From: Alienimonas californiensis | GTDB lineage: Bacteria; Planctomycetota; Planctomycetia; Planctomycetales; Planctomycetaceae | Reading direction: 5' to 3' | Length of the DNA: 64,000 nt | NCBI RefSeq assembly: GCF_007743815.1 | Contig: NZ_CP036265.1 | Coordinates: 1,976,323 to 2,040,322, forward strand | Shown here: in pieces, positions 1 to 64,000 of the stretch | Position numbering within the stretch: the stretch's first letter is position 1 | Layout: each line of letters opens with the position of its first letter | Notes under the pieces: model-generated | What the model was told of the DNA's origin: nothing | What the model saw: the letters and a program-made list of their open reading frames with translations, nothing else | Database searches by the model: none | Program-made: the position numbers and the translations under genes

Positions 1-1044
1 CGCCGGATCGTCCCGCCGCACGCCGTTCGCCTGAAAACAGGCTGCCCACTCCGCCGCCGTCCAGCGTCGCCAGTCCGTCTGCTCTGTATTGGAGAGTTCA
101 TGGACAAAAGGGGGGCTGATCTTGAACGTCCGCAGCCGGGCCTCGACGGCGTCGATCGCGGCGTCCAGCGTGCTGGTCCCGGCGGTCAGGCCGACGACGC
201 GAACCCCGGCAAACGCCGACGGATCCAGTTCCCCCGCCCCGGCGACGCGGAGTGCCCGTACGCCCTCCGCCTCGCACAGCGCCGCCAGCCGGGCGGTGTT
301 GTGCGAATTCGTCCCCCCGACGACCACCACGGTCGCCGGCCCTGGCCCCCGCTTCAGGGTCGCGCACAACTCCCGCACCGCGGCCTGCCGATCGCGGGTC
401 GGTTTGCAGACGGTGTCCACGACCGCCACGTCCGCCTGCGGATTGAGCACCCGCACCGCCGCCACGGCGGCGGCGGCGGTCGCCGGGTCGGTCGTGCTCT
501 GTTGGACCACGCCGATCCGATCATGCGGCCAGGGATGCACAGACGCCGCGTCCCGGACCACGGCGAAGCGATCCTCCGGCAGATCGCCGACGACGCCGGC
601 GACCTCTGCGTGCCCCGGCACGCCGACGACGACCACGAACCGCCCCTCTGCCGCGAAGGCCGCCGCGGCCTCCTGCACCCGGCGGACCAGCGGGCAGGTC
701 GCGTCGATCACCCGCAGCCCCGCCCCCCGCAACCGGGCAAGGTCGCCGCGGCTGGCCCCGTGGGCGGTCACCAGCGCCGCCGCCGTGCGGACCGCCCCGG
801 CGTCTCCCGGCCCCGGCAGGGAGCGGAAGCCCCGCCCCGCCAACTCGGCCGTCACGTCCGCGTTGTGCACCAGTTCGCCCAGCACCGTGACCGATGAAGG
901 GTTTGCCTCCCCCCGCGTCGCGGCGACCGCGTCCCGCACCCCGAAGCACCACCCCATCGCACGGGCCCGGACCACCCGGAGCGATCGACCGGAACTCTGT
1001 TCGGCAGAGTTTACGGACAGGCGAAAGTCGTTCGCAGTCTTCAT
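1..1044 (-). CDS. ispH: 4-hydroxy-3-methylbut-2-enyl diphosphate reductase (IspH/LytB), 3' end outside window
   Basis: IspH catalyses the last step of the MEP isoprenoid pathway, reducing HMBPP to IPP and DMAPP with a 4Fe-4S cluster. The reverse frame opens with ATG at 1044 and has 348 codons with no stop before the left edge. All three cluster cysteines are visible: C33 in GWCFGV, C117 in IDATCPLV and C213 in DTVCKPTRDRQ. The substrate-site histidines appear in VHN (about 60) and AHGAS (about 95), and GGTNSHNTARL matches the family's serine/asparagine motif. Typical IspH proteins end near 310-330 residues. Here the frame continues past the catalytic domain (after about residue 300) with at least 45 further residues that are not core IspH. 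The family call is firm; the C-terminus is unseen. Confidence 0.93.
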   Translation of the reverse strand, partial: MKTANDFRLSVNSAEQSSGRSLRVVRARAMGWCFGVRDAVAATRGEANPSSVTVLGELVHNADVTAELAGRGFRSLPGPGDAGAVRTAAALVTAHGASRGDLARLRGAGLRVIDATCPLVRRVQEAAAAFAAEGRFVVVVGVPGHAEVAGVVGDLPEDRFAVVRDAASVHPWPHDRIGVVQQSTTDPATAAAAVAAVRVLNPQADVAVVDTVCKPTRDRQAAVRELCATLKRGPGPATVVVVGGTNSHNTARLAALCEAEGVRALRVAGAGELDPSAFAGVRVVGLTAGTSTLDAAIDAVEARLRTFKISPPFVHELSNTEQTDWRRWTAAEWAACFQANGVRRDDPA

Positions 1045-1090
1045 CGCAGAGCTTTTCGTGGAAAAGGGGGCGGGGCGGGCTTCGGGTGCG

Positions 1091-1498
1091 TTACTCGGCG
1101 AACTTCAGACGGGCGGCGCCCTCCGCGGCGGGGGCCGCGTCCGCGAGGACCCGTTCCAACTCGGCGAGATAGGCGAGGAACCGCTCGCGGCCGGTCGGGC
1201 TCAGTTTGCACAGCGTCCGCGAGCCGCGGCCGGCGCCGCGTTTCCAGAGTTCGATCAGCCCCGCCTCGTCCAACGCCGACAGGTGGCGATTCAGGTTCCC
1301 GTCGGTCAGCCCGCACAGGTCGCGGACCTCCCCGAACAGCAGCCCCTCGGGGTGGGTGAGCAGCGAGGTGAGGATGCCCAGCCGCGCCCGTTCGTGCAGC
1401 ACGCGATCCAGCCCGGCGTAATCGAACCGGCCGGGGCCGGAGGGCGGGGCGGCCGGTCGCTCTTGTTCGGAGAGCTTTTCGGGGTCGGGGCGGGACAT
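1091..1498 (-). CDS. winged-helix transcriptional regulator
   Basis: A 135-residue protein with a central winged-helix DNA-binding domain of the MarR/ArsR-like type (HTH_34 group). It shows a helix-turn-helix, FGEVRDLCGLTDGNLNRHLS, then a wing region with GAGRGSRTLCKLSPTGRERF. The first 30 residues are polar and disordered, and the C-terminal helix probably dimerises. ATG at 1498 was chosen because it follows the stop of the upstream membrane-protein gene by only 8 bases. The pair is probably one operon, and this regulator-plus-membrane-protein pairing recurs in planctomycetes. No ligand site can be recognised. It is probably autoregulatory, by analogy only. Confidence 0.8.
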   Translation of the reverse strand: MSRPDPEKLSEQERPAAPPSGPGRFDYAGLDRVLHERARLGILTSLLTHPEGLLFGEVRDLCGLTDGNLNRHLSALDEAGLIELWKRGAGRGSRTLCKLSPTGRERFLAYLAELERVLADAAPAAEGAARLKFAE

Positions 1499-1506
1499 CG
1501 TGCGAT

Positions 1507-2240
1507 TCAGAGGGAAGGATCGTTCAGGTCGTCGGCGTCGCCCCAGCCTTCGGGACGGCCGGCGAGGCGTTCGGGGCGTTCCACCAGGGCGTACAGCAAC
1601 CCCGCGGTGACGGCCTGCCCAATGCCGAAGGTCGCGCCGAGGAACCACGCCGACGCCCCCGCCCGCGGTGCCGCCAGCCCGAAGGCGCCCGCCGCCAGAT
1701 ACCACGCCCCACGGCCCAGAAAGCCCGCGGTAACAGGCGGGCGCAACTGCACACCCCCAGGCCGAACAGCAACGCCCACAGGCCCGGCAGGCTCGGCCGC
1801 AGATCAGGACGGAAGACGTCGATGACGAACGTGACGGCCGCCCCCGCCGCCACGCACGGCAGGAACTGCCCGGCCGCGGTTCGCAACATCGCCAGGCCGT
1901 AGGGCGATCCCTTTGCCCGCCAGAGCATCTCCCCACCGCCCGCGGCCAGACACAGCCCCGCCACCACGACCCACGCCTCCAGGTCGTAGCGAATCGGCAC
2001 GCCGCCGACCACGAAGTCGTACGGCAGCGGGGTCGCCCACGCCGTGAGGACCGCGGCGAGGGCGCTCGCCCCGACCGTCAGCGCCCGAAACCCGCGGAAG
2101 GCGCCGGCCCGCTGGCTTGCCGCCCGCACCGCCGCGACCTGCCGCCGCAAGACCGCCAGCTCCCGGGCGTCGCGGGGCGGGCGGAGCGACCCGAGGAGGT
2201 TGCTCGCATCGTGCGGCGGCGGGGGGGCGGGGATGGGCAT
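1507..2240 (-). pseudogene. polytopic membrane protein, interrupted by a single-base frameshift
   Basis: Two reverse frames together make one protein. The 5' part (start ATG at 2240) encodes a soluble N-terminus, then helices including LTVGASALAAVLTAW and GLWALLFGLGVCSCARLLP. The 3' part, ending at 1507, continues with GAWYLAAGAFGLAAP and GATFGIGQAVTAGLLYALVE. Adding one base to the four-C run at 1707-1710 joins them as AFWAVGAWYLAAG, which reads like an uninterrupted membrane protein. Restored length is about 244 residues with five or six membrane segments. It sits 8 bases upstream of the winged-helix regulator. The break could be a real one-base deletion or a sequencing error in the homopolymer. 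Function is unknown. Confidence 0.7.
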
Positions 2241-2260
2241 TTGTAATGACTCTCCGACGG

Positions 2261-2266
2261 AGAGTA
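2261..2266 (-). promoter_or_regulatory. possible -10 element for the frameshifted membrane-protein operon
   Basis: The reverse strand reads TACTCT 21 bases before the ATG at 2240. No matching -35 box is evident. It fits the TANNNT pattern seen ahead of many genes in this window. Confidence 0.3.
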
Positions 2267-2391
2267 TCAGGACGCCGTCGCCGCGGCGTCAATGCCGGCG
2301 TCCCCGCCGCCCCCGGTCTGGCGTCCCCCGCAGGCCCGGATTCGGGAAAAGCCGGGGCCGGGGGAAAGAGGCGGCGGGGCGCCCGACCGGC

Positions 2392-2397
2392 TAGGCT
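2392..2397 (+). promoter_or_regulatory. possible -10 element (TAGGCT) for the DUF1080 lipoprotein
   Basis: TAGGCT lies 40 bases before the ATG at 2437 in otherwise very GC-rich DNA. The same hexamer precedes the genes starting at 56746, 57955 and 62810. No -35 consensus can be recognised. Confidence 0.4.
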
Positions 2398-2436
2398 CGC
2401 GGCGTTCGCCTTCGTTCCCAGAGCCCTCGCGCTGCC

Positions 2437-3141
2437 ATGTGCCCGCCCTTCCGCCTGTTTGCGCCGCTCTCCGCCGCATTTGCCCTGTTGGCCGTCGCCT
2501 GCGTCGGCGGCACGCCACAGGAAGACCCCGCCCCGGGCTCGAATCCGGAAGTCGGCGGGGACGTCGCCCCGCTGTTCGACGGCAAAACCCTCAACGGCTG
2601 GACCGGGGAGAAGAAACTGTGGTCCGTGAAGATGATCGACGACGTGCCCACGATCGTCGGCGTCTCCGAGGGGCTGGACCACAACACCTTCCTCACCGCC
2701 GACCGCACCCTCGGCGACTTCGACCTCACGTTTGAGATGCAGCTCACCCCGAACGAGGCCAACAGCGGCATCCAGTTCCGCAGCGTCCGGATCGCCGAGG
2801 AGGGCGAGAAGCCGGGGCCCGACAGCGAGATGCGCGGCTACCAAGCCGACGCCGGGGCCGGCTGGTGGGGCAAACTGTACGAGGAGAACGGCCGCGGGAT
2901 GCTCTACCCCGCAAAGGATCAGCCGAACCAGAAGAGCGCCGAGGACGCGCTGAAGCCGGGCGCCTGGAACGTCTATCGCATCAGCGCGGAGGGAGATCGC
3001 GTCCGGACCTGGATCAACGGCGCCCCCAGCGTGGACCTGGTCGATCCGCAGGGTCGCAAGGAGGGCCTGATCGGCCTGCAGATGCACTCCGGCGGCCCGA
3101 TGACCGTCCGCTTCCGCCGGTTCGTCCTGCAAACGCCGTGA
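2437..3141 (+). CDS. DUF1080 (3-keto-disaccharide hydrolase family) lipoprotein
   Basis: A 234-residue secreted protein. The signal peptide ends in the lipobox LAVAC (C22), so it is probably a lipoprotein. The remainder is one DUF1080 domain, a concanavalin-like beta-sandwich very common in planctomycetes and annotated as 3-keto-disaccharide hydrolase. Family motifs are PLFDGKTLNGWTG near the start, NSGIQFRS in the middle and GLIGLQMHSGGPMTVRFRR at the end. It presumably acts on a carbohydrate in the periplasm or at the cell surface, but the substrate is unknown. It faces the DUF2585 gene tail to tail across a strong hairpin. Confidence 0.9.
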   Translation: MCPPFRLFAPLSAAFALLAVACVGGTPQEDPAPGSNPEVGGDVAPLFDGKTLNGWTGEKKLWSVKMIDDVPTIVGVSEGLDHNTFLTADRTLGDFDLTFEMQLTPNEANSGIQFRSVRIAEEGEKPGPDSEMRGYQADAGAGWWGKLYEENGRGMLYPAKDQPNQKSAEDALKPGAWNVYRISAEGDRVRTWINGAPSVDLVDPQGRKEGLIGLQMHSGGPMTVRFRRFVLQTP

Positions 3142-3196
3142 GGCGGGGGGCGTACGGAGCTTGAGAAGACGCAGTTCTCGTCGGCACGACGTAATC

Positions 3197-3261
3197 CTGT
3201 GAGCCCGAAGCGCAAGCGAGGTTCGGAGGCGTTCACCCTCGCTCGCGCTTCGGGCTCACAG
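3197..3261. terminator. bidirectional terminator-like hairpin, dispersed repeat copy 1
   Basis: Arms 3197-3220 and 3238-3261 are inverted repeats of 24 bases with one mismatch and a 17-base loop, built on the core gagcccgaagcgc. It lies between two converging genes. A related hairpin with the same core sits at 28144-28200, also between converging genes. There is no T-run, so the terminator role is inferred from position. Confidence 0.6.
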
Positions 3262-3289
3262 AAGCCACCGTCCTTGGGGAAAGAGCGCC

Positions 3290-4030
3290 CTAACGCCCGG
3301 CCTGCCAGTCGCGCAGGCCGTCCAGCGGGACGAGCAGCATCAGCACGCTGAGGATCAGGCCGTCGCGGACGGCGATTAGCAGGGCGAGTTCCACCGTCAG
3401 GAACACGACCGCGGAGGCCTTCGCCCCGATACGGCTCGCCAGCAGGAAGCCGGTCAGACAGGCGGCAAGGTCGCCGAGGGAGTTGACGATCGTGTCCCCG
3501 CTGTAGCCCAGCGCCGCGGTGTTCGTCCGGTAGCGGGCGATGACGGGCGGGGAGTTCTCCAAGATTTCCCACCCCGTTTCGACCGCCGCGCAGGCGACGA
3601 ACGCCGCGGCCGTGACGAACGCCGCCCGCCGCTCCGGCAGGAGCCGGCGGGCCGCCCAGGCCAGCGGCCAAAACAGCACGACGCCGTGCAGCAGGTGGGT
3701 GAACGTGTAGGGGTCGGCGAGGTGCTGACTGGTTTCCGGGGAGTCCGGCGCCGCGACGAACGGCAGGACCCGGCCGGAGTCGTCGAGCCAGCGGCGGTCC
3801 TCCAGCCGCAGCCCGAGCGTCATGACGACGGCCACGAGCAGCGTTCCGCAGACGGCGAACAGAACGGGACGGGAAAGGCGAGCGGCGGACACGGCGGCGG
3901 AGTCGGAAGCGGAACCGAGAGCGGAACCCGGGGGGCGGCTCCGCGAGGAGCCTGTGGGTTCTTCATCGGACCGCCGGCGGGACGACCGCACCGCGGAGCG
4001 CCCGTCACCGCACCGCACGACGACGGCCAC
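3290..4030 (-). CDS. DUF2585 / UPF0314 family membrane protein
   Basis: A 246-residue integral membrane protein. The first 45 residues are arginine/serine-rich and probably cytoplasmic or over-called. The first membrane helix is VLFAVCGTLLVAVVMTLG. The family signature follows: TSQHLADPYTFTHLLHG, then ETGWEILENSPPVIARYR, then GYSGDTIVNSLGDLAACLTG, and two or three more hydrophobic segments. This is the UPF0314/DUF2585 layout, a family without an assigned function. The ATG at 4030 is the upstream-most start, and a shorter protein is possible. A tandem run of charged residues before helix 1 has no family equivalent. Confidence 0.8.
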   Translation of the reverse strand: MAVVVRCGDGRSAVRSSRRRSDEEPTGSSRSRPPGSALGSASDSAAVSAARLSRPVLFAVCGTLLVAVVMTLGLRLEDRRWLDDSGRVLPFVAAPDSPETSQHLADPYTFTHLLHGVVLFWPLAWAARRLLPERRAAFVTAAAFVACAAVETGWEILENSPPVIARYRTNTAALGYSGDTIVNSLGDLAACLTGFLLASRIGAKASAVVFLTVELALLIAVRDGLILSVLMLLVPLDGLRDWQAGR

Positions 4031-4079
4031 GAGCAGCGCCGGGACGGCGGCGAGGCGAACGGGGCAGGGCGACGGGAGG

Positions 4080-6017
4080 TCAGTTCGCCGCCCGGACCGC
4101 CTCCTCCCAGGCGGACAGCGCGGACAGCAGATCGCGGGCCGCGCCGGCGACGGGGTCGCGGCGGCCGGAGTTGGCGAGGTCGTTCAGCCCGTCGGCCGAC
4201 TCGCGAACGGCCGCGTCGAGCACGTCGCGGGCGCGGCGTTCCGCGGGCGATCCGACCGGCGCCGCCCGGACGACCTGGGCGTAATACCCGACCGCCGCCG
4301 ACAGTTGGCTGGCCGCCGCGAGGAAGCTCTGATGGGACTGCCGCCGCAACGCGCCGAGGTCTCCCCGGGGGAGCGCCGTTTCGAATGCGGTCATCGCCCG
4401 GACCGTCTGTTGGGCGGCCGCGGCGGCCGCGGCGCCTCCGTCACGCGGGGGGCCGCCCTGCGGGACGACGGCGTGAAGGGCCTCGTGGACCGCCTCGATC
4501 GCGGCGGCCGCCGCGGCGATTTCATCCCCGCCGGCCGTCGCGTCTTCGGTAAGCAGTTTCTGGTCGCGGACCGCGGCCCCCGGTTCGCCGACGCGCTGCA
4601 GTCCGGCGCGATCCCGCGCCCCGTTCCAGGCCGCCCAGGCGGATTCGAAGGCGGCGTCGGCGGCGGAGACCGTCCGGGAGTCGGCCCCTTCCGCGAGCGT
4701 CGCGGCGAGATCCCGTGCGGTCGCGTCGACCCGCTCCGCGGCCTCCATCAGGCCGACGCCGTTCGGGGCGACGGCGATCGGCAGGAGCGGGTCCGCCGCC
4801 GCCGCGGTGAGCAAATAATTCGTGTTCTCCGTTAGCCGGGCCGCGAGCGCGTAGAGCCTCAGCCGGTCCTCCCCGCCGGCCGGCCGGCCGCCGACGACCT
4901 CGCCCGGCCAGGGAACCGCGTCGGGCCGCCGCAACTGGCCGCGGGCCGTCCGGAGGCGTTCCATCGCCGCGGTCAGAAAGACGTCCAGCCGTTCGAGTTC
5001 CCGAATCTTGACGGCGAACCACGCGCTCTTCCGGCCGATCCGTTCGAAATTCGCCCGAACGAGGACCTGATAATTGTAGACGTCCCGCTCCACCGCGGCC
5101 CAGTCGGCCTCGGTCCACGCCGACAGGCGGTCCGCCCCGCCCGGCCCCGTCGGCGTCAGCAGGCGTTGTTCCGCCGAGGCGAACGCGACGTACGAGGGGC
5201 GGAGCGAGCGGGCCGCGGCGCCGGCGCGGCCCTCCAGAATTTCGATCTGCCGCAGGAAGGTTCGTTGTTCGTCGTTCGAGCCGCGCAAGCCTTCCGCGCT
5301 GAACCACCTCAGCCCGTACCGAAGGTCGCGGAGGGGGGCCAGCGACGCCTCCAGCGCCTGCACGGCTTCGTTTCGGGCCTGGGAGGCGTCCACTTCCGCG
5401 CTCTGCCGGACGTCGCGCCGTCGGCCGCCGCTCTCGTTTTCGTCGACGACCTGCACCGTGATCGCGCCGCCGGGCAGCCCGTCGACCCGATATCTCGCCG
5501 GCCGCAGCGGCGGGTTCCTCATCACGTACGCGGTGGCCTCCGACGGTCCCTGCGGGCTGCCGATGGAGGTCGTCGGCGTCGAGCCGACTCCCGGGCGGGG
5601 CGGCGAGTAGGACGACCTCGGACCGCCGAGGCCGCGGCCGTCGAAGTCTCGATATCCGTACGGGGCGCTCGGCCCCTCGCCGTAGGGCGCCTCGAGCCCA
5701 TACCCGTACGGCGACCCGGACCCATACGCCGGCCCGGACCGCGGATCCGGCCCCCGCTGCCCGTTCGGTCCGTACAGCCCGGGCGAGGCCCCGGGGCCCG
5801 GGGCGTTCGGGTTCACGTTGGGCTGATCGCGACGTTCGCGGTCCCGTTCACGGTCGCGGGCGTCGTCGTACTCCTCGAACCGTTCCTGGAGTTCGCGGAA
5901 GCGGCGGATTCCCCGCACGATCTCGTCCAGATCCTGCCCCGCCGCCGGGGCGGGGAGTAGCAGGGCGATCCCGGCGAGCAGCAGAACGGCGGACGTTGGG
6001 CGGGGCGGGAGGGACAT
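4080..6017 (-). CDS. secreted protein of unknown function with Gly/Pro/Tyr-rich linker
   Basis: The internal ATG at 6017 was preferred over one at 6089 because it begins a clean signal peptide (SAVLLLAGIALLLPAPAAG, cut near residue 25). The 645-residue protein then has a charged helical stretch with DRERDRERRD, a low-complexity linker rich in Gly, Pro and Tyr (PYGYG, APYGEGPSAPYGYRDF; roughly residues 65-150), and a long, mostly alpha-helical, alanine-rich C-terminal region of about 430 residues with no recognisable domain. It may be a periplasmic structural or coiled-coil protein. A TAGAGT hexamer (reverse strand, 6064-6069) lies 46 bases upstream of this start. I do not recognise the family. 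Confidence 0.65.
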   Translation of the reverse strand: MSLPPRPTSAVLLLAGIALLLPAPAAGQDLDEIVRGIRRFRELQERFEEYDDARDRERDRERRDQPNVNPNAPGPGASPGLYGPNGQRGPDPRSGPAYGSGSPYGYGLEAPYGEGPSAPYGYRDFDGRGLGGPRSSYSPPRPGVGSTPTTSIGSPQGPSEATAYVMRNPPLRPARYRVDGLPGGAITVQVVDENESGGRRRDVRQSAEVDASQARNEAVQALEASLAPLRDLRYGLRWFSAEGLRGSNDEQRTFLRQIEILEGRAGAAARSLRPSYVAFASAEQRLLTPTGPGGADRLSAWTEADWAAVERDVYNYQVLVRANFERIGRKSAWFAVKIRELERLDVFLTAAMERLRTARGQLRRPDAVPWPGEVVGGRPAGGEDRLRLYALAARLTENTNYLLTAAAADPLLPIAVAPNGVGLMEAAERVDATARDLAATLAEGADSRTVSAADAAFESAWAAWNGARDRAGLQRVGEPGAAVRDQKLLTEDATAGGDEIAAAAAAIEAVHEALHAVVPQGGPPRDGGAAAAAAAQQTVRAMTAFETALPRGDLGALRRQSHQSFLAAASQLSAAVGYYAQVVRAAPVGSPAERRARDVLDAAVRESADGLNDLANSGRRDPVAGAARDLLSALSAWEEAVRAAN

Positions 6018-6173
6018 CAGACCGTTCCAGAGGCGGGGAGAGCCGTCGGCGAAGGGAACGGAGACTCTAGCGAGCCGGCCGCCACGCACTCCCGGGGCGG
6101 TTCCCGATGTCCGGAGGCGCCGCCCGCGGTCCGACGGGGCGCCCGGCGGGCCGCCGCGTCCCCCGACGCCGCC

Positions 6174-6179
6174 TATGAT
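6174..6179 (+). promoter_or_regulatory. -10 element (TATGAT) for uvrC
   Basis: TATGAT is nearly the sigma-70 consensus. It overlaps an ATG at 6175 that would otherwise be the longest start of uvrC. If it is the -10 box, that ATG is untranscribed and the start must be a downstream GTG (6220 or 6250). Confidence 0.45.
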
Positions 6180-6249
6180 GTGGCCCGACGGACCGTCCGC
6201 CCCCGCCCGCCGCCCCGCCGTGCCCCGCCGCCTCGACCCGCCTCACGCC

Positions 6250-7704
6250 GTGACCGACGACGCCCCCCGCGACCCCGCCGAGCCGGCGTCCCCCGCCGGT
6301 GCGACCGCGGGCGAGGTCGCGGCCGAGGCCGTCGGGTTCGAGGCCGCCCGGGCCAAGGCGAAGCAGTTGCCGACGACCCCGGGCGTGTATTTATTCAAGG
6401 ACGCCGCCGGCCGGGTGCTGTACGTGGGCAAGGCGGTCAACCTCCGCAGCCGCGTGGGCAGTTATTTTCTGAAAGCGGCCGCGGCCGAGCGGCGGACCGC
6501 GGAACTCGTCACCCAAATCGCCGACTTGGACCACGTCGACTGCACCGACGAAGTCGACGCCCTGCTGACGGAGGCCCGCCTCATCAAGGACATCCGCCCG
6601 CGGTATAATTCGGACCTCAAAGACGACAAGACGTTCCCCTACCTGCAGATCACCACGCGGGAAGATTTTCCGCGGGTCGAATTCACGCGGGAGCCGAGGG
6701 ACAAATCGGTCAAGCTGTACGGCCCGTTCCCCAGTGCCGGCAAGCTGCGGGGGGTGATCAACGCCCTGCAAAAGGTGTTCAAGTTTCGCACCTGCTCGCT
6801 GGATATCGAGGCCGACGACGAACGCTGGGAGTGGTTTCGCCCCTGTCTGCTGCACTCCATCAAGCAGTGCACGGCGCCCTGCAATCTGCGGATCTCCAAG
6901 GAGGAATACGCCCGGGATATCAAACGGCTCAAGATGGTGCTGGAGGGCAAGACGCACAATCTGCTGCGGGAGATGAACAAGGAGATGGCCGCCGCCGCCG
7001 AGGCCCGCGACTACGAACGGGCCGGTCGGCTGCGGGACCAGATTAAAGCGGTCGAAAACATCGACCTCCGCGGCGACCTCGACGAACACGCCCAGCCGGA
7101 GGTGTTCCAGATCGATCCGAAGAAGGGTCTGAAGGGCTTGCAGCAGGTCTTCAAACTGCCGGAGACGCCCCGGGTGATCGAGGGGGTGGATATCGCCCAT
7201 TTGCAGGGCGGGGAGACGGTGGCGAGCCTCGTGCAATTCATCGACGGCCTGCCGTTCAAGCCGGGCTATAAGCGCTACCGCATCAAAACGGTGGCGGGGG
7301 TGGACGATTTCGCCAGCATGCGGGAGGTCGTCTCCCGCCGCCTCAGAAGGCTGCAACAGGAGGGCGGACGCTTCCCGGACATTCTCCTCATCGACGGCGG
7401 CAAGGGGCAATTATCGGCCGTCGTCGCCGCGATGGAGGCGATCGGCCTGGACGAAACGAACCGGCCCTTCACGATCAGCCTGGCGAAGCGGGAGGAAGAA
7501 GTCTTTTTGCCCGGGGACTCGGAGCCGAAGATCCTCAGCCGGCACGGTTACGGGCTGCGATTGCTGCAATATGTCCGCGACGAAAGTCACCGTTTCGCCC
7601 AACACTATCACCATATCTTGCGGCGCAAAAGCACCTTCGACGAGACGGTCGGTTCCAGAAAGGGCGGTCCGAAGGGGAGACCGCGACGGCGGTCGGCGAA
7701 GTAG
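6250..7704 (+). CDS. uvrC: excinuclease ABC subunit C, short form
   Basis: UvrC makes both incisions in nucleotide excision repair with UvrA/UvrB. From GTG 6250 the protein has 484 residues. The GIY-YIG nuclease domain starts at PGVYLFKDAAGRVLYVGKA (about 44-62). The UVR helix pair that binds UvrB is near 241-268 (AEARDYERAGRLRDQI). The RNase H-like 5' nuclease domain shows GVDIAHLQGG (about 309), LLIDGGKGQLSA (about 379) and HRFAQHYHHILR (about 447). The protein stops soon after, with a basic tail, so the tandem helix-hairpin-helix domain of ordinary 600-residue UvrC is absent. ATG 6175 would add 25 residues but overlaps a probable promoter. Confidence 0.92.
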   Translation: MTDDAPRDPAEPASPAGATAGEVAAEAVGFEAARAKAKQLPTTPGVYLFKDAAGRVLYVGKAVNLRSRVGSYFLKAAAAERRTAELVTQIADLDHVDCTDEVDALLTEARLIKDIRPRYNSDLKDDKTFPYLQITTREDFPRVEFTREPRDKSVKLYGPFPSAGKLRGVINALQKVFKFRTCSLDIEADDERWEWFRPCLLHSIKQCTAPCNLRISKEEYARDIKRLKMVLEGKTHNLLREMNKEMAAAAEARDYERAGRLRDQIKAVENIDLRGDLDEHAQPEVFQIDPKKGLKGLQQVFKLPETPRVIEGVDIAHLQGGETVASLVQFIDGLPFKPGYKRYRIKTVAGVDDFASMREVVSRRLRRLQQEGGRFPDILLIDGGKGQLSAVVAAMEAIGLDETNRPFTISLAKREEEVFLPGDSEPKILSRHGYGLRLLQYVRDESHRFAQHYHHILRRKSTFDETVGSRKGGPKGRPRRRSAK

Positions 7705-7778
7705 CTCTCGGGTTGAGGGCGTCGGGGCCACTCCGGCTTCTCAGCGGTTCTGTTGAAACCGATCGACGGTCGCCGCGG

Positions 7779-7784
7779 TAGATT
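7779..7784 (+). promoter_or_regulatory. possible -10 element (TAGATT) for the SGNH lipoprotein
   Basis: TAGATT lies 32 bases before ATG 7816. TTGAAA at 7753-7758 could be a -35 box, but the 20-base spacing is long. Confidence 0.35.
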
Positions 7785-7815
7785 CTGCCGCCGCTCGCCC
7801 CTTCGGACCGTCGCA

Positions 7816-8613
7816 ATGAACGTCTCCCCCCGTCTGCCGACCGCCTTCCCCCGTCGCACGTTGTTGGCCGCCGGCGGGGCGGCGGCGCTGGGCGGGTGCG
7901 GGGGCGGAAACTCCGGGCCGGGACCGGCTCGCAATCTGCAAGGGTGGGCGGACGGGGAGAACGCGGCCGGGCCGGTCGTGCTGTTGGGCGACAGCGTATT
8001 CGACAACGCCGGTTACGTCGCCGGCGGGAAATCCACCAGCGATCACCTCAAAGAGGTCATGGCGGAGGCCGGCGCCGGGTGGTCCGCCGAATTGAAGGCT
8101 CGGGACGGGGCCGTCGTGGAGGACGTGCTGGGGCAGTTTCAATCAGGGGAATTAGAGGGCGCCTATGCCGTGCTGAGCGCCGGGGGGAACGACGCGCTGC
8201 GGTCGGCGTCGATCCTCACGATGCCGGTGTCCGTCGCCACGGAGGTGTTCGACGAACTGGCGGACCTGCGGGAGAGTTTTGAAGCCCGCTACGACGCCGC
8301 GGTCGCGGCCGTCGCCGAGGCCTGCCAGGGGCGGCTGACGGTCTGCACGATTTACGATCCGAATTACGAGGAACCCCGCCGCCAGCGCCCGGCGACGGCG
8401 GCCCTGCCGGCGTTCAACGATATTATCACCCGCGTCGCCGTCCGGCGGGGTCTGCCGGTGATCGATCTGCGGACGGCGTTCGTCGCCCCGGACGACTACG
8501 CCAACCCGATCGAACCCTCCGTCGCCGGCGGCCTCAAGCTGGCGGGGTTAATCCGCCGCGTCGTCACCACCCACGACTTCGCCGCGGGCCGGTCGCGGTT
8601 CTATACCGTCTGA
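7816..8613 (+). CDS. SGNH/GDSL-like hydrolase lipoprotein
   Basis: A 265-residue exported protein. The N-terminus has FPRRTLLAAGGAAALGGC, a basic, hydrophobic signal ending in a lipobox cysteine (C28), possibly Tat-exported. The mature part begins with VVLLGDSVFDN, matching SGNH block I with the catalytic serine, and contains SAGGND, matching block III. A clear block V Asp-x-x-His is not visible, so activity is uncertain. Probably an esterase or acylhydrolase at the cell surface; the substrate is unknown. ATG 7816 was chosen over ATG 7753 because it directly precedes the signal peptide. The next gene converges, with only 18 bases between stops. Confidence 0.75.
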   Translation: MNVSPRLPTAFPRRTLLAAGGAAALGGCGGGNSGPGPARNLQGWADGENAAGPVVLLGDSVFDNAGYVAGGKSTSDHLKEVMAEAGAGWSAELKARDGAVVEDVLGQFQSGELEGAYAVLSAGGNDALRSASILTMPVSVATEVFDELADLRESFEARYDAAVAAVAEACQGRLTVCTIYDPNYEEPRRQRPATAALPAFNDIITRVAVRRGLPVIDLRTAFVAPDDYANPIEPSVAGGLKLAGLIRRVVTTHDFAAGRSRFYTV

Positions 8614-8631
8614 CGAGGGATTTTCTCGCCC

Positions 8632-9771
8632 TCACCGACCGCCCTGTTGCGGGCCGCGGAGGAAATCGCGGGAGGGCGTGCCGCGGAACTGGCGGGGGAT
8701 GACGGGCCAGTCGTCGGTGAGGAAGTAGGCGTACGTGCCGTCCGGGAACTCCGGCGTCACGCACTGCCGGCCGTTGCACTCGTCCAGATCCCCCTCGTCC
8801 TCGACGTACTCATAGTCCGCCGTGAAGGTGCCGTCGTAGGCGCCGCCGGGCTGGCCGGGGCCGTCGGAGCGATTGCCCTGTTTTAGGCGATAGCTGCTTC
8901 GCAAAGTCTTCACCGCAGAGTCGGCGTCCTGCAGGTCGGCGAAGCCGGTTTTGGCGTAGATGGGGAAGCCGTCCGCCGCCCAGCCGATCAGCGGGGAGTG
9001 CGACCCGGCCCGCCAGCCGAGGTTCTCCAACAACCCGGTCGGCAAGCCGTGATAGTGGTAGGCGCCGGTCGGCTGAACGTGGGCGTGGTTGGCGTCCAGT
9101 CCCAGCGGGACAGCGCCGGAGAGCGCCTCGTACTGCCACCGCTCCCCGCCGGCCTGCCCGCCGGCCTGCCCGCCGGGACCGCCGCCGCCGGGACCGCCGC
9201 CGCCGGGACCGCCGCCGCCGGGACCGCCGCCGCCGGGGGGGCCGCCGTTCGGGGGGCCGAAGCCACCGCGGCCGCCGGGCGGGGGGAAGGGGGGGCGTCC
9301 GCCGGGGCCGTCGGGGCGACCGCCGGGACCGCCCGGACCGCCGCCTTCGCCGTAGAACTCCGCGGCGCCGGGGTCGAAGACCACGCCGTTCACCGCGATG
9401 CCGAACACCGCCGGGCCGCCTTCGGTAACGCGGTCGGCGGGCTCCGGGTTCAGCGGCACCCGGTAGGTCGTCCGCCGCGTCGCGATCTGGTTCGGGTTCC
9501 CGCGGTTCGGGAACGCGCCGACGAGGTGGTCCGGCAGACCGGCGGTGAAGATGACGCGGGACTCGCCCCGCTCCGAGATCGCCACGCGGGCCTTGCCCGG
9601 CGGCCGCTCGGTGGCGGGGACGAGGTCCGGTTTGCCGTTCGACTGGGTAATCGTGTGCGTCCGCCCCGGCGGGCCGCCGCCGGGCGGCTGGGCGGCGATC
9701 AACGCGGCCCCCCCGACGAGCGCTCCCCCGGCAAGGGCGACGGCGGAGAGGGAGGGACGAGAGCGGAGCAT
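8632..9771 (-). CDS. YHYH-domain secreted protein with GGGGP repeat linker
   Basis: From ATG 9771 the protein has 379 residues with a signal peptide (LSAVALAGGALVGGAALIAAQ). An N-terminal beta-rich part precedes a glycine/proline linker that includes four or more GGGGP units. The C-terminal half is the YHYH domain: DANHAHVQPTGAYHYHGLP, SPLIGWAADGFPIYAK, then CNGRQCVTPEFPDGTYAYFL. YHYH proteins are exported and common in planctomycetes and marine bacteria, and their biochemical role is not established. An upstream ATG at 9849 adds 26 residues without a signal and is less likely. It may be cell-surface anchored through the linker. Confidence 0.85.
   Translation of the reverse strand: MLRSRPSLSAVALAGGALVGGAALIAAQPPGGGPPGRTHTITQSNGKPDLVPATERPPGKARVAISERGESRVIFTAGLPDHLVGAFPNRGNPNQIATRRTTYRVPLNPEPADRVTEGGPAVFGIAVNGVVFDPGAAEFYGEGGGPGGPGGRPDGPGGRPPFPPPGGRGGFGPPNGGPPGGGGPGGGGPGGGGPGGGGPGGQAGGQAGGERWQYEALSGAVPLGLDANHAHVQPTGAYHYHGLPTGLLENLGWRAGSHSPLIGWAADGFPIYAKTGFADLQDADSAVKTLRSSYRLKQGNRSDGPGQPGGAYDGTFTADYEYVEDEGDLDECNGRQCVTPEFPDGTYAYFLTDDWPVIPRQFRGTPSRDFLRGPQQGGR
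9175..9234. repeat. 15-base tandem repeat coding GGGGP
   Basis: The unit gggaccgccgccgcc occurs four times in direct succession inside the YHYH gene, keeping its reading frame. It is flanked by degenerate units and by two copies of gccggcctgccc. Copy number could vary without frameshift. Confidence 0.85.
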
Positions 9772-9899
9772 CTGCGAGAACTCGCGGGGGGAGACGGGAC
9801 ACGCCGTGTGCCGCTCAAACCCCGAACCGGCGGCGGAGGTGTCGCTCAAACGGCTGAGTTTTCAGTCGTTCTCAGAGGCGCCGCCCGGCGGCGGACGCC

Positions 9900-10586
9900 T
9901 CACCCGGTTCCGGCGACCTCCAACAATCCCTTCACCTTCGCCCACGCCTTGACCAGATCGCCGGGGGGAACGGGCGTCGGGGCGAGGATCGCGGCGGCGT
10001 CGGCGGTGATCTTCACCCGGCCGCCGAAGCCGGCCAGCCGCAGTTCGCACTCCGAGGCGTCCAGCGGGTAATCGAGGCTCTTCACCTCCGGCGGGTCGGC
10101 GTCCTCGACGGCGTCGATGACCGCCTCCACGTCGGCCGGTTCGTTGAAGCGGCGTTCCAGCGCCGTGAAGCCGGGGGCGAAGGCGAAGGCCAGCCCGGGG
10201 TCGGTCAGCACGTCCGGTTCGCCGGGCTCCACCTCCCGGCGGGTGAGGGCGACGGCGGGGTCGTCGGCCGTCTGGGAGACCGTCACCGTGTAGGTGAGTT
10301 GCGGGCAGACCAGCGAACCCCCGCCGCGGTCCGGGCCGATCGACTTCAATTCCTTCCGCTTCAAGCCGAACGCTTCCCGCAGGAGCCTGGCGACGCGTTC
10401 CAGATCCGCCGTCACCCCGGCCTCGCCGATGCCGGCGACGTACAGCCGGGTCTGGCTGGTCGTTTCCTTGGGAACGCTGTGGTTCGGCCGAAAGCCGGGC
10501 AGATCCTTGATGGGGGTGCGATCCTCCACCCACAACCGCAACCCGCAGCCGGCGGGGGGGCCGCCGTCGTCGTTCGTCTCGGACAT
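9900..10586 (-). CDS. conserved hypothetical protein
   Basis: A 228-residue soluble protein without signal peptide or membrane helix. It reads as a real gene: mixed alpha/beta composition, few low-complexity runs, ordinary use of D, E, K and T, and recognisable secondary structure (TRLYVAGIGEAGVTADLERVARLLREAFGLKRKELK; later DPGLAFAFAPGFTALERRFN). No known domain was recognised. The start is ATG 10586, and a divergent gene begins at 10695, so the 108-base gap must hold promoters for both. Its stop lies 128 bases from the YHYH gene start. Confidence 0.6.
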   Translation of the reverse strand: MSETNDDGGPPAGCGLRLWVEDRTPIKDLPGFRPNHSVPKETTSQTRLYVAGIGEAGVTADLERVARLLREAFGLKRKELKSIGPDRGGGSLVCPQLTYTVTVSQTADDPAVALTRREVEPGEPDVLTDPGLAFAFAPGFTALERRFNEPADVEAVIDAVEDADPPEVKSLDYPLDASECELRLAGFGGRVKITADAAAILAPTPVPPGDLVKAWAKVKGLLEVAGTG

Positions 10587-10632
10587 CGGGGGGCGGAACT
10601 TCTCGGGCGAGTGGGGGCGGGCGTCGGGCCGT

Positions 10633-10638
10633 TATTCT
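10633..10638 (+). promoter_or_regulatory. possible -10 element (TATTCT) for the ankyrin-like gene
   Basis: TATTCT in a GC-rich stretch, 57 bases upstream of ATG 10695. The adjoining TTCTAGACC is the most AT-rich point of the divergent intergenic region. Confidence 0.35.
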
Positions 10639-10694
10639 AGACCTTTCGCCCGCGTTCCGCCGGGGACCGCGGCCCCCCCCGGACGACGCACCGC

Positions 10695-12074
10695 ATGCCG
10701 AAGCGACCCGCCCCCGCCGACCGCCGCGGCGCCTTCGACACCTGGGGCGACTCCACGTGGGAAGCCCTGCTCGTCCGCCCGCTGCCCGAGCAGGGCGGCG
10801 GCCGCGACCCGGCGGGGGCTCTCGCCGCCTGTGCCGGCGTGGGGGCGATCGAGCGGGACGTGACCGACGCGGTTCTGGCCGGCGAGTGGGTCCCGCCGCA
10901 GGGGGAGTGGGCGTTGCTGGTCGTGCCGCGGGCCGGCGGCTGGGCGACGTTGGTCTCGAACGGGTGGGCCGAGGAACTGATCGAGCGACGCCTGGGGGAC
11001 TTCCGCGGCGAAACGCTGGTGACCGGCGCCTACGACACGGCCGGCGTGCTGGTCGTCCGCCACCGCCGGCACGAGGGCGGGGCGACCGCGGAGGCGGCGA
11101 CATTCGTCACCGACGGCGTCCGCTGGGACGAACCGGCCCCGGACGACGACCCCGACGACCCGCAGGGCGAGGGCGACACGTCGCTGTCCGGCGAGCGGTT
11201 CCCTCCGGCCGCCGCCGCGGCGTGGCTGGCGGAACGCGCCTCCGTGAAGGACGCCCACGACACGCTGCTCCGCGACGCGGACGCCTACGTGCCCGGCCTG
11301 TTCTTCGCCCGGGACGGCGGCGTCGGCAACTCCGGCCGGCTGGTCGCGGGTTACGGGCACGAGGACGCCCTCTCGCCGGAGTTCGTCGAACGGGTCGACG
11401 TGGTCCGGTTTGGACCGGTGCAGACGACCCCGCTGGACGAAGCGGCCGGCCGGCGGCTCGAAGCGGCGGTCGGCCGCGGCGACGTGCGGGCCGCCCGGCG
11501 GGCACTGGCCGCCGGGGCGACGGTCGGAACGCTGCCCGGCTCCCGCCATACAGCCGTGTGGCTGTGCCTGAATGCAATGAGCGAGTTCGACGCCCCGGAC
11601 CGGGCGGCGCTGGCGGAGATCGTCGGCCTGCTGTTGGACGCTGGCGCCGACGTGAACGCACGGCCCCGCGACGCCGCCTCCCCCGTCGAACTGCTGCTCA
11701 CGACGGAGTTCGTCCAGTCCCGCGCGACCCGCACGCGGAGCCGCAACCGGCTCGACGCCCTCGCGCTGCTGGACTGGCTGATCGACGCCGGATTGAAGGT
11801 GGACGCGGTATCCTTCGGCCGCAGCATGTACGGCCCGCGCCCGCTGCACGCCGCCGCGTCGCAGAATCGCCCGGCGTTCGTGCGGGCGCTGCTCGATCGC
11901 GGCGCCGACCCGCGACTCGCGGACGATCGCGGCCTCACCCCTGGGGCGGCGCTGCGGGCGCAACTGGAGGCCGGAGCCCGACGCACCTGGGCGCCGAATC
12001 ACGTCCCGCTGGAGCGGGCGCTGGCGGAACACGCGGAGGTCCTCGCCCTGCTAGACGCCGCCGCGGCCGCGTGA
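10695..12074 (+). CDS. ankyrin-repeat protein
   Basis: A 459-residue protein, apparently cytoplasmic. The N-terminal 250 residues are an unrecognised globular region (LVVPRAGGWATLVSNGWAEE, then an acidic DDDPDDPQGEGD loop). The C-terminal half carries ankyrin-like repeats: AVGRGDVRAARRALAAGATV (about 258-277), EIVGLLLDAGADVNARPRD (about 314-332), DALALLDWLIDAGLKVD and PLHAAASQNRPAFVRALLD with RGADPRLADDRGLTP (about 380-415). Ankyrin repeats normally mediate protein-protein contacts. No partner is evident, and the neighbouring sulfatase converges on it with only 23 bases between stops. Confidence 0.75.
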   Translation: MPKRPAPADRRGAFDTWGDSTWEALLVRPLPEQGGGRDPAGALAACAGVGAIERDVTDAVLAGEWVPPQGEWALLVVPRAGGWATLVSNGWAEELIERRLGDFRGETLVTGAYDTAGVLVVRHRRHEGGATAEAATFVTDGVRWDEPAPDDDPDDPQGEGDTSLSGERFPPAAAAAWLAERASVKDAHDTLLRDADAYVPGLFFARDGGVGNSGRLVAGYGHEDALSPEFVERVDVVRFGPVQTTPLDEAAGRRLEAAVGRGDVRAARRALAAGATVGTLPGSRHTAVWLCLNAMSEFDAPDRAALAEIVGLLLDAGADVNARPRDAASPVELLLTTEFVQSRATRTRSRNRLDALALLDWLIDAGLKVDAVSFGRSMYGPRPLHAAASQNRPAFVRALLDRGADPRLADDRGLTPGAALRAQLEAGARRTWAPNHVPLERALAEHAEVLALLDAAAAA

Positions 12075-12097
12075 GGGAGACGGCGAGCAGTCCGCCG

Positions 12098-13588
12098 TCA
12101 GTCGCCGAAGGTCTCGCCGTGGTCCGGCGGCAGCGATTCGTGCCAGGCGACGACCGCGTCCCGCAGTCGGGCTCTCACGGCGGGGTGGGCGGCGGCGAGG
12201 TCGGTCGTCTCGCCGGGGTCCGCGGCGAGGTCGTACAGCTGGGCCTGCGAGCCGTCGTATTCGCACAGCAGCTTCCAGCGGGGGCCGACGGGCGAACTGC
12301 CGTCGGAGGACCCTGCGGCGCCGTCGAGCACGGCCAGGTCCGGCAGGTCGTCCACCCCGAAATAGCGGTCGCGGTCCGGCGGGCGGCGGAAGAACAGCGG
12401 TTCGGTCCGGGAGCGGTTCGCCCGGCCCAGCAGTACGTCGGCGAGGTTTTCCCCGTCGAAGCCGGGGCCGTCCTCCAGTTCCACCCCGCAGATCGTCAGC
12501 AGCGAGGGGACGAGGTCGCAGGCGGAGAACAGGCTGTCGCCGTTGAACGAATTCACGGCCGCCGGCTCGACCAACCCCGGCCCCCAGACGACCAGCGGGC
12601 TGCGGACGCCGCCCTCGTACAGCATCGCTTTGAGACCCCGCAACGGCCCGGCGGACCCCGCCCCGCGCTCCGGACCGTTGTCGGAACAAACGAGGATCAG
12701 CGTGTTCTCCCGCAGGGCGTCGTCGTGGCGGATGCGGTCGAACAGCAACCCGAGTTGGGCGTCCATCGTCTTTAAGACGCCCCGATAAAGCTCCCCCTTC
12801 GACCCGTCCCCGCGGCGGGCGGCGGGCGGGAACAGCGGGGTGTGCACGTCGTCCGGCCAGAGGTTCAGATAGAACGGCTCCCCGGCGGCCTGGGCCTCGT
12901 CGACGAACGTCAGGGCGTCGGCGACGAAGGCGGCGGTCACGTCGTCCCGGTTTTCCCAGCGGATCGGGCCGCGGCCGAGCGTGTCGGAGCCGAGGGCGTG
13001 CGGCTTCGGCTTGGAGCCGTCGTAGGCGTCCAAGAGCGGCAGCACGCGGGGGCCGAGGCCCTCGAAGTTCGTCAGGCTCTCGTCGAAGCCGTATTCGGGG
13101 ATCAGCGGGGCCTCGGCCACGTCCCGCTGGCCGCCCATGTGCCACTTGCCGAAGTGCCCGGTGCGATAGCCGGCCGCCTGGAGCAGCCGGGGCAGGGTGG
13201 GGGCGGCGGGGTCGAGCCAGTTCGCGACCCCGCGGTCGGCGTTGAGTTGGCGGTGGGCCAGGTAGGAGCCGATCGACCACCGCTGCGGGTACTGCCCGGT
13301 CGTCAGCGCCGTGCGGGAGGGGGAACAGATCGGCGAGTTGACGTAGAACCGCCCGAACCGCAGCCCCTCCGCGGCGAGGCGGTCGACGTTCGGCGTGCGG
13401 GCTTCGGTCGGTCGGGCCGCGATCGCCGGCCGCACGTCGGCCCGGTCGTGGAAGCAGGAGAAGTCCGCCCAGCCCAAGTCGTCGATGAACACGACGACGA
13501 CGTTCGGCCGCCGGTCCGTCGGCGGCGCCTCGTCCGGGGCGCCCGGGGCGAGAACGGCGGCGGCGAGCAGGGCGGGGACCGCGATCAT
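12098..13588 (-). CDS. secreted type I sulfatase (arylsulfatase family)
   Basis: A 496-residue alkaline-phosphatase-superfamily sulfatase with a short signal peptide. [16 protein letters not shown] supplies the metal-binding aspartates (D36, D37). C88 in [15 protein letters not shown] is the residue matured to formylglycine by the anaerobic-type or FGE maturase (C-x-P-S-R). HFGKWHMGG and CSDNGPE complete the active site, and the C-terminal subdomain with ELYD-like [18 protein letters not shown] is typical. Planctomycetes carry large sets of such enzymes for sulfated algal polysaccharides. The substrate is not predictable here. No sulfatase-maturing enzyme is in the window. Its stop nearly abuts the ankyrin gene. 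Confidence 0.95.
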
Positions 13589-13646
13589 GATCAGTCGGCG
13601 GGGGTGGGGGGGGGGGGAACGTCGGGGGGCGGGGGCGCCCGGGCCG

Positions 13647-15095
13647 TCAGGGGGCGTTGAGCAGGTCCAGCCCGGCGGCGACCAGCGTCCGCACGCCGAT
13701 CGGCAGGCAGGTTTCGGCGTCCGGGGCGAAGGTCGCCGAGTGCAGGCTCGGCGGCTCCACGCCGGCCTTCTCGTATCGCATCAAATCGCGGGGGGCCACG
13801 GCGCCGAGGCGGTACATCAGGATCGGCACGCCGGCTTTCCCGTACCGACTGAAATCCTCCCCGCCCATCGACGGCTCCCCGGTCCCCACCGCCTCGGCGC
13901 CCAGTTCCTGCTGGAACACCGCCGTCAGCCGCGCGGTCAGCGCCGGGTCGTTGTACAGCGACGGGGTGCCCTCGGAGGAACTCACCGTCGGCGGTTCGGC
14001 TCCCGCGGCGGCGGCGGCGGCCTTCGCCCGGCGTTCAATCGCGGCGATCAGCTGCGTCCGGACCGCCTCGGAGTAGCTGCGGACCGTCAGTTGCAGCGTG
14101 GCCTCGTCCGGGATGATATTGTGCTTCGACCCGGCGTGAATCGAACCGACCGTGACCACCGCCGGGTCCGTCGGCTTCACCTCCCGGGCGACGATCGCCT
14201 GGGCGGAGAGGATGAACTCCGCCGCCATCACGATCGGGTCCTGCGTCGCGTGCGGCTGGGCCCCGTGCCCGCCGCGGCCGTGGAAGGTGATGTCGACGCT
14301 GTCCACGTTGGCGAGGCTGTAGCCGGCCAGCGTCTCGATCGTGCCGGCGGCGGCGTTGGGCGTGACGTGCAGGGCGACGGCGTAGTCCGGCCTGGGGAAC
14401 CGCTCGAACAGCCCGTCGGCCAGCATCGCCCGGGCGCCGGCGCCGATCTCCTCGGCGGGTTGGGCGATCAGCATCGCCGTGCCGGACCACTGGTCTTTGT
14501 GCTCGGCGAAGTACCGACCGGCGCCGGTCACGCTGGTCATGTGGACGTCGTGCCCGCAGGCGTGCATCACGCCGGTCGTCCCGCCGCCGGGCCGCTCCAC
14601 GGTCACCTGCGAGGCGAACGGCAGCCCGGTCGCCTCGCTGACCGGCAGGGCGTCCAGGTCGCAGCGGAACATCACCGTCGGCCCCTCGCCGCCGTCGGCC
14701 GGGGGATTCCGCAGGACGCCCACCACGCCGGTGCCACCGACGCCCGTCGTCACCTCATACCCGGCGGCCCGCCATTCCTCGGCCAGCCGGGCGGCGGTGG
14801 CCGTCTCTTCGTTCGACAGCTCCGGATGGCTGTGCAGATGGCGGTAAAGATCCAGCAGGGCCGGCAACTGCGCGTCCGCCCAGGCGGCGGGGCTGCCGGT
14901 CGGGCTGCCGGTCGGGCTGCCGGCGGGGGCGTCCGCGGGCTCCGCGGCGGGCAGCGACGAACCGAGCGCCCCCAGCGCCCCCGCCAACAGCAGGAACCGG
15001 CGGGAGCGAAGCGGTCGGGACGACACGGACACGGCGGGAGCCCTCCGGCGGGAAGCGGACCGCTCAACCGTGACCGTCCCGCGATCGCTCCGCAA
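13647..15095 (-). CDS. M20-family metallo-amidohydrolase, exported
   Basis: A 482-residue M20D peptidase/amidohydrolase (hippurate or IAA-amino-acid hydrolase type). Visible motifs are [37 protein letters not shown] (metal cysteine and histidines), [14 protein letters not shown] (catalytic and metal glutamates), the dimerisation-domain [16 protein letters not shown], and C-terminal [12 protein letters not shown] with [10 protein letters not shown] basic segment [20 protein letters not shown] is a signal peptide, so GTG 15032 could be the real start instead of ATG 15095. A short [11 protein letters not shown] linker follows. It probably removes N-acyl groups from amino acids or peptides in the periplasm; the substrate is unassigned. 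Confidence 0.9.
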
Positions 15096-15137
15096 CCGGG
15101 GCGGCCTCGCGAACGCCGGTTCGGTCCCGACCCCATG

Positions 15138-15170
15138 AAAAAACCGGCGGGGCCGCCGCGGCGGCCCCGC
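15138..15170 (-). terminator. rho-independent terminator of the DUF1559 gene
   Basis: A perfect 24-base palindrome at 15147-15170 (gcggggccgccg and its complement) is followed on the reverse strand by six T residues (15138-15143). It lies 33 bases past the stop of the gene ending at 15204. Confidence 0.85.
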
Positions 15171-15203
15171 TGGGGGGCGTCGATCGAAGAACGCTCAGTG
15201 CGC

Positions 15204-16379
15204 TCAGTACTCGTCGACGACTTCGCCGCCGTTGCGGGTGCCCAGGGCGCCCCAGGTGCCGTAGGGGCTCTTGCCGCTCGTCTTAAGGGCGGCGTTGAGG
15301 TTGCCGGTGTCGATCGTTTCGCTGATGAACTTCACGGAGCCGTCGCCGAAGACGAACTGGGCGCCGCCGGTGTGGTAGCTGCCGGCGGAGAACACGCCGT
15401 CGGAGGTCAGCCCGACGCCGTTGCCGGAGTTACAGGACGGCCCGTTGGGGGGGACGATCGTCATGAACCCGGTCATCGGGGCGTAGGCGCCGTTCCAGCG
15501 GGCGCCACGGCCGCGGTTGCTGCCGCTGGTGTACACCAGCGGGCCGCTGTCGCCGGAGTAGACGCCGGGGTCGGTGTAGAAGCCCGGTTCGTTGGGATCG
15601 ACGACGGAGGGGCTCGTGAAGCAGGCGTCGCCGATGTTGGAGGGCCCGCTGCCGAAGTTCATCCCGCTGACGTCCGAGAGCCAGCCGGACTGGAAGGCCA
15701 GGGTGCCGTTCGCCACGCCGATCTCGCCCATCAAGATGGTGTTGACGGTGCCGTCCCGCAGATCCCGCATGCCGAGGGTGCTGCGGCGGACCCACGTCCC
15801 GCGGGCGACGGAACCGCTGGAACCGCTGGCGTTGCCGTTGTCGCCCAGGTTGAAGGCGTAGTTGGTGTCGCCCCAGCTGTTGCTGGCGTCGCCGCCGTCG
15901 GACGGGCAGAGATAGGTGGTCACCTGCGTGAGCCAGGGGTCGTAGGTCGTCCAGACCCGCGGTCCCATGGCGGGAAAATCGACCGTGCCGTCGCCGTTCT
16001 TGTCGTACGGTTTGCTGATCTGGTTCCAGAGCGCCGTCTGATCCATGTACGGCAGGATCGAGACCAGCGGGCTCAGGTACAGATCGTTCCCGTCAGTGGT
16101 GCCGCCGCCGGGCAGGGTGGTCGTGGCGCCAGTGCCCCCGCCGTAGAGCGGGAACTCCTTATAGGTGCTGTGGTAGTTGTGCAGGGCCAGGCCGAGTTGC
16201 TTGAGGTTGTTCTGGCACTGACTGCGGCGGGCGGCCTCCCGGGCCTGCTGTACGGCGGGCAGCAGCAGGGAAACCAGGATCGCGATGATCGCGATGACCA
16301 CCAGCAGTTCGATCAGCGTGAAGCCGGAGCGCCGCGTCTGCGGCGAGCTGGTTCCCGCAGAGGAGTTACGGAGGAACAT
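15204..16379 (-). CDS. DUF1559 prepilin-like protein, copy 1
   Basis: A 391-residue pseudopilin-like protein. The N-terminus has the type IV prepilin signal [20 protein letters not shown], cleaved after G19 by a prepilin peptidase. The family block [19 protein letters not shown] and [16 protein letters not shown] follows. The C-terminal domain has [32 protein letters not shown] and [22 protein letters not shown]1559 proteins occur in dozens to hundreds of copies in planctomycetes; they are exported and surface-associated with unknown roles. ATG 16379 was chosen just before the prepilin signal. A TAGAAT hexamer (16535-16540) implies a leader of about 150 bases. It is divergent from a mini-lipoprotein. 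Confidence 0.95.
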
Positions 16380-16720
16380 GGGCAAGAGCGCTCTTGGAAG
16401 AGGGAAGGAGTGCGGCGAGAGAAACTTGCCGCGATGAGAGACGACGGTCGGCGGAGCCGCGGGGGCGTGCGCGTCAAAGGTTTCTGGGGGAAACTCCCCG
16501 CACGAATCCCGGGGCGACGCTTGGGAATCGGGGGATTCTACTCTCGCATCGACCGGCTCCAACGCAAGCCGCCCGAAAACCTCCGAACTCCGGGGGGAGG
16601 CGCCGCGGCCGCCGCGTCCTCCCGCAGACCTTCCGTCGAAACGCACCGTCCCCGATACCGTCGCCGGGGCCGCGGGCGTACCTTCACGCGCTCTCAACCC
16701 CCTTCCCTTTGGAGTCGCAG
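16380..16720. other. divergent intergenic region between DUF1559 copy 1 and mini-lipoprotein
   Basis: These 341 bases carry no gene. TAGAAT (reverse strand) at 16535-16540 may be the promoter of the DUF1559 gene. On the forward strand the last 70 bases (from cgataccgtcg to ctcaaccccc, about 16652-16701) closely match the leader of the second mini-lipoprotein at 17295-17347, so a promoter or leader element is conserved between the two copies. Confidence 0.6.
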
Positions 16721-16921
16721 ATGCCCGCCCCCCGCACGTCGTCCCGTTGGCTGCCGACGCTCGTCGCCGGCCTGGGTTTGGCCGTCCTGCCGCTCGCCGG
16801 ATGCGGCGACCCGGACGTGGGCGGCACGACCGTCAACCCGCCGCCGGAAGACCTCGACGCGGTCGAGGAGGCCGGTCGGTCCGAGGAGCGCGCCGCGCGG
16901 ATGCAGGAGGAGGGCGGCTGA
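16721..16921 (+). CDS. mini-lipoprotein partner of DUF1559, copy 1
   Basis: A 66-residue lipoprotein. The signal peptide [19 protein letters not shown] has its lipobox cysteine at position 28. The mature peptide is only 39 residues and acidic ([27 protein letters not shown]). A paralogue at 17364-17531 shares the architecture GC-(E/D)P-TTVN-EE and the upstream leader. Both are divergent from a DUF1559 gene, a pairing that suggests a functional link with the pilin-like protein. Function unknown. ATG 16721 gives the signal peptide immediately. Confidence 0.8.
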
Positions 16922-16964
16922 GGGCGCCCTACGGCCCCGGAGCCGTGGTCGGACAGTCGCCACG

Positions 16965-17002
16965 AAAAAAACCGGCGGGGCCGCAGTCGCGGCCCCGCCG
17001 GT
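16965..17002 (-). terminator. terminator of the decayed DUF1559 gene
   Basis: A perfect 14-base stem (16971-16984 with 16989-17002, arm accggcggggccgc) and a four-base loop are followed on the reverse strand by seven T residues. It may also end transcription of the mini-lipoprotein arriving from the left. The stem resembles the copy 1 terminator. Confidence 0.8.
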
Positions 17003-17047
17003 CGTCGTTTCGCCGTCCATCCGGGCGCCGAGTGCGCCGCAGGCGCC

Positions 17048-17230
17048 CTAGGGACTCTTGCCGGAGTCCTTGTGGGCGCTGTGGTCGTTGTGCAGGGCCA
17101 GGCCGAGTTGTTTGAGGTTGTTCTGGCGCTGCCTGCGGCGGGCGGCCTCGCGAGCCTGCTGCACCGCGGGCAGCAGCAGGGAAACCAGGATCGCAGTGAC
17201 CACCAGCAGTCTGATCAGGGTGAAGCCGAA
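17048..17230 (-). pseudogene. DUF1559 remnant with large internal deletion, copy 2
   Basis: The reverse frame keeps both ends of a DUF1559 gene and lacks the middle. It reads [20 protein letters not shown] (prepilin signal with E-to-R and a three-residue loss), [33 protein letters not shown], then jumps straight to SGKSP and a stop. Intact paralogues have roughly 300 residues between these points (HNYHSTYK and [11 protein letters not shown]). The glutamate at position 5 of the mature pilin, needed for assembly, is lost. No plausible start codon precedes it closely. It still has a terminator and a divergent mini-lipoprotein, so the whole module was once intact. Confidence 0.85.
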
Positions 17231-17363
17231 CGACGCGCCGGAGTCGAACTGATCCGCGAGCCGGTCCGCGATCGGTCCGTCTGTCGATCCGCGTTCGATA
17301 CCCGTGACGGAGCGGCGGGCGTACCTTCGTTCTGTCTCAACCCCCCTCCGCTCGGAGCGTCCG

Positions 17364-17531
17364 GTGTCCCGCGTTCGACTGATTCCCTCCCGTCTCCTGC
17401 CGGTCGCATTGGCGTGCCTGGCTCTCGGCGTTCTCCCGATGATCGGCTGCGAGCCGGAGGCGACCACGGTGAACACGGGTGAAGAATACGACGAGGCCGC
17501 CGAAGAGGCCGCGGGAATGGCGGAGGAATAG
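17364..17531 (+). CDS. mini-lipoprotein partner of DUF1559, copy 2
   Basis: A 55-residue lipoprotein: [21 protein letters not shown] (lipobox cysteine at about 29) and an acidic mature tail [29 protein letters not shown] 17364 was chosen because the DNA before it aligns with the leader directly before ATG 16721 of the paralogue; an earlier ATG at 17304 would lie inside that leader. Its DUF1559 partner on the other strand is decayed, so this gene may be an orphan. Function unknown. Confidence 0.7.
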
Positions 17532-17590
17532 TCGGTTCTTGATCGGCTCGGAACGACGAACGACGGATCGCCGAGGAGCCGAAAACGAAC

Positions 17591-17624
17591 AACCGGCCGG
17601 GTCGCCGTCGCGGCCCAGCCGGTT
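17591..17624 (-). terminator. terminator of DUF1559 copy 3
   Basis: Arms 17591-17605 and 17610-17624 pair over 15 bases (two of them G-T type), with a four-base loop and a T-rich reverse-strand continuation (gttcgttttc). It is 51 bases beyond the stop at 17675 and on the same plan as the terminators at 15138 and 16965. Confidence 0.75.
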
Positions 17625-17674
17625 GCGATGTTGCCGATCGACCTGTCGGTCGGTCGCTCAGCGCACGTTGCGGA

Positions 17675-18838
<1,164 letters not shown>

Positions 18839-19195
18839 TGGGAGGGACCGGGTTGGAGCAGGGAGGAGATCGGACGAGAAACGTCCCCACCGGCGGAATC
18901 GCCGGCGTTCGTGCGCTGACGCGTCGCCCCGCAGGAGGCCGGGACAGAAAAGTCCCAGAAACGGCCTTAAGGCGAGCGGGAAACGCATCAACGAACGTTG
19001 ACCCTATCGGGCGCCGTCCGATCCCGCAACTGGAAAATCGCCGGCCCCGCTCCCTGCGGTTCAGGCCGCGCTGCGAGCCGGCGGCGGCTCGGACCTGCGG
19101 TCCGCGCAGCAAAACGCCCCGCGGGACGGCCGTCCCGCGGAGCGCGCTGTCGTCGAACGATCGCCGTTCTCAGAGGCGAACGATCGCCGTTCAGA
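18839..19195. other. intergenic region upstream of DUF1559 copy 3
   Basis: No gene is supported in these 357 bases. TAGGGT on the reverse strand (19001-19006) is a possible -10 element for DUF1559 copy 3. A perfect 22-base palindrome at 19119-19140, with AAAA before it, is a probable terminator for the DUF1559 fragment arriving from the right. Confidence 0.5.
19111..19140 (-). terminator. terminator of the truncated DUF1559 fragment
   Basis: The palindrome at 19119-19140 (ccgcgggacgg and complement) is followed on the reverse strand by TTTT (19111-19114). It is 55 bases after the stop at 19196. Confidence 0.65.
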
Positions 19196-19500
19196 TCAGT
19201 AATCGTCGACGGTTTCGCCGCCGTCACGGGTGCCCAGGGCGCCCCAGGTGCCGTAAGGGCTTTTGCCGCTGGTCTTCGGGGGCGAGGTCAGGCCCTTGCC
19301 GGCGCCGGAGCCGGTGTCGATCGTCTCGGAGAGGAACGTCACGGAGCCGTCCGCCATCACGAACTGGGCGCCGCCGGTGTGGTAGCTGCCGGCGGACATC
19401 ACGCCGTCGTCCACGTGGGACGCCGTCTGATTGCAGCTGGCGCTGTTGGGCGGGAGAATTGTGTTGAAGCCCGTAAAGACGACGCCGCGAGCGCCGCATG
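19196..19500 (-). pseudogene. 5'-truncated DUF1559 gene, copy 4
   Basis: Only the C-terminal quarter of a DUF1559 protein remains: VVFTGFNTILPPNSASCNQT, then [20 protein letters not shown] with DGSVTFLSETIDTG, then [19 protein letters not shown] and a stop at 19196. Upstream of about 19500 the frame no longer resembles the family, and no prepilin signal exists. An ATG at 19414 could start a 72-residue product, but without the pilin helix it should not be exported by the pseudopilin route. Its terminator is intact. It is a remnant of the same expansion as copies 1-3. Confidence 0.8.
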
Positions 19501-19663
19501 GCAGACCGCGAACGTCGTCCCCACGATCCAGACGGACGAGCGCAGGTCGAGCGGCTTGGTCATCGAGTCGCCCGGTCGGTCTTGGCAGCCCGGGAGGCGC
19601 GCCGCCGTCGCGCGGCGTCGCTTCCCGAACCGGCCTCGGCTCGCGCCTCGGGCTTCAAGATGC

Positions 19664-21001
19664 TCAGGCGAACAGTTCCTCGACCACCTCGCCCTTGTCG
19701 ACGACCCGCAGCGGGCGGCCCAGCGGGGAGAGGTGCTCGTGGTCGGCGTCCACGCCCAGGGCGTGACAGCAGCTCCGCAGCAGGTCGTCGACCGTGACCG
19801 GGCGCTCGGCGACGGTCATGCCGTCGGCGGTGGTGGCGCCGATCACCTGTCCGCCCCGCACCCCGCCGCCGGCCAGCACGCTGTTGAAGGCCTTGGGGAA
19901 GTGGTCGCGGCCGCCGCGGGCGTTCACCTTGGGGGTGCGGCCGAACTCGCCGGTCCACAACACCAGCGTGTCGTCCAGCAGGCCGCGCTCCTTCAGGTCG
20001 GCGAGAAGGGCGCTGAACGCCGGGTCCACTTGGGCGGCGTTGGCGGCGACGCGGTTGAAGTTGTCGTCGTGGGTGTCCCAGCCGCCCATGCGGACTTCCA
20101 CGTAGGTCACGCCGGACTCGACCAGCCGGCGGGCCAGCAGGCAGCCGCGGCCGAAATCCGTGTCGCCGTAGCGGTCCTTCAGGCTCTGCGGTTCGTCGTC
20201 GAGGGTGAAGACGTCCAGGTGCGGGTCGAGCATCAGGTCGCTCGCCTGGCGGTAGATCTCGCGGTGGTTCCGCACCACGGAGCCGCCGCCGCGCTTGGCG
20301 AAGGAGCCGTCCAGCTTGTTCATCAGGGCCAGACGGTCCCGCACGCGGCGTTCGTTCAGCTCGCCGGCCGCGGGGCGGACGTTCGGCGGGAGCTGCCCGG
20401 CCCGGCCGACGTTCAGCGGGTCGTACTGCACGCCGAGGAACCCGCCGCCGTACAGCTCCCCGCCCCGCGCGCCGCCGATGGTGACGGACGCCGGCAGGTT
20501 CAACGCCTCCGGGGCGATCTGCTGGACGACGCCCGCCGCGACCGACGGGTGCCGCACGCTGCCGGTGGGAGCGTAGCCGGTGTGCAGCTGATAGCTGGCC
20601 CGCTGGTGGTTGCCCTCGTTGTTGGTCATGGAGCGGATGACCGCCAGGTCGCCCGCCGCCTTCGCCATGTTCTCCCAGCCCTCGGCGAAGGCCACGCCGG
20701 GGACCGCGGTGGCGACGGTCTCCGTGCCGCCGCCGTTCTCGTGGTCCGGCTTGGGGGAGAAGGTCTCGAACTGGCTGGGCGCCCCGGCCATCCAGAGCAC
20801 GATGATCGCCTTGCCGCGCTTCCGCATCCCCTCGGCGTCCGCGGCCAGCGCCGCCCCGAACGGGAGCGATCCGCCCAGCGACAGCGCCCCGGCCCCGGCG
20901 GCGGAGTACATCGACAGGTCCCGCAGGAACCGACGACGGGTGAACGTCCCGCGGGCGGCGCGACCGGGGGCGGGGGAAAGGTGAGCGTGCGGAGCGAACA
21001 T
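19664..21001 (-). CDS. DUF1501 family protein, Tat-exported
   Basis: A 445-residue DUF1501 protein, sulfatase/alkaline-phosphatase-fold related and abundant in planctomycetes. The N-terminus holds a Tat signal TFTRRRFLRDLSMYSAAGAG. Family landmarks are KAIIVLWMAGAPSQFETFSPKP, GNHQRASYQLHTGYAP, VRMGGWDTHDDNFN, LWTGEFGRTPKVN and GGRDHFPKAFNSVLAGGGV. It is downstream of, and on the same strand as, the DUF1549/DUF1553 gene (88-base gap), the usual two-gene arrangement. The pair is thought to act together at the cell envelope, possibly on polysaccharides, but no reaction is established. ATG 21001 was preferred over 21076 because it places the twin arginines near the N-terminus. Confidence 0.93.
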   Translation of the reverse strand: MFAPHAHLSPAPGRAARGTFTRRRFLRDLSMYSAAGAGALSLGGSLPFGAALAADAEGMRKRGKAIIVLWMAGAPSQFETFSPKPDHENGGGTETVATAVPGVAFAEGWENMAKAAGDLAVIRSMTNNEGNHQRASYQLHTGYAPTGSVRHPSVAAGVVQQIAPEALNLPASVTIGGARGGELYGGGFLGVQYDPLNVGRAGQLPPNVRPAAGELNERRVRDRLALMNKLDGSFAKRGGGSVVRNHREIYRQASDLMLDPHLDVFTLDDEPQSLKDRYGDTDFGRGCLLARRLVESGVTYVEVRMGGWDTHDDNFNRVAANAAQVDPAFSALLADLKERGLLDDTLVLWTGEFGRTPKVNARGGRDHFPKAFNSVLAGGGVRGGQVIGATTADGMTVAERPVTVDDLLRSCCHALGVDADHEHLSPLGRPLRVVDKGEVVEELFA

Positions 21002-21089
21002 CGGGGTGGAGCGGGAGGGAGAAGAGGCGGGGGCGGGCCGTGAGCCGCCCCCTTCGCGGGGGCGGCTCACACGCAACTCACACGAAGGT

Positions 21090-23033
21090 TCAGCGACGCG
21101 TCAAAAACTCCGCTCCGTTCAGCAGGGCCCAGGCGACGTCCTCGAAGCCGGCCGCCCGGCCCGGTCCGTCGGAGGCCTGGGCGTCCTGGACGTACTCCAC
21201 GGCGATCGTGCGTTCCTCCTCGGTGGGCTCGCGGACGAGGGTCAGGCGGTACAGCGCCCGGACGGCGTGCACGTCGCTGGGGTTCTCGTACAGCAGGACG
21301 GCCAGCAGGCCGTTCGCGGAGGAGAGCCGCTCCGTCAGCATGCCGTTCATCAGGGCGAGCGCCTGGGGGATGTCGCCGTTGAGGTCCTCGCGGGCGGCGC
21401 TGGGGTCGAAGCCGAAGGTGACTTCCAGCGCCCGCGAGGCCGCGGGGCGGGGGTCCGCCCCGCCGTAGCCCGCCGGCCGCGCCCGCTGCGCCCGGCCGTT
21501 GCCGTTGAGGCGTGCCAGGCCCGTTTCGTAATCGCCCCCGCCGGCGACGTGGGCGACGCTGTTGTAGATCTGGTGGGCCCGCAGCCGGACCGGCCGGGCG
21601 GCGGCGAAGGCGGGGGCGTCGGCGTCGATCGACCGGCTGTAGAGGTCCGTCAGGCAGATCGCCCGGATCAGCCACCGCAGGTCGTGGTCGTTGGCGACGA
21701 AGCCCTCGGCCAGCGCGTCCAGGGCCGGCTCCAGCCGCACGCCGCGGTCCGGGCCGATGTCGTCCACCGGGGTGTAGAAGCCCTCGCCGGTCAGCTGCGT
21801 GAACACGCGGTTCACGACGGCCCTGGCGAACCATTCGTTGCCGGTGATGAGGTCCGCGGCGACGGCCCGGCGCTCCGCGTCCGGCAGGCCGACCGCCGAC
21901 GCTTCCCCGGTCAGGAAGAAGGCCGGGTCGATCCGCGTGCCGGGCTCCTCGGGGTTTTCCAGGTCCGGCATCATGTGCTCGCCGCCGCGGGCGTTGGCCA
22001 GCAGGGCGGGCGGGATTTCCAGGTCCCGCACCTCGGCCTGGTTCAACGTCCCGTCGCCGTTCTTGTCGGCGAGGGCGAGGATCCGCCCCGCCCGCTGCCG
22101 GGCGGGGGTCTTCTCCAGTTCGGCCAACGACAGCCCGCCGTCGCCGTCGGCGTCGAGGAAGCGGAACCGCCGGGTCAGCGCCTCCCGCAGGCGCTTCACG
22201 CCCTGTTCCGCCTGGGCCCGGTCCCCGCCGGGGGCGTCCACGGAGGCGACCTCGAACGTCCGCTGCTGCGGCGCTTTGGCCTTGGCGTCGGCGTCCGGCG
22301 GCAACTCGACCCGCCGCAGCCGCACGCGGGGGAAGTAGGCCGCGAGCGTGTGGAAGTCCTCGCGCTTCCAGCGGTCGTAGGGGTGGTCGTGACACTCCGC
22401 GCACTGGATCTGCACGCCGAGGAAGATGCGGCTGGCCTCCGCGGCGACCTCCCCGCCGGCGGCGCCCTGGGCGAAGATCAGCCCCGTCGCCCCGTTCTCG
22501 CCGATCTCCCCGGTGGCGGTCATCAGCTCCGTGGCGATCTCGTCCCAGCCGCGGCCGGCGGCCAGTTGCTCGGTCATCCAGCCCTCGAACACGTGGTCGC
22601 CGCGCGTGGCGCGGGCGTCCGTGGCCCGTTTGAAGATCACGTCCCGCCAGTACGCCGCCCAGTTCGCGGAGTAGCCCGGGTCGTTCAGCAGGGCGTTGAT
22701 CGCCACGGCCCGGTCGGCCCGGTCGGCGCCGTCCATCCGGGCGAAGTCGGCCTGCTCCGTGAGGGTCGGCAGGCGGCCGGCGACGTCCAGCGTGAGCCGC
22801 CGCAGCAGGTCGTCGTTCGCCGCGATCGGCGCCGGCGAGAGCGACTCGTCCGCCAGGTACGCCGCCGCCGCCGCGTCCACCCGGTCGGCGACCTGCGCGG
22901 CGGAGATCGGCGCCCCGGCCCCGGGCCGTCCCGCCTCCGCGGGCTCCGCCGCCGGGGCGGCGGTGCTCAGCGCCAGCAGAACGGGCGCCGCCACAGTAAG
23001 GAGAAAGCCGGGAAAGGGCTGCGGCGGACGCAT
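21090..23033 (-). CDS. DUF1549/DUF1553 protein with inserted EF-hand pair
   Basis: A 647-residue exported protein with signal peptide LLTVAAPVLLALSTAAPAAE. DUF1549 occupies the first half (LLRRLTLDVAGRLPTLTEQ, DPGYSANWAAYWRDV) and includes CAECHDHPYDRWKREDF at about 210, a CxxCH haem-attachment motif typical of the family. Two canonical EF-hand loops follow: DADGDGGLSLAE (about 293) and DKNGDGTLNQAE (about 320), predicting calcium binding. DUF1553 is C-terminal (NEWFARAVVNRVFTQLTGEG, RDLRW-like NDHDLRWLIRAICLTDLYSRS, ALYRLTLVREPTEEE). It probably works with the DUF1501 protein encoded downstream. The start is ATG 23033; 23126 lacks a signal. Confidence 0.92.
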   Translation of the reverse strand: MRPPQPFPGFLLTVAAPVLLALSTAAPAAEPAEAGRPGAGAPISAAQVADRVDAAAAAYLADESLSPAPIAANDDLLRRLTLDVAGRLPTLTEQADFARMDGADRADRAVAINALLNDPGYSANWAAYWRDVIFKRATDARATRGDHVFEGWMTEQLAAGRGWDEIATELMTATGEIGENGATGLIFAQGAAGGEVAAEASRIFLGVQIQCAECHDHPYDRWKREDFHTLAAYFPRVRLRRVELPPDADAKAKAPQQRTFEVASVDAPGGDRAQAEQGVKRLREALTRRFRFLDADGDGGLSLAELEKTPARQRAGRILALADKNGDGTLNQAEVRDLEIPPALLANARGGEHMMPDLENPEEPGTRIDPAFFLTGEASAVGLPDAERRAVAADLITGNEWFARAVVNRVFTQLTGEGFYTPVDDIGPDRGVRLEPALDALAEGFVANDHDLRWLIRAICLTDLYSRSIDADAPAFAAARPVRLRAHQIYNSVAHVAGGGDYETGLARLNGNGRAQRARPAGYGGADPRPAASRALEVTFGFDPSAAREDLNGDIPQALALMNGMLTERLSSANGLLAVLLYENPSDVHAVRALYRLTLVREPTEEERTIAVEYVQDAQASDGPGRAAGFEDVAWALLNGAEFLTRR

Positions 23034-23141
23034 CGGGGAGGCGGGGCGGGAGAGCGGCGGAACTGGGGGCTCTCCATTGAACACACGGCGATTCGCCCGG
23101 TGACGCAGAAAATTTCTTCGCCCCATCGGAATCTTTCGATC

Positions 23142-23170
23142 AGACGCCCGCGGCGCCCCGCGGGGCGTCT
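23142..23170 (-). terminator. hairpin after the histone deacetylase-like gene
   Basis: The inverted repeat agacgcccgcgg / ccgcggggcgtct with one bulge lies just past the stop at 23187. There is no T-run, so termination is a weak inference. Confidence 0.4.
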
Positions 23171-23186
23171 CGCCTGCGCAGCGCCG

Positions 23187-24152
23187 TCAGTCGGACGACG
23201 CGTCTCCGGCCGCCAGCGCCGTCAGATGGGTCGTCACGCCTTCCGCCAGTTGGGCGGGGTCGTAGCCGCCTTCCAACAGGCTGACGACGCGGCCGCCGGC
23301 GTGGGTTTCGGCGACCTCCACGACGGCGGCGGTCAGGGCGGCGAAGTGCTCCAGTTCGAGCCCCAGATCGCCCACCGGATCGCCGCGGCGGGCGTCGAAC
23401 CCGGCCGACAGGATCACCAGCTCCGGCCGACAGGCGTCCGCCACGTCGCCCAGCGCCGTGCGGAACCGCCCGACGATCGTGTCCGCCGGCGTGCCGAAGG
23501 CGATCGGCAGGTTGCGGGTCGTCCCCAACCCGGCCCCGGCCCCGGTTTCGTCCTGCGCCCCGCTGCCGGGGTAGAACGGGAAGCGGTGCAGGCTGAGGAA
23601 ATGGACGTTCGGGTCTGCATAGAAGGCGTCCTGCGTGCCGTTGCCGTGGTGCACGTCCCAGTCGATCACCAGCACGCGGTCCAGCCCGTGGGCGGCCCGG
23701 GCGTGGGCCGCGGCGAGCGCGGCGTTCGCCAGCAGGCAGAACCCCATCGCCCCGCGGTCCACGAACGGCCGGGCGTGATGCCCCGGCGGACGCACCGCGC
23801 AGAAGGCCCGCACGCCCTCCCCGGCGACGGCCGCGTCCACCGCCGACAGCCCGGCCCCGGCGGCGCTGCGGGCTGCGTTCATCGACCCCGGGGTGAGGGC
23901 GGTGTCCGCCTCCGCCCGGCCCCCGCCGCCGTTCGCCAAGGCGCTCAACCACTCCAGATGGGCCGCCGGGTGCAGCCGGACGAGGGCGGCGTCGGTCGCG
24001 GGGGCGTGCTCGCGGCGGGTCCAGCCCTGCGCCGCGGCCTGCTCGAGAACCGGGGCCAGCGCGTCCAGCCGGGCGGGGCGTTCGGGGTGCCCGGGACTGA
24101 GGGCGGTCGGATCGTGCTCCGCGTGCCCGGGGGTGTGGAAAAGCAGGTTCAT
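23187..24152 (-). CDS. histone deacetylase-like amidohydrolase
   Basis: A 321-residue class II HDAC-family protein (acetoin-utilisation/acetylpolyamine amidohydrolase relatives). The catalytic parts are complete: RPPGHHARP with tandem histidines 125-126, VIDWDVHHGNGTQ with zinc ligands D166 and H168, the third ligand aspartate near 258 in GFDARRGDPVG, and LLEGGYDP. It should remove acetyl groups from protein lysines or small acetylated amines in the cytoplasm; the substrate is unknown. ATG 24152 begins the domain directly (MNLLFHTPGH). It lies downstream of the divergent gene at 24337. TAGTCT at 24283-24288 on the reverse strand may be its promoter. Confidence 0.92.
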   Translation of the reverse strand: MNLLFHTPGHAEHDPTALSPGHPERPARLDALAPVLEQAAAQGWTRREHAPATDAALVRLHPAAHLEWLSALANGGGGRAEADTALTPGSMNAARSAAGAGLSAVDAAVAGEGVRAFCAVRPPGHHARPFVDRGAMGFCLLANAALAAAHARAAHGLDRVLVIDWDVHHGNGTQDAFYADPNVHFLSLHRFPFYPGSGAQDETGAGAGLGTTRNLPIAFGTPADTIVGRFRTALGDVADACRPELVILSAGFDARRGDPVGDLGLELEHFAALTAAVVEVAETHAGGRVVSLLEGGYDPAQLAEGVTTHLTALAAGDASSD

Positions 24153-24336
24153 CCGGTTCGGCGCGGGCGGGGCGGGGGCCGATCGAAGCGGCGCGACGGG
24201 AGAGACCGGCGAGGCGGCGCTGCCGTCGTCGGCGTTGCGGCCCGGGGACGGAGGGACGTTGACCGCCGTCGATTCGCCCGGAAGACTAACCCGTCGTCGC
24301 GTTCTGCGGCGCTCCGCCGCTCGTTCCGAGAGTTCC

Positions 24337-25830
24337 ATGCGTCGCCCGTCGTCCCGTTCGCTGCCGTTCGCCCGGTCGCTGTCGTCCGTCCAACGGGCGC
24401 TGCCCGAGGGGAGCGGTCGGTTCGCGCTGGCCCTCGCGGCGGCGCTGGTCGTCGCACCCGCCGCATTCGCCCGGCAGGCCGCCCCGGACAGCCCGGCCGC
24501 GGAACTCGCCGAGGAGGCCGCCCAGCCCGACGCCGCCCAGCCGGATCCGAACGCCGGCCCGAAGACCGGCCCGCCGCTGCCCCGCGGCATCCAGCCGCCG
24601 CCGACCAAGCCGGAGAGCATGAAGACCGTCACCCCGTTGGTGACGGAGCAGGAACTGAAGGACCTGGAGGCCGCGGTCAACCGGGCCCGCTACCGGGACG
24701 TGCTGGAGGTCGGTCCGACCAATGCGGACAACCGGGCCGTGATCGAGAACTGGGCCAAGTGGCGGGTCGCCCAACTGACCGGCCCGGCGCCGCCGAAGCC
24801 GGTGGAGGAACCGAAGGCGGGCGCCCAACCCGCCGTCCCCGCCGAGCCCGCCGTCCCCGAGCCGCCCGGTCCGATGGTCGAGGACCGCCGCGCCCTGGCC
24901 GCGGCGGTGGCGGAGCTGATCCGCGAGGCGAACCGCGGCGTCGGCCCGCGGCGGGGCGGCCGCGGGGTCGAGGAGGCCCGGCTGGCGGTCTTCCCGATCC
25001 TCGCCGCGGAGCTGGTCAAGCTGAAGGACAACCACCTGGTCCTGCGCACGCAGGCGATCAAGGCGCTCAGCCGGCTGGAGGTGGCGGGCGACGGCACCCC
25101 CTCGAACCCCTTCAAGCGCTTCGGGCCCGCCCTCGGCCCGCTGCTGGAGATCTATAAGGCGACCGGCGACTCGGAGCCGGAACTGGCCGTGAAGTACCAG
25201 GCCGCCGCCGCGATCGCCTTCGTCGCGGAAAACGGCCGGAACGTGCCGGGCGCTTTGCAGTTCGAAGCGGCCAATTTATTCGCCAGCGACCTCGTCGCGC
25301 ATCCGGAGTACCCCGGCTGGATGCAGGGCGGGCTGGCGACCGCGGTGGCCCGGTTGAACCTGCGGGAGCCGGAGCTGTCCCGGAAGCTGTTGGTCGCGGT
25401 GCAGGACGAGTCCCGGCCGTTCGAGGCCCGCACGCGGGCCGCCGCGGCGCTGGTCCGCCTGCCGGGCGCCCCCAGCGACGTGAAGGGGGCGTTGCCGACG
25501 GCGCTGGAGAACCTCGGCCGGGCGATGGCGAAGAGCTACAACACCCGCCCCTCCGCGGAGCATGTGGAGAACTTCCGCACGCTGGAGTTCGCCTTCAAAC
25601 CCATTGCCCCCAGCGAGGTGCCGCGGCTGGGCGGCGGCGCGATCCTCTCCGGGGAGACGGTCCCGTCGGAACTGCTGCCGGCCTACAGCCGCCTGCACCC
25701 GTTGGTGAAGCACGTCGCCGGGCAGAACCTCGGGGCCCCGGTGAACCGCTGGACGCCCATCCCCGCCGACCTGTTGGCCAACGCCGGCGTCGAAGCCGCC
25801 GCCCCCCCGGCCGCCAACGCCGGCAGCTGA
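24337..25830 (+). CDS. secreted helical-repeat protein of unknown function
   Basis: A 497-residue protein with a signal peptide (RFALALAAALVVAPAAFA). A Pro/Ala-rich linker follows, then a helical body whose segments resemble HEAT/ARM-type repeats: LRTQAIKALSRLE, LAVKYQAAAAIAFVAE, GWMQGGLATAVARLNL and FEARTRAAAALVRLPGAP. A second acidic/proline stretch (EPKAGAQPAVPAEPAVPEP) separates the two halves. Such repeat proteins are usually scaffolds. No catalytic motif is seen. The start ATG 24337 is set by the signal peptide. It converges with the Uma2 gene, with 36 bases between stops that include a small palindrome. Confidence 0.7.
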   Translation: MRRPSSRSLPFARSLSSVQRALPEGSGRFALALAAALVVAPAAFARQAAPDSPAAELAEEAAQPDAAQPDPNAGPKTGPPLPRGIQPPPTKPESMKTVTPLVTEQELKDLEAAVNRARYRDVLEVGPTNADNRAVIENWAKWRVAQLTGPAPPKPVEEPKAGAQPAVPAEPAVPEPPGPMVEDRRALAAAVAELIREANRGVGPRRGGRGVEEARLAVFPILAAELVKLKDNHLVLRTQAIKALSRLEVAGDGTPSNPFKRFGPALGPLLEIYKATGDSEPELAVKYQAAAAIAFVAENGRNVPGALQFEAANLFASDLVAHPEYPGWMQGGLATAVARLNLREPELSRKLLVAVQDESRPFEARTRAAAALVRLPGAPSDVKGALPTALENLGRAMAKSYNTRPSAEHVENFRTLEFAFKPIAPSEVPRLGGGAILSGETVPSELLPAYSRLHPLVKHVAGQNLGAPVNRWTPIPADLLANAGVEAAAPPAANAGS

Positions 25831-25866
25831 CCGCCGCGGCGGTTCGCCGGCCGATCGCCTGTCCGC

Positions 25867-26583
25867 TCAGCCGCCCGGCCGGGCGAACAGCTCCGCCAGC
25901 GGGACGGCGAAGCCCGGCAGCACGCCGCCGCCGGAGAGCGTCTCGCCGGCTTCGGCGGAGAGTTCCCGCGACTCGTCCGGCGCCGTCCAGACGACGACGG
26001 TCCGCGTCCGCGGGTCCGCCTCCCAGACGACCTCCACGCCCGCGGCGAAGTACACCCGCCGCTTCAACTCCATCTCCCGCCGCGTATTGCCGGGGGAGAG
26101 GACTTCCACGACCAGCGCCGGCGGCACGTCGCTGTAGCCCCGTTCCCGCAAGCCCTCCGGCCGATCTTTCAGCCGGGTGAACGAGGCGTCCGGCGCCCGC
26201 AGCCCGTCCGACAGGTCGAAGAACCCGTCGGCCGGATGGACGTAGCCGAGGCCCCCGTCCTCCGCAAAGTTGCCGAGGAGGCGGAAGAACTTTCCTCCGA
26301 GCCAAGATGAGAGGTCGCTCACGGCTTTTCGGATCAGGGTGCCGTCGATCAGTTCGTAGAGGCCGTCGCCGCGGCGGTTGGCCCGCTCCCAGTCCTCCCG
26401 GGTGGCGGCGCCGGGGCGGGGGTCGCTCAGCACCCGGGCGGCCGGCAGCGGGCCGAACCGCTCCGCGAGATCCGCCACGGTCAGCCCCGGGCCGTCGGAC
26501 GCCGCTCCCCCGGTCCGGCGGCGCGGCGGCGGCTCGACGGGCTGCGATTCGGTCGGCGGCGGGGCGGCGGTCGCGGGGGACAT
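25867..26583 (-). CDS. Uma2 family (DUF820) putative restriction-like endonuclease
   Basis: A 238-residue Uma2-family protein of the PD-(D/E)XK nuclease superfamily, highly amplified in cyanobacteria and planctomycetes. The core has YELIDGTLIRKAVSDLSSWL, then RAPDASFTRL with the catalytic-region Asp, PPALVVEVLSPGNTRREMELKRRVYFAAGVEVVWEADP supplying the E-x-L-S and lysine positions, and RTVVVWTAPDES. About 45 residues of proline-rich sequence precede the domain. The biological role is unsettled. Possibly autonomous DNA processing; no partner methylase is nearby. Confidence 0.9.
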   Translation of the reverse strand: MSPATAAPPPTESQPVEPPPRRRTGGAASDGPGLTVADLAERFGPLPAARVLSDPRPGAATREDWERANRRGDGLYELIDGTLIRKAVSDLSSWLGGKFFRLLGNFAEDGGLGYVHPADGFFDLSDGLRAPDASFTRLKDRPEGLRERGYSDVPPALVVEVLSPGNTRREMELKRRVYFAAGVEVVWEADPRTRTVVVWTAPDESRELSAEAGETLSGGGVLPGFAVPLAELFARPGG

Positions 26584-26699
26584 GCCGCCAGTGTACCGCC
26601 GCGGCGACCGTGGCGCGGCGACTGTGGCGCGGCGACTGTGGCGGGGCGGGCGACGGCGTTCTAACGTCGGACGTTCGCACCGCCCGAAGGCCGACGTCC

Positions 26700-28115
26700 A
26701 TGCCCGGCTCCACCCGTCGCCAGTTCCTGCAAACCGCCGCCGCCGCCGCGGTGGCGGGACGTTCGGTCCTGCGGGCCGCGGACCAGCCGCCGGCCGACGC
26801 GGCGGGCGTGACCGTGCTGTCGCCTCGCGGCCGCGTGCCGCTGTCGTTCGTCATCGACGATTCGACCTGTCTGGTGAACCTCGGCCGCTTCGCCACCCCG
26901 CAGTTCGCCGAGGCCTGGCCGAACCGGGCGGAGTATCAGAAGCCCTGGCAAACCTGGCCGGCGGAGATCCCCGACGCCTTCGTCCGCTCCTTCGGCGAGT
27001 GGTGCGCCGAGCAGGGCGTCCGCGGGAAATACAGCGTGGTGCCCAACCCCGCCTGCGTCGGCTGGCTGGACCGCACGCTGCCGGGGTGGTCGGCACAGGC
27101 CCTCGCCGACAGCCTGGCGCTGGTGCGGGACTTGATGTCGCCGAACTGGGACGTTCATCCGGAGATGCTCACCCACACCCGGGTGATCGATTTAAAGACC
27201 GGCCGACCCAAACCTCTGACCGGCCCGGCGGATATGGAAAACTGGTACCCCGGCCGCGGGGCCGAGGTTTCGACGGACGAACTCGCGGCCTATCTCGCCG
27301 CCTCGCTGCGGGTGCTGAAGAACTGCGGGCTGCCCTGCACGGGCGTGACCACGCCGGGCGGGTTCGGCAACGGCGTGGAGGACCGCCTCGCCCCCGCCGT
27401 GCGGCAGGCCGTGGGGGACGTATACGGCGGGGAGAGCGAACCGGGCGGGCTGGTGCGGCACTTCTTTAAATACGTCCGGCTGGGCGACGACCCGGTCGCC
27501 GCGGAGGTGCGGGACGTTCGCAATTTGAAGGACGGAACGCCGGAGTGCGTCGTGACCGTCCCCGCCGCCACGGGCGACTGGTTCGGCGGGTGGACCGGCG
27601 ACGACCCGTTGCAGGACGAATTGTATTGCAACGCCGACGCCACCGGCGGCCGGATGGTGGAACTGATTGAACGGGGCGATCCCGCGGTGATGCTTTGCCA
27701 CTGGCCGGGGCTTTATAATCACGGCGCCGAGACCGGCTTCGCCGCCTTCCGCCGCATCGTGACCGCCCTGCACGCGAGGTTTGGCGAGCGCGTCCTCTGG
27801 ATGAAACTCAGCGAGATCGCCCGCCACGCCGCGGCGAAGCAATTCACGGCGATCGCCCGCCCCGCCGGCGGCGACGTCCTGCTGGACGCCCCCTTCGCCT
27901 GTCCGCGGTTCACGCTGCAAATTGACGGCCCCGCCGACCGTCTCCCCCCGCGGTTGGAGCGCCTCGGCGACGGGCCGCCCGCGGTTCAGGAATTGAAAGA
28001 GGTCGCCGCCGCGGCCGCGGTCGATCAGAACACCTGGCGCCGCACGCCGGAGGGCGTCGTCGTCTGCTTCGACCTGCCGGCGGGTCGGTCTGCGGTGCGG
28101 TTTGGGGCGGGGTAG
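26700..28115 (+). CDS. Tat-exported protein, possible polysaccharide-deacetylase-like fold
   Basis: A 471-residue protein with a Tat signal (STRRQFLQTAAAAAVAG). The mature region begins with VPLSFVIDDSTCLVNLG, where the paired aspartates recall the metal site opening a NodB-like polysaccharide deacetylase domain. FSVV-like GKYSVVPNPACVGWLD, HPEMLTHTRVIDLKTG, GVTTPGGFGNGVED and AVMLCHWPGLYNHGAETGFAAF are further strongly structured motifs with conserved-looking His and Asp. The domain call is tentative. It may be a planctomycete-specific exported carbohydrate enzyme. ATG 26700 sits directly before the twin arginines. Confidence 0.65.
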   Translation: MPGSTRRQFLQTAAAAAVAGRSVLRAADQPPADAAGVTVLSPRGRVPLSFVIDDSTCLVNLGRFATPQFAEAWPNRAEYQKPWQTWPAEIPDAFVRSFGEWCAEQGVRGKYSVVPNPACVGWLDRTLPGWSAQALADSLALVRDLMSPNWDVHPEMLTHTRVIDLKTGRPKPLTGPADMENWYPGRGAEVSTDELAAYLAASLRVLKNCGLPCTGVTTPGGFGNGVEDRLAPAVRQAVGDVYGGESEPGGLVRHFFKYVRLGDDPVAAEVRDVRNLKDGTPECVVTVPAATGDWFGGWTGDDPLQDELYCNADATGGRMVELIERGDPAVMLCHWPGLYNHGAETGFAAFRRIVTALHARFGERVLWMKLSEIARHAAAKQFTAIARPAGGDVLLDAPFACPRFTLQIDGPADRLPPRLERLGDGPPAVQELKEVAAAAAVDQNTWRRTPEGVVVCFDLPAGRSAVRFGAG

Positions 28116-28143
28116 GCGGCGGTTCCGTCGCCCGCAGAATGCC

Positions 28144-28200
28144 AACCCGAAGCGTCAGCGAGGGCGGGCGGCTCCGACCCTCGCTTGCGCTTCGGGCTCA
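28144..28200. terminator. bidirectional terminator-like hairpin, dispersed repeat copy 2
   Basis: Arms 28144-28164 and 28178-28200 form an imperfect stem around aacccgaagcg(tc)agcgaggg and ccctcgcttgcgcttcgggctca. The right arm matches the arms at 3197-3261 almost base for base. Again it lies between two converging genes. Confidence 0.6.
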
Positions 28201-28215
28201 CATTTTCGATCCGGC

Positions 28216-29748
28216 TCAGACCTTGAACGCCTCGCGGGTGCGTTGGACGAGGGCGTTGTCGGGGCGGGCGGAGCCCTGCAACTTAAAGACGTTCGCGGCT
28301 AGAAAGCGGTCCCGCCACGCCGGGGAGACTTTGTAATAGTCCTCCAGCACCGCGGAGCTGAACTTATAATCGTGGGCGTCGTTCCCCTTCAGATAGACGA
28401 GCACCCGGGCGGCGTCGATCAGCGATTCCGCCGAGTTTCCGGCCTGCAGATAGCCCAGCGTCGCCCCCGCGGCGGCGAGGGGGTCGGCGTCGATCTGGGC
28501 GAAGATCTTTTGAATCGCCTCCTGGGGCGTGCCGTCGACGGGGGCGGGCTGGAGGTTTTGGACGTTCAAATCCCCGACGTCGCCGCGGCCGTGCATGGCG
28601 TCGCGGAACATCGGCAGGAACGCGGCGTTCTGAAGCAGGACCAGACGGCGGGTCTCGTCGTCGCCGCTGGCGTCGTAGGCGTACCGCAGTGCGTTGGTCG
28701 TCGTCAGGGCGTGCAGGGCGACAATCCCCGGTTGCCGCATGAGTAACTCGCCGGCCCCTACCAGCAAGCCGTCCCAGACGGATTGCGGAGACACGCCGCG
28801 GTTGAGGATCTCGACCGTCAGGTCGCAGACGGCCTCGTTGGCGTCGGTGCGCAGGGCCGCCAGCAGTTCCTCCGTGGCGCCGTCGTCGAGGCGGCCGTCC
28901 CGCCAGTCGGGGCGGATTTGGGCCAGCCGCTCCTGGTTGGTGCGGAAGGGGCGGTCGGCGGCGTCGTCACGGCCGGCGGGGTTGTCGCCCTCGTGCATCA
29001 GCAGGGCGTAGGCCAGCGAACGCACGACCGGTTCGGCGTGCCGCCAGCCGATGCACTGCAGCGTCCGCCGGCTGTTCGCCACGAAGATCGCCTTGTGCCC
29101 GATCGAGCGAAAATCCCGGGCGCCGTAGCGGAAGAACCGTTCATAGACCTCGTTCTCCCCGGCGGTGCGGGCTAGGCCGGCGGCGGCGACGTCCGCGGCC
29201 GATTCGTCCCAGCCGTCCATCGCCGCGGCGAACGCCGAGCCCGCCGCGGTGGAGCCCGGCACGGCGGCTTCGTCCACCGGCTGCATCGTCCAGTTCCCCT
29301 CCCGCACGTCGCGGGCGGCGGCGCTTTTGAAGTAATCCAGCGCCCAGAAGATCGGCAACCAGCGGTGCTGCGGCGGGGAAGCGAGGCTCGCCAAGTGGGC
29401 GGAGTTCACCACCAACACCGCATGAAACTTGTGCCCCACCGAGGGCCGGGGCTGCACGTTCCGCACGCCCGCCAGTTGCAGGGCCGCCAGCAGTTCGCGG
29501 TAGCTCAGCCCCTTCGCGATGCGGGCGGCGACCTCCTCCAGCAACCGCTCCCGCGGGGTCTCCTCGATGAGCCGCACGGTCGGTTCGATGCCGGAATCGA
29601 ACTGCACCGTGCTGGGATCGACGCGGGCCTCCTCCGCGAAGACCGGCCGCAGGCGGCTGAGAAACGCCAGATCGCCCCACCCCAGCAGCGAGGCGGCGCC
29701 CGCGGTCGAGGTGAGGAAGTTGCGGCGTGAGGGGGCGTGAAGAGCCAT
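28216..29748 (-). CDS. Tat-exported conserved protein of unknown function
   Basis: A 510-residue protein with Tat signal SRRNFLTSTAGAASLLGWG. The mature part is largely alpha-helical, with repeated motifs such as GLSYRELLAALQLAGVRNVQ, GHKFHAVLVVNSAHLASL, RFFRYGARDFRSIGHKAIF and a C-terminal NDAHDYKFSSAVLEDYYKV. The recurrent histidines (HKFHAV, NSAHLA, GHKA, HDYK) could be metal or haem ligands. It resembles a planctomycete-wide conserved family, but I know no named domain. It is convergent with the gene at 26700 across the shared hairpin. Confidence 0.65.
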   Translation of the reverse strand: MALHAPSRRNFLTSTAGAASLLGWGDLAFLSRLRPVFAEEARVDPSTVQFDSGIEPTVRLIEETPRERLLEEVAARIAKGLSYRELLAALQLAGVRNVQPRPSVGHKFHAVLVVNSAHLASLASPPQHRWLPIFWALDYFKSAAARDVREGNWTMQPVDEAAVPGSTAAGSAFAAAMDGWDESAADVAAAGLARTAGENEVYERFFRYGARDFRSIGHKAIFVANSRRTLQCIGWRHAEPVVRSLAYALLMHEGDNPAGRDDAADRPFRTNQERLAQIRPDWRDGRLDDGATEELLAALRTDANEAVCDLTVEILNRGVSPQSVWDGLLVGAGELLMRQPGIVALHALTTTNALRYAYDASGDDETRRLVLLQNAAFLPMFRDAMHGRGDVGDLNVQNLQPAPVDGTPQEAIQKIFAQIDADPLAAAGATLGYLQAGNSAESLIDAARVLVYLKGNDAHDYKFSSAVLEDYYKVSPAWRDRFLAANVFKLQGSARPDNALVQRTREAFKV

Positions 29749-29850
29749 CGGTCCACTCCGAGGGGGGCATGAGCGCGCTGCCCGGCCATCCTACTCGGCC
29801 GGACGCGCGGGCGGGGGCGTCCCCCCGTCGGCCCCGGTTCGGCGACGCGG

Positions 29851-29856
29851 TATTCT
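29851..29856 (+). promoter_or_regulatory. possible -10 element (TATTCT) implying a leaderless transcript
   Basis: TATTCT lies only 6 bases before ATG 29863. Transcription from it would begin at or next to the start codon, so the message would be leaderless. Confidence 0.4.
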
Positions 29857-29862
29857 GCCGGG

Positions 29863-30954
29863 ATGACGCCGCCCGCCTCTCGCCCTACGCCCTCGTTCTA
29901 CGGCTCCGACGCCGCCTCCACGGTCGACGCGGCCTTGGAGGAGAACGCCCCGTCCGCCGACGCTCCCCTCGAAGCCCCCGCCGGGCAGCGGGAGGACTGC
30001 GTGCGACTACTCGCGGAACGGACCGACGCCTCCCCCGAGGACGCCGAAGCCCGCGTCGTCCAGGGCGCCTACGCCTACGACCAGGCCGCGAACCTCGCCC
30101 AAGGCGGGAAGATCGAGGGGCTCACCTTTAATTACGCGACCAAGCGGGTGATCTGCCGGACGCCGGGCGGCGTGACGGAGACGATCCGCCGGGCCCAGAC
30201 CGTCTGGGCGGCGGCCTACACGGAGGCGCAGGACGACGACAGTTGGGGGGACGGCCCGCTGGGCACGGCGGCGTCGTACGCGGAGAAGGGGGCCTCCGCG
30301 GTGGGCGGGGCGATCGGCTGGGTCTGGGGCGAGGCGAAGGGCCGCACGACGAAGCGGCTGGCCCGGGCGGCGTTCGGCAAGAACCCCGCCGTGCTGATGT
30401 TCGCCGCCGGGCCGAGCGTCTATCGGGCCCTCGTCACCGGCGAAACCTCCTGGCGGCAGGCGACGAAGGACCTGTTCGAGACCGGCTCCGGGATGGCCGG
30501 CGGCGCCGCGGGCGCCGCGGCGGGGGCGGCGGTGGGGGCGGCGGCGCTCTTTTGGATCCCGTTCGTCGGCCCGCCGGTCGGCGGGTTGATCGGCGGGGTG
30601 ACCGGCGGTCTCATCGGGGCCGGCTGGGGGGAACGCGGGGGGGAGATCGTCGCCGACAACTTCGCCCCGGACGACGCCGACGCCCTGCGTCCGCTGGCCC
30701 AGGACGAACTCGCCCGCCTCGCTTACGCCCACGCCCTGGTCCCCGCGGAGGTGGACCGTCTGAAGACCGCCTCCGAGGCCCTGACGACGGACAAACTGCT
30801 GCGGAACTGGTTCAAACTCTACGACCGCAAACTGGACGCCGCCGGCCGCGACCCCGCCGCGGCGGCCGTGCGGGAAGTGGCCCGCGAGGCGTACGCGCCG
30901 CTGTTGGACGAGATCGTCACCGCCCGCCCGACGGTGTCGCTGCCGGCCGGATGA
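29863..30954 (+). CDS. glycine-zipper membrane-associated protein
   Basis: A 363-residue protein with no signal peptide. The N-terminal half is soluble and acidic (QREDCVRLLAERTDASPEDAEARVVQ). The centre holds glycine-zipper segments: GTAASYAEKGASAVGGAIGW, then GSGMAGGAAGAAAGAAVGAA with ALFWIPFVGPPVGGLIGG and VTGGLIGAGWGERGGEIVAD. These can insert into membranes as a helical hairpin. The C-terminal 110 residues are helical. It has the look of glycine-zipper proteins that associate with inner membranes or vesicles, but the function is unknown. No overlapping neighbour suggests a partner. A -10-like TATTCT abuts the start. Confidence 0.6.
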   Translation: MTPPASRPTPSFYGSDAASTVDAALEENAPSADAPLEAPAGQREDCVRLLAERTDASPEDAEARVVQGAYAYDQAANLAQGGKIEGLTFNYATKRVICRTPGGVTETIRRAQTVWAAAYTEAQDDDSWGDGPLGTAASYAEKGASAVGGAIGWVWGEAKGRTTKRLARAAFGKNPAVLMFAAGPSVYRALVTGETSWRQATKDLFETGSGMAGGAAGAAAGAAVGAAALFWIPFVGPPVGGLIGGVTGGLIGAGWGERGGEIVADNFAPDDADALRPLAQDELARLAYAHALVPAEVDRLKTASEALTTDKLLRNWFKLYDRKLDAAGRDPAAAAVREVAREAYAPLLDEIVTARPTVSLPAG

Positions 30955-31645
30955 GGGGCGTTTCGCCGCCCGCGCAGCGGCGAACCCGGCCGGGACGCCT
31001 TCGCGTCGCGGTCGGGCCGCCGGGTCCCCTTTTCGTGGGAGGACCGGTCGCCTTGGGTTCTGCATCACGCTGGACTTCCGCCGCCCCGCCCGGTCGGAAG
31101 CCGGGCCCGGCCGGTGTGTGCCGGGGCTGGGAGGAGTGAGGTGGAATACGGGCTCACGGCCGACGGTTCATCAAGAACAGGTCATGAAGAACGGGGACCG
31201 GGCTTCGGGGCCGTGCCGTCCGCGGCGCCCGGGGCCGTGCGAGCCGGTCGGCTCGCCGACGCTCCCGGGTCGGCCGCGTGACGGGGTCGGCGTCCGTGCC
31301 TGCGGGCGGGGGGCGAATCGCGTCGATCGGCTGCGCGTGCCGACCGACGCGGGGGCGGGATTGCACGGCGTCCGTCACCAACGTCGGCCGCGTCGTCCCG
31401 CCCCGCGAGAAGCCGACGCCCGCCCGCATCCGATGCGGACGGAGCACGTCAGCCTCCTCACCCTATGGCGGACGGGGACCTATTTTTCCGGAAGCCCTTC
31501 CCAATAAACGACTTCCGGCGACGAACTGTGATGGAGTCGCCGGGGGCCATGCTCTCACGCCGGAGCGTCGCGCCAGCGAAACGCAGGCGGGTGAGCGTGC
31601 GAGCTACTCGGACACCGGTGCAGACGCGGGAACCGCTCTCCGTGC
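30955..31645. other. gene-poor region
   Basis: No convincing gene lies in these 691 bases. The left 480 bases are GC-rich; open frames there have compositions expected of random GC-rich DNA. The right end (from 31546) is occupied by the first 148-base repeat. A reverse frame at 31458-31649 starting GTG-AGC is a decayed relative of the 65-residue gene at 32212-32409 and is part of that repeat. Confidence 0.5.
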
Positions 31646-31693
31646 TCACCCCGACTGACTTCGCTCTGCTCCGTCAACCGGTGAGAGCATGCC
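31546..31693 (-). repeat. 148-base direct repeat, left copy (U1)
   Basis: Aligns in the same orientation with 32318-32466. Two sub-blocks are collinear and equally spaced: 31546-31599 with 32318-32371 (54 bases, about 72 percent identical by hand count) and 31638-31693 with 32411-32466 (56 bases, 44 matches). Each sub-block is an imperfect palindrome bounded by gcatgc/gctcacc-type ends. The last codons and the stop (31646) of the 189-residue gene lie inside this copy. Confidence 0.75.
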
Positions 31694-32215
31694 ACCCGGC
31701 CGCCATGATTGACCAAGTCGTCCTTCAGTCTTAATGTTGCACTTTCGGGATAACTCATTAAGTGCGGCAAGAGTAAACGGGATGCCATCGTACTCGGTGC
31801 CGGCGTCCGTGAAGTCGGCGTCGCAGACATTGCTGGATCGAGCGGCCTCTATGGCTGTGTGCAGGTATCGGACGGCTAAGTCGGACCTGCCAGCATGAAA
31901 TCTCACAAAAAATAGGTCGACATTAATAGTGACGGGTGCCGTCTTGATTTGCGACTCCAGCCGCCGGATCATCCTGGGTTGCCGCCTCATATAACTTGCA
32001 TCCGGGTCGATCGACCGAAGCTTGGTCACTGCGGCCAGAAGCTCTTTGCAGTTGCGTAGCCTGGCCGGCGTATTCTTCTGATGATTAATTCGTCGCTGAA
32101 GTTCCTCGATCTGTCGGTGAAGTGCCGCCTTTTGGATTGTATGCGGCCATGCGGGATCCCGCCGACGCATTTCTGCCCATGATTTCCCTGCCTCTTGGGA
32201 CTCTGCGTTGGTCAT
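31646..32215 (-). CDS. 189-residue protein in lower-GC cassette, function unknown
   Basis: A protein of 189 residues with an N-terminal coiled-coil-like stretch (AALHRQIEELQRRINHQKN), basic middle (YMRRQPRMIRRLESQIK) and a beta-like segment TAPVTINVDLFFVRFHAGRS. No domain was recognised. Base composition is clearly lower in GC than every neighbour, and codons such as ATA, TTA, AAA and AAT appear, pointing to recent transfer. ATG 32215 overlaps the stop of the upstream 65-residue gene by ATGA, so the two are translationally coupled. The final 15 residues (GMLSPVDGAERSQSG) are encoded by the repeat copy, which supplies the stop codon. Confidence 0.65.
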   Translation of the reverse strand: MTNAESQEAGKSWAEMRRRDPAWPHTIQKAALHRQIEELQRRINHQKNTPARLRNCKELLAAVTKLRSIDPDASYMRRQPRMIRRLESQIKTAPVTINVDLFFVRFHAGRSDLAVRYLHTAIEAARSSNVCDADFTDAGTEYDGIPFTLAALNELSRKCNIKTEGRLGQSWRPGGMLSPVDGAERSQSG

Positions 32216-32409
32216 TGGCCGGTAGGAATGATGATGTCGATCCGTAGGTTATCGGGCACCCAAAGCCGAACTGAGCGGTCAGCAGACGAACGGACGCTCC
32301 AGAGCCGACCGCTGGGTGCCATGCCCTTATCACATAGCATAGCGACAGCGGAACCGCGGCGGGTGAGCATGTGGGCGATGTGACGCTTTGAGAGCGGTTG
32401 GGGACTCAC
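32212..32409 (-). CDS. small 65-residue protein at head of cassette, function unknown
   Basis: The frame from GTG 32409 encodes SPQPLSKRHIAHMLTRRG, then AVAMLCDKGMAPSGRLWSVR and VRLWVPDNLRIDIIIPTGQ. An internal ATG (residue 14) is an alternative start. The right repeat copy supplies its first third. A decayed relative at 31458-31649 keeps LTRLRFAGATLRRESMAPGD in the same place, so this short gene was duplicated with the repeat. It overlaps the next gene by four bases. The two-gene coupling resembles toxin-antitoxin or cassette organisation, but no such family was recognised. Confidence 0.5.
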   Translation of the reverse strand: MSPQPLSKRHIAHMLTRRGSAVAMLCDKGMAPSGRLWSVRSSADRSVRLWVPDNLRIDIIIPTGQ

Positions 32410-32466
32410 CCTCCATGCTGACTCCGGCCGCCGTCACTCCGCTCCGTCCGCCGGTGAGGGCATGCC
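32318..32466 (-). repeat. 148-base direct repeat, right copy (U2)
   Basis: Partner of 31546-31693 and 772 bases away. It includes the GTG start region of the 65-residue gene. Sub-block 32411-32466 folds as an imperfect palindrome (catgctgactccggc against gccggtgagggcatg). Confidence 0.75.
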
Positions 32467-32515
32467 GCACAGCGGGGCGAGCAGACGCGGCGATCCACGC
32501 CGCCACGAAATGCAG

Positions 32516-32546
32516 AACGCCGAGGCCCCCGGGGGGCCTCGGCGTT
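32516..32546 (-). terminator. terminator of sat
   Basis: A 14-base perfect stem (arm aacgccgaggcccc) with a three-base loop, 32 bases beyond the stop of sat at 32578. The reverse-strand continuation has only a short T stretch. Confidence 0.75.
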
Positions 32547-32577
32547 ACGACGTGGGGTCAATGACTGGGCGTGCGAA

Positions 32578-33834
32578 CTACGCCTTCATCGCCTCGGCGA
32601 GGATCTTGCTGGTGCCGGGACGCATGATGCGCTCGTCGACCTGCTCGCCCTGCTGGAGGGTGGCGCGGACCTGTTTGCCGCTGATGAAGACCGGCTTTTC
32701 GTCCGGGTGGTTCTCCATCAGGTCGACCCGGCCCATGCTGTCGTAGAAGGCGGCGAAGCCGACCTTGATGGGCTGGATCTGCAGGTCGCCGTTCAGGTTC
32801 TCGAAGATCTCCTGGGCGTCGAAGTCGCCCCAAATGGCCGTGCCGTCGGCGAACGGGGCGTCGGCGTGTTTGCGGCCGATGACGATGTGCGTCAGGCCCA
32901 TGTTCTGGCGGTAGATGCCGTGCATCACCGCTTCCTTCGGGCCGCCGTAGAACATCTTGATGTCCAGGCCCAGCAGGATCACGCGGTCGGCGACCTCGCC
33001 GCCGACCTTCTCCCACAGCTCCGCGTCGCTGTCGCCCTCGCCGAGGCCCTTGTCGGCGATCAGCTGCTCGTAGGTCTGCATGCGGATCTCCGCGGAGACG
33101 TCGTCGCTCTTGGTCTCGCCGACCAGCGGGTTCAGCACGGCGCCGGCGTTCTTGCCCTCGCGGAGCAGCGTTTCCAGGCCGTAGACGAGCGCGTACTCGT
33201 GGGCCCGGTGCAGCGGGTTGCGGGTCTGGAAGCCGACGACGGCGTCCCAACCCTTCTCGGCGACGACCTTCCGCACTTCCTTCGGGGAGAGCACGTACTG
33301 GCCGAAGGAGGGGTTCTTCGGCTGGGGCAGGGCCCGCAGCGTGCCGCCGAACAGGTGGGTGGCGTTGGCGTCGCCCTCCATCACCATCTGGCCGCCGGGG
33401 TGGTCGGTGCGCTCGGTGCCGTAGACGGCCTTCACGTATTCGGCCTTGTCCCAGGGATAGACGTCCTCGACGTCCACCGTGGCGACGATCTGGCCGTCCG
33501 GGCCGGTCAGGGCGACGGTCTGACCGGCGAGGACCTTGGTGGACAGTTCCTCGGTCAGCGGGAAGGCGATCGGAATGGTCCAGGCGTAATCGAACCCGTT
33601 GTGGGTGATCACGCTGTCGGAGAGGACCTTGTCGTAGACGGCCTTGGTCATCGGCCCGGTCAGGGGCGAGAGCGTGCCGTCGGCGATCCGGTAGACGCTG
33701 GAGAGGTCCGCGGCGCTGACCGGCACCTGCGGGAGATTCGCCGCGGCCTTCTTGAAGTCCTCGACTTCGGCGGCGGGCACGGTGCGGTCGACGGGTTCGG
33801 CGAGGCCGCCGTGCGGGGGGATGAGGTCGGCCAT
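32578..33834 (-). CDS. sat: sulfate adenylyltransferase (ATP sulfurylase)
   Basis: A 418-residue monofunctional ATP sulfurylase, making adenosine 5'-phosphosulfate from ATP and sulfate. It is the first step of sulfate activation for assimilation or for sulfation. Catalytic motifs are intact: [10 protein letters not shown] at 203-212 and GRKHADAPF at 320-328, with YYDSMG-type [19 protein letters not shown] and metal-region [16 protein letters not shown]. The length matches the bacterial/archaeal Sat form without APS kinase domain. ATG 33834 begins [18 protein letters not shown]; these 18 codons recur at 56600-56653 as an isolated fragment. The polysaccharide cluster begins 374 bases upstream in the opposite direction. 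Confidence 0.96.
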
Positions 33835-34208
33835 GGGATCGGCGGGCGGAGCGCGGGGGTCTGGTGCGATGAGGGCGCGGGAGTGTGGGGCGCCCGCGGC
33901 GGGGCTTCAAGGGCGACGGGGCGGCGGGAGGCCGCAGCCCCGACGGGAGGCGGCCGGGCGGGACGCGGTCCGGCCCGGCGGGACGCGACCTGGGGGAGCG
34001 GGCAGGGTGGGGGATTCTTCCGGAATCCGTCGTCTCGGGGGGTCGTGCGGTTCCGGTCGCTCCGGGAACGGCTAGGATGCCGCCCCCGCGGAGGCGCTGC
34101 ACGGTCCGAATCGGGACCGTACAGTCCGAGGACGCCCCCGCCGGTCCGTCGAGCGGAGCCGCGGCTCCCCCGATGCGAGCCGTCCCGCCGCTCCGTATCT
34201 TGCCCCGT
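33835..34208. other. divergent intergenic region between sat and polysaccharide cluster
   Basis: 374 bases without a gene. TAGGAT at 34073-34078 (forward) could be the promoter of the first cluster operon. Downstream of it, 34101-34120 is an inverted repeat acggtcc-gaatcg-ggaccgt that could be an operator or a leader hairpin. No clear sat promoter is visible. The sat-like similarity with the copy at 56600-56653 stops sharply at the ATG. Confidence 0.45.
34101..34120 (+). promoter_or_regulatory. inverted repeat, possible operator or leader hairpin of the cluster
   Basis: acggtccgaatcgggaccgt has 7-base arms around a 6-base centre and lies 23 bases after TAGGAT (34073-34078), about 90 bases before the first glycosyltransferase start. 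The symmetry is clear; the role is inferred from position. Confidence 0.4.
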
Positions 34209-35639
34209 ATGTTTTCACCGTCGACGGAGGTTCTTGTTGGGACGGACGCCCCCGGTCGGGCGGACGCTCCCGGCCGGCCGGAGATCCGGGCCTCCAAGGC
34301 CCGCGTCCGCCCCGACGCGACGATCGCCGACGGCCGTCCGCTAGCCGACGGCCTGCCGCTCGACGGCTTCCCCCAGCGGCGGGACGTCTCCCGGTTGGGC
34401 GTGGCCCACCTGGGCAAGTACTACGCGCCGGCCCGCGGCGGGATCGAATCGCACGTGCGGGAACTGGCCGCCGGCCTGACGGAGCGGGGGCACCGGGTGG
34501 CGGTGCACGCGGTGAACTGCGGCGGGACGACCTCGGGCAGCGGGCGGTCCGTCACGCTCGGCCGCACCCGCAGCCGGCGGTTCGAGGACGACGGCGTCGC
34601 CGTCACCCTGCACGGCCGGGTCGCGAACCTGATGAAGCTGGACGTCTGCCCGCGGCTGACCGCGGGGGCGAACGGGTTGCTCGTGGGGCCCGCGGGCCGG
34701 CGGGCGACGTTGGGGGCGGGGCTGCGCGAGCCGACCGACGGCTCGCCGGACCTGCTGCATCTGCACGTCCCCAACCCGACGATGATGGTCGCCCTGGCCC
34801 TCAGCCGGTTCGCCGGGCCGACGGTCGTCACCTATCACAGCGACATCGTCCGGCAGTCGCGGGCGGCGGCGCTGCTGCGGCGCCTGGAGCGGCGGGTGCT
34901 CCGCCGGGCGGGGGCGATTCTGGTCTCCAGCGCCGAATACGCCGAAGCCTCGCCGGTGCTGCGGGAGCACGCCGACCGCGTGCGGGTGGTGCCGTTCGGC
35001 ATCGATCTGGCCCGGTTCGCCGGCCTCGACCCGGTCGCGGAGAAGGCCGCGGAGGCCCTGCGCGCCCGGCACCCCGGCCCGCTGTGGGCGATGGTCGGGC
35101 GGCTGGTCTACTACAAGGGGCACGAGGTCGCCGTGCGGGCGTTGCGGAACGTGCCCGGCACGCTGCTGATCGTGGGGGACGGGCCGCTGGCGGAGCGGGT
35201 CGAACGGGTCGCGGAGGAGTGCGGCGTGGCGGACCGAATCGCCTTCCTGCCGAACGCCGACGACGCCGCCGTACGGGTCGCCCTCAAGGCCGCCACCGCC
35301 CTCTGGTTCCCCAGCACCCACCGCAGCGAGTCGTTCGGGATCGCCCAGATCGAGGCGATGGCCAGCGGCTGCCCGGTGATCAACACCGCGATCCCCGGCT
35401 CCGGCGTGCCGGCGGTCAGCGTGGACGGCGTCAGCGGGCTGACGGTCGCCCCCGGCGACCCCGCCGCCCTGGCCCGGGCCGCGAACCGGCTGGCGGAGTC
35501 GCCCTCGATGCGCAACGAACTGGCCGACGGCGCCCGCCGCCGGGCCTTCGCGGAGTTCGATCGCGACTTGATGCTGGGCCGCGTCGAGGCGATCTACGAG
35601 GAACTGACCGCGGGGGCGGGCCGTCATGCCCCCCGCTGA
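34209..35639 (+). CDS. GT4-family glycosyltransferase
   Basis: A 476-residue cytoplasmic or peripheral glycosyltransferase, first gene of the forward block. About 60 disordered residues precede the GT-B N-terminal domain, which begins LGVAHLGKYYAPARGGIESH (donor loop GG and acceptor region) with PDLLHLHVPNP and VVTYHSDIVRQ. The C-terminal nucleotide-sugar domain has AMVGRLVYYKGHEVAVRAL, LIVGDGPLAERV and the E-x7-E motif ESFGIAQIEAMASGCPV. It should add one sugar to a lipid-linked intermediate; donor and linkage are unknown. The start is ATG 34209; a shorter start within the disordered tail is possible. It overlaps the next gene by 14 bases. Confidence 0.88.
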   Translation: MFSPSTEVLVGTDAPGRADAPGRPEIRASKARVRPDATIADGRPLADGLPLDGFPQRRDVSRLGVAHLGKYYAPARGGIESHVRELAAGLTERGHRVAVHAVNCGGTTSGSGRSVTLGRTRSRRFEDDGVAVTLHGRVANLMKLDVCPRLTAGANGLLVGPAGRRATLGAGLREPTDGSPDLLHLHVPNPTMMVALALSRFAGPTVVTYHSDIVRQSRAAALLRRLERRVLRRAGAILVSSAEYAEASPVLREHADRVRVVPFGIDLARFAGLDPVAEKAAEALRARHPGPLWAMVGRLVYYKGHEVAVRALRNVPGTLLIVGDGPLAERVERVAEECGVADRIAFLPNADDAAVRVALKAATALWFPSTHRSESFGIAQIEAMASGCPVINTAIPGSGVPAVSVDGVSGLTVAPGDPAALARAANRLAESPSMRNELADGARRRAFAEFDRDLMLGRVEAIYEELTAGAGRHAPR

Positions 35640-36963
35640 CCCGCCGCCCGCCGCGGGGGGGGCGCCGTTCCGACTGCTCCACGTCTACAGCGGGAATCTG
35701 TACGGCGGCGTCGAGCGCCTGCTGGAAACGCTGCACGCCTGCGGGTCGGAGCAGGACGGCGGCGACGGGGCGGGGGGCGGGCTGCGGCAGGACTTCGCCC
35801 TCTGCTTTCGCGGTCGGCTGAGCGAACGGCTGCGGGCCGCCGGCGCCCGGGTCACGGAGCTCGGCCGCGTGCGGCGGGTCGAACCGTGGACCGCCCTGTG
35901 GGCCCGGCGTCGATTGGCGGCGGCGTTGCGGTCCGCGGCGGCCGCGGGCGAGCCCTACGACGCCGTCCTGTTTCATTCCTTCTGGTCCTTGGCCCTGCTG
36001 GGCACCGGTTTGCGGGCGGATTCAGGGGAAGGCCGCGGGTCCGCGATTCCCCGCCTGCTGTGGGTGCACGACGATCCGAACCCGTCTCACTGGACGTTCC
36101 GCGGGGCGGTGCGGGCCGGGGCGGACGGGGCGATCTTCAACAGCGAGTTCGTCCGCGGCCGCCCGGCGTCGCGGGCGTTGCTGAAGGGGCTGACGATCTC
36201 CGAGGACCGCGTCGCCGTGGTGCGACCTCCCGCGCCGGCGCCCCCGCCCGCCGCCGCCGAACGTCGCGCCGCGCTGCGGGCCGAACTGGGGGCCGAACCG
36301 GACGACGTCCTGATCCTCACCGCGGCCCGGTTCGAGGCCTGTAAGGGGCATGAGCTGCTGCTGGACGCCCTCGGTCGGCTGGCGAACGAACGCCGCTGGA
36401 TCTGCGCCTTCGCCGGCGACGCCCAGCGGCCCGCGGAGCGGGCGCGGGTCGCGGCGCTGCGAACCCGGGCCGAACGACTGAACGTCGGGAACCGGCTGCG
36501 GTGGCTGGGGCACCGGGACGACGTGCCGGACCTGATGGCGGCCGCGGATCTGTATTGCCAGCCGAACGTGAGCCCGGAGGCCTTCGGCCTGACCTTCGTC
36601 GAAGCCCTGTACGCCGGCTGCCCGGTGGTGACGACGGCGATCGGCGGCGGCCGGGAGATCCTGCGGGCCGGGCTGCCGGAACCGGGGCTGCCGGAACCGG
36701 GGCTGCCGGCGCTGCACGGTCCCGCGGGGCGGCTGACCGGGATCGACCCGGCGGCGGTCGCCGAGGCCCTGCGGAGCCTGATCGTCGATCCGGCCCGCCG
36801 GCGCCGGCTGGCCGCCGCCGGTCCGGCGCGGGCGGCGGCTCTGTGCGATCCGCAGGCCCGGCTGGCGGAGTTGGAGGCGTTCTGCCGCCGGACGGCCGGT
36901 CGCCCGGCGGTCGCTCCGCTGCGCCCGGCCGCGACGCGGCGCCCGACCCCCGCGGCGCCATGA
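35626..36963 (+). CDS. GT4-family glycosyltransferase
   Basis: A 445-residue GT-B enzyme. It starts with FRLLHVYSGNLYGGVERLLE, and a middle segment LLWVHDDPNPSHWTF reads as the domain hinge region. The C-terminal domain shows ILTAARFEACKGHELLLDAL, LRWLGHRDDVPDLMAAAD and EAFGLTFVEALYAGCPVV. A short duplicated GLPEPGLPEPGLPALHG insert sits after the E-x7-E motif. ATG 35626 lies inside the 3' end of the preceding glycosyltransferase, and its stop overlaps the polymerase start by ATGA, indicating one operon. The transferred sugar cannot be predicted. Confidence 0.88.
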   Translation: MPPADPPPAAGGAPFRLLHVYSGNLYGGVERLLETLHACGSEQDGGDGAGGGLRQDFALCFRGRLSERLRAAGARVTELGRVRRVEPWTALWARRRLAAALRSAAAAGEPYDAVLFHSFWSLALLGTGLRADSGEGRGSAIPRLLWVHDDPNPSHWTFRGAVRAGADGAIFNSEFVRGRPASRALLKGLTISEDRVAVVRPPAPAPPPAAAERRAALRAELGAEPDDVLILTAARFEACKGHELLLDALGRLANERRWICAFAGDAQRPAERARVAALRTRAERLNVGNRLRWLGHRDDVPDLMAAADLYCQPNVSPEAFGLTFVEALYAGCPVVTTAIGGGREILRAGLPEPGLPEPGLPALHGPAGRLTGIDPAAVAEALRSLIVDPARRRRLAAAGPARAAALCDPQARLAELEAFCRRTAGRPAVAPLRPAATRRPTPAAP

Positions 36964-38597
36964 GTTCCCACCTCGCCCCGCCGCCGCCCGCCGCGGCTCT
37001 CGCCCGCCGCCGGTCGCCGTCCTCGCGGTCGTCAGGCAGGCGCTCGTCCGGTGGGGGGGCGTCGGCCCCACGGTCGCCGGGCGGGCGGTCGTCCCGCCGC
37101 CGCAAGTCCGTCGCGGCGGCCGCCTCCGCCGGCAGTTCGGCGTCCGCGGCGGCGCGGGCGTGGTGGACGCACCCCGGGGTGTGGCTGCCGCTCGCCCTCA
37201 CGCTGTTCCCCGCGATCCTGATTCTGCCGGGCACGCAGTCGCTGCGATTGCCGTTGCGGATGCTGTCCTACGGAATCGCGGCGGCGCCGGCGGCGTGGTA
37301 CGGGGTGAGCGTGCTCGGCCGGCGGGCGCACCCCTCGGCGGCGTGGCTGGCGGCGACGTTCGCCCTGCTGTCGGTGATGATTCTGCACCCCACGACCAAC
37401 GGTCTGCTGGTGGCGATGGCCCAGATCGGGCTGTACGCCGCCGTCGCCGCCCCCCTGTTCTGGATGCCCCGCGTCCGCACCGGGCCGGAGGATCTGTCCC
37501 GCAGCCTGCTGGTGTTCCTGGGCTGCGTGGGGGTGAACTCCGCGGTCGGGGTGTTGCAGGTCTACGCCCCGGACACGTTCATGCCGGCGGAGTTCTCCCG
37601 CGTGGTGACCGAAAGCGAGTTCGGTCTGGACGGGGTCAGCTACGAGGGGCCGGACGGCCGCCGCATCATCCGCCCGCCGGGACTGTTCGACTCTCCCGGG
37701 GCGGTCTCCGGCGCCGGGATGGTCGCGGGCATCTTCGGGCTGGCGGCGCTGATGGACGGCCGCTCCCTGCGGGTGCGGGCGACGGGGGCGCTGTTCGCCC
37801 TCTGCGGGCTGGCGGCGATTCTGCTCACGCAGGTCCGCACCGCGCTGGCCGTACTCGCGGGGATGGTCGTCGTTTACTTCGGCGTCATGCTGATGCGGGG
37901 GCGGGTGCGGCAGGTCGCCTGGGGGGCGTCGTTGGGCGGGGTCGCCGCGGCGGCCGGCGTGGCGGTGGCCTTCACGCTGGGTGGAACCAGCGTCTCCGGT
38001 CGCTTCGCCACCCTGCTGGACGACGACCCGGCCTCCGTCTTCGCCAACTCCAGCCGCGGCGGGTTCGTCCGGCAGGCCCTCACCGAGCAGATCTTCGACT
38101 ACCCCGTCGGCGCCGGCCTGGGCCGCTGGGGGATGATGCGGCGGTACTTTGGCAACCCGTACAACTTCAGTTCCCCGCCGATCTGGGCGGAGACGAACCT
38201 CAACGGCTGGATCCTCGACGGCGGCGTCCCCCTCCTGTTATTGAACCTCACGGCGCTAGGGGCGCTGTTCGCCTACCTCTACCGCACGGCCCGGCGGCAC
38301 CCGGCGGCGCCGATCCGACAGGCGGCCACGCTGGTCCTCGCGGTCTGCGCCGGGTGGAGCACGATGATCACCAGCTACACGCCGTTCTGCTCCACGCTGG
38401 GCATTCAGTTCTGGTTCCTCGCCGGCCTGATCTGCGCCGCGGAGAACAGTTATCGGGACGCCACCGCCAAGCCCGCGGCCCCCAAGCCCGCGGCCCCCAA
38501 GCCCGCGGCCCCCAAGCCCGCAGCCCCCAAGCCCGCAGCCCCCAAGCCCGCAGCCCCCAAGCCCGCAGCCCCCAAGCCCGCGGCGGTCCGCCGGTGA
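36960..38597 (+). CDS. O-antigen polymerase/ligase-like membrane protein (Wzy_C family)
   Basis: A 545-residue polytopic inner-membrane protein. A basic Ser/Arg-rich cytoplasmic tail of 65 residues precedes about ten hydrophobic helices (VWLPLALTLFPAILILPG, AAWLAATFALLSVMIL, LLVFLGCVGVNSAVGVL). The Wzy_C core is ATGALFALCGLAAILLTQVR followed by TALAVLAGMVVVYFGVML. The large periplasmic loop RIIRPPGLFDSPGAVSGAG is typical of ligases/polymerases. The C-terminus is a low-complexity KPAAP repeat tail. It should polymerise flipped repeat units or ligate them to an acceptor. It lies in the cluster's first operon. ATG 36960 overlaps the previous stop. Confidence 0.82.
   Translation: MSSHLAPPPPAAALARRRSPSSRSSGRRSSGGGASAPRSPGGRSSRRRKSVAAAASAGSSASAAARAWWTHPGVWLPLALTLFPAILILPGTQSLRLPLRMLSYGIAAAPAAWYGVSVLGRRAHPSAAWLAATFALLSVMILHPTTNGLLVAMAQIGLYAAVAAPLFWMPRVRTGPEDLSRSLLVFLGCVGVNSAVGVLQVYAPDTFMPAEFSRVVTESEFGLDGVSYEGPDGRRIIRPPGLFDSPGAVSGAGMVAGIFGLAALMDGRSLRVRATGALFALCGLAAILLTQVRTALAVLAGMVVVYFGVMLMRGRVRQVAWGASLGGVAAAAGVAVAFTLGGTSVSGRFATLLDDDPASVFANSSRGGFVRQALTEQIFDYPVGAGLGRWGMMRRYFGNPYNFSSPPIWAETNLNGWILDGGVPLLLLNLTALGALFAYLYRTARRHPAAPIRQAATLVLAVCAGWSTMITSYTPFCSTLGIQFWFLAGLICAAENSYRDATAKPAAPKPAAPKPAAPKPAAPKPAAPKPAAPKPAAPKPAAVRR
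38469..38583. repeat. 15-base tandem repeat coding KPAAP
   Basis: Eight near-identical units of aagcccgc(g/a)gccccc at the 3' end of the polymerase gene, in frame. Four central units use gca in place of gcg. Slippage would change tail length in five-residue steps without frameshift. Confidence 0.9.
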
Positions 38598-38661
38598 CCT
38601 CCGCCGCGGAATCCGTCCTCGCTTTCGACGCGGATTTTGAACGTCGACGATCCGACCCGTG

Positions 38662-39432
38662 ATGAACGGCACCCTGCAATCGCCCGCCGCCCGCGCCCGC
38701 CCGCTGCGTCCGGCGTCCCCGATGAGCCCGGCGGCGTACGTCGGCAAGGACGTGACGTCGCTGTTGGACGTCGGCTGCAACGTGGGCGGCTGGCTGCGGG
38801 ACTGCGCCGCCCGACACCCCGCGGCGTCGTTGGCGGGCGTGGAAATTAACGAGGCGGCGCTGCAAAAGGCCCGGGCGGCCCTGCCCGCGGCGGACCTGCG
38901 TCACGCCGGCGCCGAGCGGCTCCCCTTCGCCGACGAGTCTTTCGACTACGTCACCTGCATGGAGGTGTTGGAACACCTGCCCGCCCACCTGCGGCCGACG
39001 GCGTTCCGGGAGATGCGCCGCGTGCTCCGGCCCGGCGGGCGGTTAATTTTCAGCGTGCCCCACGCCGGCTGGTTCGCCTGGCTGGACGCGGGCAACCTGC
39101 GGCACCGCTTTCCGCGGCTCTATCGCTTCGCCCTCAAACGGGGGGGCCGCGACGCGACCTACGAACAGGCGGGGCAGGAGGTGGAATGGCACCAGCATTT
39201 CACGCTCGCCGAATTGGAACGGCTCGCCGGGGACGGCTGGCGCCGGGCGGTCGTGCGCCGCGGGGGGCTGGTCCTGCATCCGTTGATGGACTGCCTGAGC
39301 TGGCCGTTCTATCGCCGCGACGCGGCGCATCATCCGATCCGTCGCGGCCTCGGACGCATTGCGGCCTGGGACTATCGGTTCGACTTCGGCCCGGCGTCGT
39401 ACGGCGTCCTGATCGTGCTCGAGCGGATTTAA
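38662..39432 (+). CDS. class I SAM-dependent methyltransferase
   Basis: A 256-residue Methyltransf_11/25-type enzyme. The SAM-binding motif I is TSLLDVGCNVGGWL, followed by AGVEINEAALQKAR, AERLPFADESFDYVTCMEVL and EHLPAHLRP, and the post-II motif RVLRPGGRLIFSVPH. The C-terminal part has QEVEWHQHFTLAELERLAG. It may methylate a sugar of the polymer or its precursor. GTG 38659 lies one codon before the preferred ATG 38662. The gap from the polymerase stop is 64 bases. No partner overlaps, but it shares the strand and operon direction with the following glycosyltransferase. Confidence 0.85.
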   Translation: MNGTLQSPAARARPLRPASPMSPAAYVGKDVTSLLDVGCNVGGWLRDCAARHPAASLAGVEINEAALQKARAALPAADLRHAGAERLPFADESFDYVTCMEVLEHLPAHLRPTAFREMRRVLRPGGRLIFSVPHAGWFAWLDAGNLRHRFPRLYRFALKRGGRDATYEQAGQEVEWHQHFTLAELERLAGDGWRRAVVRRGGLVLHPLMDCLSWPFYRRDAAHHPIRRGLGRIAAWDYRFDFGPASYGVLIVLERI

Positions 39433-39439
39433 TCCGCCG

Positions 39440-40705
39440 ATGCCCGCCCCGCCGCCCGACCGCTCCCGCAGTCGCATTGAACGCTACGCCCTGGTCGCGG
39501 GGGACTTCCGCCTGCACGGGGGGATGGACCGGCCGAATTACGAACTCGCCTGGCACCTCGCCGAACGCGAGGGGGCGACGGTCGAACTGGTCGCCCATCA
39601 CGTCGCGGCGCCGCTGGCGGAGCACCCGCGGGTGCGTTGGACCCGGGTGCCGCGGCCGGGCGGGCGGGCGCTGCTGGGGCGGCCGCTATTGGCGCGGGCT
39701 GGGCGGCGGATCGCCCGGGAGGTCGCCCGGGCCGGGGGGCGGACGATCGCGAACGGGGCGAACTGCGCCCCGCTGGTCGGCCCGCCCGCCGCCGCCGCGA
39801 GCGACGTGAACTGGGTGCATTATCTGCACGCCGCCGCCCCGCCGCCGCGGCCCGCGACCGGCCGGGGCGGGCTGCGACCGCGGCTCGTGGCGGCCCGCGA
39901 CCGCCGGGCGGAGCGGCGGGCGCTGCGGGCCGCGGGGCTGATCGTCGCCGACTCCGACCGCCTCGCCGGTGAGATTACGGAGCGGCTCGGCGTGCCGGCC
40001 GACCGCGTGCACCGGATTTATTACGGCGTGGACCCCGCCGCGTTTCGGCCCCCCGATCCGGCGGAATGCTCCGCCGCCCGGCTCGCATTCGGCATATCGA
40101 ACGACGGGGACGCTGGCGAGCGGCCCGTCGTGGCGTTCGTCGGCGGGCTAGGGGCGGACCGCCGCAAGGGGTTTGACGTACTCTATGACGCCTGGCGGGA
40201 CCTGATGCGCTCCGACGCGTGGCCGCGGAGCGCCCGGCTGCTGGTCGCCGGGTCGGGGTCGGAACTGCCGAGCCTGCGGGCGGCGGCGGAGCGGGACGGA
40301 CTGGCCGATTCGATCCGGTTCCTCGGGCAGACCGACCGCGTGCCGGAGCTGTTGGCGGCGGCGGATCTGCTGGTCGCCCCGACGTTCTACGAACCCTACG
40401 GGCAAGGCGTGCACGAGGCCCTCTGCCGCGGCGTGCCGGCGTTGGTCACGGAGACGGCCGGCGTCGCGGAACGGTATCCCGCGGACCTCCGCGACCTGCT
40501 CCTGCCGGACCCGCCGGACGCCGCGACCCTCGCGGCGCGGTTGCGGGCGTGGCGGGCGAACCGGGCGGAGCTCGCGGAGCGGACGCTCGTCTTCGCGGAG
40601 GAACTCCGCTCCCGCGATTGGGAGGCGATGGCGGCGGAGTTCGTCGCCCTCCTCCGTCGTCACCCGCCGGCGGCCGCCGGCTTCACTTCGAATGCGTCGT
40701 TATGA
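39440..40705 (+). CDS. GT4-family glycosyltransferase
   Basis: A 421-residue GT-B enzyme. The N-terminal domain opens RYALVAGDFRLHGGMDRPNY with ELVAHHVAAPLAEHPRVRW and a later VNWVHYLHAA. The C-terminal domain shows AFVGGLGADRRKGFDVLYDA, SIRFLGQTDRVPELLAAADL and EPYGQGVHEALCRGVPAL, the family's E-x7-E. Starts with ATG 39440, seven bases past the methyltransferase stop, and ends overlapping the FkbM gene by TTATGA, so it is in the operon. It adds a sugar to the growing repeat unit; the identity is unknown. Confidence 0.88.
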   Translation: MPAPPPDRSRSRIERYALVAGDFRLHGGMDRPNYELAWHLAEREGATVELVAHHVAAPLAEHPRVRWTRVPRPGGRALLGRPLLARAGRRIAREVARAGGRTIANGANCAPLVGPPAAAASDVNWVHYLHAAAPPPRPATGRGGLRPRLVAARDRRAERRALRAAGLIVADSDRLAGEITERLGVPADRVHRIYYGVDPAAFRPPDPAECSAARLAFGISNDGDAGERPVVAFVGGLGADRRKGFDVLYDAWRDLMRSDAWPRSARLLVAGSGSELPSLRAAAERDGLADSIRFLGQTDRVPELLAAADLLVAPTFYEPYGQGVHEALCRGVPALVTETAGVAERYPADLRDLLLPDPPDAATLAARLRAWRANRAELAERTLVFAEELRSRDWEAMAAEFVALLRRHPPAAAGFTSNASL

Positions 40706-41460
40706 AAAAACTCGTCCTACGCCTGCTGAACTGGTGGGGCTATGAAGCCCGGGCCCGGGCCGTCCTGCCGTGGGCCTTCTCGCTGGAGACCGATCTGGAA
40801 AAGCTGGGCCTCGACGCGGCGGCGGTCGACACGGTGCTGGACGTGGGGGCGAACGTCGGGGAGCACGCCCGGGCCTTCGCCCGCGCGTTCCCCCGGGCGA
40901 CGGTGCATGCGTTCGAACCCGTCGCGGCGACCCACCGCCGGCTCAGCGCCGCCGTCGCCGACCAGCCCCGCATCCGGCCGCACTGCCTCGCCCTGTCCGA
41001 CGCCGACGGCCCGGCGACGATCGCCCTGAGCGACAACGACACGATTAATTCGTTGGAAGGCATCAACCCGAAATTCGGGGCGTCGACGGGCGAGGAGGTG
41101 ATCCAGCGGGAGCGGCTCGACGCCTGGCTGGACCGCGAGGGGGTGGCCCGGGTCGACCTGCTGAAGCTCGACGTGGAGGGCCACGAACTGGCCGCGCTGG
41201 AGGGCGCCCGCGGGGTGCTGGCGGCGGGCCGCATCCGCTTTCTGCTGATCGAAACCAAGGGCGTGCGGGCGGAGGAGGTGCGGTCCGTCGGGACGAGTCT
41301 GGTCGAACTGGAAGCGCTGCTCGCCCCGCTGGGCTATCGCCTGCTCGTGCTCTACACGGACTATCTGCACCTCCCGCCGAAGCCGTTCCACTCCAACTTC
41401 AACGCATTGTTTGGGCGGGTGGAGGGCGCCGCGGCGTCCCGCAGCACGGCGACGAGCTGA
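40702..41460 (+). CDS. FkbM-family methyltransferase
   Basis: A 252-residue SAM-dependent O-methyltransferase of the FkbM family. SAM-binding motif DTVLDVGANVGEHARAFARA, then HAFEPVAATHRRLSAAV, HCLALSDADGPATIALS, and VDLLKLDVEGHELAALEGAR, the family signature. The C-terminus LHLPPKPFHSNFNALF is typical. In polysaccharide loci these enzymes methylate sugar hydroxyls. ATG 40702 overlaps the previous stop by four bases. Its last 100 bases overlap the convergent glycosyltransferase gene that ends at 41361. Confidence 0.9.
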   Translation: MKKLVLRLLNWWGYEARARAVLPWAFSLETDLEKLGLDAAAVDTVLDVGANVGEHARAFARAFPRATVHAFEPVAATHRRLSAAVADQPRIRPHCLALSDADGPATIALSDNDTINSLEGINPKFGASTGEEVIQRERLDAWLDREGVARVDLLKLDVEGHELAALEGARGVLAAGRIRFLLIETKGVRAEEVRSVGTSLVELEALLAPLGYRLLVLYTDYLHLPPKPFHSNFNALFGRVEGAAASRSTATS

Positions 41461-42623
41461 CGGACGTGGGCGTCGGCGCCGAAGCGGCGGGCGGTCTCCC
41501 AGGCGCCGACGCGGAGACGATTGAAATGAGCGTCGTCGGCCAGCGCCCGGACCAGCGCCGCGGCGAGGGCCGCCGGGTTGGGGCGATCGCCGGGGGCGGA
41601 CTCGCCGCTGACGCCGGGGATCAGCCAGTCCGGAATGCCGCCGGTCGCGTAGCCGACCGCCGGCAGGCCGACGCAGCCGGCTTCGACGCCCACCAGCCCG
41701 AACGGTTCCGGCCACAGGCTGGGCACCGCCAGCAGATCGGCGGAGCGCATCGCCGCCTGTCGGCGGTCCGCGTCGACCCAGCCGGGGAACTCCGCCGGCA
41801 CGCCGGTTTGCCGGGCGAGGTCCTCCGCCTCCGCCAGTGCCGGGCCGTCGCCGGCGACGGTCAGCGAGAGCCGCCGGCCCAATTCCGCGGACGCTGTAGC
41901 CAGCGCCGGGATCAAGTGGCTCAGCCCCTTCAGTTCCGTGACGCGGCCGACGAACAGCACGCGGTCGCTACGGTCCCGCGGCGCCGGCGGGGCGGGGTCC
42001 GGCACGGCGTCCGGGGGGAACAGCGGCACGAGGCGCAACCGGTCCGCCGGCACGCCGTGGCGCGCGTATTCCTCCTGCATCGCGGCGCTGGCGACCAGCA
42101 CCGCCCGGAACCGCGTCAGGTTCGCCTGTCGCCGGCGCTGCACGGCGTAGGAACGCAGCATCGTCGCCGGGCTCCGCCCGCCGCACCCGCGGGGCAGGTA
42201 CAGGGCCAGACAGCCCGGCCCCAGCGTGCGGCAACAGGTTTGCACGCGGGGCCGGGCGAAGCGTTTCGTGCCGCTCACGCAGGCGCCGTGGTAGTTGTGG
42301 GCGTACAGCACGGTCGGGAACCGCCCGGCGAGGGCCGCCTCCCAGGCCGGATCGCCCGCGCCGTGCGAATAGACCACGTCCGGCCGCCAGTCGGCGATCT
42401 CCGCCAATAGCGTGTCCGGAGAGTTTCCCTCCCGCGTCCAGCACCGCAGGCCGGGGATCTGGGCGACGATTGAACTGGGGCCGTCCGCGGGTCGGGCGGT
42501 GACGACGGCCAACTCATGCCCCGCCGCGACGAGCTGCGGCAGCACGGCCCGTAGATAAGTCTCCGCCCCGCCGACGATCGCGGCGTGCTCCGTGTCGATC
42601 AGGATTCGCAGCGAATCGCTCAT
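41361..42623 (-). CDS. GT4-family glycosyltransferase
   Basis: A 420-residue GT-B enzyme: start SLRILIDTEHAAIVGGAETYL, hinge LYAHNYHGACVSGTKRFA, C-terminal VLFVGRVTELKGLSHLIP, GWVDADRRQAAMRSADLLAV and PEPFGLVGVEAGCVGLPAVG. The cysteine-rich loop RVQTCCRTLGPGCLALYLPR, with four cysteines including GCGG, is unusual for GT4. Its final 33 codons run opposite to the FkbM gene, a convergent overlap of 100 bases. ATG 42623 overlaps the previous stop by four bases (reverse operon). Confidence 0.88.
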   Translation of the reverse strand: MSDSLRILIDTEHAAIVGGAETYLRAVLPQLVAAGHELAVVTARPADGPSSIVAQIPGLRCWTREGNSPDTLLAEIADWRPDVVYSHGAGDPAWEAALAGRFPTVLYAHNYHGACVSGTKRFARPRVQTCCRTLGPGCLALYLPRGCGGRSPATMLRSYAVQRRRQANLTRFRAVLVASAAMQEEYARHGVPADRLRLVPLFPPDAVPDPAPPAPRDRSDRVLFVGRVTELKGLSHLIPALATASAELGRRLSLTVAGDGPALAEAEDLARQTGVPAEFPGWVDADRRQAAMRSADLLAVPSLWPEPFGLVGVEAGCVGLPAVGYATGGIPDWLIPGVSGESAPGDRPNPAALAAALVRALADDAHFNRLRVGAWETARRFGADAHVRQLVAVLRDAAAPSTRPNNALKLEWNGFGGRCR

Positions 42624-43831
42624 CTTTCCCCCCCGGCCGGAGCGGGGGCCGTGGGGAAGCAGGCGGACAGGTCGTTGACCCCCGGCCGGGCGAGCGCCGC
42701 CGTGAGGTCCGCCCGCGCCCGCCGACCCATTGCCGGCAGCCGATCCCGGACAGCAAGGGCCTCCCGCAGGGCGTCGGCCAGGGCGTCGCTGAGCGTTGCG
42801 GGGTCGCCGGCGGGGACGACCCAGCCGGTTTCGCCGGGCGTGACCAACGCGGCGGCCCCGCAGGCGTCGGTGACGACGACCGGCAACCCGCAGGCCATCG
42901 CCTCGGCGACGACGAAGCCGAACCCGTCCTCCAGGCTCGGCAGCACGAGCAGCTCCGACCGCTGCAACACCGGCCGCGGGTCGCCGGGGGCGGCCTCGAC
43001 GGGCAGCCCGGCCGCTTCCCGCTCGAACAGCCGCCGGCAGGTCCGGTCGCCGGTCGCCCCGACGATCCGCAGCCGCACGCGGTCCGGCCCGAGCCGCCGC
43101 ACCGTCCGCAGCAGCGGGACGAACCCCTTGCGCAGGTCCAGCGTGCCGACGAACGCCACGTTCAACGGTCCGGTCGGCTCCGGCCGCTTCTCGGCGGGGG
43201 CGAACCGGGCGAGGTCCAGCGGTTGGGGGACGACGACGATCTTGTCGCCGTCCACGCCGCGGTCGGTCATCGACCGCTTCGCCCAGTCGGAGGAGACGCG
43301 GATGCGGTCGGCGAGGGCGTATTCCTCTTCCACCCGCCGCACCGCCGCCGGGCTGGGATGACCGCGATAGCGGCGGCCGGTCAGCCGGCGGGCCTCGCCT
43401 TCGTAGGCCTCGGCGAAGCCGCGGAGGTGGCCGTTGGGGTTGTCCAGGCAGGAGGGCGACCCCGCCGCCGCCGCCCAGCGGAGCGACTCCAGCGCCACCT
43501 GGGTGAAGGCGTACACGCGGTCCGGGCGGAGGCGGTCGAGTTCCCCCGCCGCCCAGCGGCCGAGGCGGGCGTCGCCGATCGCCTGCACCCGGCCCGGGCA
43601 GAGCCGCCGCCCGAGGGCCGCTGCCGTGCCCCGGGGCCGCAGCCCCGGTTCGCGGAGCCACTCGACGGCGGACAGGGCGTCGTCGGCCGCGTCGGCGGTG
43701 CCGTTCCCCGCCCGGCCGGGACCCAGGGCGACGACCGGGCCCAGGGCGGCTAGCCCCGCGGCGGCGCTGCGAACCTGAGCCCCGAGCCCCCCCGGCCCGG
43801 CCGGGGCGCCGTGAACGAGCACCGTGTTCAT
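42620..43831 (-). CDS. GT4-family glycosyltransferase
   Basis: A 403-residue GT-B enzyme. N-terminal domain with VLVHGAPAGPGGLGAQVRSA, VYAFTQVALESLRWAAAAG and PSCLDNPNGHLRGFAEAYEG. C-terminal domain has NVAFVGTLDLRKGFVPLLRT, RLRIVGATGDRTCRRLFE and EDGFGFVVAEAMACGLPVVV. The VSSDWAKRSMTDRGV segment is a typical nucleotide-sugar loop. ATG 43831 overlaps the upstream stop by four bases, and the stop overlaps the next start, so it sits mid-operon. Sugar specificity unknown. Confidence 0.88.
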   Translation of the reverse strand: MNTVLVHGAPAGPGGLGAQVRSAAAGLAALGPVVALGPGRAGNGTADAADDALSAVEWLREPGLRPRGTAAALGRRLCPGRVQAIGDARLGRWAAGELDRLRPDRVYAFTQVALESLRWAAAAGSPSCLDNPNGHLRGFAEAYEGEARRLTGRRYRGHPSPAAVRRVEEEYALADRIRVSSDWAKRSMTDRGVDGDKIVVVPQPLDLARFAPAEKRPEPTGPLNVAFVGTLDLRKGFVPLLRTVRRLGPDRVRLRIVGATGDRTCRRLFEREAAGLPVEAAPGDPRPVLQRSELLVLPSLEDGFGFVVAEAMACGLPVVVTDACGAAALVTPGETGWVVPAGDPATLSDALADALREALAVRDRLPAMGRRARADLTAALARPGVNDLSACFPTAPAPAGGER

Positions 43832-45222
43832 GCGGGGCTCGCGGTGGCCGCGGGGCGCTCGGCGGCTCGGGCGATCGGACCGCCGGGGCAGACCTGTTCG
43901 AACAGCGCCGCCAGTTCGCCAGCCCGGCCTTCGGGGCTCAGTTCCGGCCAAAGGACGGAGCGATCGAACCGCAGCGGGGCGCCCGCGGTCAGCTTCGCCT
44001 CGCAGACCGCCTCCACGGCGGCCTGCATCCCCGCGACGTCGTCCGGCTCCGTCAGCCAGACGCCGGGGCGGCCTTCGAGGTAGTTCCAGTTCTCGCCCCG
44101 CGGGACGGCGGCGAGGATCGGGCGATCCGTCGCGAGGTACTCGTAGGTCTTCGCGGAGATGATCCCGCCGGCGCCGCCGTCCCGTCGCTGCGGCAGGCAG
44201 AGGAACAGCAGGTCGGCCCCCGCGGCGAGGGCGCCGACCTCCGCCGCCGGCACGCCGGGATGCACCTCGACCGCATCCTCGACGCCCGCGGTTCGCAGAA
44301 CCTGCCGGATGATCTCCGGCGAGGCGGCGTTTCCCCCAAAGGTCTGCACCGTCACGCGGCCGGCCCACTCCGGCCGCTCGGCCGTGAGCGCCCGCACAGC
44401 CATCCCGAGATGCACCGGGGAGTGCGTGCGGTAGTCCAGCGACGCGGCCCGGTAACTTCCCAGCCCCTCGACCGCCCGGCGGAGCCGCGTCAGCCGGGGC
44501 CGGCGCTGCCACCAGTGATGCCACCCGCCCAACGCCCCGAGGTAGCGAATCACAACGCGGTCCGGCACCGGGGTCTTTTCCCCCACGGGCGGATCGGAAG
44601 CGGGGCGGAACGCCGGGGAGGCGGCCCGGCGGACGACGTGCACGCGGTTCCGCAGGGCCTCCGGCTGGCGGTCCCGCACACGGTCGGCGTTCACCTGCGA
44701 GACGTACGCCACGGCGGCGGCCTGACGGACGAAGCGGTCTTCCAACTCCCGCAGTTCGCGGAGGTGTCCGCGGCTGGGGTAGACCGGGTGCATGTCGCCG
44801 CAGGTCGGTGAGTCGCCCAGCACGATCACCAGCGGCAGGCCGGTTTCCTCCGCCAGCCGCACGCCGACCAGCCCCGCGGCGTAGGGCATGACGTAGCCGA
44901 CGAGGAACCGGGGCCGCCGTTCCGCGACCAGCGCACGGGCCCGGGCCAGCGCCGGTTCGACCCAGGAGACGGAGCGGTCCGGCCGAATCAGCCAGGGGGC
45001 CAGCGCCCGCAGCGGGGAGCGTTCCACCCGCCGGGCCAGCCGCGACGGGCCGGGGTCGGGAACGTGGTGCGTCCGCACGCCGGGCAGTTCGACGTCGGGC
45101 GTGGCGGTGAGGGCTTCGAACCGCCACCCGCGGTCCCGCAGGGCGGTCAGCGCCCGCCCGGCCTGGATCGCCCCCGCCGGCCCGGGGGGCAGTTCGTAGT
45201 TGACGGACAGAAAATCGAGCAC
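43828..45222 (-). CDS. GT4-like glycosyltransferase
   Basis: A 464-residue protein from GTG 45222, the start that opens the domain directly (LDFLSVNYELPPGPAGAIQA). Domain pieces include GYVMPYAAGLVGVRLAEETG, LPLVIVLGDSPTCGDMHPVY, VRYLGALGGWHHWWQRRPRL and a nucleotide-sugar motif GGAGGIISAKTYEYLATDRP. The E-x7-E pattern is weaker than in neighbours (AKTYEYLATDRPILA), so it may belong to a different GT-B subfamily. It overlaps the next gene by four bases. No upstream ATG gives a better N-terminus. Confidence 0.75.
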   Translation of the reverse strand: MLDFLSVNYELPPGPAGAIQAGRALTALRDRGWRFEALTATPDVELPGVRTHHVPDPGPSRLARRVERSPLRALAPWLIRPDRSVSWVEPALARARALVAERRPRFLVGYVMPYAAGLVGVRLAEETGLPLVIVLGDSPTCGDMHPVYPSRGHLRELRELEDRFVRQAAAVAYVSQVNADRVRDRQPEALRNRVHVVRRAASPAFRPASDPPVGEKTPVPDRVVIRYLGALGGWHHWWQRRPRLTRLRRAVEGLGSYRAASLDYRTHSPVHLGMAVRALTAERPEWAGRVTVQTFGGNAASPEIIRQVLRTAGVEDAVEVHPGVPAAEVGALAAGADLLFLCLPQRRDGGAGGIISAKTYEYLATDRPILAAVPRGENWNYLEGRPGVWLTEPDDVAGMQAAVEAVCEAKLTAGAPLRFDRSVLWPELSPEGRAGELAALFEQVCPGGPIARAAERPAATASPA

Positions 45223-45254
45223 GGGGCGGGGGCGGGCGGGGAAGGCAGTTCGAA

Positions 45255-46355
45255 TCAGCGTTCGTCCGACGCCGCCAGGTCGCGACGGCCGGGCAGTCGC
45301 GCGGCGTACGCCTCCAGCCGGCGCCGGTAAGCGTACGCCCGCCCCGCGATCGTCGCCCGCAGCGTCTCGCCGGCGGCGTCGATCTCCAGCACGCGGTCCA
45401 GCACGTCCGCGGCTCGGAGCGTGTGAATCGGCGTGACGAAGGGGGCCAGATCCATCGACTCCGCGAAGTCCCGGCACTTGTCGCCGTAGCTGACGATCAC
45501 CGGCGGCGTGCCCACGCAACTGGCGAGCACCGCCCCGTGCAGCCGCATGGAGATCATCACCGTGCAGTCCTGAACCCTGCGGAAAACCTCCGCCGGCGAG
45601 GCGGGCGTCTCCACCCGGTTCAGGCGCCGCAACACCGACGCGGGCAAGCTGCGTTCGAGCGTGCCGACGTCTTCGTCGACCATCGGGACCGCGACCGGCT
45701 CCCACCCCCGTCGGACCAATTCCTCGCAGGCCCGGCCCGCCTCGATCAGGCGTTCTTCGTCGTAGTCCGCGAACTTGAACGGCCGGACGAGGTTGACGCC
45801 GAACCGCTTGACCGCCGGGCGGGGGACGACGGGGCGCTCGTGGGCGAAGGCGAGGGCGGCGTCGCCGACGATCTCCGCCTGCGAGGCCCCGAGTTCCTCC
45901 ACCATTCGCAGCGACAGCGGCCCGCGGACGCCGAGGTTGGCGAAATGCGGCAGGATCGGGCGCCAGCCGGACAGATCGACGACGCCGGGCATATTGTGCC
46001 CCCCGCTGCCGGCCCCGGTGCCCAGGCTGTGCAGGGGCAGCCCCAGCCGCATCGCCGTGCGGCAGCGAGCCAGGGAGTAGTCGTTGAGCAGCGTGCCCCC
46101 GCCCAGCACCACTCCCCGCCAGCGGACCCGCCCCGCCCCGGGCAGCCGCAGTCGCGAAGCGATCCGGAACGGCCCGGCCGGTCGAAAAGGCTCCAGCGGC
46201 CCCAGCAATCGGACCGCCGCCTCATACAGGCAGGCGTCTCCCAGGTTCAGCCGATTCCCCCCCAGATATCCCAGCGGCGGCCGCGGGACGCGGAACCCCC
46301 CCGGCTGCGTCGCCCCTGGGCCGGCGCTTCGGCCTGTTCGTCGAGGCGAGATCAA
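45255..46355 (-). CDS. polysaccharide pyruvyl transferase family protein
   Basis: About 366 residues, containing the PS_pyruv_trans domain: LGYLGGNRLNLGDACLYEAA, GVVLGGGTLLNDYSLARC, LPHFANLGVRGPLSLRMVEE, VGDAALAFAHERP and MISMRLHGAVLASCVGTPP with VIVSYGDKCRDFAESM. The family adds pyruvate ketals to sugars (as in xanthan, colanic acid) or shares that fold. Start is uncertain: no ATG lies in this frame near the domain; TTG 46355 is a candidate about 25 residues before it. It is 32 bases upstream of the GTG-started glycosyltransferase. Confidence 0.8.
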   Translation of the reverse strand: MISPRRTGRSAGPGATQPGGFRVPRPPLGYLGGNRLNLGDACLYEAAVRLLGPLEPFRPAGPFRIASRLRLPGAGRVRWRGVVLGGGTLLNDYSLARCRTAMRLGLPLHSLGTGAGSGGHNMPGVVDLSGWRPILPHFANLGVRGPLSLRMVEELGASQAEIVGDAALAFAHERPVVPRPAVKRFGVNLVRPFKFADYDEERLIEAGRACEELVRRGWEPVAVPMVDEDVGTLERSLPASVLRRLNRVETPASPAEVFRRVQDCTVMISMRLHGAVLASCVGTPPVIVSYGDKCRDFAESMDLAPFVTPIHTLRAADVLDRVLEIDAAGETLRATIAGRAYAYRRRLEAYAARLPGRRDLAASDER

Positions 46356-46441
46356 GGATCGAAAACGGAGGGGGGCCGGGCGCGGGGAAGGGGCGCCGAG
46401 GACGGGCGTCGGGGAGAACCGCGGGCCCGGGGGGCGGGGCG

Positions 46442-48178
46442 TCAGGCGACCCGGCCGCGGACGGCGTGGAGGATCCGGTCGCGCCACCGGCGGCGCTCGG
46501 CGCGATTGAACGCCGTCAGGCCGACCGCCGCGGCGCAGCATAGGCTCGTCAGGCCGCCGCACACAATCAGCCCCGCCCAGGTGGTCGTCGCCCACGCCGG
46601 GACCTGCGGGAGCAGCCACCAGCCGAGCAGCCACGCCGCGACGCCGGCGGGCAGCGGGGCGGCGACGGCGGCGTACAGTCGCCGCACGGAGAACCCCAGT
46701 TCCCGGCCCATCAGCACCGGTTCGTACCACAGCCCCGTCGCGGCGTAGCTCAGCGCCGTGCCCAGCAGCGGTCCGGCGACGCCGTACCAGGGCGTCAATC
46801 CCACGCTCAGGGCCAGGTTGAGGACGGCGGCGGCGACGCTCATCGGCACCAGCGACCGCACGCTGCCGGTCACCTGGAAGCACCAGTCCCACACCACCGT
46901 GACCGGGAGGATGAACGACGCCGCGACCGCCGCCGCGGTGACCAGCGACCCGGAGTAATACTCCCGCCCCGCCCACAGGACGACGAAGCTCTCGTTCAAC
47001 AGCAGGGTCGGCACCAACCCCACGACGGACATCGCCGCGGTCAGTTTCGTCAGTTCCAGCACCCGCGTGCGGTACGTCTCCCGCTCGCCGGAGTGGTAGA
47101 GGTCCCCCAGCCCCGCCCAAGTCGCGGAGGACAGGGCGGCGACCTGCCCCCGGATCAGCTCGGCGATCCGGCGGGTAAAGAAGAACCCAGCCACCGCCGC
47201 GGGGTCCAGCATCGCCGCCACGATCAGCGAGTCCGAGAACAGCGACATCTGCCCGCCAAGCTGGCGGATGAAGATCGGCGTCTGCAACGACCTCAGTTCC
47301 TTGCCCAGCCGCCGGGTCTCCCCCGCGCCCGACGCCGGACCCTCGTTCGGGTCCTCGTTCGGACCCTCGTTCGGACCCTCGTTCCGGTCCTCGTTCCGGT
47401 CCTCGTTCCGGTCCTCGTTCCGGTCCTCGTTCCGGTCCTCGTTCCGGTCCTCGTTCCGGTCCTCGTTCCGGTCCTCGTTCGGGTCCTCGTTCGGGTCGGG
47501 CGTCGCGGGTTGGGCGGCCGGGTCGGGACGGGAAGGGGCCGCACGGACGAACAGCGGGGTGTTGCGGCGCAGCTCGATCGCCACGAGTCCGACGTGAAAG
47601 CAGACCGTGCCGACGAGGGCGCCGACCGCCTGCCCGGTGATGCCGGCCCCGGCCCACGCGGCCAGCAGGGCGATCGCGGTCGTGGCGACGTACTGCAGCA
47701 GGGACAGGCCGATCACGACGTACGGCTGTTGCCGGCATTCGATCAGCGTCCGCACGTAGTCCAGCGAACTGACCGCCAGCCCGACCGCGGAGACGACGCA
47801 CGCGGTCCGCAGATCGCCCATCAGGCCCGGGCCGACCGGGATCAGCCACCCGATGACCGGAACCGCGGCGATGCAGGCGAGCGCCTTGAGCGCCCCCGCC
47901 CGCCGCGAACTGCGGCCGGCCACGGAGAGGACCGCCGGCAGCGTCCCCCCGCCGCCCGCCAGCGCCCGCGAGAGCAGCGGCGCCAGCGAACCCCGCAGGC
48001 CGAAGTCCAGCAGGGTCAGCCAGGCCATCAGCTCCAGCCAGGCCCGCCAGGCCCCGAACGCCTCCGCCCCCAGCCAACCGACCAGCAGCGGCGAAACCGC
48101 CAACCCCCCGATCAGCGTGACCGCCGAGAACCCCGCCGAGGCGACGAACCCGTACAGGGACCGGCGGGTTCGTGACAT
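46442..48178 (-). CDS. Wzx-type polysaccharide flippase with NEDR repeat loop
   Basis: A 578-residue polytopic membrane protein of the MOP flippase group. It has about 13 hydrophobic segments (FVASAGFSAVTLIGGLAVSP, AIALLAAWAGAGITGQAVGA, LVTAAAVAASFILPVTVVWD, GLIVCGGLTSLCCAAAVGL). It should flip lipid-linked repeat units across the inner membrane. Between helices six and seven, residues about 228-280 form a hydrophilic loop made of 13 NE(D/G)(P/R) tetrapeptides. Such a loop is not usual in Wzx. ATG 48178 starts a clean N-terminus; the divergent-looking upstream region holds another gene stop 122 bases away. Confidence 0.85.
   Translation of the reverse strand: MSRTRRSLYGFVASAGFSAVTLIGGLAVSPLLVGWLGAEAFGAWRAWLELMAWLTLLDFGLRGSLAPLLSRALAGGGGTLPAVLSVAGRSSRRAGALKALACIAAVPVIGWLIPVGPGLMGDLRTACVVSAVGLAVSSLDYVRTLIECRQQPYVVIGLSLLQYVATTAIALLAAWAGAGITGQAVGALVGTVCFHVGLVAIELRRNTPLFVRAAPSRPDPAAQPATPDPNEDPNEDRNEDRNEDRNEDRNEDRNEDRNEDRNEDRNEGPNEGPNEDPNEGPASGAGETRRLGKELRSLQTPIFIRQLGGQMSLFSDSLIVAAMLDPAAVAGFFFTRRIAELIRGQVAALSSATWAGLGDLYHSGERETYRTRVLELTKLTAAMSVVGLVPTLLLNESFVVLWAGREYYSGSLVTAAAVAASFILPVTVVWDWCFQVTGSVRSLVPMSVAAAVLNLALSVGLTPWYGVAGPLLGTALSYAATGLWYEPVLMGRELGFSVRRLYAAVAAPLPAGVAAWLLGWWLLPQVPAWATTTWAGLIVCGGLTSLCCAAAVGLTAFNRAERRRWRDRILHAVRGRVA
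47341..47496. repeat. 12-base tandem repeat coding NEDR/NEGP
   Basis: Thirteen units of cctcgttc(c/g)g(g/a)(t/c) (eight identical cctcgttccggt in the middle) inside the flippase gene. Every unit is 12 bases, so additions or losses preserve frame. The outer units carry G and P variants, as expected for expansion from the centre. Confidence 0.9.
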
Positions 48179-48300
48179 GCGGCGGGGCGAAACGGGGCCG
48201 ACGACCGGCGACCGGGGGGAGACGAAACGCGGGGGGCGACGGTTCGAATGTTCGTCGCGACCCGGCAGCGGGAAGCCGGCGACCGGGAGCCGGCGGCAGG

Positions 48301-49452
48301 TCAGGCGCGGAGCGCCGCCCTCAAACGGTCGGCGATCGCCGGCCAGGCGAACTGCGCATCGTAAAGCGCCCGGCCGCCGGCGGCGATGACGGCCCGCCGG
48401 GCGGGGTCGTCCAGCAGTTCGCCGACCGCCGCCGCGAACGGGGCCGGTTCCGGGGGCGTCAGCCGCAGCGCCGTGCCGTCGGCGTCGCGGAGCAGGCCGT
48501 CGGTCAGGAAGGCCCGCGTGCCGACCGTCGCCACGCCCTGCTGCAAGCCGGCAATCATCGAGCCCCGCCGCGTCGAGACCCCGTCCACGAACGGGGCCAG
48601 CGCCAGGTCCATCGCTGCAAACTGCCGGGCCGCCTCCGCGGCGGGCAGCCGGCCGGCGTCGATCACCCGCCCGCCCAGCGCCGCCCGCACCGCGGCGCCG
48701 TGCGGGCCGACGTACAGCAGCGCGGCCTCGGGCGACCGCTCCCGCGCCGCCGCCGCCGCCGCGTCCACCAGCGGGAGCAACCGGGAAGCGTGCGCCGACC
48801 CGAACAGCCCCAGCACGGGGACGTTCGGCCCCAGGTTCCACCCCGCCCGCAGCGCCTCCCGCAGCACTGCCTGATCGGCGGCCCCGCCCGCGACCTGCGG
48901 CAGGTTCGAGCCGACCGGCAGGTGGACCGCCCGCCGGCGGGGATGGCGGCGGCGGAATCGTGCGGTCCAGGCCTCGATCGAGAAGAACGTCACGTCCGCC
49001 AACGCCGTCACCGCCGCGAACTGGGGACGCTGCCACAGTGACATCGCCGCGGTCTTGGCGTCGGCGAAGGGGACGAACAGTTCGTGCACCATCACGGCCA
49101 CCCGCGTCCCCGGGCTGGCCCGGCGACAGGCCCGCAGGGCGAGCGGCAACCGCGGGGCGAATCCCCGGCGGCCGTAGCTGAACGGGTTGTACTGCACGAC
49201 CAGCCAGTCCGGCCGCCGCCGCCCCACCGCCGCCGCCAGCCCGCCCCGCAGCAGGTTTTCGCAGGGCACGATCTCCACGCCCGGGATCGGATCGGCCGGG
49301 TTCGACCCCGTGAGGACGCCGATTGTTCCCCCGTCCCCCGCTGCCTCGTCCACGGCCGATAGGGCCGCGGCCAGTTGGGCGGTGTAGTCGCCGATGCCGT
49401 CCGGCGCCGGCGGCAGGAGGGGGAAGAACAGGTCGATCCGGGGCGACGACAT
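48301..49452 (-). CDS. glycosyltransferase, GT-B type
   Basis: A 383-residue enzyme: PRIDLFFPLLPPAPDGIGDY at the N-terminus (donor glycine turn DGIGDYT), WLVVQYNPFSYGRRGFAPRL, and C-terminal VLGLFGSAHASRLLPLVDAA, LYVGPHGAAVRAALGGRVID, with MDLALAPFVDGVSTRRGSMI and AGLQQGVATVGTRAF replacing the usual E-x7-E. This resembles GT4-like enzymes from planctomycete polysaccharide loci. ATG 49452 lies 133 bases from the divergent FkbM gene at 49586, so a bidirectional promoter lies between (TATGGT at 49522-49527). First gene of the reverse operon. Confidence 0.8.
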   Translation of the reverse strand: MSSPRIDLFFPLLPPAPDGIGDYTAQLAAALSAVDEAAGDGGTIGVLTGSNPADPIPGVEIVPCENLLRGGLAAAVGRRRPDWLVVQYNPFSYGRRGFAPRLPLALRACRRASPGTRVAVMVHELFVPFADAKTAAMSLWQRPQFAAVTALADVTFFSIEAWTARFRRRHPRRRAVHLPVGSNLPQVAGGAADQAVLREALRAGWNLGPNVPVLGLFGSAHASRLLPLVDAAAAAARERSPEAALLYVGPHGAAVRAALGGRVIDAGRLPAAEAARQFAAMDLALAPFVDGVSTRRGSMIAGLQQGVATVGTRAFLTDGLLRDADGTALRLTPPEPAPFAAAVGELLDDPARRAVIAAGGRALYDAQFAWPAIADRLRAALRA

Positions 49453-49521
49453 CGGGCGGGGGCAGCGGGACGCGGGTGGGGTTCTGTCCGGCGTTCCCTT
49501 CCGACGCCCCGGATCAGCCCA

Positions 49522-49527
49522 TATGGT
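49522..49527 (+). promoter_or_regulatory. possible -10 element (TATGGT) for the third cluster block
   Basis: TATGGT lies 58 bases before ATG 49586, in the 133-base divergent region that must serve both the reverse and forward operons. Confidence 0.35.
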
Positions 49528-49585
49528 CCGCCGAAGCGAATCGGACACAACCGCCGGGCCGCCCGTCCGTCCTTCCGCCTGTCCC

Positions 49586-50503
49586 ATGTCGCACGCACTC
49601 CTTTGGATCGCCGGTAAGCTGCCCCGCGGCCTGATCCGGGCCGTGTCGCGCTCCCAGTGGCGGCACCCGTTGATCCGCAAAGGCGTGGAACGTCTCTACG
49701 ACCTGTTCCGCGGCCGCGACGGCGTGATCCAGGGGGGCGTCGGCGCCGGCCTCCGGTTCAACCCCGGGCCCTCGCACGCCGGCTACCTGCTCGGGACGAC
49801 CGAGCCGGAGATCCAGCGCCTGCTCGCCGAACTGATCAACCCGGGCGACACCGTCGCGGACGTCGGGGCGAACGTCGGTTACCTCACCACGCTCGCCGCC
49901 CGCCTCGTCGGGGGGGAAACCAGCGGCGGGGGGCGGGTGGTGGCGATCGAACCGTTGGAAGAGAACGTCCGCTGGATCCGGCACAACGTCGCTCTCAATG
50001 CGGGCGAGGAGCGGTTCGGCCGCATCGACGTTCGCTGCGAAGCGCTGGGCGCCGCGGACGGGACGGCGACGTTTCAGCTGTCGGAGGTGTCCACCTGGGG
50101 ACGGTTGGAATCCGCCGGGTCGGCGCCCAATCAGCCGGCCGGCACGCGGCAGGTGCCGGTGCGGTCCCTCGACTCCCTGCGGGCCGAGGGCGTCTTCGGG
50201 GAGCCGCCCTCCTTGGCGCTGTTGAAGATCGACGTCGAAGGGGCGGAGGCGGACGTGCTGGCGGGCGGACGGGAGACGCTGCGGGCGCTCCGTCCGCTGT
50301 TGCTGGTCGAACTGCACGGCACCGCCCCCGCGGTCGCGGCGGAACTGGACCGGGCCGGCTACCACGCCGCGGTCGTCGGCGGGGCGGGCGTCGCGGCCGC
50401 GGACGCCCCCTGGGCGGCCTACCTGCTGGCCGCCCCGCGGGACGACGCCGCGCTGTGCGCCCGGGTCGATCGCCTTTGCGCCGCGGCGGCGGAGACGCGG
50501 TGA
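49586..50503 (+). CDS. FkbM-family methyltransferase
   Basis: A 305-residue FkbM protein. N-terminal helices (HALLWIAGKLPRGLIRAVSR) precede the SAM domain: DTVADVGANVGYLTTLAARL, VVAIEPLEENVRWIRHNVAL, EALGAADGTATFQLSEV, and ALLKIDVEGAEADVLAGGRE. It probably O-methylates a sugar of the repeat unit. The N-terminal 50 residues extend beyond the smaller FkbM protein encoded at 40702. Its last codons overlap the GTG start of the next glycosyltransferase by four bases. Confidence 0.9.
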   Translation: MSHALLWIAGKLPRGLIRAVSRSQWRHPLIRKGVERLYDLFRGRDGVIQGGVGAGLRFNPGPSHAGYLLGTTEPEIQRLLAELINPGDTVADVGANVGYLTTLAARLVGGETSGGGRVVAIEPLEENVRWIRHNVALNAGEERFGRIDVRCEALGAADGTATFQLSEVSTWGRLESAGSAPNQPAGTRQVPVRSLDSLRAEGVFGEPPSLALLKIDVEGAEADVLAGGRETLRALRPLLLVELHGTAPAVAAELDRAGYHAAVVGGAGVAAADAPWAAYLLAAPRDDAALCARVDRLCAAAAETR

Positions 50504-51726
50504 GCGGCGCCGTTCCCCCCCGCGAGCTTGGCCCCCGCGAGCCCGGCCCGAACCGTCCCCTGCGCGTGCTGACGGCGGGGCACTCCTACGTCACGGCGGC
50601 GAATCGGGCGATCGCCCGGGAGGTCGCCCGCGATCCGGCGTTCGAGGTCACCGTCGCCGCCCCCGCGGTCTATCACGGCGACTTTCGCCGTGAGGTCTGC
50701 GAGCCGGAGCAGGCCGGCTCCCCGCTGCGGATCGAACCGATCCCCGCCCGCTGGACGCGGCGGGTGCACGTCTTCCGCTACAACGCCCGCGTCCTGCGGC
50801 GCCTGACGGCCGGCGGCGGATTCGACGCGGTGCACGCCTGGGAGGAGCCCTACATCCTCGCCGGCTATCAGATCGCCAAAGCCGCCGCCGCGGCCGGCGT
50901 GCCCTACGGGTTCCGCAGCGCCCAGAGCCTCAACAAGACCTATCCCCCGCCGTTCCGCCAGTTCGAGCGCGCCGCCCTCCGCACCGCCGCCGGCTGGGTG
51001 GCGGGCGGGTCGCTGGTGTTCGAGAACCTCGTCTCCCGCGGCTACCCGGAACGGACGGGGCGGATCATCACCCTCGCCGTGGAGACCGCCCGCTTCCGCC
51101 CGCTCCCCCCGGAGGCGAAGCGGGCCGTGCGGGAGGAACTGGGCCTGCCGGGACCGCTGATCGTGCAACTGGGCCGGGTGAACGAGGACAAGGGCGTCCG
51201 CGTGTTGCTGGCGGCGCTGGAGGGGCTGGGCGAGCGTCCGTGGGGCCTGCTGATGCTGGGGAACGGCCCGTTGGAGGGGGAGGTTCTCCGCTGGGCGGAG
51301 GCCCGCGGCTGGGGCGACCGGGTGCGCGTCGGCGCCGTGCGGCACGAGGAGGTGCCCCGCCGTCTGGCCGCCGCCGATCTGCTGGTCGCCCCCAGCCAGA
51401 CGACGCCGCACTGGAAGGAGCAGTTCGGCCGGATGCTGATCGAAGCGTTCGCCTGCGGGGTGCCGGTGATCGGCAGCGACAGCGGGGAGATCCCGCGGGT
51501 CGTCGGCGACGCCGGGCGGATCGTGCCGGAGGCGGACGCCGCCGCCTGGACCCGGGTGATCCGAGAACTGCTGGACGACCCCGCCGCCCGGGCCGACCTC
51601 GCCGAGCGGGGGTTGCAGCGCTGCGGGCAGTATTCCGTCGCCGCGGTGGCGGAGCGCTGGAAGGATTTCTACCGGGACCTCGCCGCCGCCGGGTCGGCCG
51701 GGGCGGCGGCCGGGGCCGCCGGATGA
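50500..51726 (+). CDS. GT4-family glycosyltransferase
   Basis: A 408-residue GT-B enzyme: LRVLTAGHSYVTAANRAIAR, DAVHAWEEPYILAGYQIAKA, PYGFRSAQSLNKTYPPPFRQ, then IVQLGRVNEDKGVRVLLAAL and EQFGRMLIEAFACGVPVIG with SDSGEIPRVVGDAG. GTG 50500 overlaps the FkbM stop (GTGA), and the stop overlaps the next ATG by four bases, so translation is coupled on both sides. The TTPHWKEQFG stretch before E-x7-E is typical of WcaI/WbuB-like enzymes. Donor unknown. Confidence 0.88.
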   Translation: MSGAVPPRELGPREPGPNRPLRVLTAGHSYVTAANRAIAREVARDPAFEVTVAAPAVYHGDFRREVCEPEQAGSPLRIEPIPARWTRRVHVFRYNARVLRRLTAGGGFDAVHAWEEPYILAGYQIAKAAAAAGVPYGFRSAQSLNKTYPPPFRQFERAALRTAAGWVAGGSLVFENLVSRGYPERTGRIITLAVETARFRPLPPEAKRAVREELGLPGPLIVQLGRVNEDKGVRVLLAALEGLGERPWGLLMLGNGPLEGEVLRWAEARGWGDRVRVGAVRHEEVPRRLAAADLLVAPSQTTPHWKEQFGRMLIEAFACGVPVIGSDSGEIPRVVGDAGRIVPEADAAAWTRVIRELLDDPAARADLAERGLQRCGQYSVAAVAERWKDFYRDLAAAGSAGAAAGAAG

Positions 51727-52937
51727 GCGACGCGCCCCTGCGGCTGGCGCTGGTCGACGACTTCCCCGAGGAGGGCTGGACGAGCATGGACCTGTGCGCC
51801 GACCGCCTCGCCGCGGAATGGGCCGCCGACCCACGCTTCGCCCCGCAGCGGATCTGCCCGCCGTTCCGAACCCCCTTCGGCCGCTTCGCCCCGCTGGCGC
51901 CGGGCCGCCGCGGCAAGCGGGCGGCGGCGAACGCGGACCGGCTGTGGAACCGCGTCCGCACTTACCCGGCCCACCTCGCCCGGATCGCGGGGCGGTTCGA
52001 CCTGTTCCACATCGTGGATCACTCCTACGCCCACCTGACCCATCACCTGCCGGCGGATCGCACGGGGGTTTTCTGCCACGATCTGGACGCCTTCCGCAGT
52101 CTGCTCGACCCGGCCGCCGAGCCCCGCCCCCGCTGGTTCCGGGCCCACGCCCGCTCCGTCGCCGAGGGGCTGGGCCGGGCGGCGGCGGTATTCGTCAACT
52201 CCCGGCAGACGCGGCGGGAACTGGTCGCCAGCGGCTTCGCCCAAGCCGACCGCGTGGCGCTCGCCCCGCTGGGCGTCTGCGAGGAGTTCGCCCGCCAGTC
52301 AGCGAACGCCGCCGCGGAGGCCGCCGGCGCCGCGGAACTCGCCGCCCGGGACCTGCCCGCCGGGCCGTTCCTGTTGCACGTCGGCTCCTGCATCCCGCGG
52401 AAGCGGATCGACGTGCTGTTGGAAGTCTTCGCCGCGGTGCGGGCCGAACGGCCCGAGCTGACGCTCGTGCAGGTCGGCGGCATCTGGACCGAAGGCCAGC
52501 GGGAGACGTTGGAGCGTTTGCGCCTCGGTGATAGCGTTCGGCAGCTCTCCGGACTGAGTCGGACGGCGTTAGCGACGCTCTACCGCCGGAGTCAGACGGC
52601 GTTACAGCCGAGCGCCTCTGAGGGGTTCGGCCTGCCGGTGGCCGAGGCGCTGGCCTGCGGGGCGAAGGTGATCGCCAGCGATCTGCCCGTCCTGCGGGAG
52701 GTCGGCGGACCGCTCGCCACGTTCGCCCCCGTCGGCGACGTGCCGGCGTGGCGGGCGGCGACGCTGGCCGCCCTCGACGCCCCGCCGCCCGATCCAGCCC
52801 TCGCCGACGCGCATCTGCGTCAGTTCACCTGGGAGGAGCACGCCCGCCGCATCGGCGCCGTCTACGAACGGCTGGCCGCGGGCGAACCCTTCGCCGACCT
52901 CGTCGCCGCGGACGGGGTGCCGGGGGAGTCGGTTTGA
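51723..52937 (+). CDS. GT4-family glycosyltransferase
   Basis: A 404-residue GT-B enzyme. N-terminal domain LRLALVDDFPEEGWTSMDLC, FDLFHIVDHSYAHLTHHLPA and VFCHDLDAFRSLLDP. C-terminal domain FLLHVGSCIPRKRIDVLLEV, TLVQVGGIWTEGQRETLERL, and SASEGFGLPVAEALACGAKV, with ASDLPVLREVGG after it. It starts on an ATG overlapping the upstream stop by four bases and ends overlapping the TTG start of the next gene. It probably transfers one sugar; identity unknown. Confidence 0.88.
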   Translation: MSDAPLRLALVDDFPEEGWTSMDLCADRLAAEWAADPRFAPQRICPPFRTPFGRFAPLAPGRRGKRAAANADRLWNRVRTYPAHLARIAGRFDLFHIVDHSYAHLTHHLPADRTGVFCHDLDAFRSLLDPAAEPRPRWFRAHARSVAEGLGRAAAVFVNSRQTRRELVASGFAQADRVALAPLGVCEEFARQSANAAAEAAGAAELAARDLPAGPFLLHVGSCIPRKRIDVLLEVFAAVRAERPELTLVQVGGIWTEGQRETLERLRLGDSVRQLSGLSRTALATLYRRSQTALQPSASEGFGLPVAEALACGAKVIASDLPVLREVGGPLATFAPVGDVPAWRAATLAALDAPPPDPALADAHLRQFTWEEHARRIGAVYERLAAGEPFADLVAADGVPGESV

Positions 52938-54247
52938 ACGGGACCGGAGCCACCGGGGCCGGCCCCCGCCTGCTGTTCCTCAGCCCGGTCGGGACGATCG
53001 GCGGGGCGGAGCGGGTGTTGCTCGACCTGTTGACGGGGGTCCGAACCGGGCTGCCGGACGCGTCGCTGACCCTGCTGTGCGGGGGGGAGGGGTCGCTGCT
53101 CGAGGCGGCCCGGGATCTCGGCGTGAGCGCCCGGGCGGTCCCGCTGCCGGCGGCGGCGGCCCGGCTGGGCGACAGCCCGGACTCACCCGGCGACACGAAC
53201 CGCGGCGGGGCTCAGAGCCGGGTCGCCCGCCTCGCCCGCTTCGCGGCGGCGGGGCCGGCCGTGACACGGGGCGTCCTCCGCTGGCGGGCGGCGATCCGGG
53301 CGGAGCGGCCGGACCTGATCCATTCCAACGGCCTGAAAACCCACCTGCTGACCGCCGCGGCGCTGGCCGGCCGGCGGGCCGGTCGGCGACCGCCGGTCGT
53401 CTGGGCGGTGCACGATTTCTACTCCGAACGCCCCCTCGCCGGCCGGGCGCTGCGGCGGGCGGGGCGGGGCGTTTCCGCGTTGGCGTGCGTCTCCGCCGCG
53501 GTCGAGCGGGACGCGCTCACCCTCCTGCCGAACGCGGCGACCCGGGTGATTTTGAACGGCGTCGACCTGACCCGCTTCGCCCCCTGCCCCGAAGCGGGGG
53601 ACGGGGCGGCCTTGGACGCCGCCGCCGGCTTGCCGCCGGCGCCCGCGGGGACGCTGCGGGTTGGGCTGGCGGCGACCTACGCCCGTTGGAAGGGGCAGGA
53701 TGTGTTGATCGAGGCCGCCGCCCGGCTGCGGGCCCGGCGGCCGGACTTGGCGGTCCGCTGGTTCGTCGTCGGCGGACCGATCTACGCCACGGCGGCCCAG
53801 TGGACGCGGGGGGAGTTGGAAGCACTCGCCGAGCGGGCGGGGGTGGCGGATGCCGTCGGCTTCGTCCCGTTCCAATCCGACATGCCCGCGGCGTACCGGG
53901 CGCTGGACGTGGCGGTGCACGCCAGCGTGCGGCGGGAGCCGTTCGGGCTGACGATCGCGGAGGCGATGGCCTGCGGCCGCCCGACGATCGTCGCCGCGGC
54001 CGGCGGGGCGGCGGAACTGTTCACCGACGGCGAGGACGCCCTCGGCCACTCGCCCGGCGACGCGGTCGCCCTCGCGGTCGCGGTCGAACGCCTCGCCGAC
54101 GACCCGGCCCGGCGGGCTCGTCTGGGAGCCGCCGCCCGCCGCACGGCGGAACGCCGCTTCGACCGCGATCGCGTGGGATCGCAGTACGCGGCGCTCTATT
54201 CCGAACTGCTCGGCGCCCACGCGGCGCCCGGCCGGGGGGAGACCTGA
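52934..54247 (+). CDS. GT4-family glycosyltransferase
   Basis: A 437-residue GT-B enzyme: RLLFLSPVGTIGGAERVLLD, LIHSNGLKTHLLTAAALAG, VVWAVHDFYSERPLAGRALR, GVSALACVSAAVERDALTLL, then RVGLAATYARWKGQDVLIEA and EPFGLTIAEAMACGRPTIV. Start by TTG 52934, which overlaps the previous stop (TTGA); no ATG or GTG lies in frame close to the domain. A 30-residue insert (GDSPDSPGDTNRGGAQSR) interrupts the N-terminal domain. The next gene begins two bases after its stop. Confidence 0.85.
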   Translation: MNGTGATGAGPRLLFLSPVGTIGGAERVLLDLLTGVRTGLPDASLTLLCGGEGSLLEAARDLGVSARAVPLPAAAARLGDSPDSPGDTNRGGAQSRVARLARFAAAGPAVTRGVLRWRAAIRAERPDLIHSNGLKTHLLTAAALAGRRAGRRPPVVWAVHDFYSERPLAGRALRRAGRGVSALACVSAAVERDALTLLPNAATRVILNGVDLTRFAPCPEAGDGAALDAAAGLPPAPAGTLRVGLAATYARWKGQDVLIEAAARLRARRPDLAVRWFVVGGPIYATAAQWTRGELEALAERAGVADAVGFVPFQSDMPAAYRALDVAVHASVRREPFGLTIAEAMACGRPTIVAAAGGAAELFTDGEDALGHSPGDAVALAVAVERLADDPARRARLGAAARRTAERRFDRDRVGSQYAALYSELLGAHAAPGRGET

Positions 54248-54249
54248 CG

Positions 54250-55221
54250 ATGATCGATCGCCTGTGGAAACCGTGGTTCGTGCGTCGCCCGGAGCGGTTC
54301 GCCCGCCGGATCTGGACCGCGGTCGCCCCGCCGGCCCCCGGGGTGCGGCCGCTGCGGACCGCCTGGGGGGCGACGATCGCCGCGGACCCGACGAAGGACA
54401 TCGGCCGGAGCGTCCTGACGACCGGGGTGTACGACCTCACGCTGTCCGAAGTCGTGGCCCGGCTGACGCCGCCCGGCGGCCGGGCGATCGACGCCGGGGC
54501 GAACGTGGGCTACGTGTCAGTGCTGGCGGCCCTGTGCGCCGGCCCCGGGGGACGGGTCGACGCCTACGAGCCGCACCCGGACCTCGCCCCTGTCGCGGAG
54601 CGAAACCTCCGCGGGGCCGCGGACGCGGGGCCGCTCGCCCGGGTCGCGGTGCATCCGGTCGCATTGGGGGAGCGGCCGGGCCGGGCGGACCTAATCCTGC
54701 CGGCGGGGTTCGGCGCCAACGACGGTCTCGCCCGGCTCGCGGAGGGGGCGTCCGGGGGTTCCGAGCAGACCGGGGAGCGGCGGGTCTCCGTGGACGTCCG
54801 CCGGCTGGACGACGAGTTGAATGCGGAGGGCGCCGGCGGGGCGGTCGACCTGTTGAAGATCGACGTGGAGGGGCACGAGGCCCCGCTGTTGCGGGGGGCG
54901 GCGGAGGCGCTGGCGGCGGGGCGCATCCGGCACGTGCTGTTCGAGGACCACGCGGTCCACGACGCCGCCGGCAGCGAGGTCACGCGGCTGTTGGAGGAGG
55001 CCGGGTTCACCCTGTTTTCGTTGGGCCGCACGTTTCACGGGCTGCACGTGGAACCGCTGGCGGCGGGACGGCTGGCGAGTTCCTCCGAACCCCCCAACTA
55101 CCTGGCGACCCGCGATCCCGAAGCGGCGCTCGCGGCGCTGCGGCCCCCCGGCTGGCGCGTGCTGGAGCGCCGGTTCCCGGCCCGCCCGGCAGCCCGCGGG
55201 CGGGCAGAGGGACGCCGGTGA
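54250..55221 (+). CDS. FkbM-family methyltransferase
   Basis: A 323-residue FkbM protein: GRAIDAGANVGYVSVLAALC (SAM motif), DAYEPHPDLAPVAERNLRG, PVALGERPGRADLILPAG, VDLLKIDVEGHEAPLLRG. The C-terminal 90 residues add HVLFEDHAVHDAAGSEVTRL and a Pro/Arg-rich end. It is the third FkbM in the cluster, distinct in length from those at 40702 and 49586. ATG 54250 is three bases from the previous stop, and the stop overlaps the acyltransferase GTG by four bases. Confidence 0.9.
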   Translation: MIDRLWKPWFVRRPERFARRIWTAVAPPAPGVRPLRTAWGATIAADPTKDIGRSVLTTGVYDLTLSEVVARLTPPGGRAIDAGANVGYVSVLAALCAGPGGRVDAYEPHPDLAPVAERNLRGAADAGPLARVAVHPVALGERPGRADLILPAGFGANDGLARLAEGASGGSEQTGERRVSVDVRRLDDELNAEGAGGAVDLLKIDVEGHEAPLLRGAAEALAAGRIRHVLFEDHAVHDAAGSEVTRLLEEAGFTLFSLGRTFHGLHVEPLAAGRLASSSEPPNYLATRDPEAALAALRPPGWRVLERRFPARPAARGRAEGRR

Positions 55222-56432
55222 CGGCCGCCGATCTCGCTGGACTCGGCACCCCGCTGCGTCCCGGCGACCCGCCGCCGCCCGCCCCGGGGCGCCCCTGGCC
55301 GCTGCCGGCGGACGCCGAACCGGCCGCCGCCCCGCGGCGCCCGCCGGCGGTGGACAGCCTCACCGCGGTGCGGGGGTTGGCGGCGGTGTGGGTCGTACTG
55401 TTCCACTTCAAAGCCGATCTCCACGCTCTGTTGCCCCTCGACTGGGCGGCCCCGCTGATCGCCCGCGGGCACCTCGCGGTCCCGCTGTTCTTCGTACTCA
55501 GCGGGTACGTGCTAGCGCTGAACTACGCCGCCGCGTTCGGGCGGGGGCTGACGGCGTCCGGGACGAAGGAGTTCCTGCTGCGTCGGTTGATCCGCATCTA
55601 TCCGCTGCACCTCGCCACGCTGCTGGGCACCGCCGTGATGGCGGCGGTCGGCACGCGCCTGGGCGGCACGCCGGACCCGGAAAAGTACGGCCTCGTCGAC
55701 TTCCTGCTGAACCTCGCCCTGGTGCACGCCTGGGTTCCGTTCTACGAGCAGGCCTGGAACTATCCGTCCTGGTCGATCAGCGCCGAGTGGTTCGCCTACC
55801 TGCTGTTTCCCCCGCTGGCCGCGGGGCTGTGGCGGGTCTCGGCGGGGAGTCGGGGGCGGGCGGCGGTCGGCCTCGTCGCGGGGCTGGCGCTGGCGGCGAC
55901 GTTGGCGATCGCCCTGTTCTGGGGCGCGTTCGGGCTGCCGTACGCGATGCCAGCGTCCGTCGTCGGTCCGTTCACCGTGGGGGCGGCCGCGTGGGTGTTT
56001 CAGGCCCGGGCGACGAACCCGTGGCGACCGCCGGGGTGGACGCTGTGGGCGGCGGTTCTGCTGCTGGTCGTCGGCGCCTCCCTGCCGGGCTACCGCCGGG
56101 CCGCGGCGGCGACGCTCATCGCGTCCGTCGGCGTGGTCGTCTTGTTGGGAGCGGCCGGGGACCGCAGCCCGCGGGCGTTCCGGTGGGGGCCGCTGGCGGC
56201 GCTGGGGGAGGCGTCCTACGCCCTGTACCTCACCCACGCGATGGCCCAGAAGGTCCTCTACACCCTGTTGCCGGCGGGGCGCTTCGACGAGTCCGCCCTG
56301 GCGGTGCGGCTGGGGGTCATCGCGGCGTACGTCGCCGTGATCGCCGCCGCGGCGTGGCTGGCGCAGGCGACGATCGAACGCCGGGTCGTGCCGTGGCTGC
56401 GGCGGCGTGCGACCGTGCGACGGCCGGGGTAG
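55218..56432 (+). CDS. acyltransferase 3 (OafA/YrhL-type) membrane protein
   Basis: A 404-residue polytopic acyltransferase. About 45 proline-rich residues precede SLTAVRGLAAVWVVLFHFKA with the conserved R-G-x-A-A and HF pair. Further motifs are HLAVPLFFVLSGYVLALNYA, LIRIYPLHLATLLG, NYPSWSISAEWFAYLLFP and ASYALYLTHAMAQKVLY. It should add acetyl or other acyl groups to the sugar residues from acyl-CoA at the membrane. GTG 55218 overlaps the FkbM stop. It is the last gene of the third operon; the decayed sat fragment lies 170 bases downstream. Confidence 0.92.
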   Translation: MTAADLAGLGTPLRPGDPPPPAPGRPWPLPADAEPAAAPRRPPAVDSLTAVRGLAAVWVVLFHFKADLHALLPLDWAAPLIARGHLAVPLFFVLSGYVLALNYAAAFGRGLTASGTKEFLLRRLIRIYPLHLATLLGTAVMAAVGTRLGGTPDPEKYGLVDFLLNLALVHAWVPFYEQAWNYPSWSISAEWFAYLLFPPLAAGLWRVSAGSRGRAAVGLVAGLALAATLAIALFWGAFGLPYAMPASVVGPFTVGAAAWVFQARATNPWRPPGWTLWAAVLLLVVGASLPGYRRAAAATLIASVGVVVLLGAAGDRSPRAFRWGPLAALGEASYALYLTHAMAQKVLYTLLPAGRFDESALAVRLGVIAAYVAVIAAAAWLAQATIERRVVPWLRRRATVRRPG

Positions 56433-56599
56433 CTTCGGGAGAGCGAGGATTGGCGTAGCCAAACCTCAGGCGACCGCCTGCGACCGGCGAACCCCGATGA
56501 CGAGTGGCCCCAACTGGTTCTCGATCTGCGGAGCGGCAACCTGACGACCGTCGTCGGCAGCGAACCGCCCCGGCCCTACCTCAACGCCGCGGGGCGACT

Positions 56600-56653
56600 G
56601 GTGCGGTCGACGGGCTCGGCGAAACCGCCGTGCGGCGGGATGAGGTCGGCCAT
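56600..56653 (-). pseudogene. sat: isolated 5' fragment of sat (first 18 codons)
   Basis: The reverse frame reads [18 protein letters not shown], then diverges and stops six residues later. It matches the first 18 codons of the intact sat gene (33781-33834) at 50 of 54 bases; the four differences give one amino-acid change (L to F). Both copies have the same orientation. Similarity ends exactly at the ATG. The fragment lies just beyond the polysaccharide cluster and cannot encode an enzyme. Confidence 0.85.
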
Positions 56654-56733
56654 GTCGGCGGGGATCCAGTCTTGGGATCCGTGGCGCGGGAGGGTCGTGG
56701 ACGGCCGCCGTCGCTTCAAGGCGACCGCGGAGA

Positions 56734-56739
56734 TAGGCT
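56734..56739 (+). promoter_or_regulatory. possible -10 element (TAGGCT) implying a leaderless transcript
   Basis: TAGGCT ends 6 bases before GTG 56746. As at 29851, transcription would start at about the first codon. Confidence 0.4.
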
Positions 56740-56745
56740 TGGCGG

Positions 56746-57090
56746 GTGAACTGGTTATTCCCCCTCACGAACGGCCTCGGCGGGCTCCTCCTGTGCGCGG
56801 TCGCGGCGTGGCTGGCGGCGAACGGCTTGCGGCAGATCCGGTGGGGGGCCCGCGGCTCCCGATGGGCGGTCGCGGCCGGGGTGTGCGTGGCGACGTCCGC
56901 GGCGATTTCGTTGGCGTTCCAGGTTCCGGGCGTGTGGGAACGGGTCGCCCAAAGCGCGTTCTTGCGTGAGGACGGGACTTATTCCCCGTGGATGAACGTC
57001 ACGTTCGCCGTGCTCCCCGCCGCCGCGGCGTGGGCGGCGCTGGCGGCGTCGTGGCGGGCGTTCGGGGTCAGGGCGGGGGAGCGGCGATGA
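56746..57090 (+). CDS. small membrane protein, function unknown
   Basis: A 114-residue protein with three hydrophobic helices (LGGLLLCAVAAWLAANGLR; WAVAAGVCVATSAAISLAF; VTFAVLPAAAAWAALAASW). GTG 56746 is preferred since it opens the first helix and is preceded by TAGGCT. It overlaps the next gene by four bases (ATGA), so the two small membrane proteins are a coupled pair. No family recognised. Confidence 0.55.
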   Translation: MNWLFPLTNGLGGLLLCAVAAWLAANGLRQIRWGARGSRWAVAAGVCVATSAAISLAFQVPGVWERVAQSAFLREDGTYSPWMNVTFAVLPAAAAWAALAASWRAFGVRAGERR

Positions 57091-57419
57091 ACGACGACGG
57101 AAATCTCGCTGCCGTTCTGTCCGCTGCCGCGGTCGGGCTGCCGTGGGCGATCCTGCTAGCGGTGGCCGCGGCCGAGCGGCGCCCCGGACGGGGCTGGGTT
57201 GCCGCGGGGGCGGCATGCCTGCTGCTGTTATCCGGCGCGCAGGCCGCGCACTTCGCCCAGGAGTGGTCCGGCGTCCGGGGATACCTAAACCGGCAGTTCG
57301 GATGGGCGGTCGTGCTGGCGTTCCTCCCGCTGCAGGTCACGGGGTGGGGGCTACTGACCGTCGGCCTGCGGGCCGTGTGGCGGGCGGCGGAGCCGGGAAC
57401 CGACCGCGTCGGTCCGTAG
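57087..57419 (+). CDS. small membrane protein, function unknown
   Basis: A 110-residue protein with three hydrophobic helices (AAVGLPWAILLAVAAA; GWVAAGAACLLLLSGAQAA; FGWAVVLAFLPLQVTGWGLL). It is coupled to the upstream gene by a four-base overlap. The HFAQEWSGVRGYLNRQF segment between helices two and three is polar. It ends nine bases from the convergent YflT gene. No family recognised. Confidence 0.55.
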   Translation: MNDDGNLAAVLSAAAVGLPWAILLAVAAAERRPGRGWVAAGAACLLLLSGAQAAHFAQEWSGVRGYLNRQFGWAVVLAFLPLQVTGWGLLTVGLRAVWRAAEPGTDRVGP

Positions 57420-57427
57420 CGGCTCGC

Positions 57428-57955
57428 TCAGGCCGTCATGCCGCTCAGCACGCGTTCCGCCTCGTCGGCGTGGCCGGCGTCGATCAGGACGTCGTAGGTC
57501 TCCGCCCGCATGGCGCCGACGCTGGTGAAGTCCCGCTTGCCGCCGGTCATGGCGTAGCCGATCAGGGAGAAGATCGCGCCGAAGACCGAGCCGATCGCCG
57601 TGGCCCACAGGATCAGCTCCCAGTTGAAGCCTTCCCGGACCAGCACGCCGTCCACTTCCTCCACCGCCGGAAAGAACAGGGCCAGCAGCAGACCGATGAA
57701 CAGCCCCGTCATCGCCCCGCTGGCCAACCCGTTCAGAAAGGCCCGGCCCCAGTTCAATCGGCCGGTGACCTGCTCCACGAACTTCAGCCCGCGGCCGACG
57801 ATCGTGACGTGTTCGACGGGGAACTTCTCGTCGGACAGATAGTCCACCGCCTTCTGGGCGGCGGCGTAGTCCGCGTAACTGCCCACGACCCGCTGCGGGT
57901 TGGCGGGGGCCGGGGCGGTGGCGAGGTTCGACCGGGCGGGGACGCCTGTGCTCAT
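57428..57955 (-). CDS. YflT-domain (general stress 17M-like) membrane protein
   Basis: A 175-residue protein. The N-terminal YflT-type domain reads RVVGSYADYAAAQKAVDYLS, PVEHVTIVGRGLKFVEQVTG, followed by a two-helix membrane hairpin with glycines (GRAFLNGLASGAMTGLFIGL; LILWATAIGSVFGAIFSLIG). The C-terminal YDVLIDAGHADEAERVL repeats the domain's helix. Relatives are induced by heat and salt stress in Bacillus. ATG 57955 is 41 bases after TAGGCT (57997-58002, reverse strand). Confidence 0.8.
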   Translation of the reverse strand: MSTGVPARSNLATAPAPANPQRVVGSYADYAAAQKAVDYLSDEKFPVEHVTIVGRGLKFVEQVTGRLNWGRAFLNGLASGAMTGLFIGLLLALFFPAVEEVDGVLVREGFNWELILWATAIGSVFGAIFSLIGYAMTGGKRDFTSVGAMRAETYDVLIDAGHADEAERVLSGMTA

Positions 57956-57996
57956 CGGGGCGGGGACGGTTCTGAAGGAAGGAACGACGGCCCCGC

Positions 57997-58002
57997 AGCC
58001 TA
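57997..58002 (-). promoter_or_regulatory. possible -10 element (TAGGCT) for the YflT gene
   Basis: TAGGCT on the reverse strand, 41 bases before ATG 57955; the following gctgcggggcc context recurs before the SGNH gene at 62810. Confidence 0.4.
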
Positions 58003-58112
58003 GGAACGCACGCCGCCCGCGGCCTCGGGGGAACTTCCCGTCGGGGCCGCGGGCGGATTCGGTGGCTCTTCAATCGCACGGGGGGCTGACGCCCCCGCGC
58101 TCGCCTCGGCGC

Positions 58113-58544
58113 CTAGGCGCTGAAGCTGGACCCGCAGCCGCAGGTGTTGCGGGCGTTGGGGTTCTCGAAGGTGAAGCCGCGCTTCTCGACGCCGGCGTAG
58201 AAGTCGATCACGGTGCCGTCCAGGTGCGGGCCGCACTTGTAGGGGACGGCGACGACCTGGCCGTGCTGGGCGAAGACCTCGTCCTTGGACTCGTCGACGC
58301 TGTCGTCGAAGCCGAGGGCGTAGGAGAACCCGCTGCACCCGCCGCCGGACACGCCGACCCGCAGCACGCTGCCTTCGGGCAGGGCCTGCTCGGCGATGAC
58401 GCGGCGGACTTCGGCGACGGCGGCTTCGGTGACGGTCACGCAGCCTTCGGTCGGCAGATCGGCGACGTCCGGAACGCCGGCGGGCGTCGTCTGGGGAACG
58501 GCGGCTTCGCCGGTGACGGGGGGAGCTTCGGCGGTGGCGGGCAT
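58113..58544 (-). CDS. IscA/ErpA/HesB-type iron-sulfur carrier
   Basis: A 143-residue A-type Fe-S carrier, delivering clusters to target proteins. The three family cysteines are present: C70 (GGCSGF), C135 and C137 (CGC). [20 protein letters not shown] and [20 protein letters not shown] are typical. A 34-residue N-terminal extension is alanine/proline-rich. An additional cysteine occurs at [10 protein letters not shown] (C104), where relatives usually have another residue. ATG 58544 lies 44 bases after TAGACT (58589-58594, reverse strand). Confidence 0.9.
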
Positions 58545-58588
58545 CGGGGTCCGGGTCAGCGAGGGCTGAAGTGGGATCAGGGTCGGTT

Positions 58589-58594
58589 AGTCTA
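58589..58594 (-). promoter_or_regulatory. possible -10 element (TAGACT) for the Fe-S carrier
   Basis: On the reverse strand TAGACT is 44 bases before ATG 58544. The same site reads TAGTCT on the forward strand (58588-58593), about 105 bases before the exonuclease start, so it could be bidirectional. Confidence 0.35.
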
Positions 58595-58697
58595 GGGCCC
58601 GGCCCGGCCGACGGAAAGGCGCCTCCCGTCCCGGCCGGCCGTCGGGCGTTCGCCGCCCGCCCGTTCGTCGTCGCGTCCGCTTGTCGAAAGCTCCCCC

Positions 58698-59726
58698 GTG
58701 CTGTTCCCCGAGACCGTCTCCAAGCTGTCGGACCTCACGCCGGGGGCGACCGCCGACGTGTTCGCCCTGCTCTCCTCCAAAAAACAGGACGTCACGAAAA
58801 CCGGCAAGCCGTTCTATAAATGCACCTTCCGGGACGCCGCCCGGGAGGCCTCGGTAATGGTCTGGAGCGACTCCGGCCACTTCGCCGACTGCGAGGCGAA
58901 CTGGAAGAAGGGAACGTTCTACAAGCTCCGCGGCACCTATGAGGAAGGCAATTACGGTCCTCAACTGAGCCTCGACAAGATCCGCCCCGTCCTGCCGGCG
59001 GACGCGGACGCCGGCTTTGACGAGGCGGACTTCTTCGAGACCAGCCGCTTCGACGCGGACAAGATGTTTCGGGCCCTGACGACCCTGTGCGAGGAGAAGA
59101 TCGAGAGCGCCCCGCTGCGGGCGGTCGTGTTCAAGATCCTGAACGACCGGGCCGAGGCGTTCAAAAAATGGCCGGCGGCCAGCCGCAATCATCACGCCTT
59201 TGCTGGCGGATTGTTGGAGCACACCCTCAGCGTGGTGCGGACGACCGTCTGGCTGTGCGAAAAATACGCCGGCCTGTACCCGAACCTCGCCCCGCCGCTG
59301 TGTACGGACGCCGCGATCGCCGGGGCCACGCTGCACGACGTGGGCAAGCTGGAAGAGCTCGACGGTTCCCCCGCCGGGGCGGACTACACGCCGACCGGCC
59401 GGTTGCTGGGGCACATTCTCATCGGCCGGGACTGGCTGCGGGAGGCCGCCGCCTGGCAGGCCGACCAGCCCGCCGGGCCGGTGGACGCGGAGTTATTACT
59501 AAGGACGGAACATATCGTGGTGTCGCATCACGGGATTCGGGAGTTCGGCAGCCCCGCCGAGCCGCACACCCCCGAAGCCCTGATCGTGCAGCACGCGGAC
59601 GACCTGGACGCGAAATTCTCGATGCTCGCCGACAGTCTGACGCAGGCGACCGGCGAGGGATCGTTCACGCCGTTCAGCAAGACGTTCGGCAAACCGATCT
59701 TCCGCGGGCTGTCGGGCACGGCCTAA
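58698..59726 (+). CDS. OB-fold plus HD-domain 3'-5' exonuclease (YhaM-like)
   Basis: A 342-residue protein. The N-terminal 100 residues are an OB-fold nucleic-acid-binding domain (ATADVFALLSSKKQDVTKTG, YKLRGTYEEGNYGPQLSLDK). The C-terminal HD domain has NHHAFAGGLLEHTLSVV, LHDVGKLEELDG and HHGIREFGSPAEPHTPEAL, the usual metal-binding His/Asp set. YhaM-type enzymes degrade RNA or single-stranded DNA from the 3' end. GTG 58698 (LFPETVSKL) matches the expected N-terminus. It is nine bases from dapF, so they are co-transcribed. Confidence 0.88.
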   Translation: MLFPETVSKLSDLTPGATADVFALLSSKKQDVTKTGKPFYKCTFRDAAREASVMVWSDSGHFADCEANWKKGTFYKLRGTYEEGNYGPQLSLDKIRPVLPADADAGFDEADFFETSRFDADKMFRALTTLCEEKIESAPLRAVVFKILNDRAEAFKKWPAASRNHHAFAGGLLEHTLSVVRTTVWLCEKYAGLYPNLAPPLCTDAAIAGATLHDVGKLEELDGSPAGADYTPTGRLLGHILIGRDWLREAAAWQADQPAGPVDAELLLRTEHIVVSHHGIREFGSPAEPHTPEALIVQHADDLDAKFSMLADSLTQATGEGSFTPFSKTFGKPIFRGLSGTA

Positions 59727-59735
59727 GTCGGGTCG

Positions 59736-60641
59736 GTGCGCTCGCTCTCCTCAACGCCGTCCTCCCTCGCGACCGCCCCGCCCGTGCACGCCTCGTCCCC
59801 CGTTTCCCTCTGGCACGGGGTCGCCCTCTGGCACGGGGCCGGCAACACGTTCGCCCTACACGACGGCCTCGGCGGGGAGCCGGCGCCGAACCCGGCGGCG
59901 GTGTGTACAGAAACCGGCGTCGACGGGTTCGTCGCGCTGACGCCGCCGCGGACGCCCGGGGCGGCGGCGAGCCTCGCCTTCTTCAACCCCGACGGCGCCC
60001 CCGCCGACGCCTGCGGCAACGGACTCCGCTGTGCCGCGGCCTGCCTCGATCCGCACGGAACCCGCGGCACGATCACCTTCGACACCCCCGCCGGCCTTCG
60101 CACCGCGACGGCGCTCGCCGGCCGGGGGGGCGTCGTCCAGGTACGGGTTTCCATGGGCAAACCACGGTTCCGCCCCCCGCCGGACGACCCGCTGGCCTTC
60201 GCGGAGTTCCTGCCGAACCAGGCATCCACCGGCGACTCCGGCCGCCCCGGGCTGGGGACGTTCGGTCCGCCGATTCGGGTGGACCTCGGCAATCCGCACG
60301 CCGTCTTCCTGGTGGACGAAGCGCCGGGGGACGCCCTCGTCGGCGCGCTCGGCCCGGCGCTGCAATCGCACCCGCTGTTTGCGGCCGGCGGCGGGGTGAA
60401 CGTCGGGTTCGCCTTCGTCCACCGGCCGGACGCGATCACGCTGCGGGTGTTTGAACGCGGCGTGGGGGAGACGGCCTCCTGCGGGAGCGGCGCCTGCGCG
60501 GCGGTCGCGGCGGCGATCGCGGTGCGGCGCTGCGTGCGGCAGGTGATCGTCGCCGCCCCGGGCGGAGAGCTGACGGTTGACTGGCCGGCGGGCGGCGAGA
60601 TGTTCCTCACCGGCCCCGCCGCCCCGCTGCCGCTCGGGTAA
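59736..60641 (+). CDS. dapF: diaminopimelate epimerase
   Basis: A 301-residue DapF, converting LL- to meso-diaminopimelate for lysine and peptidoglycan synthesis. The two catalytic cysteines are C93 in ACGNGLRC and C249 in SCGSGACAA. HGAGNTFALHDG is the family N-terminus (elsewhere HGLGNDF), and DLGNPHAVFLV and VGFAFVHRPDAITLRVFERG are conserved. GTG 59736 gives a 27-residue N-terminal extension; a downstream start close to LWHGAGN is possible. Planctomycete peptidoglycan is now well established, so the gene makes sense here. Second gene of the operon. Confidence 0.93.
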   Translation: MRSLSSTPSSLATAPPVHASSPVSLWHGVALWHGAGNTFALHDGLGGEPAPNPAAVCTETGVDGFVALTPPRTPGAAASLAFFNPDGAPADACGNGLRCAAACLDPHGTRGTITFDTPAGLRTATALAGRGGVVQVRVSMGKPRFRPPPDDPLAFAEFLPNQASTGDSGRPGLGTFGPPIRVDLGNPHAVFLVDEAPGDALVGALGPALQSHPLFAAGGGVNVGFAFVHRPDAITLRVFERGVGETASCGSGACAAVAAAIAVRRCVRQVIVAAPGGELTVDWPAGGEMFLTGPAAPLPLG

Positions 60642-60754
60642 GCCCGCTGCCGCCCGGGCGAAACGCAGGGCGGTTCCCCGGTGACGCTCGGGGGGCCGGT
60701 TTGAGAACTTCGTGAACGGCGCCGGTCGCGGTGGGTCCGGCGGGGTTCGCCGCC

Positions 60755-60760
60755 TACGCT
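60755..60760 (+). promoter_or_regulatory. possible -10 element (TACGCT) for the LOG-like gene
   Basis: TACGCT is 44 bases before GTG 60805. No -35 box was recognised. Confidence 0.35.
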
Positions 60761-60804
60761 GCCGTCCCGACAGGAACCCGCAGAGTCGAACAGGAGCCCC
60801 CGCC

Positions 60805-61986
60805 GTGGCCGACGCCCCCCGCCGCCCGAAGTCCGACGAGCCGGACGCGAAACCGAAGCACGCCGGCCCCGCCGCGGACGCCAAACTGTCCGGCAAGCCG
60901 AAGTCTCCCCCCCGCCGCCGCGGCCGGGCGGACGACGCCGAAAGCGAACCGCTGCCGCTGGAGCCGGACGAGACCGTCCCGGACCACATCTTCGCCGAGC
61001 AGAGCGAACTGGTCGACTCGATCAAGCGGACCGCGGACAAGCTGCTCGCCGACGGGGCCACGCGGGGCGACCTGAAGATTCTGGAGCGGACCCTGAAGGA
61101 GCTGCGATACGCCTTCAAGATGTTCACCCCCTACCGCAAACAGCGGAAGGTGTCGGTGTTCGGCAGCGCCCGCACCGCGGAGGTCGCCCCGGAGTACGCC
61201 CACGCCGAGAAGTTCGGCCGCCGCATGGCCGAGGAAGGCTGGATGGTCCTCACCGGGGCCGGCGGGGGCATCATGGAGGCCGCCCACGTCGGCGCCGGCC
61301 GCGAAATGAGCATGGGCGTCAACATTTTATTGCCGTTCGAGCAGCACGCGAACCGCATTATCGACGGCGACCCCAAGCTGGCGAACCTGAAGTACTTCTT
61401 CACGCGGAAGCTCCTGTTCGTCAAGGAGGTGCACGGCATCGTCACCTTCCCCGGCGGGTTCGGCACCCAGGACGAGGCATTCGAGACCCTCACGCTGGTG
61501 CAGACCGGCAAGCGGGACCTCATGCCGCTGGTCTGGGTCGACGAACCGGACGGTAATTACTGGGGCCACTGGCAGCAGTTCGTGAACGACGAACTGCTGG
61601 AAAAGGGCCTGATCTCCCCGGAGGACACGTCGCTCTACAAGATCACGACGGACGTCGAGGAAGCCGTAGAGGAGGTTCTGAACTTCTACAGCGTCTATAA
61701 CTCTATGCGGTACGTCCGCGGGAAGCTCGTACTCCGGCTGCACGCCGCCCCGGACGATCAGATGCTGGAACGGATCAACGACGAATTCAACGACATCTGC
61801 GCCAGCGGAAAAATTACCTGCTGCGGCGCCCACCAGCAGGAGGCGGACGACGATCACCTCGAGGATCTCCCGCGGCTGCGGCTGGACTTCAACCGCCGCT
61901 CCGCCGGCCGCCTGCGGCAACTCGTCAACCTGCTGAACCGCGAACTCGCCGACGCCCCGAACCGCGTCGAGGCGTCGAAACGGTGA
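60805..61986 (+). CDS. LOG-family Rossmann-fold protein (TIGR00730-like)
   Basis: A 393-residue protein. The core is a lysine-decarboxylase-like/LOG domain: [40 protein letters not shown] and the signature [20 protein letters not shown] at about 215-235, the P-G-G-x-G-T-x-x-E motif. LOG enzymes are cytokinin-riboside 5'-monophosphate phosphoribohydrolases, releasing a base from a nucleotide; the bacterial substrate is uncertain. A 110-residue polar N-terminal part and a 130-residue C-terminal extension exceed the family norm. GTG 60805 was chosen over 60712 as it follows TACGCT. Confidence 0.85.
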
Positions 61987-61990
61987 ACGT

Positions 61991-62025
61991 CAGCGTCCCG
62001 GACGCTTGAAGCGTCCGGGACGCTG
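61991..62025. terminator. bidirectional terminator hairpin
   Basis: A 17-base perfect stem (cagcgtcccggacgctt and its complement) closing on a single base, four bases from the stop of the LOG-like gene and six from the stop of the convergent SGNH gene. No T-run follows. Confidence 0.75.
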
Positions 62026-62030
62026 GGCGA

Positions 62031-62810
62031 TCACTTCTTCGCGTTCAAAATCGGCTTCAACCCGGCTTTCAGCTGTTCTGCCCAGATCGCGTAGCCGGCG
62101 TCGTTTTGGTGGAGCATGTCGCTCCGGAACAGCTCGGCGTTCGGCGTGCCGTCCTCGTTTAAATAGGCCTCCGTGGCGTCCAGGTAGTACACCTTGTCGT
62201 CCTCGGCGGCGATCTGTTTCATCGCCTCGTTGAAGGCGTTGATCCGCGGCCAGGCCTTCCAGCGGGAGGGGGTCGGGGTGACGGAGATCAACACCACCGG
62301 CACGTCGGCGTCCATTTCGTGCGCCGTGGCGACAATGTGCCGGACATATTTCGCGGCGCCCTCGGGGGTTTGATCGGTGGGTTTGGCCTTGGCGGCCCCG
62401 GTAATGTCGTTCGCCACGAACAGGGCGATCGCGGCCACGTGCGCCCCCGGCTCGCCCGGCGTGAGGTGCGGGGCGAACAGGCGCTCGGCGAAGTAGGCGA
62501 AGTCGCTGTACCGCGCCCCGCCGTAGCCCCGGGCGACGACCGGGATCGGCGCCATGTCCTCCTCCACGTCGCCCTCCATCCACAGCCGCACCGAGGACGA
62601 CCCCGCCAAGAGCACCGCCCCCTCCGGCGGGCCGCCGGCCGCGTAGAGTTCGCGGTCCCGCTCGCCGAGCTTTTTGACCGAGGATTCGAACTTGGCGATG
62701 TTCGATTGCCAGCGGTCGAACGAGACCTCCGGGGCCTCCGCCGGGGCGTCGGCGGGCAGGAACGAACAGAGCAGCAGGGCGAGCGGGGCGACGGTCATGC
62801 GAGGCTCCAT
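62031..62810 (-). CDS. SGNH-hydrolase family secreted protein
   Basis: A 259-residue exported protein with signal peptide MTVAPLALLLCSFLPADAPA. SGNH blocks are LLAGSSSVRLW (nucleophile near S71), ARGYGGARYSD (block II glycine), VANDI (block III Asn, about 135) and DMLHQNDAGY (block V Asp and His). It belongs to the GDSL-like lipase/acylhydrolase (SGNH_hydrolase) group common in planctomycetes. It probably deacylates carbohydrates or lipids. ATG 62810 was chosen (29 bases after TAGGCT); ATG 62798 is an alternative. Confidence 0.85.
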   Translation of the reverse strand: MEPRMTVAPLALLLCSFLPADAPAEAPEVSFDRWQSNIAKFESSVKKLGERDRELYAAGGPPEGAVLLAGSSSVRLWMEGDVEEDMAPIPVVARGYGGARYSDFAYFAERLFAPHLTPGEPGAHVAAIALFVANDITGAAKAKPTDQTPEGAAKYVRHIVATAHEMDADVPVVLISVTPTPSRWKAWPRINAFNEAMKQIAAEDDKVYYLDATEAYLNEDGTPNAELFRSDMLHQNDAGYAIWAEQLKAGLKPILNAKK

Positions 62811-62839
62811 GGCGGGGGCGGAAATGGATACGTCCCCGC

Positions 62840-62845
62840 AGCCTA
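62840..62845 (-). promoter_or_regulatory. possible -10 element (TAGGCT) for the SGNH protein
   Basis: TAGGCT on the reverse strand, 29 bases before ATG 62810. Confidence 0.4.
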
Positions 62846-62932
62846 CGCAATCAGCCGACCGCTCTCCCCTCGCCGCGGTTTCGGACCGCGGGCGTGCGTT
62901 GACGGGATCCCAGCCCGTCGCCGCCCCGCCGG

Positions 62933-64000
62933 CTACACATCGTCCCCGTGCGGGCCGAAGTACGCCCACGCCCCGTCGAAGTCTTCGACGCTCCACGCCT
63001 CCCGCGCGGAGGGGACGCCGGGGGGCAGGGCGGCGCGCTCCTCGGCGACGACGCCCGCCAACGTCCGGCCCAGGCGCGCCCCGAAGGCGTCGGGATCGGT
63101 CTCCGCCGTCGTCACGCCGTCGAGGCCCGTCACGGCGACCTCACCGTCCTCGCACAACCGTTCCCAGCAGCCAGTCCAGTGCGGGCGGTCCAGGGTGACG
63201 CCCTCGTCGAGGTACAGCGTCCACTTGCCGTCGGGCTGTGCGGCCGGTCGGGTGTCGAATACGACCGCGACCCACCCGCCCTGGCCGGCATCGGCGCCGA
63301 CGGTGGTCAGCGTGACCGGGCCGCCCTCGCCGGGGCCGAAGTTGTCGTCGGGCCGGAACTCCGAGAGCCGCGTCTTCAGGAACGTCCGGAACGCCTCCGC
63401 CTCCCCACGGAGGTCGATCGCGGGTTTGAAGTCCCCGTCGGGCTCCGGTTCGTCGCCGTCTTCCCGCTCCGCGTCCGGGGCGTCGTGGCGCTCGGGCGGA
63501 TCGGTCGCCCACTGCCCCGGGACGAGCCGGACGGTCGGCGCGAGGCCGCCCAGCAGCGGGTGGTCCGAGACGTCCCCGCCCTGACAACTCCAGCGGATCA
63601 TCAGCCCCAGCGAGTCGCCCTGATAAACATGGAACAGGTCCCGGCCGCCGCGGGCGAAACAGTCATGCGTCCAGCCGTCCGGCAGGTCGAGGGGTTGCAG
63701 CACGTCTTCCGCGAACGGCCCCACGCCCGGTACGCGGACCTTCAGTTTCGCCCTCTCGCGGTACCGCCCCACGGTCTCCTCGAACTCCTCCCGCCCGGCG
63801 GGCAGCCGAAACATGAAGAATGCGACCAGGGCGGCCCCCCGCCACGGCGACCCCGGCGGGTAAGAAGCGGACAGCCGCAGCGTGGCCTCCGCCTCCTCGG
63901 CGGACCAAAACCCATCCTCGACCTCGACCGCATCGGCCCCTTCGAACCGCAGGCAGCCGAAGTTGAACGTCGGGGCGAGCCGGCGCCCCTGCAAGGACAT
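62933..64000 (-). CDS. hypothetical protein, possibly cut by the right edge
   Basis: A frame of 355 residues ends at 62933 and has ATG exactly at 64000, so the true start may lie outside the window. Composition is mixed and protein-like (FNFGCLRFEGADAVEVEDGF, LVAFFMFRLPAGREEFEETV, SLGLMIRWSCQGGDVSDHPL, WVAVVFDTRPAAQPDGKWTL). An acidic loop EREDGDEPEPDGD interrupts it. No signal peptide, membrane segment or known domain was recognised. Confidence 0.6.
   Translation of the reverse strand: MSLQGRRLAPTFNFGCLRFEGADAVEVEDGFWSAEEAEATLRLSASYPPGSPWRGAALVAFFMFRLPAGREEFEETVGRYRERAKLKVRVPGVGPFAEDVLQPLDLPDGWTHDCFARGGRDLFHVYQGDSLGLMIRWSCQGGDVSDHPLLGGLAPTVRLVPGQWATDPPERHDAPDAEREDGDEPEPDGDFKPAIDLRGEAEAFRTFLKTRLSEFRPDDNFGPGEGGPVTLTTVGADAGQGGWVAVVFDTRPAAQPDGKWTLYLDEGVTLDRPHWTGCWERLCEDGEVAVTGLDGVTTAETDPDAFGARLGRTLAGVVAEERAALPPGVPSAREAWSVEDFDGAWAYFGPHGDDV

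Follow-up and report, generated by a model that had tools for sequence, protein, structure and literature searches.

Descriptions of REP and REPIN elements usually treat them as selfish or regulatory repeats. REPINs, or BIMEs, are inverted doublets of REP units that are moved by a RAYT (PMC3116915, PMC3733652), and the end of the REP unit carries a GTAG or CGTC tag (PMC3733652). Mobile insertion cassettes are pairs of MITEs with passenger genes and no transposase, as exemplified by the qnrS2 element of Aeromonas pAC3 (PMC5444012).

The element described here, found in Alienimonas californiensis and Alienimonas chondri, appears to resemble a REPIN most. Like REPINs, it is dispersed, extragenic, and non-autonomous; its two palindromic units are inverted, form hairpins, and have conserved outer ends, and single units also occur alone. 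It differs in that its units are long (~57 bp), its copies number in the tens rather than the hundreds, it is strongly linked to single foreign genes, and no RAYT is clearly linked to it. The GTAG or CGTC tag is absent from the element ends, which have the conserved end GGGTGSC instead. A profile search returned 6 and 9 Y1_Tnp matches in the two genomes, and none of these 15 was tightly flanked by the element; a decayed copy lies 1 to 2.5 kb from one orthologous Y1_Tnp pair. Given the missing tag and the lack of a tightly linked RAYT, we do not claim that the element is a REPIN.

We favor, with moderate confidence, the explanation that this is a REPIN-type miniature mobile element whose copies mark, and probably create, small exchange sites for single low-GC genes. 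The two inverted palindromic units would fold into hairpins once single-stranded, and an enzyme acting in trans, our best guess being a Y1/RAYT-type transposase, would carry the element to intergenic sites. A horizontally acquired low-GC gene would come to sit against one copy, which usually lies immediately beyond the gene's 3' end, and gene and copy would be gained, lost, or replaced together. The simplest routes would be homologous recombination between dispersed copies or joint transposition. The dispersal, the two-hairpin architecture, the low-GC association in the two species, the presence/absence polymorphism, and the replacement of cargo at the window site are direct findings, whereas we infer both the moving enzyme and the joint movement of gene and element. 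Counting against this explanation, besides the missing tag and the lack of a tightly linked Y1_Tnp gene, are a copy number that is low for a REP family, the failure to establish a target-site duplication, several copies at the 5' side of their cargo, and compact relatives that have no low-GC association.

Element copies and cargo in the window

The window is a 64-kb stretch of the A. californiensis genome, which is a single 5.475-Mb contig. The left element copy (31540..31699, plus strand, 160 bp) was detected by alignment and with covariance model R1 (142.7 bits). Its two hairpin units, in inverted order, were located by alignment at 31546..31602 (plus strand, CATGCTCTCACGCC...GGCGGGTGAGCGTG) and 31638..31693 (plus strand, GTGCTCACCCCG...CCGGTGAGAGCATG). 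The right copy (32312..32472, plus strand, 125.6 bits with the covariance model) has decayed further than the left. The copies are direct and diverged, with 72% identity over 67 ungapped bp; a whole-genome search aligned them at 69% identity (E=7e-8). The initial annotation had placed two diverged copies of a 148-base repeat here, each with two imperfect palindromes. The copies are where it put them, and its palindromes are the two hairpin units, but boundaries drawn from comparison with other genomic copies give a full element of 157 to 161 bp, or about 160 bp rather than 148.

In each copy, two imperfect hairpins are arranged in inverted order; the outer ends are GGGTGCCATGC...GCATGGCACCC, with terminal inverted repeats (20 nt, 90%; I3). 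A 13-sequence alignment defined four boxes, A (GGGTGCCATGCTCTCACGCC), B (GGCGGGTGAGCATG), C (CATGCTCACCCCG), and D (CGGTGAGAGCATGGCACCC), and the outer and inner box set is conserved across the aligned copies. Pairing of A with B and of C with D yields two hairpins, whereas the alternative pairing of A with D and of B with C yields one long hairpin. The element had no match to any known RNA family in Rfam. Mobile insertion cassettes likewise have a passenger gene next to transposase-free miniature elements that bear terminal inverted repeats, but the copies in the window are direct rather than inverted and most Alienimonas cargo has one copy.

The 612-bp segment between the copies (31700..32311) has a GC content of 0.556 versus a window mean of 0.727, in agreement with the lower GC noted previously, and is the sole stretch of the 64-kb window in which GC measured over 600 bp falls below 0.58. 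It carries an orphan 189-aa open reading frame (31646..32215, minus strand) that, if copies mark exchange sites, would be a gene held between two of them. The stop of this frame lies inside the left copy, with its C-terminal ~18 codons being left element sequence. An overlapping ATGA joins it to a 65-aa open reading frame (32212..32409, minus strand, GTG start) whose start lies inside the right copy and whose N-terminal half is right element sequence. This layout had been described correctly. However, the left copy had also been said to retain a decayed version of the 65-residue gene, and what it contains is merely the repeat's own open frame. The element-derived string MLTRLR.AGA.LRRESMA recurs in unrelated copies, such as those at L010 and L045, and thus is no sign of a duplicated gene. 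Since the within-element frame recurs open in unrelated copies, the 65-aa open reading frame is doubtful and probably is not a real gene.

No match with a meaningful score was found for the 189-aa protein in Pfam, PHROGs, or PADLOC, nor was there a relative elsewhere in the A. californiensis genome, and peptide patterns found no relative in GTDB r220 contigs. Its single-sequence fold, in which the element-encoded tail is disordered, was poor (pLDDT 59) and therefore of no use as a structure-search query. A function for the protein may at most be inferred. The flanking genes code for a 363-aa glycine-zipper-like protein (29863..30954, plus strand) and an ATP sulfurylase identified with Pfam (32578..33834, minus strand). 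A 15-bp perfect hairpin (32516..32546) that is conserved in A. chondri lies between the right copy and the ATP sulfurylase gene.

Association of the element with low-GC genes

The covariance model detected the element at ~10 places in A. californiensis and ~28 in A. chondri, half copies included. Some copies are clustered, and many are solo copies between native genes. The initial annotation proposed that multiple copies, each with a different small gene, would support cassettes, and this pattern is found in the two Alienimonas genomes; the repeat is neither unique to the window nor always beside the same two genes. An ordinary tandem duplication of two genes was rejected given the dispersal of the repeats and their differing cargo.

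In A. californiensis, 5 of the 10 model-detected copies had a 500-bp flank below 0.58 GC, a threshold picked after the pattern was seen, versus 0.7% of random positions. That background covered 300 kb of the genome drawn as 20-kb samples, and therefore rare low-GC stretches were estimated from few events. The enrichment has a binomial p of about 4e-9 in a test that treats copies as independent; the left and right copies in the window flank one cargo, so the count for independent loci is 4 of 9. The A. californiensis HNH gene (L048) and a 338-aa gene (L014) lie beside degenerate copies that scored below the model cut-off and were outside the 10-copy test. A low-GC flank was also found for 7 of the 28 copies in A. 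chondri, where 0.4% of 500-bp windows are below 0.58 with masked bases removed. Flanks in draft contigs may be shortened, and gene calls around copies were made with a simple codon-position method. No report of this association was found in the open-access literature.

Where there is cargo, it is a single gene that differs from one locus to the next. Examples include an FRG-domain gene, which is beside the element in both species, genes for a 613-aa TIR-domain protein, an HNH protein, and a nucleotidyltransferase, and several orphans. Three of these matched candidate defense profiles in PADLOC (FRG, PDC-S15; TIR, PDC-M36A; HNH, PDC-M68A). One element per gene is usual, and the gene is often antiparallel to the element, with both gene orientations occurring. 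The element is past the 3' end of the cargo in most cases, with copies at the 5' side at L010, L136 (twice), L138, and L143. Direct copies bracket cargo in the window and at L137, as do direct half copies at L086 and L048. At the far end of single-copy cargoes no element and no conserved sequence were found.

The usual single element, often antiparallel and past the 3' end, as well as cargo between direct copies or half copies, would fit a true cassette system without attC, in which one low-GC gene and one element form a mobile unit that a tyrosine recombinase or Y1 transposase excises and inserts by recognizing the folded hairpins. The lack of conserved sequence at the cargo far end, the two gene orientations, and the many solo copies argue against such units. 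The position past 3' ends also favors a serious rival in which foreign genes are acquired in ordinary ways and the element inserts beside them later with no joint movement, owing either to tolerance of insertion at such sites or to a terminator role for the hairpins.

An exact pattern for the A-B hairpin also matched 36 additional contigs, which belong without exception to six other Planctomycetaceae metagenome-assembled genomes. The relatives on these non-Alienimonas contigs (L188-L234) are compact and very uniform two-hairpin doublets of ~105 bp, with the form GGGTGGCATGCTCTCACGCC-n4-GGCGGGTGAGCATG...CATGGCGACCCGGC-n4-GCCGTGACGCCATGCCACCC. In 14 of the 21 readable copies, boxes C and D have changed together, from CTC/GAG in Alienimonas to GCG/CGC or CCG/CGG. 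The changed boxes still pair with each other but have lost pairing with A, which supports two separate, inverted hairpins and thus the REPIN plan. The compact relatives in other genera have no low-GC association (Mann-Whitney p=0.36). So far, therefore, the link is either peculiar to Alienimonas or masked elsewhere by lower GC contrast.

Gene and element polymorphism between two Alienimonas species

Species were compared with the two Alienimonas genomes. At the window site, A. chondri retains both flanking genes (74% DNA identity for the glycine-zipper-like gene, 89% for the ATP sulfurylase gene) but has other cargo, which includes a DUF6036-like nucleotidyltransferase just under the Pfam cut-off. 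This cargo has half an element on its left and a decayed element on its right. The left element of A. chondri is nearer to copies elsewhere than to the left copy in the window, and these noisy similarities are suggestive only as evidence that elements may travel with their cargo. Different cargoes at one site, with left copies nearer to copies elsewhere than to one another, would be expected of cassettes. Later insertion of the element accounts poorly for a site at which each species has its own cargo and a copy that does not look orthologous to the other's.

At four sites, each species has either both gene and element or neither. Both are absent from A. chondri at L014, L010, and L011, and in the reverse case, L136, both are absent from A. 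californiensis. The L014 site measures 157 bp in A. chondri and 1.16 kb in A. californiensis. The empty sites are clean at L014 and L136, and other normal-GC genes are in place at L010 and L011; no resident repeat is left at any of the four. Joint presence or absence is what a mobile unit of gene plus element predicts, but it is also expected in the sister species if the element simply arrives second, and empty sites without a resident element are unfavorable to cassettes. At L044 a full solo element is present in A. chondri and absent from the orthologous A. californiensis site (window position ~21,000), so the site is polymorphic through gain or loss. The junctions at L044 and L136, themselves diverged between the species, show no visible target-site duplication.

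At three sites (L263, the L256 site, and the L044 site in the window) a different hairpin or terminator-like palindrome is present in the species that lacks the element, as would be anticipated if foreign genes and elements settle independently at such places. The FRG gene and its element at L009/L042 are common to both species, and the flank beyond the element differs, which weighs against independent settlement and would be expected if element copies act as rearrangement breakpoints. On balance, settlement without joint movement is a serious rival but a rather unlikely one. The L048 site offers a separate observation: the HNH gene of A. californiensis is between partial elements, and A. chondri has a different low-GC gene of 368 aa and no element (L264 2242-3348, C310), making L264 a variable-gene site without the repeat.

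That repeat-adjacent genes differ between the species indicates that the repeats mark where single genes come and go. The new class of cassette suggested initially holds up in that gene and repeat covary between species. It fares less well against the many solo copies, the REPIN-like inverted doublet, the four empty sites without a resident repeat, the compact relatives without a low-GC association, and the finding that no recombinase could be linked to the element. We regard a cassette system worked by a hairpin-recognizing enzyme as unlikely.

If the REPIN-type explanation is true, REPINs would gain a role in gene exchange, marking turnover sites for single foreign genes. Several of the genes at these sites resemble antiphage defense genes, and a low-GC gene against a copy would then be a route to unknown defense genes. 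A bolder but unlikely version is that Alienimonas has a gene-capture system, integron-like but unrelated to integrons, in which foreign genes, many of them for defense, would move with one double-hairpin element and so constitute a new REPIN-built class of gene cassettes. The two sequenced Alienimonas species already allow testing of the idea that REPINs are tied to gene turnover.

Integron relics and other repeats

A short foreign gene with a palindromic element after it, direct copies bracketing cargo, cargo that varies by site and species, and some copies in clusters are features shared with integron cassettes and their attC sites. A fixed gene orientation, with the element trailing one gene as in integrons, applies to the majority, with several exceptions. 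However, the element is dispersed on the chromosome with both gene orientations and has neither an attC core nor an integrase nearby. GTTRRRY was found in 0 of 13 aligned copies, confirming its earlier reported absence, and RYYYAAC was found in only 2, internally. The tyrosine recombinase family PF00589 had no match inside the window coordinates, in accord with the earlier failure to see an integrase there. An attC identity for the element was rejected because it lacks the core motifs.

Both genomes do contain integron relics. IntI C-terminus remnants of 59 to 70 residues (TIGR02249, E=3e-27) occur at L175 1420-1953 (A. californiensis ~2422900-2423420), L178 1411-1767 (A. chondri C314), and L140 1035-1190. 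In our reading, the A. chondri remnant is followed by short low-GC genes in an apparent array, with attC-like cores such as GTTAGAC between them. These relics might suggest that a lost integron used the repeats as atypical attC sites. This reading is mostly refuted and very improbable, given that the element lacks GTTRRRY, has a two-hairpin architecture different from that of true sites, and has no recombinase match in the window. The relic sites have GTTAGAC/GGATAAC-type cores, unlike the element, and the presence of genuine integron relics with different sites in the same genomes shows that the element is a different thing. An attC scan restricted to cores with perfect complementarity was insensitive and recovered a single site, located in an integron relic.

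A separate dispersed repeat of ~520 bp occupies window positions 30970-31500, with 9 strong places in A. californiensis and about 8 in A. chondri. It is about 50 to 130 bp from the palindromic element in four loci, and the IntI remnants of L175 and L178 are just downstream of its copies. Its sequence is strongly conserved, with a T-run near the end, and of the 121 pairs in its consensus fold, 18 show two-sided compensatory changes. It had no match in Rfam and is possibly a multicopy structured RNA.

A Y1/RAYT-like gene is present in both species (L145 426-1460, A. chondri C47; L140). Upstream of the A. chondri gene, another repeat, translated as NTFWGIRFASAPAT, is present in tandem and is probably a different REP family.

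Follow-up and report, generated by a model that had tools for sequence, protein, structure and literature searches.

A putative second sat gene, truncated on the far side of a polysaccharide cluster in Alienimonas californiensis

Introduction

Why does the start of a housekeeping gene stand on both sides of a polysaccharide cluster in Alienimonas californiensis CA12? The gene is sat, encoding sulfate adenylyltransferase, and the stretch of DNA analysed here, which we call the window, comprises 64,000 nucleotides (contig NZ_CP036265.1, positions 1,976,323 to 2,040,322, assembly GCF_007743815.1). Coordinates without a genome label refer to the window. According to the original prediction, the cluster integrated at the sat start or was exchanged through it, brought a new 5' end that restored sat, and left the native start stranded. 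The comparison genome was that of A. chondri LzC2 (G001; L061 = NZ_WTPX01000053.1), so that two Alienimonas genomes were compared in all.

Results

The doubled start of sat

The two places at which the sat start occurs are:

32578-33834, minus strand: intact sat (sulfate adenylyltransferase, 418 amino acids), 92% identical to the A. chondri sat at the amino acid level
56600-56653, minus strand: candidate second sat start, truncated, comprising the first 18 codons; 50 of 54 bases identical to intact sat and 47 of 54 to A. chondri sat

Full-length sat proteins from the same family share 69-77% identity with the protein encoded in the window. The repeat of the first 18 codons on the same strand was confirmed, and the longest identical run between the two copies measures 17 bases. 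Neither the sat protein nor the DNA surrounding the fragment, used as queries against the whole A. californiensis CA12 genome, matched anywhere other than at these two places, which rules out the suggestion that the 54-base match is a common motif found at many loci. The body of a second sat survives nowhere in this genome.

Four codons differ between intact sat and the fragment: CCC>CCG, GGC>GGT, CTC>TTC (Leu to Phe) and GAA>GAG. In the GAA>GAG codon the fragment carries the A. chondri base, and for this reason the change probably fell in intact sat and not in the fragment. The silence of three of the four differences had been taken as a sign of two once-functional sat genes. This argument alone is not significant (P = 0.065 under random substitution); the same reading is favoured instead by the promoter and the better-kept coding start described below. 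Coding differences per 54 bases amount to five between intact sat and A. chondri, four between intact sat and the fragment, and seven between A. chondri and the fragment. Four-fold sites differ to a like extent between fragment and intact sat (2 of 11) and between the two species (42 of 210). In a 54-base tree with outgroups included, the likelihood is equal for a fragment that is sister to intact sat, sister to A. chondri sat or outside both. Judged from these bases, the fragment is too short for dating and phylogeny cannot decide the origin of the sat doubling.

The leader of the fragment

The fragment is less isolated than had been assumed, since a probable sat promoter core lies upstream and the remnant of another gene is joined directly to its left. 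The homology extends upstream of the ATG into a core of 38 bp, which starts CCTTGAAG and ends CCCGCGC:

33875-33912, minus strand: putative promoter core of intact sat (TTGAAG, 17-base spacer, CACACT), identical to A. chondri at 33 of 38 bases
56684-56721, minus strand: putative promoter core of the truncated second sat, identical to the intact core at 27 of 38 bases and to the A. chondri core at 29 of 38

The spacing between core and ATG is equal at the fragment, at intact sat and at A. chondri sat. Only two such cores exist in the 64 kb; a scan of 128,050 positions on both strands gave no equally good match elsewhere to either the intact core or that of A. chondri. The second box of the fragment core reads GACCCT as opposed to CACACT in intact sat. 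Because a TTGA-type box with similar layout precedes sat in many other planctomycetes, the core is most likely the sat promoter. Rfam gave no match.

Between intact sat and the fragment, the leader core differs at 11 of 38 positions and the coding start at 4 of 54 (Fisher P = 0.009). A neutral-copy model, in which change falls on both sides in the leader and mainly on one side in the coding part, yields P = 0.006-0.03, the model being a simple one. Since the leader diverged more than the coding start, the data speak less for a recent dead copy than for a second copy that worked for a long time before it was truncated, or for gene conversion between two intact sat genes. The affinity of the fragment is split: its coding sites are nearer to intact sat and its promoter-core sites nearer to A. 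chondri. The 5' untranslated stretch of the fragment aligns slightly better with that of intact sat.

The flanks of the fragment

On either side of the fragment lie the following features:

56466-56594, plus strand: remnant of gene b, corresponding to residues 204-246 of 286 of the A. chondri gene (tblastn 45% over 42 amino acids, E 8e-7)
56746-57090, plus strand: c, a predicted small membrane protein gene upstream of the sat remnant (GC3 0.84-0.97)
57087-57419, plus strand: d, a predicted small membrane protein gene with a distant paralogue elsewhere in both Alienimonas genomes
57428-57955, minus strand: p, a YflT-domain gene (Pfam PF11181), 81% identical in A. chondri at the amino acid level; the flank common to A. 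chondri starts with this gene

Gene b (L031:4208-5068 in A. chondri) belongs to no Pfam family. In A. chondri it comes after the glycosyltransferase gene, and p lies there about 20 bp from a further gene, a. Searched across the whole A. californiensis genome, b matched nowhere but at the remnant (E = 4e-6). Because the remnant stops 5 bases before the sat fragment, we read 56466-56653 as two broken genes that point towards each other and have been fused.

Codon composition indicates that c and d are probably real genes. They form an overlapping pair (56746-57419), to which a distant paralogous pair corresponds at a second conserved Alienimonas locus (G000:C1:2515458 and, in A. chondri, G001:C92:3290); outside Alienimonas the pair has almost no relatives. 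A recent copy of c-d from elsewhere in the genome is ruled out by the paralogues, which are only about 30% alike. In strains without the cluster, relatives of c and d had been expected to precede sat directly, but none of 59 genomes, a set that includes no close outgroup, has them there or has a relative of c near sat. Further to the right, 58075-58107 holds a GC-rich element of about 30 bases that recurs at some 25 other places in the genome and many times in A. chondri, and resembles a dispersed REP-type repeat.

The polysaccharide cluster

The cluster between the two sat starts consists of:

34209-35639, plus strand: GT0, glycosyltransferase family 4 (Pfam PF00534/PF13439), the first cluster gene, with N-terminus MFSPSTEVLVGTD
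35626-36963, plus strand: GT1, glycosyltransferase (Pfam), its body 62-64% identical to the glycosyltransferase beside A. chondri sat
36964-56432, no strand assigned: rest of the cluster, with glycosyltransferases, FkbM and other methyltransferases, a pyruvyl transferase and an acyltransferase (Pfam)

This glycosyltransferase-rich cluster adjoins the conserved housekeeping gene sat, as judged by Pfam and by the conservation of sat. The claim that exactly the cluster lies between the repeats holds only when one disregards the b remnant and the roughly 0.4 kb that separate sat from GT0. The reported lack of an integrase agrees with our search for tyrosine recombinases, which gave no PF00589 match in the window.

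The core order GT0-GT1-...-GT51-GT52 (34209-56432 in the window) is kept in planctomycetes of another family (G047:C1:2385317-2405763 and G043:C4:69797-86550) and in a member of the same family as Alienimonas (G025:C36:304672-326723), and is partly kept in G058 (G058:C179:33545-46089). This comparison rests on Pfam-supported genes only, other open reading frames among the queries probably having unverified starts or frames. The open reading frame 37160-38662 was rejected as a cluster gene, being in the wrong frame (GC3 0.5-0.6); the likely gene lies in the frame of 36501-38597. Since other planctomycetes keep this order, GT0 and GT1 are to be counted as part of the cluster, which we regard as an old unit. 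Its presence is patchy within the family and across planctomycetes, and no sat was found near it in the stretches read of the outside genomes.

Tandem repeats occur within genes at 47341-47508 and 38474-38593, their units being 12 and 15 bases long (AAPKP units ending a cluster gene). Elsewhere in the window, long near-palindromes at 3196-3262 and 28138-28202 have arms of the GAGCCCGAAGCG..CGCTTCGGGCTC type, with relatives in A. chondri.

The locus in Alienimonas chondri

To the left and right of the cluster, the window and the A. chondri contig are colinear over 12105-25810, 29892-30946, 32514-33920 (sat and its leader), 35680-36909 (GT1) and 57425-60064. Between GT1 and p the A. chondri contig has only b and a. 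A DNA search with the cluster minus its GT0-GT1 end located none of this remainder in the A. chondri genome, the GT51 protein had no match there, and there was no trace of the second sat fragment, c or d.

The lone glycosyltransferase gene of A. chondri (L031:5065-6507) starts MFAPSTEVLAGTD and runs on into the body of GT1. Over 60 bases its start shares 47 with that of GT0, whereas the second-best site in the A. chondri contig shares 31. We interpret this gene as a chimera, a GT0 start on a GT1 body, produced by deletion. Given the chimera, the cluster must have stood beside sat already in the common ancestor, before the species split, and A. chondri must have lost it by deletion. The same flanks and the one chimeric glycosyltransferase left between them speak for loss and not for replacement by another cluster.

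The sat leader of A. chondri matches that of the intact A. californiensis copy, and along the gene there is no step in identity between the two sat genes, hence no mosaic, with one relative compared. A recent arrival of the cluster at sat in A. californiensis is ruled out by this shared leader together with the chimera. Nor did a new 5' end restore sat in recent time, as had been proposed, given that the intact start and leader are common to both species and sat is not a mosaic.

Discussion

The start of a sat gene on the far side of the cluster is, in our view, somewhat more probably than otherwise the truncated 5' end and promoter of a once-functional second sat (sat2). We deduce from the comparison that sat2 was complete and functional, and likewise the order in which events took place. 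In the Alienimonas ancestor the order would probably have been sat - GT0 - GT1 - rest of cluster - b - (a) - sat2 - (c - d) - p, with sat2 oriented like the surviving sat and the positions of a, sat2, c and d being guesses. In A. californiensis, a deletion would have fused b after residue 246 to sat2 at codon 18, so that the end of b, all of gene a and the sat2 body went missing. A. chondri would have lost, through separate deletions, sat2-c-d, the whole stretch between GT1 and b, and the GT0 body, whose removal left the GT0 start attached to GT1. A truncated second sat thereby requires two separate losses near b-a-p. The doubling itself could stem from single-crossover insertion of a cluster-bearing molecule or from tandem duplication of the whole stretch, since both would give the bracket. 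Bracketing sat duplicates fit arrival by homologous crossover at sat and tandem duplication equally, and, provided that sat2 existed, we put forward the single-crossover insertion only tentatively.

Alternatively, once the species had separated, templated insertion during break repair might have placed a local copy of about 150 bp, the sat start with its leader, at b-a in A. californiensis, and no second full sat would ever have existed. Only 18 codons and the leader remain, b-a-p of A. chondri lacks any trace of sat, the coding part of the fragment is nearer to intact sat (4 differences) than to A. chondri (7), and its 5' untranslated stretch is best aligned with the intact one, all as expected for such a copy. 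A recent non-coding copy should, however, diverge alike in leader and coding part, whereas 11 of 38 and 4 of 54 positions differ, and the fragment core is further from intact sat than the A. chondri core is (27 against 33 of 38). We consider this explanation unlikely, though one to be reckoned with.

The original prediction could also be moved back to a time when the two species had not yet separated: a single crossover at sat would have taken in a cluster-bearing molecule, which brought the sat start now in use, and the native start would have been stranded beside c-d-p. Such an insertion would yield exactly this bracket in the same orientation, and it agrees with a promoter core that groups intact sat with A. 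chondri (33 of 38) and sets the fragment apart, with the patchy occurrence of the cluster in the family, and with the common exchange of polysaccharide loci via conserved flanking genes (PMC6249986). Against it, c-d stands next to sat in no relative, intact sat is not a mosaic, the clusters of the outside genomes lack sat in the stretches read, and the b remnant lies inside the bracket, so that b would have to be incoming as well. We consider the older insertion a doubtful explanation. Homologous exchange at sat may have taken place in the common ancestor. Likewise improbable is the entry of a complete polysaccharide locus into the Alienimonas chromosome by recombination with sat as its target, with paired functional sat genes long kept around it and the stub as the fossil of the native copy.

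A site-specific element using the 54 bases as att site is very improbable: direct repeats do bracket a gene cluster absent from the sister species, but the window holds neither a tyrosine recombinase nor a tRNA, PF00589 is missing between genome positions 1,498,582 and 2,311,645 with the nearest match about 0.27 Mb past the right end of the window, the repeat is simply a protein-coding start conserved in planctomycete sat genes, and part of the cluster was kept as the A. chondri chimera, so that it did not depart as a unit.

The truncated second sat remains our preferred reading, and we take the remnant to be a fossil of an old local rearrangement, not the end of a still-mobile element. The 54-bp repeats have no evident current role. 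RecA-driven excision of the cluster through them is unlikely because their longest identical run of 17 bp falls below the minimum usually quoted for RecA-dependent exchange.

In planctomycetes, whose surface-polysaccharide loci have received little study, this is a readable fossil of the coming and going of such a locus next to a housekeeping gene. The comparison with A. chondri also illustrates that an apparent insertion, as judged from two genomes, can be the reverse; the direction that is firm here is loss, via a deletion that made a chimeric glycosyltransferase. We regard the finding as an informative but ordinary piece of genome history.

Nothing close to an identical case was found in the literature, and three kinds of known system invite comparison. 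Tandem duplication followed by deletion leaves truncated gene duplicates, and the 5' stub with its promoter, fused to the remnant of another gene, resembles these with no difference that would separate the Alienimonas case. Campbell-type insertion by a single crossover leaves a direct repeat of the target gene; a repeat of the target gene in the same orientation on both sides of the insert, with one copy degenerate, is found here too, but the second copy in Alienimonas comprises only 54 bp and a promoter, and the ends of the inserted molecule are untraceable. An empty site of the kind expected for such an insertion was not found: in A. chondri c-d is missing and some of the cluster is still present, and c-d stands next to sat in 0 of 59 relatives. 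Polysaccharide loci are exchanged by homologous recombination through conserved flanks at dexB/aliA in pneumococcus and galF/gnd in Klebsiella (PMC6249986, PMC5850285). In contrast to these loci, the flanking gene in Alienimonas is doubled with one copy broken, and exchange between strains is hypothetical, with two genomes compared. What the Alienimonas locus shares with them is a fast-changing, glycosyltransferase-rich cluster beside a conserved housekeeping gene, the presence of which differs between close relatives.
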